Positions 1-64,000 of a stretch of DNA of 64,000 bases are shown piece by piece. Location of the stretch: contig JAJEKV010000002.1 in NCBI GenBank assembly GCA_021234155.1, positions 34,762,128 to 34,826,127 of the forward strand. The letters run 5' to 3'. The notes under the pieces are model-generated. The model ran no database searches. It saw nothing but the letters and a program-made list of their open reading frames with translations, and had not been told where the DNA came from. Within the stretch, counting starts at the first letter, position 1. Each line of letters starts with the position of its first letter. Source of the DNA: Isoetes taiwanensis (lineage: Eukaryota > Streptophyta > Lycopodiopsida > Isoetales > Isoetaceae). The translations under genes were made by a program, and so were the position numbers.

Positions 1-566
1 AGTAAATATGTTTCGGGACTCCAAACTTTATATGTGAATAATACTTCCAGCATAAGCACCCATTTGATGAGCATAAGCACACTGAGATTGATCCAAGTTG
101 ATGACATCAATGCCTCTGAGCTTGCCCGATTGCATTCTGGAAAGCACACTTCAAGTATTTGACTTTTACATTAAGCATTTGTTGATAGCTTTGTGCTTTA
201 ATTTATCTTCGTCGTTGCCATCGTCATCACCGTTGCCATTGCCATTGCCAGCTATATGGATATCCCAAGCTAGCTACAACAAGTACACAAAGTTCTTATA
301 TTATTCACCAGCATGGTATACAAATATCTCCCAACAATGTCTATCAACCGTTTGTAGGATTGTGCCAAAAGGAAAAACTCGAACTTTGGCATCAATCTCT
401 TCATGCAAGCAAATTATCCAAACAATGTAAGTTGTTCTCTGTCTTTGCTGATTTCTTCAGTAAGCATTCTATTTTCCAGAAAGTTGTTTGGCTTATCTCA
501 TAATGCAAAACCTTTTGTAATCTCGATAGAGACAACTATCAAAGGCATATCATATGGGCATTTTTT
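1..566. other. Unassigned flank
   Basis: AT-rich sequence left of the truncated LTR. Two short overlapping ORFs (98-430, 403-591, plus) are low-complexity and match no family I recognise. I see no gene here. Confidence 0.4.
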
Positions 567-916
567 TCTCCATGCCCTGGTGGTGGGATGAGCTCTCCTT
601 CTCCAACTGCCCCCCAATTCAAATTGGGGCAAATGGGGGTATAAAACCCCAATTTGGGTCCCAAGTTAGCAACTCTCCCTTGCCCAATCGATTTGGGCCA
701 GGTGGCAACTCCAAATTGATTAATATTAACTAATTTAATATTTTAACCTCTTTTAATATTAGATTAAGCCCTAAATTCGAATTAGGGTTTAGGGTTAGGT
801 TTCCACATTAATAATTAATGATTATCATAGCTAACCTTAGCTTATGAATAATTAATGTGCCATTAATTATTCATAGTGACGTGTCATGTATTTATACTCA
901 AAAAGGCGTATAAACA
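567..916 (-). repeat. 3' LTR of A1, truncated
   Basis: Matches the first 345 bases of the right LTR (minus orientation) with scattered substitutions, then stops at the CTCCATGCCC block near 567. Its terminus reads TGTTTATACG instead of TGTGACGTTCC, so about 14 bases of the LTR start are lost or altered. It contains a plant telomere-box stretch near 784-803. Confidence 0.8.
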
Positions 917-3900
917 TTCTCCCCACCTTAAAAATGATGTTGTCGTGTTCAAAGTGATTAAGCTTGAAATAACTTGTAATGTGCAATTTATAACTCTGCA
1001 ATATAAAAGATAGAGGTATAGATCAGACATGATCATCGTTTAGGACCGTCAAAGGTCAACAGTCAAGGTTTGTGGAAGTCTCACTGTTTCATTCGTGGTG
1101 ATGAGTTCACAGTTTATCTAATTTAGAAATCATTCTTTTTATACATACGTGTAACTGATTATAAATCATAGACGGGTATAGATATAAACAACTTCTATTT
1201 GTTCTTTTAATATAATACACACTTATAATTGTCGCACAGTTTAGTAGAAACCCATTCTAATCATATTAAGTTCTGTATATATGTCTATTATATTCTCCCT
1301 TCACTTTGCAAATCATTTTATTACGGCCAACCTTAATTTAATTTTATATCAAAATTTTGTTTTCCTATTTTGTTACAGTTTTAACAACTCATCTCCACGT
1401 TTGTACTTATCCTTTAATACAGTTATGTATTGCATTATATCTCCCATTTTTAGATATATATAGCTTGACATTAATTACACACACATGTTCTTCATCATTT
1501 ATTATTCATAACCTTTCTATAATCACAATGTAACTCTCTTTATTCCTTCTATATGTGTAACACATACATAATTATCTCATTGTATTATATTTCACTATGT
1601 GTTTAAATACTTTTCTCCTTTTGATTATCTTTAATGTTTCCACACTCACACTCTCGGTCTTTACCATAGTTTACATTCACATGAGCACACATATTAATTC
1701 ATTAGTTATATCTATATATTTATCAGACATCCATATATTCTTATATTGACATCGCACAGATATGTTCGACATGGCAAGGTTGATACCGCCTGGGTCGATA
1801 TCCGGCAATGCTATGGGCATGCAATCCTTCTGTATCATAGAAGGCCAGTTGTGACTATGGTGTCCACGACGGAAGCATCAAAAACATGCATGATCCTTTC
1901 TGAGCCTGTTATATAGTGATGGTTGAGCAGGTCCTGGACTCTTGCGTGAAGTAGAAATGTGGCACGTTGGGAATACAAAGTGGTAAGGTATCCTTATTTT
2001 GGATTGATAGTCGAGAGAATTTGTATGACGTAGAAAGAGACTGGATATAGCACCATATATCTGAGGGAGAAGTGGTATATGATTATCTGCCATATACCAC
2101 ATTAGAGAGGTACTATACTAAGGTGGAAACTGGATTATAAGTGCCCAGCTCATGAAAGGGAGATCACTTTAGAAGTGTAGGTTTCGACAATGGTGGTGAA
2201 GGTATAGCATGTTGACCTAACAGTGTATAGCTATTGCTACTTGAATCGAGGTATGATTCGCGGAAAGATAGAGAATAATGGCGTATGAGGACGCGGATCC
2301 ATAAACTACGGATTATAAAATTACGCATATATTGCGTTTCGTAAGGAGATTGATGTTCCTGAGGTGTGCAATAAAGATGCAAGCATATGCATGATTAAGA
2401 TCCACGTAGCCGCGTAGATACGCTTATCTTGCTAGCAGAAGATGCAACCGTCTGAAAGCTACAAGGTATGTTGGAGCTTTAGTGAAGCTAGACTATGAAG
2501 GAAAGTTGGACCTCCAACTAATGATACATTAGGGAGGCAAGTAATGTACCCACACGACAAGTGGGAGACAAGGGGTGCTTGAAAGTTGTAAACAACGTTT
2601 CAAACACAGAGAATTTGGAGGGACACTTTGAATAGACCAAAGTCTGGAGTGGGAACAAGGTAGGTGCCCAATGAACATCTCAGCAAGGAGAATGTGCTCT
2701 GGACTTGGTATCATGTGTGTATATGCGTATTAGGACCATTTAATGGTAAAACATAACAAGAAAAAGAAAGGGTGTATAATAGAACTTTTAGTTCACATTC
2801 CATATACATACGGAAATAATGAAGATAAGAGTTTCTATACTAGACATTAAACATGTCCATTAGGACTTAGGGTGGCATCTTTCCCTGTGGAACTTTTGAC
2901 GAGCGCTTAAGGACCAAGGCAGACTAAGGCTAGAGAGTCTTGAAAGTGTGGTGTCAAAACCACAGCATATATATGGTACAAGCTAAACGAGTTGAGGAAA
3001 TACAATTGCAGGAAGTTTGAAAATAGCTAGGTGGCTATGTCAAAGAATCACTATGAGTCTAGACTTAGGGGTGGCTCACGCATGTGACTATATCACATAA
3101 TTACACGATAGGGATGGTGAATTTTGGAAGGATCTAGTAGTATCAAATAGTACACTAGTGAGGATATCCAGGATGTCAATTGTGACATTTAGATGTATGT
3201 GATATTGGAAGATAGTAGAATACTTGTACAAGGCGAGTAAATATTACTTAACAAGGTTTAAAAACTAAACATAATGATAGGCTTATATACAAAGATATTG
3301 GATTAAGTATGATCCACCAGAGATAAGCATTCAAGTTATCCCAGTGGTGGAGCTGACTATCCTAGATACATCGTAGTAAGGAATATGAAAAGAGTTAAAA
3401 TCAGGGAAAAATAGCTAGAGTAAGTCTAGCATATACACTGATGTTACATTCAAAACATCCCGAGGATGGTTGGAATAGAATTGAAATGACAGATAATGGT
3501 AAATTAACTACTCAAAGGTGTCTAGATACGAATGAATTAATTCAGCATTATAAGCTGAGAAAAGAAAGTACGGCGACTTTGGCGATTATACCTTTAGGGA
3601 TAACCGAGAAGAGGGTGCAATGCATAGCAATTCCAAGTCCCGATAAAAATCAAGACGGGATGCATAGATCAGAAGGGGTGAGATTATATAGACCAGTAGT
3701 ACATATATCCTAAGAGTTACCCTACTCGTGGGGAACAATTCTAGATACTGAAGTAGAAGATGGAGGATCCATTGCCTTGAGGGACCCCTTAGAGATTATG
3801 ATGTTGAAACTCTTAAGAGGGTAAGGAATCGAATAACCATATGGCGGTTACTAACGAAGATTGAAACATTGGGTTTTCCTATTAAGAGACCAAGAGGTTT

Positions 3901-6900
3901 TAGTGCCTCCACTTCATTATGAGGGAGCCAAAGACGACAGCATTTGAAGCTGATCAAAAGCTGAAGTCCACATGATAACTTAAGAAAAATAGGTTAATTG
4001 TGACTAAGCATGGTTGATATTGTTAAAGTACCATAAGGCACTAAAGGAATGGTTGAAGGACCTAGGGAGCTTATCAAAGTGTAGGCAGAATATACATTTT
4101 CAACATAGAGTTGGCTACTATCCATTTGGGACGTAGGTGGCAGAGACACAACATAAAGGTACATAGGCAATGGGTTTTGTTTGAAAGAACTACCAGGGTT
4201 ACATTTTAGCCAAGTTAGAGTAGAGCTCTAGCATTGTGGGATGAAGATATATGTTTATTATGTACATACTATGTACACATACGATAAACATCTTGGAGAG
4301 GTAATCTAAGTGGTGACACAGGGAGAGAAAGATGAGTGTATCCCAAAGTTACTGATGAAGGGTTTAGAGTATGTTCGAAATGTGCAAACAACATTCAATC
4401 TGTTGCATGCTAAGGTATGATGTTGTAGTTGGCACTTGAAATAAATGTCAACGGCCAATAGAATGAAGCTTAAGATGATGGGGTTGAATAGTACAATAGT
4501 ACAATAGTACAATTCCAGGATAGGTAGCGAATAGCAGTTACCTGCTAGAATTTCGAATGTGTCTTGCGTAGATACCTAAGACTACCTAAATTAGAATATA
4601 CAGGGGTCAAACATCGATACAAGTCTGGATTATATCAAACGTAGGTAATTGTAGGAAGGCTCACAAAATACAAGGCAGGCGCCTTGATGACTCCAGGTAA
4701 CTTATGATTCCTACGAAGGCTGAGTCGCTAACTTAGGCCATGACTATGCTTAAATGAGGATGCCAAGTCAATTGGAATGCCACAACAGCGGCATAACGTC
4801 ATGACAGAGAAATGTAATGACTAACGTTTCTAGGATGTAGGACAACATTGAATCATAACCCCCAATGATAGGTGGGTTAACAACATAGAGATCATATAAT
4901 AGCGGCTTAGAAGCCACAAGACAGTTAATGGATACGTAAAGGAGTAATTGTATTGGTGACTCTACTGACTAAAGGTCACAGCGAAAGGGTGATTTGTATA
5001 CGTTGTGCCAGGCCTAAGGGCTGGGATGCTGAAAATCGGCCATAGTCATAGAAAACATATTGAAGAAAAGGAATGAAGGACCCTTATTAATGATATTTAG
5101 CGACCTGGATAGGAAGGTTATTACCTTCACACGATCTTTATGAATGGCATGACTTCAAGGGTGGCCTTTCCTATTATGCAAAGATAGATTTCCGACTTGA
5201 AAGGCAGCAAGAGGTGAAAAGCTTATTTAAGATTTGGTGCATGACTTAGGGAAGAAGACTTCCATGTCCTAGGACAACGTGGTGAATTGAATTCACCAAG
5301 AACCTTTTTAATAAAAGAGGCCTATCTTGAGAGGTCTCTGAGTGGTATTGTCCTTTAAGATATTCACATAATCCCTTGGACATATAAGTTAATTTGTGGA
5401 ACTTAATGACGTTTAGGCACTAAAGTAATGGTTGCAAATACTTTGCCCCAACCCGATCTAGATACCCTAGAAGGAGGCAACAATGGTTGGATGCCATTGG
5501 ACCATTACGATAGGACAACTCCAAAAGAGGGTAGGCTATCGTCAATTTGACAAGCGTGTGGCACAGATAAATATCATGGCCATATAGGCGGTGAAGTTTT
5601 GCACAAAATAATATTAAAGTTTGTACTCTAGATTAACTAGAGTAAAGTGTTGACATTGTTGTGAGGGTTCTAACACAAGCACTCATTATGCGTTACAGAG
5701 TATGCAACCTGATCTGGGGGGAGTGATCCCTTAAAGAAACACTACCGTCAAGAAGAAGTAGTGAAGGGTGATAGGATTAAAGCTAGAGCCATGGTCTAGA
5801 GGAGTGCTGCATGGCAATCCCTAGTTGGTTGGGCGAAAAGAGATCCTTTCTCTAGGAAATGAGACGAGTTAAGACTTGGACACTGAAGAAAAAAATAACG
5901 TGAGCGATGGTGGTCTCTATGAATTTTTACTTAAACCCAGTATATAAAGTCAAGTAAGATATAAGATTAAGGACATGAATGTAATGTAGATTAAGTCATG
6001 GCAGGGTCGGAAGAAATTTTATTATCAAGGCATCTACCAAAGGAAAAAATTATTTAAAGATATAGGTCTAGGAATGTCGATAACTGGACATTATCATCAT
6101 CGCCTAAAGAATATCCAAGGTGATAGTGGATTAGAATCCAACTTGGAAGTTTCTATCTTACCCCGAGGAATTCCCTTCCATCGCTCAGCGTGAACGTTTG
6201 TTGATATAGTTGCGGAAACATTCCGCAGGATGATAATAACTCTTAAGTTATTCCTAGCTCACCATGGCTGCAAAAGTCCGGCAGAGTTGTTGCCACTGTA
6301 GCGTTGGTTTAGGGAAGAGTGTTGGTAGACAAGAGCGTTTCTAGGGAAACAGACATACTACTGGTTAAGTATAACTTAAGAGATCGATTATTAATTAAAA
6401 AGAGGCTTACCTTGTTGGTAAAGGGTTTGGCTAGGTGGTGGGAGGTCAAGAGTTCAAGTCCCTATAGTACACACTTATATATGCAGAGAAATAGGGTCAT
6501 GTGTATAAGAAATACATGAAACATGTTGTTACATTCAAGAGAGCTTGGTATGGTGGTAAGCACCTAAGGTTGGAGTTGAGAGGTCATGGGTTCAAATATG
6601 GGTTGAGGGGGCTAAAAAAACATGTATATGAGAAAAAATATCAAATTTTCATATGGCAGAAATACGTGTTTCTATACGCGGGCACCGCTACAATTATACG
6701 TCTTTCTTTTTAAATTCTAAGGCGCCCAAATTAGAGCGGTGCCTGAGTACATTTTTGGGCCCATTTGATGCCATTTCGATGCCGAATGTTGATGCCTAGA
6801 GGTTAATTGGACCGTGCCCGACTCGTTGGCGCAAAAATCGCCTCAATCCGAGTTATCTAGAGAAAGTTATGGCCCGTGGAGACAAGGGACCCCTTTCTCT

Positions 6901-7090
6901 CTAAAAACTTAACATACTTGATTCTAAGGACTCACACCTTAATTCCTAACTAGCTTAATCCTCCCATAATGAGGTCAACATACATAACAACTATGGAATT
7001 GGAATAGTTTATCCTAGATTAAAGTCCCGTACTACCTATCGACTAACGAGTTAGAATATGGCCAGTGCTATGATCTGGTCCACCAAAATC
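917..7090 (-). other. Decayed internal region of A1
   Basis: About 6.2 kb between the LTRs, dense in stop codons in all frames; the longest ORFs are under 100 codons and unrecognisable. The purine tract at 917-930 (minus strand TAAGGTGGGGAGAA) directly abuts the 3' LTR and fits a polypurine tract. No protease, RT or integrase motif was readable, so this is an old copy or a non-autonomous derivative. Confidence 0.6.
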
Positions 7091-7105
7091 ATGGCTCTGA
7101 TACCA
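7091..7105 (-). promoter_or_regulatory. Primer-binding site (initiator tRNA-Met)
   Basis: Minus strand reads TGGTATCAGAGCCAT, the standard plant retrotransposon complement to the 3' end of initiator tRNA-Met, one base from the LTR terminus at 7107. It fixes the element's orientation and the LTR 3' boundary. Confidence 0.9.
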
Positions 7106-7106
7106 C

Positions 7107-8591
7107 TGTGATGCTCTCCGAATCCATATGATGCCCCCATCGTATAAATATGGGAAATTCCCCTCCCATGGCGAATCCATCACCACGGGAAGGCCCTCCA
7201 TTTGACTCGGACCACTTGTGATGGCCAAGTGTCCGGGTGAAGAACACGGAGATGTCATTCGTCCCACGCCTTCTATGGGAATCCTATATAGCAGAAGCGT
7301 ACATACAAGTTAGCACCTGGCAACAATACCAATAAATAATATACCACCACGAAGGGTGGCCCATCATCATCAATACAACTAATAATAGAATATCAACATA
7401 ACTACGAAAATGCACCATAAATAAGGGCTCTACCTCGGGCTCAGACTCCATGGGGTCGACTTACGGTCAGGGCCTCAAGATAACAGCCGACAGAGGTATA
7501 ACGTGGCGTTGGCTGGCATAGAACAATGACTAAGGTAGTCCACTCCATTCGCCCCTCCTGTGCACACTTTGCAGATAGGCTAAATCATGCTATGACGTGC
7601 TTGTAGCCCTCCGGAGACGCAATCCCAAGGAATCACCCTATGGGACTACTCCAGGTTGCATCTCCCTGGTCCGATGAGGCAGGTCAGAGAAGCTTCTCCT
7701 CCTGGATCACAACGGTTCCCTCGGTGTGCTAGAGGATACTTGCCACACCTGCAGCACCCGTATCCGTACCCGACTTACCCCCCTAAATCTACACAAAATC
7801 GAGGACGTCCATAATGGCTATATCCAACGATCCAGGAGGTGTCAGACCCATACCCGGCCCACACACAGTGACTATAGGCCTAGCACACTGTAGGAACCCC
7901 AATAGCCACGCTCAGCAAGGCTCCACCCCCGATTCCCCAGTTGTGTCCATTGTTTGGTGCTGAACCACATCATAACATCCTCAGCCAGGTTGGCTCTTGT
8001 GCACAGGCCGCATTTACTGGGTTTTAAGGGTTCTATCTAGGAACATACATGAGGAATATAAAGAAAGCTATCCTTATACATCCATCCATCCATAGCTTCG
8101 AATAGCACATAAAATCGAGAGATGAATCATCCATCTAACAAACAAAGGTTAGTTCCTAACTAGAATCTCAAGCTAACTAAGTCTACTAACCGGTATCTCA
8201 GCTAGATCTCCCATCTCTTAGGTTCTCCACGCCCTGCTGGTAGGATGAGCTCCTCCTCCTTCTCCAACTGCCCCCCAATTCGAATTGGAGCAAATGGGGG
8301 TATAAAACCCCAATTTGAATCCCAAGTTAGCAACTCTCCCTTGCCCAATCGATTTGGACCAGGTGGCAACTCCAAATTGGTTAATATTAACTAATTTAAT
8401 ATTTTAACCCCTTTTAATATTAGATTAAGCTCTAAATTCGAATTAGGGTTTAGGGTTAGGTTTCCACATTAATAATTAATGATTATCATAGCTAACCTTA
8501 GCTTATGAATAATTAATGTGCCATTAATTATTCATAGTGATGTGTCAAGTATTTATACTCAAAAAGGCATATAAATACGTGGAACGTCACA
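7107..8591 (-). repeat. 5' LTR of A1, near full length
   Basis: About 1,485 bp. On the minus strand it starts TGTGACGTTCC and ends GAGCATCACA, an extended version of the usual TG...CA termini. It shares long homologous blocks with solo LTR B and with LTR D at the right window edge, for example the segment around GGAGTAGTCCC and the CCTGTGCA...GGCCGC region. It contains TTAGGGTTTAGGG telomere-box repeats near 8444-8460. The ORF 7043-7267 minus falls across its 3' end and is not a gene. Confidence 0.85.
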
Positions 8592-10481
8592 GCAAAGCCC
8601 CTCAAAAAGAACATACTTATCAGCGTCTCTCTTCTTCAAATTAAGATTCATCTTTGTCATAACATTAACATGAGGGAGCTCGAGCTGAATCATTGCAAAT
8701 AATGATGTCCAACTCCCACTTATAAACTTGGTGACGTAAAAAACAAACTGCCATATAGTGGTACAGGTTAGACTCAAAAACCAATAGCCAAACATAAAAC
8801 CCTCTCAGTAGCTATAAACTTGTATTGTCAGTTTTGCAAGCCATAATTATTTAGGAATACACAAACACCTAACTTAAATTCCAAGCACTTTTAATACATA
8901 ATCAAAGTCAAATGCTAAAGCATGTACACATTCATGATATATCTGGGAATCAAACAGATACACCCCACATATAGTAAAGTTCCAACGCCTGAGTTGGTCA
9001 ACAAATGTTCTTGAAACTGTAATATGAGAGTAGAATTCTATCTGACCTGTAGCAAATCAAGGTTTACGTTTTACAAATGCCACTTATTTACAGCAGAACA
9101 CGTTGTGTTTCCCCAACTTCAATTTGACTTAACATTTCTAATTGAAGAGTTGACTACTTTAAGGCAACAAACACAATAAAGTCCTTTGGTACTTTTGATG
9201 GAAGGACATCAAGGACGTGGGAGACTTTGTAAAGTGCCATTTGAATTCACATTCACTATCCTTAATGTATCAACTTTAACTGGAATTCATGGATATAACT
9301 GGTTTCGGGTTCATGAAATAAGTGTGTAATGGCAAGGAAAAGTAGAGAGTTAGTTGTCACCTTGTTCTTCACAAAATCAACAGAATATTTTAGATTTATC
9401 AACCTTATAAGAAAGCTCAGACTGTACCATTCATATACATTCTTAATAGGAAATATCGGGAATGCATCATAACTCCATTTGTTTGAACATAAATTATACC
9501 TGGACAGTCGAAAACAATATAGTCATCATCGATGTACTCATCAAGTCACTCTGCAAGCCAATCATCAAGGTTGTCTTCCAAAAATCTTTTTTTTTTTTTT
9601 TTTTTTTTTTCATATAATGTAATAAGTTATGTGTACAAACAAATAGGTAACGGATACTCCATGCAGTAAATAAGCCCACCATTTGGGCCAAGTTTAAGCT
9701 CTTCCATGACATCCTCTAAGGATATGAGCTCCCTAATATCTGATCATTCTTTTGCAGATGTCTCACTGCCAAACATTCCGCATCCATGACCGCCTAAGCC
9801 TTTGCATCTACATATCTGCAAAAAAGCCTTTGGGGTTTGCAAATTGACCTCTTGCCTGTAAAGCACAAACCTGCAAAACAAAGACACAAAATCTCTTGCT
9901 GTAAAGCATAAACTTGCGAAATGAAGACACATAATGATCACGAGCAAGGGTTGCTTACGTGCAAGCCAGCACCTATAGAGTTACTGAAAGAACTAAATAG
10001 CTCTTCAAGTATTGAAATCATTTTCATGGCCAAAGCTGAGGGCAGTTTATCCATGCCAATAAAGCATCTACCATAGAGTATAACTCATTAACTACAAAAG
10101 GCACAGTAAAAACTAAATTTCAGGAAAGAAGAGACTAAATGAAAGCTCTATATGCATAATGTGTTTGCATACCTCTTTCTGGAAAATAGTAATGTTTTGC
10201 TCAAATAATGGAGCATACTTTCATACGAAGGAGCTGCATTATTGCAGACTGAAGTAGGGGAATGCAAGAACCTTTCTATGCAGACATCTTTGCTCGAAAA
10301 AAGTACCGACTTGCTCAAATAATGGCATATTTGCCAGCTAGATATTTTGCTAAATGTAGTACCACTAGCATCAAAATGAGTCCTCCAGAGCATTCATCCA
10401 TGTTCAGCTGGTGAAGTTTCAAACCGACCATTCATTGCATTGCTCTTGTAAAAATGATTACCATGCATAGGCACTAATAGA
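8592..10481. other. Unassigned region between A1 and G
   Basis: AT-rich. It holds a T homopolymer of about 25 bases near 9587-9611, a diverged tandem duplication of about 43 bp (9856-9893 and 9899-9936), and a repeated TTGCTCAAATAATGG block (about 10197 and 10311). Short minus ORFs are not convincing. This may be ancestral sequence into which A1 and G inserted, but no gene was recognised. Confidence 0.4.
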
Positions 10482-10771
10482 AGGTCATCCCCTTCATCTG
10501 CGTACAGATGAACTTTATTGCCTTCTAAATAAGGTTTCACAAAATCGGGGGTAGATCCCACACTAGTTTCTACCTCGAAAGGATGGCCTTCTTTTGAACT
10601 CTGGACGATCTCTAGCACATGTTCACTAGTCCCATCCTCCAACTCACGATGGAAATCTAGAACCTCCTCACGCCGGAACTCCGCTCCTGGGGGAAATCTT
10701 TTCTCCAACTCTCTGATCCTATCAGGGCCTCTAACCTCGGCTCTCTGCAGCCTTACTGCACTCGGCTCCAT
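10394..10771 (-). CDS. Small ORF overlapping the G LTR
   Basis: A 125-codon ORF whose N-terminal half lies in sequence shared with the right LTR copy of G, where a related but disrupted reading (PPGAKFRREE-like) can be seen. Charged composition, no signal peptide or membrane segment, and no family recognised. It may be a chance ORF in an LTR or a captured exon. The shared frame between two diverged copies is the only argument for coding. Confidence 0.25.
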   Translation of the reverse strand: MEPSAVRLQRAEVRGPDRIRELEKRFPPGAEFRREEVLDFHRELEDGTSEHVLEIVQSSKEGHPFEVETSVGSTPDFVKPYLEGNKVHLYADEGDDLLLVPMHGNHFYKSNAMNGRFETSPAEHG

Positions 10772-12918
10772 CAGGTACTCCTTAGTCCTAAAGACTAAGT
10801 GGGGTTTGGAGCATTCTAGGAACTAGTCATTCATAACAACTTATACTATAGCACCTATGCAAGCTTACCACTAATAGTCCCATTGCATCCAACCAACCAG
10901 ATTAGTATGCATACATATACCACAATAACACTCATATTCCGTGCATTAGCAATCTCATCCACATACAATGTCTACTCCGGTTCTAACATGCCACCTGGGA
11001 TAATCAGGCCATGCAGCCAATATGGGCGGGGTTTGCCTCATGTGCACACACCCATCCACGCTGCGTCCAGCACTGGAGGACCACTTCTGCCATGTAGCAC
11101 GAAAAAGAATCCAGCCAGGATAACAATGCCCGATGTCACGCACAAACACAACCGCAAGTCCAAGCCACCGCACATGGACTTCATCCCCGGAGATTATGCA
11201 CTTATGCAATATTTCCACATGCTTTAAATGCCATCATAACTACATTTTTAGACATTCTCATGTATGATGGTAATACTAGGCCAAAACAGCTCAAATGCCA
11301 ATCCTATGCATTTTTTAACATGTGCATCACAAGAGACCATACCCATGCCACATTAACATATGATAACATTCATATGAATAGAATAGAATAGAATAGAATA
11401 GAATAGAATAGAATAGAATAGATATACACATGTATAACAACCATGACCACATAACATTCCCAAATGGGTAATGATATACACATGTATAACAACCATGACC
11501 ACATAACATTCCCAAATTTACCTTTAGTTCCGTACTAACGAATCTTGATCATGGATTTCCCTAGATTTAAGTCTAGTTTTGCAACTATAGAATGTTCCTA
11601 GTTCCATTCCCAACTCTATGCCATACCCCAGCAAGTTATGTTACATTTCCAATCTCTTTCTCCCCATAAAGAAAGATCGTAACTTCTACGTTATATTATT
11701 AATGTTGTTAAATATAAGATACGTTTCCCTTCTATCTCATTAGCATTCCGTCTCCTTACTCAAGCTCCTTATTAATAATAATTTAATGAAGACAACCATG
11801 GTTCCATAATTACATTGTAATTATGTAACTTAGTGTTCGACCTAGACTTAGTGTTCATCAGTATCTCCCTTTGCAAGTCGCCGACCTGGCCTCCCTAGTT
11901 CATAAAGCTAGTTCTATAGGGGCAAGGCCTAACGTCCTCCAGTGAATAGGTCCTAGGGGGTAATTTTATGCATGTTATACTCACTACTATTACTAACAAT
12001 TCTAACAATTAAAATCTATTATTAACAATTTGAACATTTTTAGGGAACGACCCTTTTTAGGGTCAGGGGCAGCAGCCTAGGTAGAGGCTTCAGGCCTTCC
12101 ATTCTTTGTTTTTGGGCCTGGTTGAGTTCTCAGACAAGCAAATCGGCTCTTTGGGTCTGGATTCTGACTCCTTAATGCCATTTTCGAGCAGATTTGATGA
12201 AGATTTTGCTGTGGTAGTGCCATTTTCAAACTCTGATTATGAAAGCTATGGCCCCCTTTCAGGTTTTTGTTTGGCCTTATATCCTCAAATTGGCCTCCCT
12301 GAGTCCATTTTGGCCACTTCCCAGGCCAATCTGACCTGCTTCAAAACACTTTCGAATTTTGCCATCTTGGCCTCAATACAGTTTATACTTTATTACAGTA
12401 TTCTTTTAATTTGTGAAATCTCAAACCCTTATCCTCTTAAACATCCTTTACATTATTTATTCTTCAATCTGCCCCGGATGGCTCTTCCATCCTTCACCTA
12501 TTCTTTACACAAACGAATCCTTCAGCTTCAATAATATTATATTTTCCCCTTAAATATTACTTACAATTTACATCCTTTTAGACTCATAATTATTTCTTGG
12601 CCTAGATCACATCTAACCATTCTAGCATCCCCCGTGTAAGCTGTAAACCACCCACCTGGTTAAGCTGTCTTTGCAGGTGTCTTGCTCACTCTCCAAATCT
12701 CCTTCACAGAAAACTCCTCCTCAGAAGGTTTGCCTCCAGAGAAAAAACCTTAATTCCTCTATAATTTAGTATTTATAGACCTCTTGTATAAACATCATAT
12801 ACATACCATGCATGTATTTCCCCAATTCCAGTATTAGTTTAATGATCTCTCATAATCATACTAAATTGTATTAAATTACTTACATCAATTGTCTGTTAAC
12901 CCGCCAGGCTCGTTATAT
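10482..12918 (-). repeat. 3' LTR of G
   Basis: Collinear with 59679-61776 over most of its length. On the minus strand it begins just after the purine tract near 12919-12934 that follows the chromodomain. The right copy lacks the portion matching 12217-12918. Between 10720 and 10868 this copy carries about 150 bp absent from the other. The exact left boundary is inferred from where homology stops. Confidence 0.7.
11378..11517. repeat. (GAATA)n microsatellite and 45-bp tandem pair
   Basis: About nine GAATA units to 11420, followed by two nearly identical 45-bp copies at 11421-11465 and 11473-11517. Both sit at the LTR position where the right LTR of G carries a LINE fragment. The AATAG-type unit resembles the tail repeat of LINE copies elsewhere in the window, so it may be a remnant tail. 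Confidence 0.85.
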
Positions 12919-12959
12919 TCTCCCTTTCAAATTTTTAACCCATGTCCTCATGGGTGAGC

Positions 12960-13866
12960 TCAAAAAATTGGCGAAGAATCCACTGAATCTTCCCACGCTG
13001 CATCTTCAATTGGACAACCCAACTATTGGACCAAAAATCTTGTGATTGACTGTCTTGGAAGCTTGTGTGTCTCTGTTTGCAAGATACGCTCTAGTCCGGG
13101 ATATAAAAATTCATCCCTGCTTACCAAATCATCGTCGGCAAGCATATGCGATGGATCAAAGACATACTTTCTCAAGTTGCTCACATGGAACACATTATGC
13201 ACCCTAACATGTGAAGGTAATTCCAATCTGTAAGCTACTTTGCCAATGCATTCCAATATCTTAAAAGGTCCTGCATATCTTGGAGCCCAGTTTCCCGCAC
13301 TTTTAAATGCCAATGAGCTCTGCTTGGGATTAATTTGTAAAAGTACATGTTGGCCTTCTGCAAATTCGAAAGATTTATGCCTTTTGTTTGCATATTGCTT
13401 CTGCCTATTTTGAGCCACTGCTAGGTTTTGACAAAGTCTTCTCAATTGTGCGTCCAAATCCTAGGCTACCTCATTGTCTGGGGATGGTATGCAGTGCTAG
13501 TATTTAGCTTAGTTCCCACATTCCGGAACAATCCCTTCCAGAAATGGCTCATAAACATTGAGTCCCAATATGAGGTAACGGTACGTGGCATACCATGCAA
13601 TCTAAAAATTTCTTTAACAAATAACTTGGAGATATCCATAGCGGTAGCTATCGTCTTTGTTGGCATAAAATGCGCTTGCTTAGTCAATCTGTCTACCACT
13701 ACATAAATGGCAAAATATCATGCCCGCATTTGAGGTAGATCTACAATAAAGTCCATGCCAATGCATTCCCATTTGGATGAAGGAACTTTCAATGATTGCA
13801 ACTCCCCTGGGACTTTAGATCGTGAAACTTTGACCTTCTGACATGCTAAACATTTTGCCACATACT
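12960..13866 (-). pseudogene. Integrase and chromodomain of G
   Basis: ORF 13466-13699 is the integrase catalytic core (VDRLTKQAHFMP, then TAYHPQT). ORF 13023-13457 is the integrase C-terminal domain (GPFKILECIGKVAYRLELP, VHNVFHVSNLRKY). The reading then continues into a chromodomain-like stretch (GCPIEDAAWE) where the expected Trp codon is TAG. About 60 residues normally between YHPQT and the C-terminal domain are missing, indicating an internal deletion near 13460. In a live element this protein would cut and join element DNA, with the chromodomain steering it to heterochromatin. Confidence 0.85.
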
Positions 13867-13868
13867 CT

Positions 13869-14096
13869 TTAACCATTTTTTTCTGTCCTGGCCAAAATAA
13901 ATTTTATATGACCATAACCCGATTGGGTTCCGTAGACGTTAAAATTTCCTTCCTTCCTTCCTTCCTTCCTTCCTTCCTTCCTTTGAGTCTTGTGCACCCT
14001 CGGATGTCCCGCTAATGGACTATCATGCGCTTCATACAAGAGCCTCATCCTTAACTCCAAATCATCCGGAATGCACATCCGATCTTTATAATACAA
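13869..14096 (-). pseudogene. Integrase zinc-binding region of G, interrupted
   Basis: Reads YYKDRMCIPDDLELRMRLL then the His-containing HDSPLAGHPRVHKTQ, the HHCC N-terminal region of Ty3 integrases. It is cut by an 74-bp insertion at 13911-13984, after which the WPGQKK-type motif resumes. The CxxC half lies left of the ORF in another frame. Confidence 0.8.
13911..13984 (+). mobile_element. Extremely 5'-truncated LINE tail with (TTCC)n
   Basis: The unique part ACCATAACCCGATTGGGTTC followed by CCGTAGACGTTAAAATT matches the 3' ends of the LINE copies at 24.3 and 27.8 kb. It ends in about nine TTCC units. It interrupts the integrase of G between the HPRVHKTQ and WPGQKK motifs. Confidence 0.75.
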
Positions 14097-14213
14097 GAGT
14101 CCATTAGATAACGAGTATTATGGAAAATCGGCAGCCTTTTTGATATTGGCAACCACCGGCCCAAAATACGGGTCTCTTGCCACCTTATCCATGAGATGAT
14201 CGTCCCATTAACT

Positions 14214-14550
14214 CTAAAGCACATTAATAGAGGTCAAACAGGATCTACGAGACAAAGCATCTGTTATCACATTCTCCTTGCTCGGCTGATACTCAATCTC
14301 AAAATCGTATTCTTCTCGCAATTGCATCCATCTCCACTGCCTATTATTTAAATGTGATTGCTTCACAAAAAATTTCAGATTTTGATGGTCAGTCTTCAAC
14401 GAGAAATGACGATCTAATAGGTAATGTCTCCATACACGCAAAGCATATATAATTGCCAGCATCTCTAAATCATATACTGGATAATTCTTCTCTGCTGGCG
14501 ACAATTTATGAGATGTATAGGCACAAACCTTACCATTATGCATCAAAGCT
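14214..14550 (-). pseudogene. RNase H domain of G, C-terminal part
   Basis: Reads NGKVCAYTSHKLSPAEKNYP then YDLEMLAIIYALRVWRHYL and TDHQNLKFF, standard Ty3 RNase H blocks, ending near DALSRRS. The residues upstream of ALMHNGK in the ORF belong to LTR B, not RNase H. The missing beginning lies at 56426 and beyond, across the insertion. Confidence 0.9.
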
Positions 14551-15665
14551 TGTGACGTTCCAGGGATATACGCTATAAATACGTATATTTCCGGGTCCGT
14601 GTCACTGTACAAGTCTACTTTTAGCCTTGCATACCTTATGAAGTGGCATGGGTGCATATCTAAGTTAAGTATATAACTTAGATAACCTTAGGATAAGGCC
14701 CATTTTCCACATGGCTTTATCCTATTGGGCCACCACCACACGACCATGTCCCATTGGAGCCACGTGTCATCCCATGTGGACCCTAACCTATATTAACCTA
14801 AACCCTAACTCTAGGCCTCTTTCCTGGCCCCAACACCCTGGGAACCTTCTTTGCACTCGAAACTCCATTTCGAGCATCGTTTGTCGTGGCATAGCCTAGT
14901 GCAGCAGCCTCCAGAGTGCGTGCACGATCTTGGAGCAAGCGCTACTTCAACCACTTCGAAGATCATGGAGACGCCAGGAATTGGAGGGAGCTCTTCGGGA
15001 GCAGGTATTTTGTAGTGTTCCTAGTAGTTCATCTGGAAGTTAGCACTCCAGATGAGTTAGTATTTCGTATCCAGAGTAGAGCCATCCTAGGACCCTTATG
15101 CAACATCTTGAACCCTAATCAAGAACCCTAACTGTAAGTTAGATATGTATGATTAGGTTAGATGTTATTATGATGAAGTTGTGTAATGATGGTTGATCAT
15201 GTTTGCTCCTCTTGTATTGGGAAGGGGGGTAGAGACCTAGCAGCCATTACTTAGTAATGCTCCTAGTTAAACCCTTTAGTTCCTATTATATGCAGCCTGT
15301 GCATAGGAACCCACCGGGCTACGGAGGCTATGATATGACTCAACACTACATAACGGGGCTAGAGGCGATACGGAGGGAGGGTCCCTACTGAGCGCGGCTA
15401 CTGGGGACCCCATAGCGGGCTAGGCTTATGGCCGGTCACTTCGTGTGGGCCGGGCATGGGTCCGACACCTCCTGCGGCAATGGTGTTGCCCTGCCTCTCA
15501 GGAGTTGCAGGTGATGGCCTGGCTCTTGTTTTGGGGGATTAGGTCGGGGACGAATCGTGTGTCTCCACGATTTTCTAGCTGCCCATGGAACCTCTAGACC
15601 CCGGGAAGGGGAGATGCAACCCTTCCTGCCTCGACGGACTGGGGAGATGCAACCCGGAGTAGTCT
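14551..15665 (+). repeat. Solo LTR B, left fragment
   Basis: 5' portion of the LTR. It holds an AACCCTAA-type telomere box near 14800-14815. Homology to LTR D runs from about 15040 (TTCATCTGGAAGTTAGCACT) through the AACCCACCGGGCTA block to GGAGTAGTCT, where it stops exactly at the inverted repeat of T. Confidence 0.88.
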
Positions 15666-15686
15666 CATTAGAGGTTTGGTGGAGTC
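15666..15686 (+). repeat. Left terminal inverted repeat of T
   Basis: CATTAGAGGTTTGGTGGAGT, complementary to 55911-55931 at 16 of 21 positions with the first eight perfect. It begins precisely where LTR B homology ends. Confidence 0.65.
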
Positions 15687-16096
15687 TATTAACGCCCTTG
15701 TAAGCCCTTCCCAAATTTGGATTTTAGTTGGTACCCGAACCTGCAGGTATGGGCAAAAAGCCCCCACGAACCTTAACCGAACCTCATCCCTGGAGCGACC
15801 GAACCTGGTAAACGTCATTATTACTTGCTGTTTTACTCATTACGCCTAAATCCCTCCTCCCCCCACCTTTCCACCGAACTGAAGCTACAAGGAGTAGCTT
15901 CGAGCGGGACACCTCAAGAATGCCTCAATTGGGCGCTAAAGCTTTGGAGGGCATTTCGAATTTAGTTTTGATGTCAATCCTCGCCCAAATCCAAAGGAAT
16001 TCTCTAGTTTTCCTTCGTATTTTGGCGAAGAATTGCATCAATTTGGTCGCCGGACTGTGGAGCTCGAAAAGCGATCACGCGACTCTGAATTCGATC
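15687..16096. other. Left subterminal region of T
   Basis: Contains CCGAACCT at 15735, 15777 and 15799, also found twice in the right end. It is GC-richer than the sequence that follows and probably holds the promoter of gene X. No gene seen. Confidence 0.5.
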
Positions 16097-16161
16097 TATG
16101 GCAGAGGTAACTGTTCTATCAATTTCGGGCAATGACAATGATTTTTTGAATACAATTCCGG

Positions 16162-16680
16162 GTGGAGGTGCCCAAAAACTGCTTGCCCTACAAAAATCAA
16201 TATAATCGGAAGGAACAGGTCGATGAGAATGCTCTTCGAGCTTCTGGTGCAATGAATATTGATCTTTGGGCACGTGGGGAACTGTATCCCATCGATCCGA
16301 TCACCAGAAGACATCCTGAATTTCATTCTCCATCGGGGCTTATTCATTTTGCCTGTAAGGGTAATCAAGGTCTGCTTGGCTATTGCAATAATATTTCAAG
16401 TAATTCTGATGTGCGTTTGAGAACAATGTACAATCAATTGTGTGGAGTGCATTGCAATATGGTAGCACACTGTAATTACCTCCAACAGTGTAACTATTTC
16501 TTAACCAACAGGTCTAAGAATACAGAAGAACTGCAAGCTTCCAATCAAAGGTTGCTTATGGAGGTGGAGTCACTTAAACAAGGATTGAAGAGATGCTCTG
16601 AGGACAATGACAAACTGGAGAGGAAGTTAAAAAGACTGAAAATGACACCACTGGGCATGAGGGAGAGGAAAAAAACCTGA
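16162..16680 (+). CDS. 5' ORF of gene X: coiled-coil protein
   Basis: Up to 172 codons. An upstream ATG at 16097 opens a frame that runs into this one only through a frameshift or intron. Visible features: a cysteine/histidine-rich middle (about residues 70-110) and a C-terminal heptad-like coiled coil with leucines and many Lys/Glu (about 120-165), ending in basic residues. It precedes the transposase-like ORF by about 110 bp in the same direction, so it is either the N-terminus of X separated by an intron or a partner protein. No family was recognised. Confidence 0.5.
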   Translation: MEVPKNCLPYKNQYNRKEQVDENALRASGAMNIDLWARGELYPIDPITRRHPEFHSPSGLIHFACKGNQGLLGYCNNISSNSDVRLRTMYNQLCGVHCNMVAHCNYLQQCNYFLTNRSKNTEELQASNQRLLMEVESLKQGLKRCSEDNDKLERKLKRLKMTPLGMRERKKT

Positions 16681-16792
16681 GGCCCTAAGTATACTTGCCC
16701 CTAGTGGTGGGGGCTCTAGAAGAAGAATCCACGCTATTAAAAATCTGATGGATCCTACTATGGCTGAAAAGAAGAAGTGAAAACCTTGTAAT

Positions 16793-17846
16793 ATGGCTAG
16801 TTTGTTGAAAACGCTTGTAACTAAATATGATGTTATAGATATGTTGAAGCTTCCTGGAGCTAACCATTTAAGAAAAGCTGTTGTTGAACAGGTGCTTACT
16901 GAATTGGGAAAGAGTCAAAGTGCTGATAGCATGCAAGAATTATGTGACAATGTGGGTATCAGTCGACAAGCTTACATTGCTCTCTTTAGATGTTTGCAGG
17001 ATGGTATCAAGCAACAGGGTATTACGAAGACCATACTGCCAAGATTCAGTTATGTCAGAGCAAGTAGAACAAAGAGGAATGCAGAAGTACACGAACATTT
17101 GGGAGAGATGTACCAGATCACCACATCCGTGCACTTGGGATCACTAATCACTGGGAAAAGTAAGAAGAAGGGTGGCTCCGGAAATGATCTATTTGTTCTT
17201 AATGAGAAGAATAATTGTTGGATGGATCTCTCTAAAATGCTTCTTCTGTTAGTTCGCTTCTATGATATGAAAGTGGAAGAATGTGGAGGGAAACTCCAAA
17301 TTGCTATAAAGTTGGATGAGATGGAACTGATCAAAGGTGAAAAGTATGAGAGGGTTTCTTTGACATTAATGAACAGGGCGTTGTCAAATTCTGATAATGA
17401 GGAAGGGAAGTTCTCTGTTCAATCAGAGGACCATATTTGGTGGATAGGGATATTTCAAGTACCGGAAGAAAATCATGGTGTTCTTCAGTGGGTCTTTAGG
17501 TTGAATGGCATTTGGCTGCTGATCTAAAGACCATCAAGTGCATGTATAACATGAAACATGGTTCCGGTAAGACTACCCACGCATGTCCTTACTGTTTGTA
17601 TGCTAGGGTAGATGATAAGGGGAAGGGAATGAGTACTCTCATTTGTGACCAGGATGCTGAACCAACGCGTGAGAAGGAGGACAAAACTTTGATCCCCGTA
17701 CTTGCAATTCTTGTGAAGAGAGTACATATTTGCACTCTCCATGCCTTTCTAAGAATAATGGATAAGATGGTGTACATGAGCATTCTTTTTGCTTGGAATA
17801 AGTCTCCACAATCAGCCAGAGAAAAGTGTATGAAAGATGTTGAGAA
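16793..17846 (+). pseudogene. Gene X copy 1: DDE-transposase-like protein, 5' part
   Basis: ORF 16793-17527 (244 codons), then the frame shifts and continues as 17512-17846. An N-terminal helical region contains GISRQAY. It is followed by LNEKNNCW, then KLDEMELIKG, which I take as the first acidic catalytic block. After the shift comes AADLKTIKCMYN with CPYC, which resembles the second-Asp block plus zinc ribbon of eukaryotic DDE transposases. Compared with copy 2, this copy lacks 79 bp near 17498, causing the frameshift, and it stops abruptly at 17846 before the third catalytic block. It is nearly identical to copy 2 over 17135-17846. The transposase assignment is an inference from motif order. 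Confidence 0.6.
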
Positions 17847-20160
17847 TTGTGGTTTTCCGGCAGTGCTAGTTACGCGGATTTTTGTTTTCTGACCTTTTCC
17901 GGCGTTCGAGCGTTTCGTAAGAGGGAATGCTATAACGGTGGTTGCTTTCTTTGGCGGTGGGTAACGCAAACAAATCGGTCTGAGCAAACGGCTCTGGTGC
18001 AAACGTTTCTATGGCGACGATGGAGATGCTCGATTTCTGGGCTACAAGTAAACTTTTTGCTGGAGATTCTTACCACTGTTCATGCAGCAAGCAAGCAAGC
18101 GGCGGCTTATTGGTTTAAAATGAGGCGCTCATCAGTATTTTAGAAAGCTGATTTCCAAGGTAGATTTTGCATTTCGGTTTTGGTTCTTGGAGGAGGAAAG
18201 GCATTTTGTTTTTGGTTCTTGCAGGAGCAAAGGCATTTCGTTTTTGCTCAAAGCTAATCCGTGAAAGCTCTTCTGAGAAAAAGAAGCATTGGAGCATGCA
18301 TGCAATCCTTATCATGCATCCGTGAAAGCCCTTTTCTTGCATTTCGTCTTTGGATCTTGCAAATGCATTTCGTTTTTTGTTCTTGAATTTGTTTCTGGTC
18401 CTGGAACTCAGTTATGTATCTGTAATCATACAGGACTACGTTTATGATTTTTTTTTCTCCAGTGGAGCTTTGGAGCAGCCATGACTGAAGCTAGAAGAGC
18501 CCTTTTCTACTGTTTCATTTTTCAGTTTCTAATTCATTGCAATAAGATCTTTCCAGGTACTACCTTGCATAACTTTGCAGAATTTCGTTTTAAAAATGCA
18601 ATTAAAGTACATTTATCTGGATGAATGCCCTGCATGATATTTTACTTTCATCTCATTTTAGTTTTCATGTCTATTAATATTAGCAGACTGAGGCTAAGGT
18701 AAGCCAAGGCCGCTTTCTGGCCTTATTGCTGATTCTTTTTACAAGAAGATTGGAGTATGACACTGGTTACTCTTGGTTGCAAAGCTTGGTATCCTTAGTG
18801 CTAATGTTTTAGTGGCTTTGCTGGGGCCTTCTCATGTGATGTAGATTAGAGAAAAAAATGTGGGGAAAATTGCATGCTATCAATGTTAGGCAAGAGTTGC
18901 AATGGATTCTAAGACATGGATTGGTGAAAATTAAATCTTTCTTTTGTATTGATTTACAGTTAAGGCCATGCTTGCAAGGACATCAATAAAGTTTATAAAT
19001 ATTTTTGCCTATGCTACGTCATGCCAGACATGAAAAATTGTTGTTGCTGCTACAAACTCGTACAGGTTAGTTGTTCTGCCTTTTAAAATATTGTTTGTAT
19101 CTCTTTCAAATTTTACATGGACAGGACATGCATGCCATCATGTGATTGTACAAGGCATCTGATGCAATCAGTTAAACGTGTTCACATATCTGTGTCTTTT
19201 TATCACAAAGATAAGCAACCCAGATACGGCCCATGCCTATTTCTATATTGAACAAAGCAGAATGAGAGTCCCGTTCTTGGGAAGCCAAAACGATCAGATT
19301 CGGTCCAGTGTCATGATGTGGATCACATCACATGCTGCACCATGTATGTCATGAAGTTTAAAAAATTATACTGAATCATTCAAAAATTGACGTTTTGTGT
19401 CTGGGTAGATGCACATCAGCAAATCCAGTAGGAGTAAACTACGGCCAGTTACCATATGGTTTTTCGTTACCTGAGCAAGCTGTAATCAGGGAAAGCTTTA
19501 AGATGCAAATTTTGGATGCAAATGGACAAATTTCTGCATTCAAACTCGGTAAGCCAGAATGTAGCAGAGTATTTGTTGAAGCTGATTATTATCCGAGTAG
19601 TTTTTGTGCCTTGAAAGAACATGTTGTGCATGAAACTTAGTAGTGTTCAAGAAAATTGCATAGGCCTGATACTGATTGGATACTGATTTCACAAAAAATT
19701 GATGTTATTTTGTGAAAATAGTTATTCTATGGCAAGGCAGTAATATTTAAAATACGTTTGTGGCATGAAGCCCATTGTCCTATCTTAACCTAGAAGAATT
19801 TTTTTTTGGAAAATATATTTGACAAGGAGGCTTCTATTTGACAATATAAACTATAAAACATGGCTTTTGCGAATATTAATGTGGTAGTACGAATGCAATT
19901 CACATCTAATTGTTAAATGCCACATCTCCAAAGAATTTGTCAACCTTGAGGAGATATTACCTCAAATGGGGATTTCTATTACATTGGTCGTATCTAAGTT
20001 CACCCCTTGCCTGTGTCTCTACTATTGTTTCAGTTGTTATGCACATTTGTTTCGCATGCCAATTGATTTAAATGTGAGCTCATCAGGCTAAGAAGAGAAA
20101 ATAAATGACTACATTTCCCTTATGCACATGTTTTCCCTTAATAATCTCTCAAAACAACGT
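17847..20160. other. Unassigned region after X copy 1
   Basis: Sequence unrelated to gene X starts at 17847. It contains a degenerate five-copy repeat (18169-18386). The ORF at 19395-19640 opens just after a splice-acceptor-like GGGTAG, but its product is not recognisable. No supportable gene. Confidence 0.4.
18169..18386 (+). repeat. Five-copy GCATTTCGTTTTTGG repeat
   Basis: Degenerate units of the form GCATTTCGTTTTTGGTTCTTG at 18169, 18201, 18232, 18339 and 18365, separated by 10 to 85 bases. The spacing is irregular and no coding frame is maintained. Confidence 0.7.
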
Positions 20161-22505
20161 CGTTGACTACGAATGTGAATTTGGTCTAATTTGACGTGAC
20201 ACACTACGAGAAATGCCTTAAGTAGTGACAACACATAATATAGAAAAGAGGGGGCATGTTCAGTTGCTAAAATGTGAATTTGATTTAATTTGATGTCACA
20301 AACAGTGAGAAATGCCAATGAAATCGTCCATAACAATCTACAAATTCATGCACTACGCATTTTATTTATGGGTGAAGATATTGTATGCGAAGCAATGCTG
20401 GGTACTGGTTTGCTAACTATGCATTGATCAATGGCGTTTTAGTGGCGTTTTATCATCTTGAGATACTTAATGTTTTGTTTGCTCATATGAGAACCCCCCC
20501 CCCGGTGGTCCTCCTTTTTGGAGGTTAACGCGTAGGGGTATAGATCTCAGTGTTCACCTAGGCTTCATCCATAATGATTTTGAGAATGGTCATAATATTT
20601 ATCTTCCTCAAATTTGTAGGAAAAATGCTATACAAATTGGAGAATAGCTTTGTTTGATTATGCCCTCCCTCCCTCCCTCCTTAAGTGACTTAGATGCCTA
20701 ATCCTCACGTGTCTTGCAATCCTTAAGTGATATCTCTTGCTATTTGCAATAGGCATTGAGCTCAAGTTATGAACGGCTATAAACAACATATTTGGTATTT
20801 CTTTATACTACATGATCCTTACTATCATATACTTATGTGCGGCAACGCCAGACACAGGTTTACTAGAACAGATCAACAACGATGACATTAGCCTATCCTC
20901 ATTGATTTGGCCACCCCAACATTTTTTGTGCGAGACATTAACAAATCAATTAAAACTTTTCTGATCCTATTATGACAATTTTTTGGGCATGACATTAACA
21001 GTTCTATCACAATTCTCTATCACAAATTTTTTGATCCTACTAAGGCAACATATCATTTACAATAATACCACACACGACATCATAACAAGTTATCAATACC
21101 AACGTTTCTACTTGCAGGACACTATAACAAGTTATCCAAGAGACAACATAAAATAATTGGGTATTACAAAGCATATTTGTAATAGTTTTCTTATATGATT
21201 AGCCCTTCAACATACAATCTTCGATCTTATTGGCTTTCAATACTTATCCTAAAGAATTGTGATACTTTTTGTAGCCTATTGCATGAGTTCTGCAACTGCC
21301 ACACCTATAGCAATAGTATTTAGATAATGCACATAAGTATTAGCGAGTCCAAGTTGCAAATAACACGCGTTAGCAATTAACACCTAGGCAGAATAACCTG
21401 GCAGAATAACACTCTCCCAAAACCTTCCCGAACAAGCTAGAGAAATGCTCTTCATTGAATTGCAAACTATGCAACCACTTCTACTTTTCCATAGATAAGA
21501 AGAAGCTATAACAAATTCAATTATCGTATTGGAGCAATATTATCAAGTAAATGGATAGATAATGAAAATACAAAACAAACACAATTGCATTTGGGGATCT
21601 ACAAATGGTTTCGTCCTGAGGTGGTTTCGTCCAGTATCAACATGTGGTGTTGTCGAAAGTTGCACGTATGGAACTTAAAGGCCGAGCAAAAATACATGGT
21701 AGGACATTAGCCCAGCAACGCCGGGCACACGTTTATAGTAGACATACTTGAATTAGCCAAGCGCCCTACACTCTTGAAGTGTTGAATAATCGTACGTTGT
21801 ACTTCTACGAAGAGCAATTTAAATGAATTCAAAAAAGGTATTTGCAAAATATTTAAATATCAACTGACGAAAATGTATACCTCCTTAATTCTAAACAGCT
21901 CTATTGCACTACAAAATAACAATATAGAAGTTGGATCCATTATTTTTAGTGGCGTGCATTTTGGTGCCGACGCGTGGCATCAGCCAATAACACAGAATGG
22001 AAGTTAGCTTCATGCATTTCGACTGACCGGCTGCGCAGGTTAGGGCTTTCTTAGGTTTTGTTTTAGGTTTATAGTCGCCGCCAGTTCTCACCATCGGCAG
22101 TTCTTCCCAGACTAGAGTGCTTGCCATCGCCAGTTCTTCACAGATCGACAGTTCTTTACGGTGCTTGCCATCGTTACCATAATGGAGCATTTTGAAGCTC
22201 GCAATAGGCATGTTCTTCCTCTGTTTTTGATCCAACGCCCAATTCTTCAGAAGAAATGCTTGCCATGGCCTTGTTCTTTGGCCCAATGTCTGCTCTTTGA
22301 CCTAGTTTGCATGTAGTTTATTTCTGCACAGGTAGCAGATCTCTTCAAGGGTCAAAAAACCGCAGGTTTATCGCAGGATCTGTTCAACGAAAAATCTCTG
22401 TAAAACCTTGTCGGATCTTGTAAGAATGCTGTAAGTCTGCTGGCAAATGCCCTGTAAATTTGTTGGATCTGCAGAAAGAAAAAAAGCATCCCCAACTTCT
22501 ATATT
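20161..22505. other. Unassigned region with small direct repeats
   Basis: A 45-bp direct repeat, AATGTGAATTTG...GAAATGCC, at about 20171-20215 and 20271-20316. There is a C homopolymer near 20492 and a CCCT run near 20666. CACTAC motifs at 20205 and 21908 could be transposon termini but are unpaired. Short ORFs only. Confidence 0.4.
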
Positions 22506-22611
22506 GTAGGGGAATGGAGGTTGAGGCCTCCATTCCGATTTCCAGGTGACCCGCTCGCGGGACCCCACCTGAAAACCCGGAATGGAGGCCCCAACCTCCA
22601 TTCCCCTATAC
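22506..22611. repeat. Nested foldback (106-bp inverted repeat)
   Basis: Arms 22506-22548 and 22566-22611 pair almost fully around a GC-rich loop CCGCTCGCGGG. Each arm is itself an inverted repeat (GGAATGGAGG...CCTCCATTCC), so a cruciform within a cruciform is possible. It could be a foldback MITE or a small-RNA precursor. Confidence 0.85.
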
Positions 22612-23522
22612 AAAAAGGAAGATATGGGCAATACCTTGCTAAATTCGAGAGGGATTTGGAATTAAAGAATGCCACTACTTGCATTCTCGAAGCCTCATAA
22701 GCATGCCTCCAAACAAAATTGTAGAATCTAACATAATATGTAAGCCCATGATTAAACTTAAGCAAGTATTAACCAGTTGCTCCATTATGCCATGCAAAGG
22801 CAATGAGTAGATGAGAGTTGTCTATTCTGATACTTTAGCATTTCCATGTTCAAATGCATTAAGATTAGGTGGTCCCTGCTCCAAAGCCTTCAAAACCTAT
22901 ATGGTATCATCATGTTCCAAGGCAAAATCACTAAGGTATACCTTGGTGCGAGGGCCTTATGGGCCTCTCTTATACAATCATGCATTGAGCAGTAGATACC
23001 ACTATTTTCATGCCCTGGCATTTAGGGTTGATTTATCATGACACACATAATAATTTTATACACAGAGCTTGTTAACTTTGTTAATATTGGTTTGTTGCAT
23101 AGGCTCAAAGCCTGCCCAATAACTGAGAAGGAATTGATCCCAACTGTGGCAAATGTAGTGCAATAGGGAAGAAAAATCAAAGTGATAAGCAAAGGGGCTC
23201 ACAGCTCTTCCTTATTGGTGTGTCCAGGAGGAAACGAAGGCCTTCTCATCAGCCTAGATCCGCAGCTCTAGATCTAGCTCTTCTTCCACCATAGCTCTAG
23301 ATCAGCCTTCTTCCACCATAGCTCCAGATCTAGCAGCAAAAACTGCCACAGTTGACGCAAGTGTTCTCCTGCAAAATTGTGACAGAGATTGCCAAGTATG
23401 ATCCCACAATTCCACATACCATGTCCTAGAGTGGCCTATAGATTGCCTAATTGGTGAGATGAAGTGGCACTTGAAAGTTTGCCCTAATAGAGACAGGTTT
23501 TTGGCCTCTTCAACATTCTGCC
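22612..23522. other. Unassigned sequence upstream of LINE fragment
   Basis: Holds an imperfect internal duplication with CTAGATC and CTTCTTCCACCATAGCTC blocks at about 23264-23335. No gene was recognised. Where the LINE fragment begins within 23460-23530 is uncertain. Confidence 0.4.
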
Positions 23523-24353
23523 ATGAAGCGCCATCTCCACTATATCTACAAGGTGCACCACATGGATGATGTTAGGTATCCTGTTCTTGCACTTGCCATG
23601 GCTGAATCTCCTCAGCGTTTGAAACGATGTTGGAAAGAGCATTGCACTACATGGTTTGCTCGTTGGGTTGTGCAACCAGAGCACTGCCTGATGCTTGCCA
23701 GTTCTGATCCTGAGCTTTTGCAACAATATCTTAATGGTCGTTTTTCTCAAAAGATATGGGACGCAGTTACTTTGGCCCAAGTGAAAACTGGTCATTATCA
23801 TGCACACATAAATCCCACTTTGGCACCAGGGCCCCAAGCTTATTTGCTTGCTTCATTGTCCAGGAACAAGCTTGTAGCTATTGCATCAATTCGCACGGGG
23901 TCCCACAGGCTACGGATTGAGACAAGTAGATGGGAGCGGCCGCAATTGCCGCGAGAAGCGAGACTATGTGCCTGTTGCCAGTTACAGGTTATTGAAGATG
24001 AAAGCCATACTCTTCTGAGTTGCCCTGCTTTTGAGATAGTCCGGAATCATTTTTCGACCTTAGCATTCCATTCCACGCTTCCACAACTTCTCAGCGCACC
24101 ATCTGTGCATGACTTGGCATTATACATACTTGAGGTTCTAGATAAACGTCTGCAATTACTGAGCCCTCAGTAGTCATTATCTAAGCTTGTCTAGTATCAT
24201 CATTACTGCAAAGGTTTTTCCCTTGAAAACCTTTCGAGGCAGGGGTTTTTTAATCCTAGTAGTAATGATTGTACTAGCCCATTGTATGGGTCCCATGACC
24301 TATTGGTCTCCGTGGACGTTAAAAAACTATTCTATTCTATTCTATTCTATTGT
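23523..24353 (+). mobile_element. 5'-truncated LINE copy with (TATTC)n tail
   Basis: An ORF of 216 codons is the C-terminal end of a LINE ORF2, homologous to 28013-28816 (for example HINPTL, RIETSRWERP/RIETGRW). It ends in a zinc-finger-like CACCQ...EDESHTLLSCPAF. After the stop at 24173 a 3' untranslated stretch carries GGTCTCCGTGGACGTTAAAA and then about five TATTC units. Only the last quarter of the element is present, typical of abortive target-primed reverse transcription. Confidence 0.85.
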
Positions 24354-26390
24354 TCAAGTAATATCATTTTGTGTACTTTGTCTATGAGAGTTTGGAGAAG
24401 GTAGTGCCATTACAAATGATATTACAATTGTCATAAACATTAACACTTGAATTATCAATACGAAAATTACAACAAGTATTGATAGTAAGAGTGATGTAAG
24501 TCATGATATTATCCATGACGCCATTATCGACACATATAGCATCATATGCTAGCACTGATATAATATTGTCAATATGTGATACTATAGATGAAGCTATGGG
24601 TGATACTGTAATTGGCATGAGCTATAACACTTATATTGTCATTAACACCATTGGAGTAATAAATGATGGTAAAGTTGATGCAATATGTGATATTATTCAT
24701 GACGCTATTAGTAACACATATATTGTCATTAGTTAATACTGTTATAATTGTTGACCAAATTTATGACGATAATGATGATGCTATAGATGATAGAATCTTG
24801 TCATTAGTAGTGTCACTGACCTTGAATATCATTATTTGTATCACTTAATACTTTTTAGAATTTTAGGTGACATTAACACTAGAGTTGTTACTGGAACTAT
24901 TCTGGGTTCATCCACCATAATTGGTCCAGCATACCCTCTGCCACTTAAACCCAGGTATCTAACAAGAGAAATTTCCATTTCACAAGATACCACCACTTTT
25001 GGAATCTTCACTCGATTCTTTATGGCCGTGGAGAATTTCATGACCAATAGATTTACTGATATGTTGTGGTGATTGCCCAAACCTCATTGAATTCAGCAGT
25101 TTTTACGCCAGGCCAGAACTGCATTCTTCAAACTTTCTAGCATAAAGGGGTCCAAACGTTTCTAAAATTGAAAATAATTTACGTTTTATGATAAAACATG
25201 TTGATTTACATGTTTTCATGTTTCGTTGCTATTAGATGGCATTATATGAAGTCGTCAAACCATTTTTAGCTCAAAAAGTCGCTTTGAGGTTGTGAATTGT
25301 TTCTCCTTTACTATAACAAGTTTTGACGTAAGACTTGCGGCCATAAGTTGTCAACTCTAAGAGCTATAGTCCAATAATTTTTTGAAATGTCTATAAGTCA
25401 TGTTGATCTCAATTTTCACTAAAGAAGATTCGATACAGAATCCAGGACAAAAATAGAACTAACGTGGTTTAACTAAACTTATATATAAGCTTTCTAAAGG
25501 CAATAAATGATGCACTCCATTCATTCCACTTATACATTCATAATAAAGAATTTTATGAACTTAAATATGGTGAATAACCATGTATTCTTTACATTTAGAA
25601 GTGGTTGCCACTACACAAAATTAGAGTTTAGCTAAGGTAATAATACAAAAACTCATCTTTTATGGTAGGCAATATTTTTTTTATGAATGTCACCCTTCCT
25701 TGGCAACATAGATCTTGAATTTCATGTTAAAGTAACATATTATGTACAAGATTTGATTTAAAATAGACATGGACCATTTCTGGTTTGTACTTAGGCTTGC
25801 CATATTTTAAAGCAAGATAGCATTCTTTTCAACTCATGATTGACGAAACATGATAGAAACTTAAAATATAGTTTGTATCGTCTTAGTGCAAAACACACGA
25901 TGAAATCTTCTTATTTTTTACTATCATAAACTTAGTACACGTGTTTGCTGCTTAAGAGTTCCTACTTTAGGTATAATAATAGTAACTTTAGCTTGTCTTT
26001 CATGATAGACTATAATTTTTATGGGTTCAAGCTTCATTGGCAACATAGATCTCCAATTTGATGTTAAAAATAACATACTACTATATGTAAAATTTGAATA
26101 TAAATGGGCATGGACCATTATGGTCCACAATTAACGAATTAGGTATAGAATTAAATCTCTCTAATTATGATTACCAATTTTATTTATTGTTCATTTGTCA
26201 CTTATACAATGATATGGCAATTTTCTACCTTCTCTAACATAATTTTTGGAAGGGTGAGTGGAGATTCATATAGGTTCAGTTTGCTTGTGCTTCAACTTTA
26301 CCATTAAATAATGCAATTCTAGCAACCAACTAATTAAGATGAGGATGTTCTGGCTTCTTGAATGATCATAAGCCATGTGGACCAGCAATG
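24354..26390. other. AT-rich region, no gene seen
   Basis: 24,400-24,850 consists of diverged AT-rich repeats, for example GATATTATCCATGACGCCATT near 24507 against GATATTATTCATGACGCTATT near 24690, which keep some frames open by chance. The remainder is unremarkable. Confidence 0.4.
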
Positions 26391-26444
26391 GAAGGAAGGA
26401 AGGAAGAAAATTTTAACGTCCACGGAACCCAATCGGGTTATGGG
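26391..26444 (-). mobile_element. LINE 3'-end fragment with (TTCC)n tail
   Basis: On the minus strand, CCCATAACCCGATTGGGTTC then CCGTGGACGTTAAAATT, followed by TTCC units. It is nearly identical to 13911-13984 in the opposite orientation and of the same family as the 24.3-kb and 27.8-kb tails. Confidence 0.8.
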
Positions 26445-27469
26445 AAACAGACATAGCAGTCTATCTCTATTTTTCATAGTTCTAGCTTTTTATATTTGTT
26501 TTTCATTCTTTTGCATTGCTTCCACAACTTGAGAAGATAAAAAATACAAGTTTTGAGTTCACCTTTCAATACATAGGTTTATGAAATCCATGGAACGCGT
26601 ACTCTAACAGATAACTTGGAATGAACACTAGAAAGTTTATGCTAAACCTCAAGATCAGGAGCATTGATTATTTTTAATGAATAGATTAGCTCATGAGGTG
26701 CTTATATCCCGCAATTGAAACTGCAATTGATTAACATGAGGGAGTTCTTAATTTTAAAAAGAAGGTGGACCGGTAATGGTTTCAGGTAATACGAACCTTT
26801 CTTGATTTCTTGAAAACAAACGCTATGGCTTTTTTACGTGTTTGTTTTTGGGGTGATTCCATATCGTGGTAACCTTTCATAATGTGATTTTTTTGCGGAT
26901 GACTTTGAATCATTTTACTCCTATATAGACATAAGTTATCATTCACTTGTAATTGAAAAAATAAAAGAAAATCAAAACCTCATCATCAAGGCTAATAGAC
27001 ATTTTTCTTAGATAAAGCAAGTTGTCTAATACTTATATTCAAAATTTTGGGTCAAAATTCATTTTCCTACAAAAGTTAGAGATTTGATTTGGGAGCGACT
27101 TTACGGAAACCAAAGTATTGGTTCACGTAAGACAAGCGGCCAGCTTTTGACCTGTCATGTTCAAACAACCCTATCTCCCTTCTCGGACCTGGATTGAGGT
27201 GCAGTTTTTTGTGTCTTACTCTCTAACTCGTGTAGAAAAATACAAAAATAATGAAAAAAATCATAAAAATCATCTTACCGAGACAGTTTTACTTTATCTA
27301 AACATGTAGCAAAACAGACTTGACCCCCTTGGGTTTACCTAAGTGTAACTCTCATGAATGGGGACCAATAGATTTTTAGGTATTTTTCCCATGCAATGTG
27401 ACTGCTATATATTAACATATAAGAAGGGTTTGACTGATTATTGAACCTTTGATTTTATATGAATTTTAA
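26445..27469. other. AT-rich region, no gene seen
   Basis: No ORF or motif I can support. It may be the interior of a CACTA-type element ending at 27556. Confidence 0.3.
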
Positions 27470-27556
27470 AGCAAACAGTGCAAATGCACCTTTTCTGGTT
27501 CATCATGTGACGACTCTAGTGTTAAAGTGATGAAAAATGACTATTCTCTTGTAGTG
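27470..27556 (-). mobile_element. CACTA-type transposon terminus
   Basis: Read on the minus strand from 27556 the sequence begins CACTACAAGAGAATAGTCAT and continues with a GTCGTCA subterminal motif, the usual form of plant CACTA (EnSpm) ends. It abuts gene X copy 2 at the exact base where that copy begins. The other end is not certain. CACTACAAAATAAC at 21908 with a preceding TTG, matching the TTG after 27556, is a candidate. Confidence 0.45.
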
Positions 27557-28012
27557 TTGGGATCACTAATCACTGGGAAAAGTAAGAAGAAGGGTGGCTC
27601 CGGAAATGATCTATTTGTTCTTAATGAGAAGAATAATTGTTGGATGGATCTCTCTAAAATGCTTCTTCTGTTAGTTCGCTTCTATGATATGAAAGTGGAA
27701 GAATGTGGAGGGAAACTCCAAATTGCTATAAAGTTGGATGAGATGGAACTTATGAGAGGGTTTCTTTGACATTAATGAACAGGGCATTGTCAAATTCTGA
27801 TAATAGAATAGAATAGAATAGAATAGAATAGTTTTTTTATCGTCCACTGAGACCAATCGGCCTATGGGACCCGAAAGGAGCTTGATAAACTTATTTACTT
27901 GTCCCAAGAAAAACCCGCCCGCGGGTTTTCGAGGGAAAAACCGTGGCAGTAATAAGAATGTTGTCAAACTGTACAAGTATACATCATCATGAAATAAATG
28001 TGTATGTACATG

Positions 28013-28816
28013 TCAAGTGCGTGCCCGAGGACATAGCTGATCTCGCATGTCCATGACCTCCTGAAGGTATGATCCTAGCATCCGTACGGATGCCGTGCTC
28101 AATGTCACATGTAGCGGCTGGCCAGGGCGACCAACTTCGGCATAGCGCGTCCGGATTTGATCATATGCTGGGCAACTTTGAAGGGTATGAGATTCATCCT
28201 CAATGACTCCCATTTGGCAGCATTGACAGAGCCTGTCCTGACGTGGCTCACCAATCCATCTGCCTGTCTCAATTCGAAGATGATGTGCCCTTGTGCGAAT
28301 GGAGGCAATGAGTCTGCGTCTTTTCATGGGCAAGTGGGTGCGCAGGTAGCATTGTGGGCCTCGTTCCAATGTGGGATTTATGTGGCGCTGGTAGTGTGCT
28401 GTCTTGACCTGTTCAAGGGCGCTGGCATCCCAAAGCTTGCTGATGAAGCAAGCGTCAAGATATTGCCTCAAGCTATGGCGACTGCCTCTTTTGCACATGT
28501 ATGCACCATGCTCCCGCACATTCCATCTAGCCATCCATTGAGCTCTCTTTTCCCTCCAAAGATGCCTTGAGCGTTGTGGCCCCATTGCCATGATATAAGC
28601 TAGTTTTGGGAGACGAGCATCGTCCATGTTGACCACCTTCTTCTGAAAATATACAATGTGGTGATCAAGGGCCGCCCTCTGAAGAGGCAAGAATCCTGTT
28701 TCCTGCAGTAGAATTTGATATGGGACTGTGGACTTCACCCCTAGTGCTCGCATCAAGAAGGCTTTCTTTTGCTCCCAAGTCATTCCAAGTAGCGAGGGAT
28801 ACTCACCGGGCCCCAT
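28013..28816 (-). pseudogene. LINE ORF2 C-terminus with zinc finger
   Basis: 267 codons starting inside the RT thumb. It contains HINPTLERGP, RIRTRAHHLRIETGRW and a CCHC-type finger, CQCC...EDESHTLQSCPAY, typical of the C-terminus of LINE ORF2 proteins. It is paralogous to 23523-24173. It acts with RT in target-primed reverse transcription at the RNA 3' end. The frame upstream is broken. Confidence 0.85.
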
Positions 28817-29620
28817 ACTTCAACCCCGTATAAAAGGACGGGCTCCACTAAGACTTTGAGCAGTGTGACCGATGGGTCCAATCATACAACTCCGGCTCTA
28901 TGACTATTGTTTTGCATTGCATATAGTGCTTTCCAGCCCGCCCGTAACTTCGTAGCCATTATGGATGTGTCCCAAAGCATAGTAGACGGAAACTCCACTC
29001 CCAAATATTTGTATGTGGATGCTACTTCCACATTACGCCTCTGAATAGCGGAAGGAGGGATCCTCGGTATCGTGAAGATGATATGAAAACCACCTTAGTC
29101 TTGGCCAAGTTGACGCAGCGATATCGGTTAAACTTGACAAAATGTGTCCGGGCATCGAGATGTCGTTGCATGTCCTGCTGGTGTGTAAGCTAGGAGGTCC
29201 ACATCATCAAAGATATATTAACCGCTTGATGATCCGGTAGAAAGGTGAGCCCCGTCGCCCCCATTATCGGCAAACCCAGCTCTCCAATTGATCAATGTAA
29301 ATCCCAAACAATGTTGGGGAGAGAGGGCATCCACTGGCGAACCCCGATACTACTATCAAATGGTTGGCTTTGCCTACCGCAACCGACAGAGCATCTTTCA
29401 TAAAGCACAGCCCTTGCGTGCGCAAATCTACCGGAACCCCCAATCGTCGCAATCTTGCCCATAGTTTTCCCCGCCACGATGTCAAATGCCTTTGCAAAAT
29501 CCACGAAGCAACAATATAGATCCCGGCGGTTCCTTCCTGTCTTCAACCGAGCTTCGCAATGTGAAGATGTGGTCAATGGTTGAGTGTCGGTCCGAATCTG
29601 CCGGGTGAGGGCCCGTATCT
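28817..29620 (-). pseudogene. LINE reverse transcriptase core
   Basis: RT motif A appears as CCFVDFAKAFDIV (about 29470-29515). Motif B, GCPLSPTLFGIYIDQLE, lies in a different frame (about 29275-29330). Motif C, FDDVDLL, lies at 29193-29215. The three motifs are in the right order and spacing but spread over frames, so at least two indels separate them. Confidence 0.8.
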
Positions 29621-30189
29621 CTCTTTGCCTCTGCTTGACCCGTCAATCGCTGCTTTCGAGAATCCCAACAAGCAATTTTGCAAACACCGAATCGACCATG
29701 ATTGTTCGGTAATTGGTCGGGCAAAGGCGGGTCACCCGCCTTATAGATGGGAACAACTCGCTATTGGTCCACCGCGCATGGAAAACCTTCTGTAATGCCT
29801 TGTTGAACAAGGCCCGGTTAGATCGGTATTATGGATGGCCACCGCCCACTTAAACAATTACTGCACCGCATGCCATCCGGTCCCGGGCTTTCCATTGGCA
29901 AGGCCGTAAGCCTTGTTCCACGTCCCGAATCTGTGATTTCTAGCACTTGGGCCTTCTTGCGGGGGTAATGCCGCATGTGCACCCCGAGGGTCGTGATAGG
30001 CTGTTGCAAGTATTGCCTCCACCGCCGGGAGTGATGTTCCCCGTGGGTCATCTTGGCTTTCTAAGAACCCTTCGCGGAAGGTCCCGGGTGACGCCGTTCG
30101 AGATAAAACATTTCCCCTTGATGTCTTTAATGTACCCGCTTTCTTAGCTTTAAAGGAAGACGCGGATCGTGTCCGGACCGCATGTGGGC

Positions 30190-31353
30190 TTAAAGGTTCT
30201 CCGTGACTTGGCGGAGCCAGCGTTTGTGTTCCTTGCACTCTGCATCAAACCATTGATTACGTGGGAAGGTTGTGTTCCTGGAGGTCCGTCGCGGGCGGCT
30301 TATCCCAAAGCATCTCTCTCGCCGTAGCCCTAAGCACATCGGTCCGGTCAGGGCCGTCATTTGCTCTAGTGTAGGATATTGCAAAATTTCGCGGTCATCT
30401 ATAAGCATCACGGGCATAAGCCCCCCGCATGTTCATAATCCAATCGCAATGAGGCATGTGAGGAGTTGTGGCACAGGGGGTTCGCACAACCTGCCAAGCC
30501 AACTTCAAGTAAAGTGGTAAGTGGTCTGAGTCGATCTCTTCATCCCTATTAGTTGTTCCCACCTGGAAGTGCTTGACGACATGCATATCCCTTTCGGGCA
30601 CCAAAGAAATAGTCCACCACACTAGATCCTCCCCACGGTTTTCCCCGTCTACAAGTGCTCTTGGGGTGGGGCGGCCACCGCGCCGATCCATTGCGCGGTA
30701 CCGTGTCAAAGATACCACGAGCAAAAGCAATTGTCTACCATAGCGTGTGACTGATTGTCATCCGATGTCCATGGCCAAAACGCTTGCAGACACGGTTGCA
30801 ATATATCATCATCAAGGGATCAAATCTCATGGGTTGTTCTACCCGTGCGCCGCATTGAAGTCTTCAAGGAGTATGACACGCCTAACCGCTTATCTTTAGC
30901 GTATGTCATCATATAGATCGACATAGGGTCCAGCCTATCCACATCCGGAAGTGGGTGTGATAGAAGTTGCTTTCGCATGTGGAAAGTAGCGGTCCGCCAC
31001 AAAGAGGGGTCTGCTCTTGCAGTTTTGCACACGCACCCACAAGTACCGGTTGTGCTTTGTCCGTCTTGAACAAGGAAACCGATCAGTACATTAGCCGTTC
31101 GATAGTAGCAGTAACTCCCCATGCCCCGCTTTCCCGTGGCAATCATTGAAGATTGAGTAGCTACCGTATCCCGGCAAGCTCGGGTATCCCGCGGTCCCGC
31201 ATGCTCCCATGTTTCCATAAGGAAGATCGGGATCCATATCCGCAAAGAATGAGTTGAGACTATCTCCCTTCTCGCCATGGGAAGCCCGGTAATTCCGGTG
31301 AGACCATGCGAGGCACAATTCCTATTTGGTCGGCCCGGCGCTTGGGGATTCAA
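30190..31353 (-). pseudogene. LINE apurinic-type endonuclease
   Basis: SDHLPLYL near 30500-30525 is the catalytic SDH motif of exonuclease III-type endonucleases. EDFNAAHG near 30845-30870 matches the GDFN motif with Gly changed to Glu. Several frame changes occur. This enzyme would nick target DNA to prime reverse transcription. Confidence 0.7.
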
Positions 31354-32800
31354 TTATGGCAGCAGAAGGGGATGGCGTAAGTAGAGGCAGACTGAGATGT
31401 GCGAAAGCAACGTAAGGTGAAGCAACTTGAGCGTGGCGCGGCGGTCAGAAGTGGGCGAAGAAGTGGCATGGTCGAGCTGCCGAGGGTTAGCGGGATTCGC
31501 GACGCATTTGGCGGCTTGAAAATTTGCATCTTACCCGAATCAGTCCCCCGGCAGCCTCCTCGTCTGCGAATGCTTTTAACTTTGGCCAACTTCGTGCTGT
31601 GGTCTTCTTGTTGTTATGGGTTAGGTCTCTACAACATACAAGGCGCTTCCTTCAAACGCTTACCCCCGGGCGTAGGATAGCCGCCACTTCACTTCGCGCA
31701 TCTCGTCGCAGGAACGTGACTACCCGTATCTGCGGCTCAAGGCCAAGCCATGGCGCCTCGCCCTAATAATATGTACCGCACCGGAATGTCATTCGAGCAA
31801 GAATCAACATTTGGAGCCTTAACGAGGTCCTCCCCGCCCTCTTCTATCGTGCCAATGCACCACCACATTGTGGCTTCTCCCTCGACTCTTGGAACTCTCG
31901 ATTTTGGGTCAATCCTCGCACAACAGAGTTGTTTGTTGTCGGCGAGCATAGGGTCGTGGCCTACGTTGGGGTGGGGTGGCATAGCATGGCTTGGGGATGC
32001 GATGAGCGGATGGTCCCGGCCGACACCTTCAAGACTCTTGGGCAGTGGACTGCCGTAAAGCGTGTATAGCGGTCTCTCCTTCCGGGCCGGGAGCTTAGCT
32101 CCTGCTGAAATTGTTGCTGCCTTTTCAATTCACGCATGCACCGGCTGCAATTGCTCATGAGCCTGCGCATTGAGGCCCTTGCCTTGTTCGGTGATGGCTG
32201 CCCTCCCCTCGCACCTTCCGATCTCGAAATGGGGAGCTATGCTCCGGTCTCTGGCGTTTGTGAGTCCAAAGATAGGGTTCATTGCGGAGGCCACTTCTTG
32301 TGTCTCAACCCTAGTTTGAAGGGGCTCTCAATTGTGATGGCTCTCTTCAAAAGCGACTGAACTTTTCGCATCCGCGATGGCGACCTCCTCGACCTCGATT
32401 GAAGGCGGAGATGGTTGCCATTGTCTCTTGCTCAACCGCGTTGCTTTTCCCCGTGTCATGGTTTCAATGGCGGTGGACATGGAATCCATGCGGCCTCGCA
32501 TGTCGGCAAGACTCTTCTTGTCCTTCGCCTTTTCCGAGTGCACTAGGCGAAGGCCATCTTCTAGGTGTTTGTATCGCGGATCTCCATGCGGCTCTTGCTT
32601 TTTTGAGAGCCACCGCTTCTTGAGCAATTTGGGTCGCGGAGGCCTGCATTTCCTCGCCAAGCAAACAATTCAAGCTTTGTTGCCCTCTGCCATTGCTTGA
32701 ACCTGTTTCCGGTGGCTCCTCAACCGCCTGGTTTGGTGGTGGTGAAGCCCTGGATCTGACTTGCCGCTAGGCTAGAGTATCCGTCATAGGCTGTCGAGCT
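31354..32800 (-). pseudogene. LINE ORF1-like region
   Basis: GC-rich stretch. The ORF 32328-32660 minus encodes a basic, Lys/Arg-rich product with a helical middle (DKKSLADMRGRMDSMSTAIE) suited to a coiled coil, as in ORF1 chaperones. No RNA-recognition motif could be read. Other ORFs on both strands are shadows. Confidence 0.4.
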
Positions 32801-33134
32801 ATATTTGTTGCACGCGAGACTTTGCCCGCTTCTCTTTTCAATGTGCACCTATCAATTTTGCCGTGTCATCCGGTTAAGCGATTGGGGATGGCATCTATGT
32901 ACTCTCCCAATAGAAGTTTTGCCGCCATATTCTGCGCTAGGTAGAGGGGATCACAGATCGCACCATCCACATGCATATCTCGTGGGGTTGGATGAAGGGA
33001 TGCAGGGCTCGTCCGGCTCTTCTATCAATCGAAGTTGCCATGAATAGGGTGTCACCCTACGGGCGGCTTGTCCGAAAGCCTCCAAGCACTTTGATCCGCA
33101 CAACCTCGGCCCCTTTGGGGCGCCGAGTCCAAAG

Positions 33135-33490
33135 CTTCCACGTCGGCAGCGGTAGTTTCCAAGTGCAAGAAGCAAGTCGCGGGCTCTTTCACCTTCTGAG
33201 ACACAATAAAGAAAGTGTTAAAGTGCATAAATCAAAGCGCAGCCTCAAGTTCAACCTCTGCCACCTTCACGGACACTTGTCTGAAATGAAACCTCGTCCC
33301 TTTTACGGATGCTCAACCAAAGCTTCCACGTGTCGAGGCGGTAAAGCCAGGCTTCCAAGTGCAAGAAGCAAGTGCAGGCTCTTTCACCTTACAGACACCT
33401 GTCTGAAAGTGTTCAAGTGCATAAATCAAGCGCAGCCTCAAGTTCAACCTCTGCCACCTTACAGACACTTGTCTGAAATGAAAATAAGCA
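33135..33490. repeat. About 186-bp tandem duplication in LINE 5' region
   Basis: Two copies starting AAGCTTCCACGT at 33135 and 33321, sharing CAAGTGCAAGAAGCAAGT, GCAGCCTCAAGTTCAACCTC and GACACTTGTCTGAAATGAAA. The second copy carries additional small indels. Confidence 0.8.
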
Positions 33491-33787
33491 ATGGCTTTCC
33501 CTCTTACGTATCCCGTCTGCAAGGCTTTAGCATGTAAATGTTTTAATCCAAGGTGATTGGATGGTATCACACCCTTTGAATCCCGCCTTTAAAATCGGGT
33601 TGCAAAACCGGATGTTTTCTCCTCTCGGATCTTAAGCAAATGTGGATAAACCATATGTCTTTAGAATCATCCGCGTAACAAGCATTCTAATGATATGCAT
33701 TGCTCCCAAAACGAGCTGCAGATCAATAGATATGAAGAAAAGTATTAGTCTTGAAAAATAGAACAATGGAAACCCTAAATCCAAAGA

Positions 33788-34560
33788 TGAAAATCTGTTG
33801 TTTTCACTCTGAAATCCTGTTCAAACATCAGCAACATAAAATATCTTTTAAATAACTCTGAGAGAGCTCTCCAAAGATATAAATTTAAATTGAAACCGAA
33901 GTCACAAAGAAATAGACATGAACAAAAATGTAATATGAACCACAAAGCAGTGGTGCAGGCTGAAAATCTGTGTTTTTGCTATGCAAACACCATTCAAACA
34001 CATGCAAATCACATACCTTCAGAAAGATCTCTGAGGGAGCTTTCCAACGCGATAAATTTCAGCTGAAACGGAGTTAAAATTCCCCAAATATGATAAAAAA
34101 TATGTGGACAATACCACGAGCACTTCAGGGTTTTTTGTGCCCTCAATTTGCAGCCCAAAAATCTGAGTTTTTGCTGAGGAAATAGTATTAAAAACACATA
34201 CAGATTACATATCAATAGGAAGAAATCTGAGATGGCTTCCCAACGCAATAAATTTCAGCTGAAACAGAGTTCTTGATCTCCAGATATGATCAAAAGTGGG
34301 CAGCACCACCAACACTTCAGGGTTTTTTGGGGCCCCCAATTTGCAGCCCGGAAATCTGTGTTTCTGATGCAGAATAATTAGTGAAACATATACAAATCAC
34401 ATACCGACAGAAAGAGCTTTGAGATGGCTTTCCAATGCAACAAATTTCGGCTGAAATGGACTTCCAGATCTCCAGTTATGATTGAAAATGTGTGACCGGC
34501 TTTCAGAGCGCCTAGGGTTTCAGAGCGCCTGGGTGAATTGTGACGTCCTGCGAATAACCA
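33788..34560. repeat. Tandem ~195-bp monomers at LINE 5' end
   Basis: Units begin at 34011, 34207 and 34399 (ACATA...AGAAA..TCTGAG), with a more diverged unit before them from about 33788. Each contains AAATTTCAGCTGAAA and CACTTCAGGGTTTTTTG. The last unit is partial and ends at the insertion point. Layout resembles promoter monomers at the 5' ends of some mammalian L1 families. Confidence 0.8.
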
Positions 34561-35712
34561 AATGAGGAAGGGAAGTTCTCTGTTCAATCAGAGGACCATA
34601 TTTGGTGGATAGGGATATTTCAAGTACCAGAAGAAAATCATGGTGTTCTTCAGTGGGTCTTTCAACAGACACCTATTCCTACTATTATTGCTGCTCATGG
34701 AGTCGGAGAGAAGCTTCAGGTTCCTGGCTACGGAGATTACGAGGTTGAATGGCATTTGGCTGCTGATCTAAAGACCATCAAGTGCATGTATAACATGAAA
34801 TATGGTTCTGGTAAGACTACCCACGCATGTCCTTACTGTTTGTATGCTAGGGTAGATGATAAGGGGAAGGGAATGAGTACTCTCATTTGTGACCAGGATG
34901 CTGAACCAACGCGTGAGAAGGAGGACAAAACTTTGATCCCCGTACTTGCAATTCCTGTGAAGAGAGTACATATTTGCACTCTCCATGCCTTTCTAAGAAT
35001 AGTGGATAAGATGGTGTACATGAGCATTCTTTTTGCTTGGAATAAGTCTCCACAATCAGCCAGAGAAAAGTGTATGAAAGATGTTGAGAACGTGCTTTAT
35101 GATCTTGGTCTTCATGGTGGTGACTATAAAATCTTGCAAGATCCTAAGAAGAGAGGCAAGGTTCCTTGTAAACCATCCATGGGTGGGGTGAAAGCGAAAA
35201 GATTTCTGTCTTGTACTAAATTACGTAGAATGGATCATTGCCAACCTGAAAGTGGGAGGGGTATAAGGACTTCTTGGTAGCGTAAGATGACCGCATTTCA
35301 CGGGGAGGGCAAAACTAAAGAAAATTAAAGCGTGGCGCAATCCGAAAAGCGGTCGTAACTTTGATGGCGAGAAGAAAATGGTGGGTGGAAAGTTAGATGA
35401 ATTCAAAGTAGCAATGGCGAATTCATTCAAGTCGCTTATACAAGCATGGGGAGAATGCAATGTCACACATTACATTCATATACTTCACCTACCCATGGCT
35501 TGTGGTTTGCCAAAGAGTACGGGAGCTTGGGAATATGGAATACGCAGGGAATGGAGAAGTCACATAAGCAAGCCAAGAATGCTTTTTTCAGGTTCACACA
35601 ACATCGAGGTTCGTGTGGTAACTCATTGCAACAGATGTGCCAATGGTTCTATAGAAGGATTATCTGCAAGCTAGAGACAAAAGATAAAGCTAAACAAGAT
35701 GACGTTGGCTAG

Positions 35713-36224
35713 AATATTGAGGAGAAAAGTTGAGCAGGAAAAAAAGAAACAGATATGGTGTAGTTCTAGTGCAGCAGACAAGTTAAGGCAGTGGCGATCC
35801 ACAAGGATCAGACATGGTAGAAGATATACTTTTGGGGAATCAATTGTATGAACAAATTCATATTAATGTATAACTATTGACCATGATGTGCAACTATAAT
35901 GTTTCAAATATGTTAGGTTGGCGGCGGGCACGCAGTGCGCAAACTTAGTTGGTATTCAATTGATGAATGACAAGTATTATTCAATAATACAAGGCTTAAT
36001 GAAGTTGGGAATTAGTTATAGATTAATCGCTATTCGCACCGCATTACCTGCCAAAAGCATTTGGTTTCCGTGGGCTATCTTTTGCCGTTTTATACGGTAA
36101 CAAATCATACCCTTTAAATAATTATCTTTGTTATCGATGTTGTCTGCTTTTGATATTTGTTCTAAGTCATTACATTGCATATTTATCAATCTTGTCCACT
36201 TTGTTGCATTACAGTTCAGAGACA
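35713..36224. other. Intergenic stretch between X copy 2 and gene H
   Basis: AT-rich. It ends with TTGTTGCATTACAG at 36201-36214, a good splice acceptor directly before the ATG-containing exon of gene H. Earlier exons of H may lie here but none was recognised. Confidence 0.4.
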
Positions 36225-36558
36225 ATGGCACAGAATAGCGGTAATGCCTGATCTAACAATCCCAACAACCAAAGAACGAAGAGAAGGCGTCGTGCCTCAG
36301 AGCACACATCATGGGGAAGACAAATGAGGGCGGCACTAACTATGTGAGTGCTTCTAACAACCGAATGAGCACCGTCTTCCGGTTTAAAACATCCATCAAA
36401 GCAGTGTCCGACCCGTCAGTTCGAATGTTGCCAATGACGCAGAGGAGATTTTTAGAGATATACCTTTCGAGCCAAGGCGTGTTTACCTGTTCTCTTCTGG
36501 CCATTTAGTCGGAGAAGGAACCTTTGTGCAGGCAGCTCTCTGTCATGGAGTTCCCGTG

Positions 36559-37127
36559 TGTTAGTCCTGTGCCTCCTGGTACAGGACTATTCATGCATAC
36601 GACAGACCAGGTCAAGCTCAAGGATCCTCAGTCAACCGCGGGTCAGCCATCAAAAGCTCGCCAGAAGACCAAGTAGCGGACCCACGCAGATCAAAGCCTA
36701 TCAAGAGGGCCATTTCGCATAAGTGACGGCCCGCCACCGCCGCGTCAGCGTGATTCTAGGCATTTCAAGAGCCCGCCCACATTCTCGTTCAATCGCCTCC
36801 TTCCGAGAGTCGGCACCCCAGATCAGTCGGAGTGTCTATATTGGGCCCAAGGCCATTGTACTATATATATGAGTAGAGCTAGCATATGATGGCTAGATGA
36901 GTTTTGAGTCTTGTCTCATTTTCAGTTCTTCTCTCTATTGCGAGAGCTCATGTATGTTCATCATTGATATCAAGGAAGCTTATCATTTTCCTCTCATTTG
37001 TTACTGTTTTCTTCTTCTTCTTCTCTTCTTGCAAATCCCAAGACATAGTCCCCGGACTCTCTGTTAGATCCCACGGGTCCTCACGGAGGGTGTCTTCCAG
37101 GGAGTTCCCGAACCCGGACCCCAAACA
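36559..37127 (+). repeat. 5' LTR of E
   Basis: TGTTAGTCCTGTG...CCCCAAACA. Its TATA box lies at about 36862-36869 and a CTT-rich tract at about 37010-37030. It is near identical to the 3' LTR from the TATA box on, but riddled with single-base indels before it. No clear TGG-type primer site follows; TCACATGCCGCC at 37128 is only a weak candidate. Confidence 0.9.
36862..36869 (+). promoter_or_regulatory. TATA box in 5' LTR of E
   Basis: TATATATA following GTAC. The same sequence is preserved at 47360-47366 in the 3' LTR, and sequence conservation between LTRs is highest from here downstream. Confidence 0.6.
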
Positions 37128-37475
37128 TCACATGCCGCCTATTTCCGGGTCTGATTCCATCCTACTTTCATACATCGCCATATGCGTCAGAAATTTCACG
37201 CCCGGAAGAACTCCTTTCTCGAGTGGCCTCTCGCTTGGGCGCCATCGGCGTCGAGAAACTGATTCATTTATGTATGGATCTGCTTATGACATAGAGGAGG
37301 CCATCTTCGATCTAGGGCTCGGTCGGCACCACCAACCCCTCGTGTCTGTCTCGTCCGGTTCCCGCCCCAAAGCGTGCAAACATTGCTCACAACCTCGGTC
37401 CACCTCATCACTATCAGGAGCCCTATCAGGCTCAACCTTCTCAACCGTACTTTCATACACCTGAACATGCCTACA

Positions 37476-39080
37476 TCCATCATTCTTCAGGCCATACGCC
37501 TCTTCCTTCACAACCATCATCTCCCCCGGGTGGGCAAGGATATCCACAAGTCTCTTTTGCGCCTACCCAGGATTATCCCTTCCCTACATTTCCCACTGCC
37601 CTTCCTGTTTACAACCTTACAGATCTCAAAACCAATGCTCCAGCAACTTCAGTTCCTCAACCGTAGTCACCCCTTCATCAGGGTCCTTCAGGCACCATGC
37701 CACATCCAACTCAACCGCAATTTCCTCACTATCTTTGTTCTGTCCCAGCCAAAGCACTTTCACATCTACCTTTCAGACTCTGAAACTGACTTATCCCACC
37801 TTTGGCAACACGAAAGGCAAACCCTTAGAGCAAAGTGCTCAGGCCCACATGGAAGAATTTGAGGCTCTAGCTGTCCTAAATGGTCATGCGCAACCTCAAC
37901 TGAAATTCCACATCTTTTTCCACCACCTGCGTGGCTCTCCTCATCAATGGCTCATGTCCAACAAAAGCCATTGGAAACAAGATCGGTCGAAATGCGAATC
38001 GCTTTTACTCGTCTCATTATGGGACCACGGATGATGATCAACTTCATCTCAAGCAACTCAATGAACTTCAACAAGAGACCACTTGAGTGCCGCCTTGATT
38101 TTAAGGGATCGCCTTCACATTCTAAGTAAGCTCAAACAGGCGACATTTTGTCTCCGGTTTCTCCAAGGACTTCCTCCGGCTATTCGACTCATGACTGAAT
38201 ACTGCGTCCCAAGACTTTGGAGCAGGCCATCGACCTTTGTCAATCACTCCGCCAATGTTTCCTCCCGAGGCGTGGCTCTTCAAGAGCTCCTTCTTCATTC
38301 CACCTGTCATGGTTCCACAGACCGCTTTCACCTCAACACGCTAATCCACGGCAGTAGCGGTCGATCTGGTGCCATATTTGCAAATACCAAGGCCATTTGG
38401 CAAATGAGTGCAACTCCACCAATGGCCCGCCTCATTGCAAGCGATGCAACATGTGCAATCATGCCCGCGGAAGAGTGCACTTTCGCACTCATCCCACCCC
38501 GTTCGCAACAAAATGGTTTATCAAGTGCAAACCACACCTCGGCAACAATCGCACTATCGCGCCACCACTTCAGGTGCAACCCACTCAACTCTATCGACGC
38601 AGGGCAACAACGGGATCCAACCCACGTACTCCTTTTTGATCCTTCTAAAGCTCGGTGTTATCACCGGCTCAAGAATGGGGTCATACCACCGGCATGTCCT
38701 CAACTTCCACAAGTTCGATACGGCTTCCCCGGCACAAATCAGACCACATTGGTCCGCCTCACGGCTTACCAACTCGGATTGCTAATGGCAAACAAGGCCC
38801 GAGACCAGTTCTTAGAAGCCACCAAGAGCGCCTCGGCAATCACGCTTATCAACCAGCTCCAGCAAATCAACCTCAAATTGGATCAACAAGCACAGGGAGG
38901 AAATTTTTCGTGCACTTAATCCTTCAGTCCGGCCGTCAAATTGGGTTGGTTTAGTTTCACGCCGCACCAAGGCATCACGTCCCTTGACCATTATTCAATG
39001 GCACGCAACTCCGCCTTTGTACGACACCATTCCTCATGAGGGATGAAAAAAGGTTCACTTTGCACCTGACTTGAGAAGCT
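37476..39080 (+). pseudogene. Gag of E
   Basis: A Pro/Gln-rich N-terminal segment is followed by a capsid-type stretch, MEEFEALAVLNGHAQPQLKF then HLRGSPHQWLM (ORF 37735-38034). A Cys/His-rich CKRCNMCNH near 38440 may be a zinc knuckle. The frame changes at least three times. Gag would package the RNA in virus-like particles. Confidence 0.7.
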
Positions 39081-39277
39081 CATGCCACATGTCATGCCAA
39101 AAGTTCGCCAAAGCATTTTGAACCTCATGCAAGGCTGGCTTGAAGGCCGCACATTGGCAAATGTTCATGCCACCACCAGAGCTCAACAAAGACAAGATAC
39201 ACCTTCCACATCTCAACCTCCACGCTCTCGGGCGTATCCCAATATTGCTGCAGGGTTGACTTACTCAAAGAAGTTCT

Positions 39278-39604
39278 TTGCTTCACTACCACGCACTCCA
39301 AAGACCGGAAACCAGCGGATCCTTTTTCTCATGTGCCTTTAGAACTCCAAGAGGAGCTAGCCAAGATCAAAATTCCTTTAAGCTTGGCAACCATTTTGAA
39401 ACTATGTCCTGCTCTCAAGGACCGTTACCACTCCCAACCTGTTTTAGTTGGGGTCGTGGCCACTCTACACCCACGGTCCATGCCACGGTGGGTAATCGCC
39501 AAGTCAACCATGTTCAAATAGATGGAGGTAGCGCGATCAATCTCATCACGGATAAACTCCGCAAAACAAATGGGCATCACACAACTCTTTCGTGCCCCAT
39601 ATGA
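39278..39604 (+). pseudogene. Aspartic protease of E
   Basis: ORF of 108 codons with VQIDGGSAINLI at about 39508-39545. This is the form the retropepsin active site takes in this group (Asp-Gly-Gly-Ser instead of Asp-Thr/Ser-Gly). The continuation lies in frame 39522-40040. It would cleave the Gag-Pol precursor. Confidence 0.7.
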
Positions 39605-40379
39605 CATCAAGTTGGCTAATGGCCATATCCACGCGACCTCAAAAGCGTCACACCTCTTCTTCACATCAACATCGGTGATCTCCGCTTCCCCATGGAATTT
39701 GGAGTTTGGAAAGTCAGGCGAAGATCCGGTGACTATGAAATGTTGGTCGGCGACCTTTTCTCCCCGCCGGCCAAGAGTATCCATTCTTGGGCCACGGACC
39801 CGGTTAGTCATCACCGATGGTCATCTCAATGCCACCATGGACTTGCAAGCGGGCGGGGATCATTTCATTGAACATCGCGGAACCCTCTCTCTCGGAACCG
39901 CAGTTAAGAAGAAGCTCGAGAATATTTATCAAGTTCGGGCTCCACCCGCGAGTCTGCCTCTGTCATCCTACCCCAATATCTTTGATCCTTGGGGAGAAAT
40001 GACTCTTGATCGGGACCGGTACGTGGGCTGCTTTGCTTGACCCTTACCCTCGCTCCTTGCAATCGAATCCAACGTGTTGATCACTTTTCGATCTTTGAAC
40101 CTCATGCAACTCTGTTGATGTATCTTACCGTCATGAAGCAACCTCTGGCCGATGAAACTCGGCAACCCCTCTTTTCACCACGCAAAGTGCCACGCATCCG
40201 GTTATGCTCCAACCTCCGCACACATTGTCCAGGATACCGAGGTAATACCCCATATTCGGACTCCGTCGAGATCGTGGACGTGGGCAACAATCAACCACCG
40301 CATTCTTTGCGCAAATCTTCCTCCCCTTATCGTAAGCAGGGGCCAAGTCAAAGCGTTCAAAAATTCAAACACATTTTAA

Positions 40380-41281
40380 GCACGAAGTTGCTGAGAGATC
40401 TTGAGGAATCAACAAAAGCTTGGGAGAACTCACCATTCCTACCAAATCTGATGCACGCCCAGTTTAGCAACGACAGTACCGGCTCAACCCTAATTACCGT
40501 GATCGCGTCAAGGCGGAAATTGACAAACTCCTTGCTGCAGGTTTGATCTATGAGGTCAAACATTCTGAATGGGTGAGCCCCATCGTCATTGCCCTCAAAC
40601 ACAATGGTAAGATCCGCGTCTGTGTGGACTACCGGAAACTCAATCAGGCCACGGAGCGTGATCATTTTCCACTTCCCTTCACGGCACCGGTGTTTCGGAA
40701 GAGGTGGCGGGACATGAGATGTACTCCTTCATGGATGGTTTTTAAGCTACAATCAGATCTCAATCAAAGAATCTGATCAACTCAAGACTACTTTCACCAC
40801 CCCGTGGGGCACTTTTGCCTACAAGGTGGTTCCTTTTGGATTATCAAACTCTCCATCAACGTTTCAACGCATCATGCTCTCAGTTTTTCATGATTTCATG
40901 AAGGAAAATCCCTTCTTGCAAATTTTTCAAGATGACTTCTCTGCCCTCTGATTCCATGGTGACCATTTGGATAAATTGGAACTCGTCTTCCGAAATGTGA
41001 TGAGTCCCAAGATTAGTCTCAATCCCGAGAAATGCACCTTTAAGGCCACCTACGGTGTTACGTTAGGCCATGTTGTCGACCGGCGGTATCACCACGAGAT
41101 CCCGCCAAAATCGATTTATTGTGCTCAAGGCTCAAGCACCAAATACCAATATCAAGGAGACACGTTCTTTCTGGGTAAGGTCAATTATTACTCCACCTTC
41201 ATACCTGGACTAGCAGCCATTGCGGATCCCATTCATAAACTCACGGGTGACGAATCCACCTGGGCTTGGAATTCCCGGTAG
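40380..41281 (+). pseudogene. Reverse transcriptase of E
   Basis: VSPIVIALKHNGKIRVCVDY (about 40575) is the RT fingers block. Downstream come SFMDGFSGYNQ, PFGLSNSPSTFQRIM and the catalytic block FQDDFSAL, ending in LNPEKCTFKATYGVTLGH. The blocks are complete and in order but split across three frames, with a stop after FSAL. Confidence 0.85.
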
Positions 41282-41812
41282 GATCTTTTGCTTCCAACAG
41301 TGAAGCTTTTGCTTTACTCGAGCACCGTTCTTGTTCCTCCTCAATGGGACAAGCCCTTTCATGTTCATGTAGATGTCTCGGCGTTTGCTATTGGGAGCTG
41401 TTCTTTCTCAAGAATATGATGCGCTTAATCGACAAACCAAATCGCCACGCGCCAGAAAACTCAATTACTGAAAAGCAACTATTCTGCCACAGAGCGTGAA
41501 GCTTTGGGTCTCATTTTCTGTGTCCAACGCTTCCGTCACTACCTTTTGGGCAGTCAAATCAAGTTCTTTGTGGACCACCAAGCACTCCTTTATTTGATCA
41601 ACAAGTCCACGCCCACGGGCCGCATTGCTTCGTTGGGTCCTTCTTCTCAAGAATTTGCTCCTTTTGAAATTGTTCATAAGGCCGGCAAATCTCATGTCGT
41701 CCCGGATTATCTTTCACGCATCCACACGCGAGATGATCCTCAACCGAGTCTCGTGACGCTTTCCCGATGCTCAGCTCTTTTTAGTCACGGCAACACCACA
41801 TTGGTTCCATGA
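41282..41812 (+). pseudogene. RNase H of E
   Basis: NSYSATEREALGLIF in one frame joins FCVQRFRHYLLGSQIKFFVD and HQALLYLINKS in ORF 41504-41812, ending VVPDYLSRI. It degrades the RNA of the RNA-DNA hybrid during reverse transcription. Confidence 0.85.
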
Positions 41813-41899
41813 TTTTCAGCAGTACCTCCTCACTGGTGCTCTTCCACTAGAAGACGAGACGCTTTCTCCTGCCAAGCGACAATCCCGTCGCCATCAATT

Positions 41900-43080
41900 T
41901 CTCCGCGAGGTCCGTGACTACACCATGGTTGCGGGACATCTCTACAAAAGGGTAAGGACACCATCCTTCGACACCGTGTTCTACCTCATGAAGTTCCGTG
42001 ATATTGTTAGAGAAGCTCATCAAGGGCTAGGTGGTGGTCATTTTCATGGTGACACCACGGCGCGCCAAAATCCTTCTAGCCGGGTATTATTGGCCCACGC
42101 TCTTCAAAGATGCTCACGCTTCACGCCAAGACGCGTGTGGCGCTTGCCCGGTGGGGCGCCCACGCCCGTGGCGCTCTTCCCTTGACGCCGGCGCCACGCC
42201 ACTTCCTTCGGCAAATGGGGAATGGACTTTGTGGGACCTATAGATCCTCCCCGCTGCGGCACACCCGCGTCTGCTACATTCTCGTTCTCACCGACTATGC
42301 TACCAAATGGGCGAAGCTTGTGCACTTCCGGATAACACCGCGGCAAGCCGCCTAGGGTCCTCTATCAACAAATTATCACGCGATTCGGCTGCCCCGCGGA
42401 GCTGGTCGGTGATCGTGGTGTCCATTTCATCAATCATACTATCAAGGAGCCGACGGATTATCTCCCGATACATCATCACAAGAGCACACCTTACTATCCT
42501 CAAGGTAATGGTTTGGCGTAAAGCACCAACAAAACTCTGTCACCATTCTCAAGAAAATTTGTGACGCTTCCCGCATGTTGGCGGACAAAACTTCCCCTAT
42601 CGTTCTTTGGGCCTACAATACTTGTTTCAAGATTGCTACCGGTCACACTTTTTAAATTGGTTTATGGTCGAGAAGCTCTCATGCCGTTTGAATACATCCT
42701 TCCAACACCCTGTTTTCAACCGGGCTCTTTGCTCATAATCCACCCGCCGACTCAAAGAAAGGGTCTATCAATTAGAACAGTTGGATGAACTTCGACGGGA
42801 TGCTTATATTCGTGTTCTTCATGGACAACGATTTGCAAAAATCTTTACATGACAAACGTCAAGAAGACAAAAACATTCAAAGAAGGCGATTTGGTTCTTC
42901 TTTATGATTCCAGTACAAAAATTTTCCTAGTAAACTCAAGTTTCGCTGGCTTGGCCCTTATCAAATTGTTCAAGTGGTTAGACCCGGTGTTTTCCAACCG
43001 GCGAGTTAGATGGCACTCCATTACCTACATTGGTTAATGGTTTTCGTCTCAAAACATTTCATCACACGTAAAGCGACAAT
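41900..43080 (+). pseudogene. Integrase of E
   Basis: The zinc-binding region (about 42030-42140) is followed by the catalytic core: CYILVLTDYATKWA at about 42270, then a VGDRG block near 42410 and HHKSTPYYPQGNG near 42470. The C-terminal region reads KEGDLVLLYDSSTK and then, in another frame, PLPTLVNGFRLKTFH. Frames shift about every 150 bases. Confidence 0.8.
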
Positions 43081-43783
43081 CAACAAACAGTCTGATTCAA
43101 AGAAGCAAACACCACGAAAGTGACTAGAAAGGCGGCATATTCTATTATAGGTGGAGATGTTTTACAAAATGTGGGCCCAGCCTAATTTTCCGCTATGGGC
43201 CTTTGCCCTATATACAAAAACGGGCTCGAGCCCTATCTACTAAGTCCTAAGAGGAAAAACCCTCTACTCCCGGGTTCGGAGAGAGGTGATGCGAGAGGAG
43301 ATGGTAGAGGTTCCGCCGGATCCCAAATGAAGGTGCGAGAACCACCTCCATCCCGTTGGTCTTCGGTCGGGATGTTCAGCCATCCCGCACACACCAACCG
43401 TCCATTCGAATGCCACGCGGTTGTGGCGGCGCCCAGGTCCGATAGCAGTTCATCTTGCGGGTAATCCACTCCACGACAGGTTCAGGGCATAGTGCAATCC
43501 TCGTTCAAACCAGCCAGAAGCAGCCCATCTTTGGCGCCATCGGATACCTTCGCTTTCCCCGGTTTGTCTTATATAGCCAACTGAGGAACTCCTTGTCGAC
43601 GTGGACCAATCAGAAATTCGCCAACGTGTTTGCAATGCAAGGCTCTTTCTAAACTGAGAATCTTTTCTCCCGCCGCAAATCTAGCCAGGGTACTCTCTGA
43701 CACATTCGTTTTCATGATATCCCACTTCGAGTTGCCTGCATTAAATGCCCTTGCTTCTTTTCATACCCGTCAACAATTAATAT

Positions 43784-45313
43784 GTGTCCTTTGGCCACCT
43801 GTCACATCCGATCCTTCTCTCACGTCTCATCCTCACCGTTCATTGCTTCTCCCTTACGTTTTTCGGGGACTTAGCCAAATTTTTGCCTCTCAATACACTC
43901 CTTGGCATCTTTCGACACCTGGCACCATCAACAGCTCGGTTTAAGCTCTCTTCATACCTCTTAAGCCTCAGGTTATGCGCCCTAAAACCTTTTAGTTCCT
44001 CTGCGCCTTTGTCCTCCGGTGCTTGGCTTTTCGTCCTCGCCTTTGAATCACTCTTAGTTTCTACCAATCGTTACCATGGCTGCACCAAGATTTTCTACAC
44101 TTCAAGCGCTTTGCTCCCAAGGATCCGGCTCTTTTTTGAGTCTCAGATCCTTCTTGACCTCCCACTTTCCGTGAAGCCCTTGTTGGCCCAAATAAAGAAG
44201 TCGCTGAGCGACAAAAGCTTTACTGAATTCTCTCAAATGGAACTTCCGCTCCCAATCGACCAAGCCCAAGGCGGTTCATCGCCAATATCGTTAACGACGC
44301 ATGGCTACACTCTTCGTGGTCGATGGCACCACCATTTCACGACTCAACATTTGATTTCTGAGGTATTTCATATTCCCTTGCACACCCCTTGTTTATCATG
44401 GTCTGCCATACAGGATCTAGATGTCACAGAGTTTGGTGCACCTCCTTATCATGCCAATGTCCATCGTCTGACCAATATCGACAAGCCTCACGAAACCTTT
44501 GTTAAATTTCTGTGGCGCAAGTTCCTTGGGTATTCTATCAAGAACACCCATATCAATAAGCCTTTCTATAACATGGTCATCACTGCTACACACTCCAACC
44601 ACCACATAGATTGGCCCCAAATGATGTTCTATCGTCTTCTCCAAGAAGTGGACCGCCTTCGGGGTGCCACTTCCATTTCTGAAGTTTCTGTGGGAGGCCA
44701 CCTTCAAGCCCTCATCCGTCATTACTTCCCTCCCACACCACAAAATTCTCATAATTCCACTCAGCGGTCCCTTCCACTGACTAACCGAGCTGGCACTTCA
44801 CGCCCTTCTTCCACTGGTCATGTCCAAAGTCCGCACACTCATGTCACTGTCTCCTCCTCCGCTACACCATCCAGTTCACACCATCTTTCCCAAACATCAC
44901 AAACCAGGCAACAGCCGGCTCCACCACCACAACACCCTCGTCAGTTGTTGTATTAGTATCAGCAGGATGCTCAAGCTGCTGCTCTCAAGTTACAAGAATC
45001 CCAAGGCGGCTCTTATGAGCGGGGTTCAACGGGTACTAGAGGCCTCCCGTCGCGGTATAAGGGACCTTCAAAGTCGCCACTTGCCCAAGTTGCAACTTTG
45101 GAGGCCAAACTTCAAGACAAGCACGAGCTCTCTTACGTGCTCATACAGGATCTCAAAAAGTGCAGGATCAAGTCAGCCAACTTGCAGATCAACAGGCTCA
45201 GCTCAATCAGAATTCAGAATTTATTGGAGCACAACAAGTCCACGGAAGCTATCCCGGGTACCAAGGGCCTTGAGATATTGCCAAGCTCAACGCCTTGTAC
45301 TCGAACTTTGTGA
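43784..45313 (+). CDS. Extra ORF downstream of integrase in E
   Basis: 390 codons to a TAG at 44954-44956. The same frame then stays open to about 45310 and encodes an alanine/leucine/glutamine-rich coiled coil (LAQVATLEAKLQDKHELSY). The middle (about residues 225-315) contains FVKFLWRKFLGYSIKNTHIN then MMFYRLLQEVDRLRGATSIS. In position and layout this resembles the plant transposon protein domain often found 3' of pol in Athila/Tat elements. It is followed by a Ser/Thr/His/Pro-rich linker. Not an obvious envelope: the N-terminus is hydrophobic, but no typical envelope features are seen. Confidence 0.6.
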
Positions 45314-47035
45314 AAATTTCAGCACTCAAGTTCAAAACCTTACAGGCGGGGCGCTCAAATTGCCTCCTTGACGGCTCAGCTTTCTACAGACCTCTCGGCT
45401 CACCTCTCTTCAAGATCAGCTTACGAGGTGCGTAAAAGAAGATTCTTGATGACACGGAGGTTGCCGTGCCGCCTCAATACTCGGGGAAATCCTCCTCCCA
45501 GTCAACACTTCTCAAACGGGTCCGTGACCAATCAACGCTTTGCTAGAAAGGACAACCGATCCGTGATCTTGAACAATGTACTGCGTGCTATTCATCACTG
45601 ATGAGGCTCAAGCAAAACTTGACGCACATACCGCCATTATTAACGGAATGCCCGTTGACTTCCCGGTTCCTTCCTGCTATCACGATTATGTGGTTGCTCG
45701 CCGCCACCTCTTCCTTTCGGCGGCGGCATGCGGCGATGGACTGTGGATATTCCCCCAAAGAATCGCAGATTTTCTTCGGTTTGGCGAACTCTCCATTGAA
45801 GACAAAGGGTTATCTTTGTGCCCTTGTGGTCTTTGATCTCATCCAGCGTGCCGATCCGGACTTTATCACCTTGAGTTGTTGTTCAGCCCATGGCTTACAT
45901 ATTTCATGATTTCTATCACGGGTGATACAGGGAACACTTCGAGATGGGCCACGCCCGACTCTTTCGGGTGACCCCACCATGCAATGGTTGCCGGGATAAC
46001 AATCCATATCTTGGCTTGATCATGCTCGGACCCACACTCTTCATCGGAGTACATGCCCGAGCTTGCCAATCATTTATCTCTCTCGGCAAAGCGGAAGCGG
46101 CTACAGCGAATAAGGAAGTATCTAGGCCATCACGAGGATCTTCCCTATGCACAAATTTATATCGCAAAGACCTCGAAGGTTATAATCAATTACGGGCTCT
46201 GTTGGATAGCAAGGCGGTCCCCACGGGATGGGATAGCCCTCCTCCTGTCAACTCTCAACTCTCTCAACTTCTCTTTGGGATCGTTGGTGTCAAGCTCTTG
46301 ATCCGGATCTTGTCGATCCAATTCAGGAGATCGCTCGGAACCCACGCGGGCATGGTTCCTTCTCCCTATGCTTCCCCAGGCGTACCTCCACGCCCCGGTT
46401 CTGACTTCGATTGGCGCCTCCCTTTTTGAACCAAGGTCATGGATGGTCATGCGGGATGGACTCCACCTCAGATCTCGACCGGATCTCGGTGGGATCCACG
46501 CTTTGTTCGCCGCTCACATTGGGAAGAAGGTGCCACTGCGGATACCACCACGAATTGGATCTATATTGCTAATGGCGTGGTTGGCAGCGGCCGGCGGATC
46601 GCGATTCATGGTCTTGACACCTTCTTGCGAGAATGCCACCACCTCACCGATCCTTGATCCATCTTCAAGCGAGGTTTTGTGCTGCTCTCAAATGCATTTT
46701 GCTCGGCTCCTTAAATGCGTCGGCGTCCATTTTTCAACTGCAATCCGAATGCGATTAATCGGTGCCGTGGCCTCAGGACCTGCCTCCTCATGGAATGTCG
46801 GTACATTTCTTGAGGCGCCCATCTTGCCCTTGAAGACATGATGCGATCTCGCTTTCTTATTGATGCAGAGATCCTGCCCTTGGCCAAAACACTCCTCCCG
46901 CTCTTCAAACACGCCAGATCTCATTGGCGATTACCATAATGGTGCGTCCTCCTCACTCCCGTGAGGATCACTTTCGAACAGATGGCTTCCCGCCCTCGAA
47001 AACCCTTCCTCCTTTTCTTCACTCGAAAGTGTCGT
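45314..47035 (+). other. 3' region of E, no recognised domain
   Basis: Coding-like composition with ORFs up to about 160 codons in changing frames (45576-45836, 45944-46429, 46368-46841). I recognise no family. It may be the decayed remainder of the extra ORF or captured sequence. Confidence 0.4.
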
Positions 47036-47048
47036 TTGGTGGGGGGAG

Positions 47049-47626
47049 TGTTAGTCCACATGCCTCACAGTACGGGACTATTCATGCATCTGACAGACCA
47101 GGTCAAGCTCAAGGATCCTCGAGTCAACCACGGGTCAGCCATCAAAAGCTCGGCCAGAAGACCAAGCGCCAGACCACCGGTCAAAGCCTATCAAGAGGCG
47201 CCCGCTCGACAAGTGGCGGCCCGTCACGCCAGCGTCGGCGTCCAGTGATTCTAGGCATTTCAAGAGGCACCGCCCACATTCCTGCGAATCAGGCCTCCTT
47301 CCAGGAGTCGGCAACCGAGATCGATCGAGTGTCTATATTGGGCCCAAGGACATTGTACTATATATATGAGTAGAGCTAGCATATGATGGCTAGATGAGTT
47401 TTGAGTCTTGTCTCATTTTCAGTTCTTCTCTCTATTGCGAGAGCTCATGTATGTTCATCATTGATATCAAGGAAGCTTATCATTTTCCTCTCATTTGTTC
47501 TGTTTTCTTCTTCTTCTTCTCTTCTTGCAAATCCCGCGTGACATAGTCCCCCGGACTCTCCTGTTAGATCCACAGGTCCTCACAGAGGGCTGTCTTCCAG
47601 GAGTTCCCGAACCCAGACCCCAAACA
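47049..47626 (+). repeat. 3' LTR of E
   Basis: TGTTAGTCCACATG...CCCCAAACA, preceded by a polypurine tract at 47036-47048. It has a TATA box at 47360-47366. Gene H reading resumes immediately afterwards. Confidence 0.9.
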
Positions 47627-48703
47627 CTGTGCCTGATGATACGTCGATGTGGTAGTTGCACCAGACACGTAGTTGCCTGTTCCTTCGATGGGAGCTGACA
47701 ACTTGCTTGAGGCACTCCATTCCTTCGTCGTGTGGCCCAGGTTGATGGCTTCTTTGACGCCAACTCCTAACACATTCTCTGTACTGGCTATGAGATAGAC
47801 TACATCACCGGACTTCCTCGTAGAGTGTCGGAAGTTGGATTGGTGGAGATAAACCAGGGGCCAGACTTGCTTGGAGCCGACAATGAGAATGCTAAGCCCC
47901 ATGAGGATGACCATCAGGATGTGCATATCCAGAATGTTCCCGCTGTCGCTCGGAATGAGGATGTACTGTCGAGCGCTCCTATCATTTGTTCGTAATGTAT
48001 TTCGACCCCTGAATGTTATGTACCAGGGCAGGTCCCTGTGATAGCTCAAATCGAAGAAAATATCGTTCTACAAGAGGCAGCTGCAGTACCTGTGATGGTT
48101 GTACCTGAAACCGTAGTACCAGATGCAGTAGTGGTTCCTGTTGTTGAGCAGCCTTTAGAGGTCACGGAATCCAGTAGACGTAAGAGGAAGACTAAGCCTA
48201 AGCAGCTGCAGAAGAAACAGGTTCTCTGTAAAGGCCCTCCTAAGCTGAATAAGAAGGGCCAGCCATTTAAGCCAAAGTATAGATGGATTCGGGAAATCCG
48301 GCACTTCCAGAACCACGTGGAGTGGGTGCTTCCGAAACTCACAATGGCTAGAATATGTAAGGAGGTGGTTCAGGAGAGATACACTAAGATGAAGAGGGAT
48401 GGTGCAAGGTACCGAAAAGCTGGTTACCGTTTTTCAATGCCAGAAGAGGTGACTCGATTCACTGCAGATGCCCTTGATGCTCACTTGACGAGGCGCGTGA
48501 GAATCACATGGTCGGTTCTTCAAGACCGTGTGAAATGTCTTTGTGCATTCCAAGAGAGTGACAATAATGAGGCAGGATATTGCCTTGACAAATTACTTCC
48601 GAGGCATGTAAAGTGTTTTATATTAATGAAACGATCTTTGTTGTATATTTTGTTTGCTTGCTAAGTATTTTGATTGTATCTATTCTCTATGTATACTTAC
48701 AAT

Positions 48704-48834
48704 GCACCATTGCCACGGTGCGAAATGGGTGTAAATTACTTTGTGAGGGGTATTTTTTTACCGTGGCCCACGGTCTGAAATACAATTCTTTGTGTGAGGC
48801 GGGGCAATTTCACTGTGGCCCGCGGGTGCGAAAA
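48704..48834. repeat. Palindrome cluster 1 (3' of H and p49)
   Basis: Three copies of a GC-rich palindrome family at 48704-48721, 48760-48776 and 48809-48834, forms of ACCGTGGCCCACGGT followed by (G)CGAAA. They lie in the 370-bp interval between the convergent ends of H and p49. Confidence 0.75.
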
Positions 48835-49034
48835 ATTGAATCATTCCATAGAAGGTGAATCACAAGATCAAAGGGAACATATTAACATGTTAGAGAATAT
48901 ATTAATATATTAGAGAACATTTAGAGAACGGCAAGTAATGGCAGTATGTCCAAGTAACCTTCCCCTAGGTTTCTAACCCCTTCCCCTTTCCCTGCGAGGG
49001 GTAACCCACGCACCGGGTTAGGGAAACCAGGAGC

Positions 49035-49561
49035 TCACGCCAGATCCCAAACTGATTCTTCCCACCATGTGGGATACCTAGTCATTAGAAAAAGTAATTC
49101 CACATGATGATACTCACGGAAGAAGAGCGGACCCAACTCCACAAAATCGTTGTACTCGTTGTAGTACGCACTAATAAGGCCATACATCTGTCCCTTACAA
49201 ATTTCATGAATGAACTCTGATATGTATTGATCCAGAGAGTGTGCTAAATAACCAAAGACGAAGAAGAGGCCTCAATCAGGCCAGCATCTCGTCCAGATAA
49301 GGAGGGGGTTCAAGAATTCCCCTCATTGCAAGCCTCCTATAACATTCAGATGGATTGATTTCCATCAGTGGCTCATGACCACAAATCAAATCGCTCCAGA
49401 ATGAAGTTGATCAACTCCATTGCAAGCTCCTTGGTGGGACTGTGGTGCAACCTCCACTCCAAGAAATGGTCAAATAGCTCATCAGTTTTAGGCCGCACAG
49501 AATGTCTGGGGCATGCTTGCAGGCCTTCTGGAGTGGCCCAGGGAGGATTCGGTCCAATCAT
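49035..49561 (-). CDS. p49: unknown protein, paralogue of p50
   Basis: Starts MIGPNPPWATPEGLQAC, then DELFDHFLEWRLHHSPTKEL and ELINFILERFDLW. One frame change leads into PLMEINPSECYRRLAMRGIL, and after a further change SLDQYIS and MYGLISAYYNEYNDFVELGP, ending at 49035. All three blocks align in order with p50, so the gene is real, even though it is now frameshifted or has small introns. No membrane segments and no known domain. It shares a purine-rich tandem repeat upstream with p50. Function unknown. Confidence 0.6.
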
Positions 49562-49800
49562 TTACAAAGAGCACGAAGATCAAGTAGCAAAGAACAAGGA
49601 GCACGAAGATCAAGTAGCAAGGAGCATCAAGATCAAGTAGCAAGAAGCAAGGATCAAGGACGATCAAGGAGCAAGAAGATCAAAAAACAAGGAAGATCAT
49701 GGAGCAAGAAAGCAAGGAACAAGATCAAGTAGCAAGATCAAGAGCAAGGTACAAGGAAGACCAAAGACCAAGAAGTGAAAGCAAGGTGAAAACATGGAAC
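49560..49800. repeat. Purine-rich tandem repeat upstream of p49
   Basis: Degenerate repeats of about 11 to 30 bp built on GATCAAGTAGCAAGGAGCA. They lie directly 5' of the p49 start on the minus strand, so they would be a CT-rich leader or promoter tract of that gene. Confidence 0.8.
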
Positions 49801-49971
49801 AAAGGTGAGAAGTGAAAGCAAGCTGAAAGAATTTATAGCTACGAATCTAATAATGCTGAAGTATAATACTAATACTATTGAAGTATAATACCAAGAATGA
49901 TGAAGAATAATACCAATAATGCTGAAGTATTATACCATTCGGTGGTGGTAACAAAACGGGATCTCAGATTT

Positions 49972-50055
49972 ACACCGTAGCCACCTGGTCATAAATAGGC
50001 CCTTCAATAATTTGTAATCGGAAAGCAATTTCAATCACCGTGGCTACGGTGCCGA
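49972..50055. repeat. Palindrome cluster 2 (3' of p50)
   Basis: CACCGTAGCCACCTGGT at 49972 and CACCGTGGCTACGGTGCCGA at 50036-50055, members of the same palindrome family, downstream of the p50 stop. Confidence 0.65.
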
Positions 50056-50258
50056 ATATGACCACAAATAGAACAATCACATGAAAAAATACAAGGAAAA
50101 TGGTAGAAGATATCATTCAATTACACTAAAAGTGTAAGATTGCCAAGATAATACATGATAAGATAAGGATGTTAATTACACGAAAATCACTTGCTTATAT
50201 ACTTAATTTCTATGAAAATCTTTATACCAGTTTATACACATATTCCAATGGAGTATCT

Positions 50259-50824
50259 TTACCCGTGATATGTAATGATATGTCTTTGTGTGCTATGTAG
50301 CCATAGGTCACGTGTATCCCAAGGAATTGTATCCCACTCGGGGAATTTAGACAAGAACTTCAGGGATGTTGAAGTCAAGGAACGGAATAGGAGCTTACCA
50401 AGATCCACAAAAGATTTGTAATGGAAGTCGAAAAGTTCAATGAGGATATAAATCCTATTCTTCTCACTAGTAGGAATGACCGAGGCACATCTTGATCCGG
50501 AGAGTAGGCCATGAAACCATGGAAAAGCATGTCCTTCAACTGTTCTAGCCTATCTTCTAAATCTGAGGGGGGTTCAAGAAGTCCCAAAGCACTTAGAGTG
50601 AACCTTGCTTGACTCGAATTGATCTCCTCCAGTGGAGGGAGATGACGAGTATAGCGATCGATAATGAAGTTGATCAGCTGCCTTGCAAGCTCTGTGGTTG
50701 GATCGTGACGCCATCGATGCTCCCAAAAGTTGCTAAAAAATTCATCAAAAGTGCACGTATTTCTGCCGCATGCTTGCAGGTATTCCGGATCAGCCCAACG
50801 AGGATGTTCTTGCAAAGTTACCAT
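50259..50824 (-). CDS. p50: unknown protein, paralogue of p49
   Basis: ATG at 50824 begins MVTLQEHPRWADPEYLQACG, chosen because homology with p49 begins at WADPE. The first frame runs through FWEHRWRHDPTTELARQLIN, PPLEEINSSQARFTLSALGL and a Leu/Glu-rich helix to about 50485. A one-base shift then leads to RIYILIELFDFHYKSFVDLG and a C-terminus rich in Trp and Thr ending at 50259. Soluble, helical-looking, no known fold. The neighbour p51A is transcribed divergently. Confidence 0.6.
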
Positions 50825-50839
50825 TTGCAAGAAATTAGT

Positions 50840-50996
50840 GGAGCAGACAAGAAACAACTAGTGGAGCAGACAGGGAGGCAAGGAGCAGACAAAAGGCGGA
50901 CAAGAGGGGGAAAGAGGCAAAGAAGCAGACAAGAAGCAGACAAGAGGCAAGGAGCAAACAAGAAGCAGACAAGAGGGGGAAATTGGCAAAGACAAT
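50840..50996. repeat. Purine-rich tandem repeat upstream of p50
   Basis: Units around GCAGACAAGAGGCAAGGA repeated about nine times immediately 5' of p50, analogous in position to the repeat before p49 but with a different unit. Confidence 0.8.
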
Positions 50997-51131
50997 GAAG
51001 GCATAGATGCCTATTTAAAGAGAAATCAGGTATATATGCTATATACGTACATTATATTGGGTGAATTATTGGTGTTCATTGCCATTATACGAGTACCATA
51101 CAAGTATGTATATAATCCAATAATTTCTATG

Positions 51132-51187
51132 TATATACCATCAATAATTTTGGTGGGTACATACCATCAATAATTTTGGTGGGTATA
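51132..51187. promoter_or_regulatory. Duplicated 26-bp block in p50/p51A divergent interval
   Basis: Two adjacent copies of TACCATCAATAATTTTGGTG plus GGTA lie about 50 bp before the p51A ATG, with TATAAAT (51184-51190) right after. A possible core promoter. Confidence 0.45.
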
Positions 51188-51235
51188 AATATACATCAAA
51201 TTGCCGAGTGCAGCAACATTGGCCTCCATCTAGCC

Positions 51236-51484
51236 ATGTGGTCTCATTCTGGTCCTGAACGTGATTCCATTACCTGCAAGATGAATCACAAAAACTTCAA
51301 GCAGTGTCGCGAGCGAGAAATACCCATGGAAGACTGGATGACCACTGCCGCTCTCAATCCTCACTATTATCCTGATCCCTTTGATGTTATCATCCATCTA
51401 ATATGGAATAGAGAGCATCAAATGTACATGATAGAAAAGATCACTGGGGTGCCTGGTGACAATGACTCAGAAGAGTCCCCCTAA
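51236..51484 (+). CDS. p51A: small unknown protein, paralogue of p51B
   Basis: 82 codons from the ATG at 51236, chosen because upstream residues are not conserved in p51B. It shares with p51B the pattern DSITC.M...C...IP...W, VIIHL, and I..IT..P..DD near the end. Two conserved Cys, acidic C-terminus, no signal peptide. Compact size and tandem duplication recall small structural or regulatory genes in viruses and mobile elements. Function unknown. Confidence 0.6.
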   Translation: MWSHSGPERDSITCKMNHKNFKQCREREIPMEDWMTTAALNPHYYPDPFDVIIHLIWNREHQMYMIEKITGVPGDNDSEESP

Positions 51485-51646
51485 ATCAATACTTGTCATC
51501 TGGAACTTATTTGAAGAGTTCATGATCGTGTATTTTGTACATTATGCTCGTATATATAACCAATAATGCTGCTACAGTGCATGTCAATAATTTTGTTCGA
51601 TATAAGTACAGCTCCATTCATTCAATGGAGAAGGCATCCATTTGCT

Positions 51647-51916
51647 ATGTCTCGACCTGGTTATTCTTATTACAGGGGGTCTACCTTGCCTATAGACTCC
51701 ATTACTTGCACTATGAAATATAATGATCTTTATAGATGTTCTCAGAGGGGTATCCCCCTTGATCCCTGGTTGGAAGGAGTAGCAGAGGGTCGAAATCATT
51801 CTTCCAACGGGGTTTATCGTGTTGTTATCCACCTTCATCGGGTTCCAGAGCGTCACGTCTATGAGATTAATCGCATCACTCAACTACCTGCTCATGATGA
51901 TCCCGATTGCGAATGA
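51647..51916 (+). CDS. p51B: small unknown protein, paralogue of p51A
   Basis: 89 codons from the ATG at 51647 (MSRPGYSYYRG). The pattern DSITCTMKYNDLYRCSQRGI then VVIHLHRVPERHVYEINRIT aligns with p51A over its full core at roughly 40 per cent by eye. Both Cys and the acidic C-terminus are kept, which argues for selection since the duplication. A longer upstream reading from 51566 exists but is not conserved. Confidence 0.6.
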   Translation: MSRPGYSYYRGSTLPIDSITCTMKYNDLYRCSQRGIPLDPWLEGVAEGRNHSSNGVYRVVIHLHRVPERHVYEINRITQLPAHDDPDCE

Positions 51917-52133
51917 TCTTCTGCATTTATGTATGCTATGCCTCTTATATGAGTTCTAAATTCTGTTACTAGAATATTTCAGACATTCGCTAGTTATAAA
52001 TATGTAACCATAAGAGATAGATACATATGATCCATCTATTTACCGCACATTTTCAATTTGGAAAGCTCTTGGCCATTTTTCTTACATGTAGATTCTAAAT
52101 TCAGATAAGCATTCTCTTCAATTGTGTGTGTAG

Positions 52134-52324
52134 TCACGGTGCGAAAATTGCACACTCCAAAAACGTTGGATCAAGCTATTTTTGCACCGTGGCGGCGGTC
52201 TTGAAATAGACCTTCCCACGTATGTGGAATAGTCATTTTCGCACCGTGGCCCGCGGTCGCGAATATTGGTTAGTTGTAACCCACCGACAACACGGTCTTA
52301 CATGCCGTAGCCCGCTGTCAAGTA
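52134..52324. repeat. Palindrome cluster 3 (3' of p51B and W)
   Basis: Four members: TCACGGTGCGAAAA at 52134, GCACCGTGGCGGCGGTC at 52184, CGCACCGTGGCCCGCGGTCG at 52240 and a diverged GCCGTAGCCCGC at 52304. They sit in the interval between the convergent 3' ends of p51B and W. Confidence 0.75.
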
Positions 52325-52667
52325 AAATAGAAGCGTAAAAACAAATTAAAATGAAATCAAGTTTATGTTCGATATAACAAGAATAGAGATTTCAAACAAG
52401 TCTTTGCATTAATTGACAATGGTTACAACTTCATTTTCTTAGAAACATGTAAGTCATCTGGACACTTCGACTTCTTCCAATTAGGACTCTGCGGACCAAA
52501 GATCCAACAGTACATAAAGGCGAGGAATCACGGGGCTCCCTCTCTTCCCAAGTCACGGAATTGTAGCCTTATCCACGCCGGACAAAGCCAATGCAGCTCT
52601 CTGGCAGCCATAGAATACATACTAAAGCCACCAAAAATATGCGTGGCGATATCTCTCCTAACGACCA

Positions 52668-53101
52668 CTACTCGATCGAATTGGCGGATAATGGGATGTG
52701 ATTACCAATCAACGAGAGGGCCTTGAGTTTCAAGACCTCTTCTAGTCCATATGGGCTGTACTTAGAATGGAACACAACGATCTCTCCCTTATAAAGGTAG
52801 CCCATATAGTGGGCGATACTTGCATCTCTCGCCAAGGGTAACTTTCTGTCATGTCGGGCGAAAAATCGGCCACAAAAATCTCTGGCGCAATAAACAATCG
52901 TTCTTAGGCACTTAACAAAATAAGCAAACTTATGGTAGCTTACCTCCACTTCATCGGATGCAATAACCCCTTTGGTAGAAATGTTGATGGATCGACCTTG
53001 AAGAGCTTGATTAAGCTCTTTGATACTTGTTTTGCACCATCTTTTTTAGCTTCCGATGTACTTTCGCCTCGAACTTTACTTGATACTTCCTTCAAGCCCA
53101 T
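52668..53101 (-). CDS. Gene W: unknown two-exon protein
   Basis: Exon 1 runs from about 53101 (MGLKEVSSKVRG, or in a longer frame NAFDRVRRWREMG) to 52944. A 62-bp intron follows, 52943 to 52882, with donor AG/GTAAGC and acceptor GCGCCAG. Exon 2 runs from 52881 to the stop at 52668. Splicing keeps the frame and gives ...HPMKWR then DFCGRFFARHDRKLPLARDA and later YLYKGEIVVFHSKYSPYGLE. Exon 1 overlaps the end of Y by frame, so W could be the C-terminal part of Y after a one-base error. Function unknown. Confidence 0.55.
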
Positions 53102-53132
53102 TTCTCGCCATCTCCTAACTCTATCAAAAGCA

Positions 53133-53948
53133 TTATCGAGCTATTGAAGTTCCATCATAGGTTAAGAGATCGCGGTGCAGGTCCCTAGGCACTTCCGCTC
53201 GGTCAATGAAGTCGCCTAGACCAACAACGAAAGCATAGATTTGTTCAAGGACCTCATCTTCCCTCAAACCAGTAATGGAAGATATATCGTGGAGAAGAAG
53301 ATAGTCCTTCCCTCCTATGTTAACTGGCAAGGCTTCCGTGATACCCCATCTATCAAGATTCTCTTCATGCTCATTTACGTCTTCATCCTCGTCCTCATCG
53401 AGCTTTTCCACCAGTTCCTGCTCTTTCTCTGCATCAAATACCTCCTCTACAGGTGACTGAGATTCTGCAATAGCCTTCACCTGTGGTTCTTCCCTATCTG
53501 TTGGTGGAACCGTATATATCATGTAAGTAGCAAACATGATGTCAACTGGATATAAATTATCCTTCCCATCCTTCTCACATAAGTCGGCTGGCAGTCTCTT
53601 GAATGACCTTCGAACCTTATCTTGGTCACCTTTGGGAAAAAGCTTCAGAAATGACTTTAGACTCAATACAATCTTCCCAGTCAAGGGAGAAGGACGCACT
53701 TCAGTTTCTGTCACGGCCATGAAACTCTGAATGTACTGACCATACACGTCAATGTGTTTGTTAGCCTCAGAGATTATATCTACCGTTAGGCAGAAGTTAT
53801 TGTAGACTACAGTGGCGTCTACCGGGTTTTCAGGCTGTTGAGCGAACTCATCTGGGTGTGACAGCCGATACTCTGCTTCCTTCCTGACGATCTGGTCATA
53901 CCATGCCTGGAACTGTTCCCAAGCTTTCTCTGACCTGCCGTTTGACAT
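53133..53948 (-). CDS. Gene Y: acidic unknown protein
   Basis: 271 codons, uninterrupted, one of the clearest intact ORFs in the window. The N-terminus (MSNGRSEKAWEQFQAWYDQI) is helical. Residues about 85-140 are basic, and residues about 165-205 form a strongly acidic Glu/Asp-rich segment (DEDEDEDVNEHEE). The C-terminal block contains YLLLHDISSITGLREDEVLE. An acidic tract beside a histone-fold protein elsewhere in T might suggest chromatin binding, but that is speculation. Ends 32 bp before the W start. Confidence 0.6.
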   Translation of the reverse strand: MSNGRSEKAWEQFQAWYDQIVRKEAEYRLSHPDEFAQQPENPVDATVVYNNFCLTVDIISEANKHIDVYGQYIQSFMAVTETEVRPSPLTGKIVLSLKSFLKLFPKGDQDKVRRSFKRLPADLCEKDGKDNLYPVDIMFATYMIYTVPPTDREEPQVKAIAESQSPVEEVFDAEKEQELVEKLDEDEDEDVNEHEENLDRWGITEALPVNIGGKDYLLLHDISSITGLREDEVLEQIYAFVVGLGDFIDRAEVPRDLHRDLLTYDGTSIAR

Positions 53949-54062
53949 TGCGGAATTGTAGCGCCTCCTTTAGTGCAATAAAAACCTGATCGCCTAAATG
54001 TAAGTGCTTGCGAGCTCAAGGCGCGAAACTAAAATGTCTTAAGTGTCCTGATGAGAAATATG

Positions 54063-54267
54063 TCGCACCGTGGCCACGGTGCGAAACAAATATAAACGCC
54101 AAAGACAACAATAAGGTATTCGCACCGTGGCCACGGTGCGATATTTTGCCGAAAAGAAGGCCAAATTTATGTTAACTGCAAAACATACTACACCGTGGCC
54201 ACGGTGCGAAACTACACAACACGACTACACGAACTCCACATGTTTCGCACGGTGGCCACGGTGCTAA
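54063..54267. repeat. Palindrome cluster 4 (between Z and Y)
   Basis: Four copies at 54063-54086, 54121-54140, 54191-54210 and 54243-54267. The first two contain the perfect 20-bp palindrome CGCACCGTGGCCACGGTGCG. Spacing is 57, 70 and 54 bp. It lies about 80 bp downstream of the Z stop and 115 bp upstream of the Y start. Confidence 0.9.
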
Positions 54268-54342
54268 CTTTGCAAAAGGATATAAGTTATTGGCAAACAA
54301 CACTGGGATTTGAACCCAGTAACACCATTGTTATTTATTTGT

Positions 54343-55539
54343 TTAACTGTTTTCACTTAAAGAAAGTACAACAGGAGGCATACAGAGCTTTGTTGTATAC
54401 AACTCTTCCCTACGTTTTCCTACCTTGACACCATCCACCAAAAAATGGAAGACGTTTAAGTCACATTCTGATTCCAAAATAATTCTTACATCAAATAAAG
54501 ACCATGCTTCTTCGACTTTTAAGGTTTTAAACAATTGACCACTTTTGAAGATAGCAATGTCAATGACCGCAGAATGGGTACCATCAGCATCGTCTTGTTC
54601 CACTGGAACCCACGTCCATCTGCTCCCTTCTTTTACTTCCCTCCATCTTCTGTATTTGAAGGTAATGTAAATTGTTTGCTTTCGAATACAATACCTGATT
54701 CGAACGCTTTCTTTCTTTATCCTGCACTGTACCTTCTCAACTCCTTCATGCAGAGGGGATGACCATTCATCACATAAATGACAATCACTTACAGTAAACA
54801 TTTTTGAAGTCTTCTTGACATTCTCGACATTCTTAAACAACGTAATAAACATATCGATGGGTACATTTACTTTCACGTGTCCACAGACTCCACCTTTCTC
54901 CTTCAAAGCACTGAAAATTTCTTGTGACAATTTCAGCTTGGCAAGAAACAGAGAACTGGAATCCATTGGGCAGGAACTAAGCTGTGATAATGGGAGCAAT
55001 GGTAAGTCCACAATTTTGCCTTTCCGAGGATAATACTCATATTTTAAGAACCAAATCCCCCTTTCCCGCAGCTGCACTTCTGTTTGACCTTCAAAAAGCA
55101 AGGATCCAATATCATAATAGAAAGCACGGAAGATGCTTGTGATAGAACTTCGATGGTTCCGTGTCCAAAGACATCGAAATACAGAGCCCTGAGATACCAG
55201 AAACCCAATTAGTTGATTTCTTCAAAATATAATGAATGACGGATTAGCACAGATATAATGAAACTCACAATTAGCACGAAGCTCAGGGAAATTACGTCGA
55301 GATCTTATCTTTTCTTTTCTCATGTCTGTCGGTGTGTATAGGTGTCTGACCTTGATATATACTTCCCCTCTCACCTCGAACCCGACAACAATAGCCTTCC
55401 AATGGCTTGAAATAACATTTCTCCTGCCTTTGATCACCCGGTGAGGACCTCTGAGTGGCGGTCGGATTGTAATGAAGCTCCCAAGAAATATATTGAAGCA
55501 GCCGAAATCGTTCTCAGCTGTGACAGAGGTAATCGCCAT
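54343..55539 (-). CDS. Gene Z: unknown protein with an intron or in-frame stop
   Basis: The first frame, 55539-55222 (MAITSVTAENDFGCFNIFLG), and the second, 55101-54343 (252 codons), are the same reading frame separated by one TGA near 55222. A donor AATT/GTGAGT and an acceptor TATCTCAG lie around that TGA. No tested splice choice restores the frame cleanly, so a nonsense change is also possible. Visible: several beta-rich stretches, Cys pairs (SDCHLCDEW) and a basic YRRWREVKEGSRWTW. Sliding-clamp-like topology crossed my mind but cannot be supported. Function unknown. Confidence 0.5.
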
Positions 55540-55910
55540 CTGAAATGAACCGGCAAATTAATTAGATCAAACAGTCTGAATCAGATGAGCTCGCAGAACT
55601 AGAAGGATTGAAAGCATTAGCAAACCTGGATGGAGAGGCGCGAAAAGACGGGGGAAGGGGGCCGTTGAGGAGGGGGGGGGGTACTTATAGACACCCCAAC
55701 ATTTGGGCGGTAATTCAGGGCGGGAATAATTTGTAATTATTGCTTCCCGCCCACCGAACCTCCAGGGCAGGTAGGTCAGGATAATGCCGAACCTGTACCT
55801 TGACGACACCTGGCATGGGAAGGCAGGCATGGATGAAGAAAAGCCTGTACCCCCCGCATTCTCATTGGCCGCGCGATTTCCATGCTGGCATCGAGGTTGG
55901 GACAATAAGT
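55540..55910. other. Right subterminal region of T
   Basis: Promoter side of Z, a G homopolymer (about 55671-55680), and CCGAACCT at 55754 and 55787, as in the left end. No gene; the minus ORF 55567-55989 is low-complexity and crosses the end of T. Confidence 0.5.
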
Positions 55911-55931
55911 GATCCCAAAAAAACTCTAATG
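55911..55931 (-). repeat. Right terminal inverted repeat of T
   Basis: Ends ACTCTAATG. Immediately after, CGATGGGTGATGCC resumes LTR B exactly where the left fragment stopped. Confidence 0.65.
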
Positions 55932-56420
55932 CGATGGGTGATGCCATCAGATTGCATATTTGGAAGGTTAGAGTCATGTCAGAGCCCAATTTAGTCCATC
56001 TGCAAAGTATGGACAGGAGGAGCAGATAGAGTGGTCAACCCCAGCCATTGTCTCAAGCCAGCCCCGCCATTGTTATGACTCGGTCTGCTCTATCTTGAGG
56101 CCTAGCCGTCAGTCTACTTTCCCCATGAGTTTGAGGCCGGGGTAGGAACTCTCATGTTTTATGGCATTGGATATGTAGATGGGCTACCCTTCGAGGTAGC
56201 ATGATGCATTGTTATTGCTAGTATTGACATTGTTATGCTTCCACTGATATAGGAGCCCATAGGGAAAGGGCGCTCGCAAGACACCTTCATGTCCCCTTCC
56301 CGCACTAGGGGTACCCTGGAGTGCGGGATAGACGGAGGGCCCGTGCGGTCGAAGGACCGGATGAGGGATTTCCTGCGAAGTGTACGGCCGGGCGCCGTAT
56401 ATTTTGTAGGGAGCGTCACA
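55932..56420 (+). repeat. Solo LTR B, right fragment
   Basis: Collinear with LTR D (minus 63,240-62,764), including GTGGTCAACCC, GCCAGCCCCGCCATTGTTAT and ATAGGAGCCCATAGGGAA, ending GGAGCGTCACA then AAGCT. Confidence 0.9.
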
Positions 56421-56425
56421 AAGCT

Positions 56426-57791
56426 CCACCAAATAGCCTTTCCAGAGGCATCCTTGACCACTTGAATGGGCTAGTCCATATCAAGAGCTCGAATCAATGC
56501 CTCCTTCAACTCCTGGAAACTTTCTTGAAAATTATCCTTCCAAGCCAAACTAATCCCTTTCTTCAACAATGACGTGAGAGGAGCAGCAATCTTGGAAAAT
56601 TTAGGGACAAATTTGCGATAGTAACTTGCAAGTCCCAAAAAAGCACTTACTTCCTTCACGGTCTGTGGCATTGGCCAATCTTTCATAGCTTCTATCTTTG
56701 CAGGGTCTGGCACAATCCCATCTTAAAAAAATTACGTGGCCCAAATATACTAATTTACACTGTGCAAAAGAGCATTTAGACATTTTCCCATACAACCTCT
56801 CTTCTCTCAGAATATTCAAAGTCTGCCTCACATGCTCGACATGTTCTTGTAGGGTTCTAGAATAAACTAGAATATTGTTAACCACCTAGTGGTTAACATT
56901 GTGCATGCACATGTTAGATGCATGCACATGTTAGGTGTCAGTGGTGGCAGACTGACACTTGGCATGATTAGGTTAACATAAGTGTAGGGATTAGATTTAG
57001 TTAGATGTACGGCTCAGATTTGCGGTCTACACTATATTAGACCGGAGCCTCTTCAGATGTACTCAGGTTTTATCTCATATTTGGAGAGCCTCATTTGGCC
57101 ACGTTCCCCTTCATTCTTTGTACATATTTCCTTGTCTTGTTCTTGTTTTGTGATCATGAGCATGGCAGCTTTGTAGCATCCGGCAGTCATGGACTGCTGC
57201 TGCAGGGTGTATGCCAAGAATCCAAACAAATATCATCAAAGAACACTAGTATGAAATTGTCTAGGAAAGGTCTAAAAACATCATTCATCGACTGCATAAA
57301 GGTAGCAGGCGCACTGGTTAAACCAAATGGCATCACAACAAACTCATAATGACCATAGCATGTCCGGAAGGCTGTCTTATAGATATCTGATTTTTAATCC
57401 TTATCTGATGGTATTGGGTCCGAAGGTCTATCTTAGTAAAATACTTAGCTTGACCCAATTGATCAGACAACTCGTCTACCCTGGGCAACGCATACCTATT
57501 TTTAACTGTGATTTGATTAAGCATCTTGTAATCAATGCAAAGTCTCAATGTGCCATCTTTTTTCTTCACAAATAAAACAGGAGCACCAAATGGAGATTGC
57601 TTTTTCAACTCCGCCATTTCTAAGGCATGAAACCTATAAGGTGGTCTCGATGTAGGCTCCGCTCCTGGAATGAGCTCGATCTCATGATCTACCAATCTAT
57701 GAGGAGGCAACTGCATCAGTTCCTCTGGAAATAAACCTTTAAACAAATCCAACACTTGTTGCACTTCAGGGGCAATGGTTTCCTCTTGCAA
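56426..57791 (-). pseudogene. Reverse transcriptase and RNase H start of G
   Basis: From right: [40 protein letters not shown], then [20 protein letters not shown] and FFDDI. Solo LTR C cuts here at the catalytic Asp-Asp. It resumes ILVYSRTLQEHVEHV, then SAFLGLASYYRKFVPKFSKI and the RNase H entry DASGKAI with a one-base insertion before LTR B. Frames shift after YHQIRIK and after YLGHVI. In an active element this would copy RNA into DNA. Confidence 0.9.
56876..57228 (+). mobile_element. Solo LTR C (Copia-like) in the RT of G
   Basis: 353 bp, TGTTAACCAC...TCCAAACA, flanked by perfect 5-bp duplications AATAT (56871-56875, 57229-57233). Excising it restores the FFDDI/ILVYS RT motif. A TATA-like ACTATATTAG near 57028 suggests plus orientation. 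Its first bases form a palindrome, GTTAACCAC/CTA/GTGGTTAAC. Confidence 0.9.
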
Positions 57792-57864
57792 CTATGTCGA
57801 GCCTAGCAAGCTATCCCGTAACACTACACATCCCATTCTGGAGTAATATCTTCTGAGTTGCTTC

Positions 57865-58140
57865 TTAAGCCCCTTCCAAGTCAATCCACTGTCTCAACCA
57901 TGACAATCCCATGATGGCATCATACTTTCCAAGGCCAGTAACCTCAAAATCAGCATGAGACACCATATTCCCCGCCTTAAATTCAGGGCACTCAACCATA
58001 GCATACGATAGCTTAACCTTGCCATCGGCTAGTTCTACATACCTCGCAGCCCGTTCAATCGCATGCAAATTTAACTTAGAAACCAATTTAGGAGAAATAG
58101 AAATATGGGTAATGCCACAATAAATAATATGAAAACAACT
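57865..58140 (-). pseudogene. Aspartic protease of G
   Basis: ISPKLVSKLNLH, ELADGKVKLSY and DAIMGLSWLRQW are protease-flanking blocks of chromoviruses. The active-site stretch, expected as an Asp followed by Cys/Ser-Gly, reads IIYCGITHISISPKL. The catalytic Asp is replaced by Tyr (GAT to TAT), so the protease is dead. Confidence 0.8.
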
Positions 58141-58263
58141 GGCAATTCAACACAATACCGGGACAATTTAATAACAAAGATCTTGGACTATCCACATTGC
58201 CCCGCTTCCACCACAAATAAGTATGTGCATAATCCGTGAGGGCAGATCTCGTGGCGGTGGAGC

Positions 58264-59312
58264 TCATGCTTCTCCTCCCCGACCCCTTTGCCGCCCCCCG
58301 ACCAAGTATCTTCCATAACCCTCACCATGGCCATCTCTGTCCCCATGCCATGGGCCACTCCTTCCCATTGTCTTCCCGTTGCCTTGATCGCTGATTCTGC
58401 CTTTCTCTTCGTTTATTTTCAGATCATGTGGAGGCAGTATACCCACCATATGTCCTAGTAGTAGGACAATCTCACGCCTAATGTCCAGGCTCTCGGCACC
58501 TAAAGGATCGTCTCTCACTGATGCACATATTCCTTTCCTCTGCAAACATCCGGGACGATCTATTTTGTGGCCCTTGCCTATTGCTGGCCTGCACATCCAT
58601 AGAGCGGGCAGCAGTTCCACCTCTATTATTATACCTTTCGCTCCTCGAGGAATTCCCTGCTTGCCATGAAGATTGGTCCCGCCGCTTCCATTGAGCATCT
58701 AGTGCTTCTTTTTCTGCCAGATTCACTTCCCGATGCTTGGCAATTCTTACAACCTCCTCCAGATCTGTATTTCCACCCAAAGCCCTTGCACAAACCTAGA
58801 GCACAACTTAAACTTGTCCATTATCTTCTAAACTTCTCATTGCACTCAGCTACTGTGCCAACTTGCTTACAATCGAAAAACTCATTCATCTTCTCCATCT
58901 TATATCTTGGAGGTGTAAAATGACCTTCAAAGGCACTCTTAAACCTTGCCCAGGTAGCCTACATAGAAGTCTTTCCCAGGCCTATTAGGCACGTCTCCCA
59001 CCAAACACGTGCAAATCCTCCCAGCATTGTCTGTGCAAGGAACGCCTTTACTGATTCCTCTGCCTTAATCAGATGAAAATAGAACTCCATTCCACAGAGC
59101 CATGCATCCGCATCATCCCCAGTTGTGTTCTCACCAGTGAACACTTCCCTCTTGGTATCCTTCAATACCTTCTCTATATCTTTCTCCGCTTTACTCTTTC
59201 GATGGGATGCAGTCTGCTGCAAAGCCTGTTAAATTGCTTGCACAATACTTGTAACATCGAGAGCTCCATCAGCTCCAACCCCACCTGCACCACTAGCATC
59301 ACCAGCTTCCAT
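58264..59312 (-). pseudogene. Gag of G
   Basis: ATG near 59312 (MEAGDASGAGG). Capsid domain DDADAWLCGMEFYFHLIKAE and ARVWWET in ORF 58959-59222, then FEGHFTPP and CKQVGTVAECNEKF in another frame. The C-terminal zinc knuckle CREPGH...DC lies near 58490-58465, with stop codons replacing two residues. The rest is Arg/Gly-rich. Confidence 0.8.
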
Positions 59313-59678
59313 AGTTCCCTCTACTCTCTGCATAATACAGAAACATCATTAGCCAACCCCCTCAAGATGCTCAAGCCAGCTTGGGATCCTGTCTTTTTAC
59401 TATCTTGATAATGAAATATTTACACGGGGTGGTTGGAGCGCTTATACTTATATACAACTTCTGATACATAATTTACCATGGTAAAGAACTAATCTTTATT
59501 CCAATCAACATCCAACAGATGTTGAAGACAAATCACATAATACATGTATATACATCCAAAACATTCAACAATGTCAAACCCTCGATCACTATAATTATTA
59601 GTTATGAGAAAAGTCTTCAACTAGAAAGCTCTTATTGTTAAGGCATCTATAGCCGCTTAATCCCCTGAATCCAATGGG
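59313..59678 (-). other. Leader of G
   Basis: Between gag and the region shared with the other LTR. No clear primer-binding site; ATGTATCAGAAG near 59460 on the minus strand is a possible decayed one. The LTR boundary within this stretch is uncertain. Confidence 0.4.
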
Positions 59679-61776
59679 AGGTCATCCCCTTCATCTGCGT
59701 ACAGGTATTGCCTTCTAAAGAAGGTTCCGTAAAACCGGTGATAGATCCCACACTAGTCTCTACCCCGGAAGGATGGCCTTCCTCTGAAATCTAGATGATC
59801 TCGTGCATATGTTCACTAGACTTTCCTTCAACTCACGAAAGAAATCTAGCATCTCCTCACGTCGAAACTTCGCTCCTGGGGGGAATCTTGACTCCAACTC
59901 TACCACCAATAGTCCCACTGCATCCAAACAACCAGATTAGTATGCATACATATATCACAATAACACATATTCCATGCACTAGCAATCTCATCTGCATACA
60001 GCGCCTACTCCGGTTCTAACATGCCACCCGGGCTGATCAGGCCCTGCAGCCAATACGAGTGGGGTTTGCCTCATGTGTACACACCCATCCACGCTGCATC
60101 CAGCACTGGAGGACCACTTCTGCCATGTAGCGCGACAAAGAATCCAGCCAGGATAACAATGCCCGATGTAACACACAAATACAACCGCAAGTCCAAGCTA
60201 CCGCACATGGACTTCAGCCCTGAAGATTATGCACTTATGCAATATTTCCACATGCTTTAAATGCCATCATAACTACATTTCCTAGACATTCTCATGTATG
60301 ATGGTAATACTAGGCCAAAATAGCTCAAATGCCAATCCTATGCATTTTTTAACATGTTCATCACAAGAGACCATACCCATGCCACATTAAAGTTGACCCC
60401 TCAAACTTCGTAAAGTCCTGTTATGAGCTTCTGGCAATTCAGGATGAGCTGCCTCCCTTGGACGGCTGGAGTCTCCAGGTGCCGGGAGATGACTGGGGTA
60501 ACATCTGGAGATGGGTGTGGAACCCAATCTCGCCCCCCAAGATTTGGGTGTTGCTGTGGCAGATAGTGCATCGGTCCCTGAGAGTGAATACGTGGGTTCA
60601 CATGATCAATCCCCTAATCAGTGATCGCTATCCGATGTGTGGTGCTTGTGTTGAGACTCTGGAGCACTGTATGTTTCTTTGCACAGAGATCCAGCCGGCA
60701 TGGTAGTGGGTCCAGCGTCTCTTTCACATCTCGCTCCGTAGTCAAGAGGTTCTTTTGGGGATGTATCCTACTGGGTGGTCTCAACCTCAGCGTCTGGCCT
60801 TCCATTTGTGTAAGGCTTGGTTACTGTGGCTCATTTGGAAGTGGCGACGCCTGAAGGTGTTCAGGAATGAGGAGGTGCAGCCTGGGGTGTTGATCCCGCA
60901 ATTGAGGTACAAATTATATCTTTCTTACATGGCGTGCACTCGTAAAGTCGTAGCTAGATATGCGTGCCATTTGGGTTCTTGCCCAAGTGTGGGCAGGAGC
61001 ACCCTAGTATCGCTCTTCTTGTACTAAATGATATAAACATGTAGTATAACAACCATGACCACATAACATTCCCAAATTTACCCTTAGTTTCGTAATAACG
61101 AACCTTGATCATGGATTTCCCTAGATTTAAGTCTAGTTTTGCAACTATAGAATGTTCCCAATTCCATTCCCAACTCTATGCCATAGCCCAGCAAGTTATG
61201 TTACATTTCCAATCTCTTTCTCTCCATAAAGAAAGATCATAACTTCTACATTATATTATTAATGTTGTTAAATATAAGATATGTTTCCCTTCTATCTCAT
61301 TAGCATTCCGTCTCATTAGCCAAGCTCCTTATTAATAATAATTTAATGAAGACGACCATGGTTCCATAATTACATTGTAATTATATAACTTAGTGTTCAA
61401 CCTAGACTTAGTGTTCATCAGCATCTCCCTTTGCCAGTAGCCGACCTGGCCTCCCTAGTTCATAAAGCTAATTCTATAGGGGCAAGGCCTAATGTCCTCC
61501 AGTGAATAGGTCCTAGGGTGTAATTTTATGCATGTTATACTCACTACTATTGCTAACAATTCTAACAATTCAAATCTATTATTAACAATTAAAACATTTT
61601 TTGGGAGCAACCCTTTTCAGAGTCATGGCCAGCAACCCTGTTAAAGGCTTCAGGCCTTCGATTCTCTGATGTCGGGCCTGGTTGGGGCCTCAGACAAGCA
61701 AATCGGCCCTTTGGGCCTGGATTCCGACTCCTTAATGCCAATTTCGAGCAGATTTGGCAGAGATTTTGCTGTGGTA
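59679..61776 (-). repeat. 5' LTR of G, with LINE insertion and truncated end
   Basis: Matches 10482-12216, with about 10 per cent scattered differences by eye. It lacks about 150 bp and carries an extra LINE fragment (60391-61028). Homology stops at GTGGTA (61776), so the first 700 bp of the LTR are missing. Confidence 0.8.
60391..61028 (+). mobile_element. LINE fragment with reverse-transcriptase zinc-binding domain
   Basis: ORF 60458-60706 reads WRWVWNPISPPKIWVLLWQI, then CGACVETLEHCMFLC, the zinc-binding domain of plant L1-type ORF2 (CxxC...HxxxxC). The reading shifts frame after a TAG near 60705 and continues WLLWLIWKWR. It belongs to a different family from the 27.8-kb LINE. No poly(A) tail is visible, and the left LTR of G lacks this piece. 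Confidence 0.8.
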
Positions 61777-62763
61777 TGATCATTAGTGAAGATCATTAGT
61801 GAAGAGCATCTTTGTGAGTATACAAAATACACATAATCATGCTCTTCACTAATGATCTTTCCTCCATACATGATTCTCTCCTCTAGTCTAGAGAAATGCC
61901 TATCTATAGATGAATGAGTAACTATGTGACAATGGCATGGAATGACATGGCACATGACATGGCAAAGTGGTAGGTTTTGTGCTTTCTTCATGTCTTTTCT
62001 CATATGGATCAATGACATGGCAGGATCACTAAAATGGACCAATGGGAATATGAAAACATTTGATGATGTGGACCCATGCCAATAATGATATTATCTTGCA
62101 ATGTAATAGCCATCGTGCTAATGCATGCAAAAGGTGTAGGAAATTCACACCTAATACAAGGACCTTGGAATTGGACCGAAGGGCTTTATCAGCACACAGG
62201 AGACTATCTGCTTCAAATTGTATCCTTTGAGCTTCTACCTTCAACCCATATCTTTTGTTGAATCTTTCTGGTCTACTGCTACTAAATCATTCTTTAATAT
62301 AAAGGATGGACCTCAGAGTTTTTTTCACTAGCTATTCTGCCAAAAGGCAAGTCAAGAAATCTTCATATTTCAATGCTTTTGTTAAAAAACTTTGGCCAAC
62401 GTATTCTTACATCTGATGGTAGCAATTCGTCATGATGCAGTACTATGCAATTTGAATATTCTCATACATAGTGCTACGATCTTTACAAATATGGTTTCAG
62501 ATTGGAGATTTGCCATGTCCTAAAAGGAATGCCTTCCTTATACATTCACATGGGGATGACTCCAGGCATCGAGAGCTGTTGGATGGATATATTTGCAAGT
62601 TATTCCTTGATCTAGACCATAGATAGCGATCCTCATTTTGTGAGGTATGCTTGTATAAGTTTACTGTATAATGAGGTCTGCAAAAATACTACAAGGTTTG
62701 AGACTGGTGTTGATTTTATAAATGTATTATGTAGTTCTAGGGAGTACAAAAAGAGGCTCTCAT
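61777..62763. other. Unassigned region between G and LTR D
   Basis: Includes a perfect 21-bp inverted repeat (61789-61809 / 61839-61859). An open stretch around 62550-62620 (HGDDSRHRELLDGYICKLF) is not recognisable. No supportable gene. Confidence 0.4.
61789..61859. repeat. Perfect 21-bp hairpin
   Basis: Arms AAGATCATTAGTGAAGAGCA(T) and its exact complement around a 29-bp spacer. A partial direct copy, GATCATTAGTGAA, precedes the left arm. Confidence 0.9.
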
Positions 62764-64000
62764 TGTGGCGCCTCCACGCTAAACATCTGGCCAACCGTCG
62801 ACGGCGAGAATTCCCCGTCCGGCTCATCAACCGCACAGGCCCTCCATCTACCCGCACTCTACTGAATCCTCCGTGAGTGCGGGGAAGGGGACACTGAAAG
62901 GTGTCTTTGCGCGCCCTTCCCTATGGGCTCCTATCACAAAAGGAAGCATAACACGTCAGAACTAGCAATACAATACAATATGCTACCTCGAGGGGTAGCT
63001 CCATAGATGCAAAGAACATAATCATATGCCATAAAACATGAGAGCTCCTACCCGTGGCTCCGACATGAAGGGAAGTCGACTGACTGGATAGGCCTCAAGA
63101 TAGAGCGGACCAGAATCATAACAATGGCGGGGCTGGCATAAGACAATGGCTAGGGTTGACCACTCCATCCGCCCCTCCCGCATACTTTGCGGATGGGCTA
63201 GATCAAAAGCGTGGTATGACTCTAACCTTCCTGGATCACTAATCCCATGGCATCACCCATCCGGGGACTACTCCTGGTTGCATCTCCACGGTCCGGCCGA
63301 GGTAGGAAGGGTTGCATCTCCCCTTCCCGGGGTCTAGAGGCTCCACAGGCGGCTAGAGAATCGCATGGCGACACCCATCCGATTGCGTGCCCCGAACCCC
63401 CAAAACAAGAGCCAAGCTGACACTTGCAACTCTTGAGAGGCGGGGTGACACCATCGCCCGGGAGGTGTGTCGGACCCATGCTCGACCCACACCTAAGGAC
63501 CACCATAAGCCTAGCCCACCGTGGGATCCCCCAAGTCCCCACTCGGCGGGGATCCACCCTCCATCTTGCCTCTAGCCCGTTGTGTGGTGCTGAGTCACAT
63601 CATAGCTTCCATAGCTCGGTGGGTTCCTATGCACAGGCCGCAACTAATAGGAACTAAGGGATCTACACTAGGAGCATACTACATATGGCCCTAGGTCTCT
63701 ACCCCCCTTCCCAACACAAGAGGAACAACATGATCAACCATCATCACATAATCATCATGAACAATATCATATGAACATCTTAACCTAATCATACATATCT
63801 ATCTATCAGTTAGGGTTCCTTGATTAGGGTTCAAGATGTTCAACAATGGATCTAGGGTGGCTCTACTCTAGACACGAATCACTAACCCATCTGGAGTGCT
63901 AACTTCCAGATGAACTAACATGAACTCTACTCAACCTACCTCCTCCAGAAGCGCTTCCTCCCATCCCTGGCGTCTCCATGCTCCTAGGCGTGGTTCGAAG
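62764..64000 (-). repeat. LTR D of the A1/B family, running off the window
   Basis: Minus-oriented LTR whose 3' end is GGAGGCGCCACA at 62764. It is the closest full-sequence reference for solo LTR B. No primer-binding site follows on the minus strand, so it is either a 3' LTR or a solo LTR. The 5' part lies outside the window. Confidence 0.85.

Follow-up and report, generated by a model that had tools for sequence, protein, structure and literature searches.

A multi-gene DNA transposon with a predicted RAG1-like transposase core and a histone H3 fusion gene in Isoetes taiwanensis

Ends, copies and later insertions

We analyzed a window of 64,000 bp from the Isoetes taiwanensis genome (contig JAJEKV010000002.1, positions 34,762,128 to 34,826,127), in which an LTR-type repeat is interrupted between 15665 and 15666 and continues from 55932. 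The insertion site is spanned without interruption by a copy of the repeat on the reverse strand of the window (62809-64000), which is 81% and 77% identical to the flanks on either side, and by a diverged one at 7415-8048. This bears out an earlier sequence-only reading of an LTR that is broken and resumes 40.3 kb further on. The interrupting DNA is bounded by terminal and subterminal repeats:

15666..15673, + strand: left terminal inverted repeat CATTAGAG, the start of a 26-bp terminus with 110 exact copies in the genome (64+46; control 0)
15736..15806, + strand: left subterminal repeats CGAACCT, at 15736, 15767, 15778 and 15800
55755..55794, + strand: right subterminal CGAACCT repeats, at 55755 and 55788
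55924..55931, - strand: right terminal inverted repeat (CTCTAATG on the + strand), of a 23-bp right terminus with 96 exact copies in the genome (50+46; control 0)

As a bare 8-mer in the window only, CATTAGAG (3 matches versus 2.3 expected) proves little about the ends, and it is the genomic copies that decide. The left end starts at most 3 bases from the equivalent of window position 15666 in 35 of the 39 other scored matches in the genome, flanking DNA differs between the copies inspected, and all five copies examined carry CGAACCT at three or four of the left sites (element positions 71, 102, 113 and 135) and once or twice near the right end. Both the inverted occurrence of CATTAGAG at the two break points and the existence of further copies with the same ends, which the first reading had named as a check, are upheld by these genome-wide termini.

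The element, a unit of about 12 kb present in about a hundred copies, has defined ends and a conserved gene set inside them; its insertion sites are varied, other transposons among them, with no regular target-site duplication. Over 29 copies, exact flank matches of 2, 3, 4 and 5 bp number 2, 1, 2 and 0, against chance expectations of 2.0, 0.4, 0.11 and 0.03. The two 4-bp matches (p 0.004, uncorrected) are a GATA microsatellite and a TTAC repeat at copy C1050; the latter was rejected as a duplication, since the joined frame is open and the length is the same in two gypsy relatives that lack the element. Mean flank identity exceeds the control only at k=4 and k=10 (p 0.043 and 0.025, uncorrected), the single 8-bp match (1/29) lies within a GATA microsatellite, and host bases at the junctions are mixed, not A|T.

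The copy in the window is such an element enlarged by about 28 kb of later insertions:

17847..27556, no strand: later insertion or rearrangement of 9.7 kb, absent inside seven compared copies
27805..34560, - strand: nested LINE-like retroelement splitting transposase copy B (reverse-strand ORFs, clean gene split)
36558..47627, + strand: nested LTR retrotransposon (LTR pair, RT-RNaseH match)

The 9.7-kb stretch is edged by a partial transposase duplication and holds a LINE-like fragment at about 23.5-24.35 kb, to which, near 24.35 kb, the 3′ end of the LINE-like insertion is 77% alike. That insertion has a 3-bp repeat (AAT) at the split, and the two of its ORFs that were scanned gave no Pfam match at cut-off. 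The LTR retrotransposon has 88% identical LTRs (36558-37127 and 47048-47626) and an RT-RNaseH domain at 41429-41809 (PF17917, E 2.5e-12), is bordered by a near-identical 5-bp repeat (CCGTG/CTGTG) and is missing from the corresponding place in 7/7 compared copies. Because they lie inside later insertions, the ORFs at 23.5, 28-31 and 37-47 kb are not genes of the element, and a compact 40-kb gene island, to which ORFs at 23-47 kb would have belonged, was rejected. Of the compact 40.3-kb gene set first proposed, the multi-gene DNA transposon stands and the single compact unit falls to the nested insertions; nor is the transposon giant, its unit being only about 12 kb in genomic copies. A zf-RVT Pfam match was found outside the element; like the composition of the nested elements, it speaks for a plant as host.

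Genes and palindromes of the element

16150..17846, + strand: transposase copy A, 5′ part (ORFs; homologues)
27557..27804, + strand: transposase copy B, start of a partial duplication (94% identical to 17135-17398, beginning at the equivalent of 17135)
34561..35840, + strand: transposase copy B, 3′ part (99% identical to 17396-17846)
36225..36557, + strand: H3 fusion gene, 5′ part, interrupted by the LTR retrotransposon (placed by eye; start codon equivalent to L018:3335)
47641..48608, + strand: H3 fusion gene, 3′ part (H3 domain from about 48190 to 48608; in the window copy the frame changes near 48500)
48705..54263, no strand: GC-rich palindromes, consensus CACCGTGGCCACGGTG, at 48705, 50036, 52185, 54066, 54123, 54191 and 54248
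49283..49580 (approximate bounds), - strand: p49, paralogue of p50 (68% DNA identity over 157 bp)
50378..50857, - strand: p50, no known family (ORF; paralogy with p49)
51236..51481, + strand: p51A, 82 aa, no known family, paralogue of p51B
51647..51913, + strand: p51B, 89 aa, no known family, paralogue of p51A
52943..53948, - strand: Z, no known family (open 53136-53948, then a frame change and on to 52943)
54346..55539, - strand: W, no known family, adjoining the right end (ORF; no Pfam match at cut-off)

Transposase sequence occurs in 7/7 compared copies of the element. Copy A in the window holds the N-terminal region, a coiled coil and the first and second catalytic Asp, with about 80 bp lost after 17497 against other genomic copies, and the 3′ part of copy B holds, with frame changes, the second Asp, CxxC, H-x4-H and final Glu region and runs on into the 3′ part known from genomic copies. 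No end-to-end open frame was found in the copies examined; the frame changes recur at the same short stretches in different copies and could reflect errors of assembly. The second D, CxxC, H-x4-H and E lie in a single frame of copy C1050, the first D is seen in C1049 and the window, and in P0005 and P0006 the DDE triad is complete, with both C(2)C and H(3-4)H located between the second D and E.

A structure search matched the predicted core fold to RAG1/Transib, and the motif order D, D, CxxC, H-x4-H, E and the GS[LI]G-W-[ST][EQ]G-E block round the last Glu are as in RAG1. Prediction supports a RAG1-like core with matching catalytic and zinc-ligand residues. The link to RAG1 is structural, sequence support being weak: a profile search of PDB sequences with A1 did not find RAG1 at E≤10, hhalign of A1 as given against RAG1 returned no match, a re-run gave E 0.064 and a score of 20.5 (best of 40 shuffles, 20.3), and hhalign against RAG1 alone reached E 0.0014 at best and was weaker in earlier runs. 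EnSpm, Chapaev and Mirage are absent from the fold matches; we know of no solved structures of these transposases, so that their absence is uninformative and fold ranking cannot pick out one lineage of the CMCT clade (see below). Pfam returned no match at cut-off for the window transposase ORFs, the ORF of one copy or 10 homologues scanned, and Transposase_21, which we take to be the transposase of the curated plant CACTA family, was not among the matches of this set at E≤1.

The start codon at L018:3335 opens a frame of 525 codons, in which an H3 domain is fused to about 300 residues of no identified type. The H3 domain in the window matches PF00125 at E 4.2e-4 (its alpha3 piece at E 3.4e-3), and those of copies C1049 and C985 at E 2.5e-9 and 1.6e-16, with a best score of 61 bits against a cut-off of 26.4; the stretch of RVTIM and alpha3 matches H3 chains in the PDB (best whole-sequence E 1.3e-14). 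The domain is highly divergent, carrying some 21 additional residues between alpha1 and alpha2, and no homologues of the fusion were found at 0.001 among the matches listed (7995 scored candidates). For the gene as such a pseudogene was rejected, the frame change in the window copy being absent from C985 and C1028.

Paralogy is evident between p49 and p50 (protein z 32.5 over shuffles, using the C1050 copy) and between p51A and p51B (z 17.6). The frame of Z stays open for longer in C1049, and its predicted fold has a mean pLDDT of 49; no homologues were found at 0.01 among 805 candidates, and a kinship with kinetochore Nkp2 (E 0.067 and 0.11, far below cut-off) is not claimed. Of the short introns in the sequence-only reading, one is plausible from the sequence, in W near 55190-55270. 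The likeness of W by eye to BAH-domain proteins is likewise not claimed, since neither its pieces nor a two-piece string gave a Pfam BAH match at E≤5; its first piece found nothing in the PDB at E≤10, and PDB searches of W and Z gave only weak matches (E 0.037 or worse). The sequence-only reading had listed a transposase together with a histone-fold gene and several others that it could not assign, with both strands used and tandem paralogues, and each of these points is supported here, the histone fold now with an H3 signature above the Pfam cut-off.

The CACCGTGGCCACGGTG palindromes (7 matches with ≤3 mismatches, versus 0.10 expected) all lie in the right arm, between genes, and five copies carry 3 to 15 per element, often spaced at about 57 bp. 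Pooled over ten gene segments, 216 non-synonymous versus 121 synonymous differences give a ratio of 1.8 (neutral, about 2.7), suggesting modest selection on the element genes. Synonymous and non-synonymous differences number 10 versus 9 in p51A, p49 (5.3) and p50 (2.4) show no sign of selection, and one of three intergenic controls had a ratio of 1.7, from only 8 differences.

Classification and rival explanations

We consider it very probable that the element is a terminal-inverted-repeat transposon of about 12 kb with about seven further genes, the H3 fusion included, and a DDE transposase of the RAG1/Transib/CACTA kind, which Kojima 2025 names the CMCT clade (EnSpm-Mirage-Chapaev-Transib and relatives). 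Within that clade the element may belong to an already named lineage (EnSpm/CACTA, Chapaev, Transib or the little-described Lanisha); this is a serious possibility, if short of an even one, and it fits the same class, opposing novelty only. The 5′-CA..TG-3′ termini (CATTAGAG..CTCTAATG), the DDE triad with its C(2)C and H(3-4)H motifs and the RAG1/Transib-like fold all speak for it, and subterminal repeats and captured genes are usual in plant CACTA elements. Against it stand the termini, neither CACTA nor CAC, the lack of Pfam matches described above, and the lack of a regular duplication in 29 copies, where CMCT members make duplications of 2-5 bp according to the excerpted text of PMC12730594. 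With the RAG1 core, RAG-like (ProtoRAG) elements and Transib the element shares the predicted, RAG1-like catalytic core fold, the residue order and the block at the last Glu, but its sequence is otherwise too distant for a plain profile search, it starts with CAT rather than CAC, it lacks a 5-bp duplication (0/29) and its partner genes differ, the ORFs scanned having given no RAG2-like Pfam match. The wider clade, EnSpm/CACTA included, as the same excerpts describe it, resembles the element in termini, zinc motifs and accessory genes, and CACTA elements share subterminal repeats with it, yet the element's ends read CATTA, a 3-bp match occurs in 1/29 copies versus 0.4 expected, and it has a histone fusion gene; Lanisha is a Repbase report cited there as EnSpm-like.

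The transposase gene could also be a passenger, the element being moved by a non-DDE, Helitron- or Crypton-like mechanism. Both classes lack target-site duplications, this element shows no regular one, and Helitrons insert between A|T. The mixed junction bases, the inverted termini at both ends, the transposase sequence in every compared copy and the absence, among the element ORFs scanned, of any helicase or recombinase match reaching its cut-off make this improbable. A DNA transposon without duplications would have company: Han in 2014 is said to have described Spy elements, of the Harbinger group, as lacking them. Their transposase group differs from that found here, and the excerpted PMC12730594 also mentions 0-bp duplications of transposons.

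Gene density on both strands, tandem paralogues, a histone gene and GC-rich palindromes at gene ends would suit an endogenised large DNA virus or a polinton-like element, as the first reading had in part suggested. We regard this as very improbable: the element ORFs, scanned piecewise, gave no Pfam capsid, packaging ATPase, polymerase or primase, the transposase had no match in the viral fold library at E≤0.001 and no relatives in viral_contigs (a search of genome_contigs was also empty), and neither Z nor the window H3 ORF had confirmed relatives in viral_contigs. The suggestion of a KDZ (Kyakuja-Dileera-Zisupton) transposon deserves scarcely any credence; such elements carry cargo genes too, and Zisupton makes 8-bp duplications (PMC12730594, as excerpted), but no KDZ model is among the Pfam matches, the fold matches RAG1/Transib instead, and the one 8-bp match falls in a microsatellite.

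Proposed mechanism and meaning

In the transposon as we read it, the transposase would bind the subterminal CGAACCT repeats and the 8-bp ends, excise the element and join it to the target by blunt or near-blunt cuts or by host end-joining, so that nothing would be duplicated and a few bases might be lost. The H3 fusion could be incorporated into nucleosomes at the element or close to it, or its N-terminal region could tether the protein to element DNA; in this way it might oppose silencing or flag the element's chromatin for the transposase. The intergenic palindrome arrays may serve to terminate or insulate transcription units.

The enzyme RAG1, by which antibody genes are assembled, derives from a transposon. 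In vertebrates RAG2 recognizes a mark on histone H3 and links RAG1 to H3 that is modified. By analogy with this coupling, we offer as a speculative and rather unlikely reading a new eukaryotic transposon superfamily, RAG1-related, virus-like, gene-dense and duplication-free, whose H3 variant with a targeting region would build private chromatin serving escape from silencing or assembly of the transposition complex. Chromatin-related cargo has parallels in the excerpted literature: fungal hAT elements captured a host histone H3 gene (PMC6710886), whereas the H3 here is divergent, with an insert between alpha1 and alpha2 and a fusion of about 300 residues, and fungal DNA transposons such as ESTA, Plavaka and KDZ, from within this clade and outside it, carry TET/JBP (PMC12730594), an enzyme acting on DNA where the present cargo is a structural histone.

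A distant, multi-copy relative of RAG1 in a plant that joins its target differently and carries its own histone would widen the view of how this enzyme family evolved and became coupled to chromatin. For annotation, it would name a family now unclassified (0/10 homologues scanned have a Pfam match at cut-off), and the element provides a concrete system for asking what a transposon-borne histone does.

Ends of the element and its copies across the genome

The element at window positions 15666-55931 belongs to a real, multi-copy DNA transposon family of about 12 kb, whose predicted enzyme appears RAG1/CMCT-like. It is unusual in having no target-site duplication and in carrying its own histone gene; its joining mechanism and the role of its histone are matters that we infer. 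In the window, an LTR-type repeat is broken off after 15665 and taken up again at 55932, and comparison with two further, unbroken window copies bears out the 40.3-kb interruption described in the sequence-only reading. The inverted CATTAGAG reported there at both break points is indeed found at the start and finish of the insertion. Within the window this 8-mer is no rarer than chance, so evidence for the ends had to rest on other copies, for which that reading had proposed a search.

The search covered the genome that contains the window, 1,658,258,908 bases in 1110 contigs, and supplied such copies. With a 1-kb query spanning the left end, 40 matches were scored, the window itself among them; 35 of the 39 others start within 3 bases of the position equivalent to 15666 (identity 90-96%), and flanking DNA is unlike between those copies whose flanks were compared. 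Exact matches to the 26-bp left and 23-bp right termini number 110 and 96, against 0 for each reversed-pattern control, and constitute lower bounds for the family because only exact matches were counted. Among the 100 left ends listed of these 110, 58 have a correctly oriented right end within 70 kb (two of them using a common one), while for 5 the right end in that range lies on the wrong side or in the wrong orientation. Ends lie 11.5-12.3 kb apart in 18 of the 58 paired copies; only two of the 58 are longer than the window copy at 40,266 bp. At contig locus G000:C1040:1411311-1429263, a single internally deleted copy has probably been duplicated in tandem, giving units of 7197 and 7199 bp about 10.7 kb apart.

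Judged by eye from open reading frames, the target repeat seemingly lies within pol of a reverse-strand Ty3-type retrotransposon, with RNase H and integrase-like frames on the left (13026-15665) and reverse-transcriptase, protease and gag-like frames on the right (55932-59228), so that elements at this locus would be nested several deep. The one flank frame scanned, at 56474-56722, had no Pfam match. A unit of about 1.7 kb also flanks the element twice in the same orientation (10476-12216 and 59673-61776; 49 kb apart, 82-93% identical).

Target sites and relation to known transposons

Target sites were analyzed in 29 copies with both flanks, with expectations derived from shuffled pairing. Exact flank matches of 1, 2, 3, 4 and 8 bp occur in 11, 2, 1, 2 and 1 copies (expected 7.5, 2.0, 0.4, 0.1 and 0.03; uncorrected p = 0.095, 0.60, 0.36, 0.004 and 0.033), and duplications of 5, 6, 7, 9 or 10 bp in none of the 29. 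The 8-bp match and one 4-bp match are one and the same insertion, in a GATA microsatellite; the 4-bp match on contig C1050 was rejected as a target duplication because its empty relatives have equal length. Net change against empty relatives is 0 and -2 bp for the window insertion (two relatives), 0 bp for C1050 (two relatives) and -3 bp for the copy on contig C1028 (one relative), single bases being uncertain at the relatives' identity of only about 67-81%. A target-site duplication of constant length is excluded.

With the CMCT clade (EnSpm-Mirage-Chapaev-Transib and relatives), as characterized in Kojima 2025 (PMC12730594), the element shares a predicted DDE transposase with C(2)C and H(3-4)H zinc motifs and CA..TG termini, but it lacks the 2-5 bp target-site duplication expected there. 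Likewise, it does not show the 5-bp duplications called typical for Transibs by Kapitonov and Koonin 2015 (PMC4411706) and found in the RAG-like element AanRAGL by Tao 2022 (PMC9435367), who also reported 39 potential plant Transib-like proteins. Chromatin genes on DNA transposons are already known, with TET/JBP in several fungal lineages (PMC12730594) and a fungal hAT with a captured H3 (PMC6710886). Among the papers listed by literature searches of limited coverage, none describes this element or a transposon-encoded H3 fusion.

Gene content and the histone H3 fusion

Seven copies, each represented by 20-30 kb of DNA, were compared with the window copy. Window segments 15666-17497, 34561-36558 and the right arm from 47641 are mostly present in the same order in all seven, each with its own gaps and insertions, and 55931 is reached within the compared DNA in six, allowing foreign DNA in the window copy to be recognized. 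The proposed 40.3-kb unit thus stands as a bounded element with shared ends, but its undisturbed length is about 12 kb and the remainder is later foreign DNA.

Order of features in the element, left to right
Left end
CGAACCT repeats (71-141)
Transposase (+)
Histone H3 fusion gene (+)
p49 (-)
p50 (-)
p51A and p51B (+)
Z (-)
W (-)
One or two CGAACCT repeats
Right end

In five copies, each element holds 5 to 8 instances of CGAACCT (1.1 to 1.7 expected), a few of them internal, and 3 to 15 of the GC-rich palindrome CACCGTGGCCACGGTG (up to 3 mismatches), often spaced by about 57 bp. The window contains 7 such palindromes against 0.1 expected, all intergenic in the right arm.

The tandem paralogues noted from sequence are upheld at the protein level over 300 shuffles each (z = 17.6 for p51A/p51B and 32.5 for p49/p50). 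Comparing the window copy with six or seven others outside indel patches gives 216 non-synonymous and 121 synonymous substitutions across ten gene segments, where neutrality would predict about 2.7 to 1; three intergenic controls give 31 to 11, one of them alone 5 to 3 (1.7). The selection signal comes from transposase, Z and p51A, and p49 and p50 give none. In several copies, many frame changes are concentrated in shared short patches, with differing outcome, so some may be assembly errors, and we draw no conclusion on which copies are intact. Indels cluster at window 54980-55560 and 48240-48640, each copy having its own outcome, a pattern more suggestive of assembly error tied to particular motifs (methylated sites?) than of ordinary decay.

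The predicted histone-fold protein proves to contain an H3 domain. In the window copy the domain scores E = 4.2e-4, with alpha3 in a different frame, whereas on contig C985 the domain lies in a single frame (E = 1.6e-16; 61 bits against a cut-off of 26.4) and carries RVTIM and an H3-like alpha3. In C985 the open frame of the fusion runs for 525 codons from the first Met, the stop that follows RGM in other copies having been lost, and the distance from M to where the H3 match ends is 447 residues. About 21 extra residues separate alpha1 from alpha2, and the approximately 300 residues upstream of the domain have no Pfam match at cut-off. Scoring of 7995 candidates brought up no comparable fusion.

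Foreign DNA nested in the window copy

Foreign segments in the window copy
17847-27556: foreign stretch separating two partial transposase gene copies
27805-34560: LINE-like insertion
36558-47627: LTR retrotransposon (LTRs 88% identical; RNase H domain, E = 2.5e-12; near-identical 5-bp repeat CCGTG/CTGTG)

The two partial transposase copies overlap by about 0.7 kb (17135-17846 versus 27557-35090, some 10 kb apart and separated by 9.7 kb of foreign sequence, at roughly 94-99% identity), and about 80 bp missing from the first are present in the second and in other genomic copies. This duplication may stem from template-switching repair or recombination between copies. A short reading frame at 19362-19637, with no Pfam match, resembles by eye the start of a glycosyl hydrolase 17 (GVNYGQLP). 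The C1028 copy also contains a member of the retrotransposon family that is nested in the window (82.8% identity over 11 kb), at another place, adjoining the equivalent of window position 55485.
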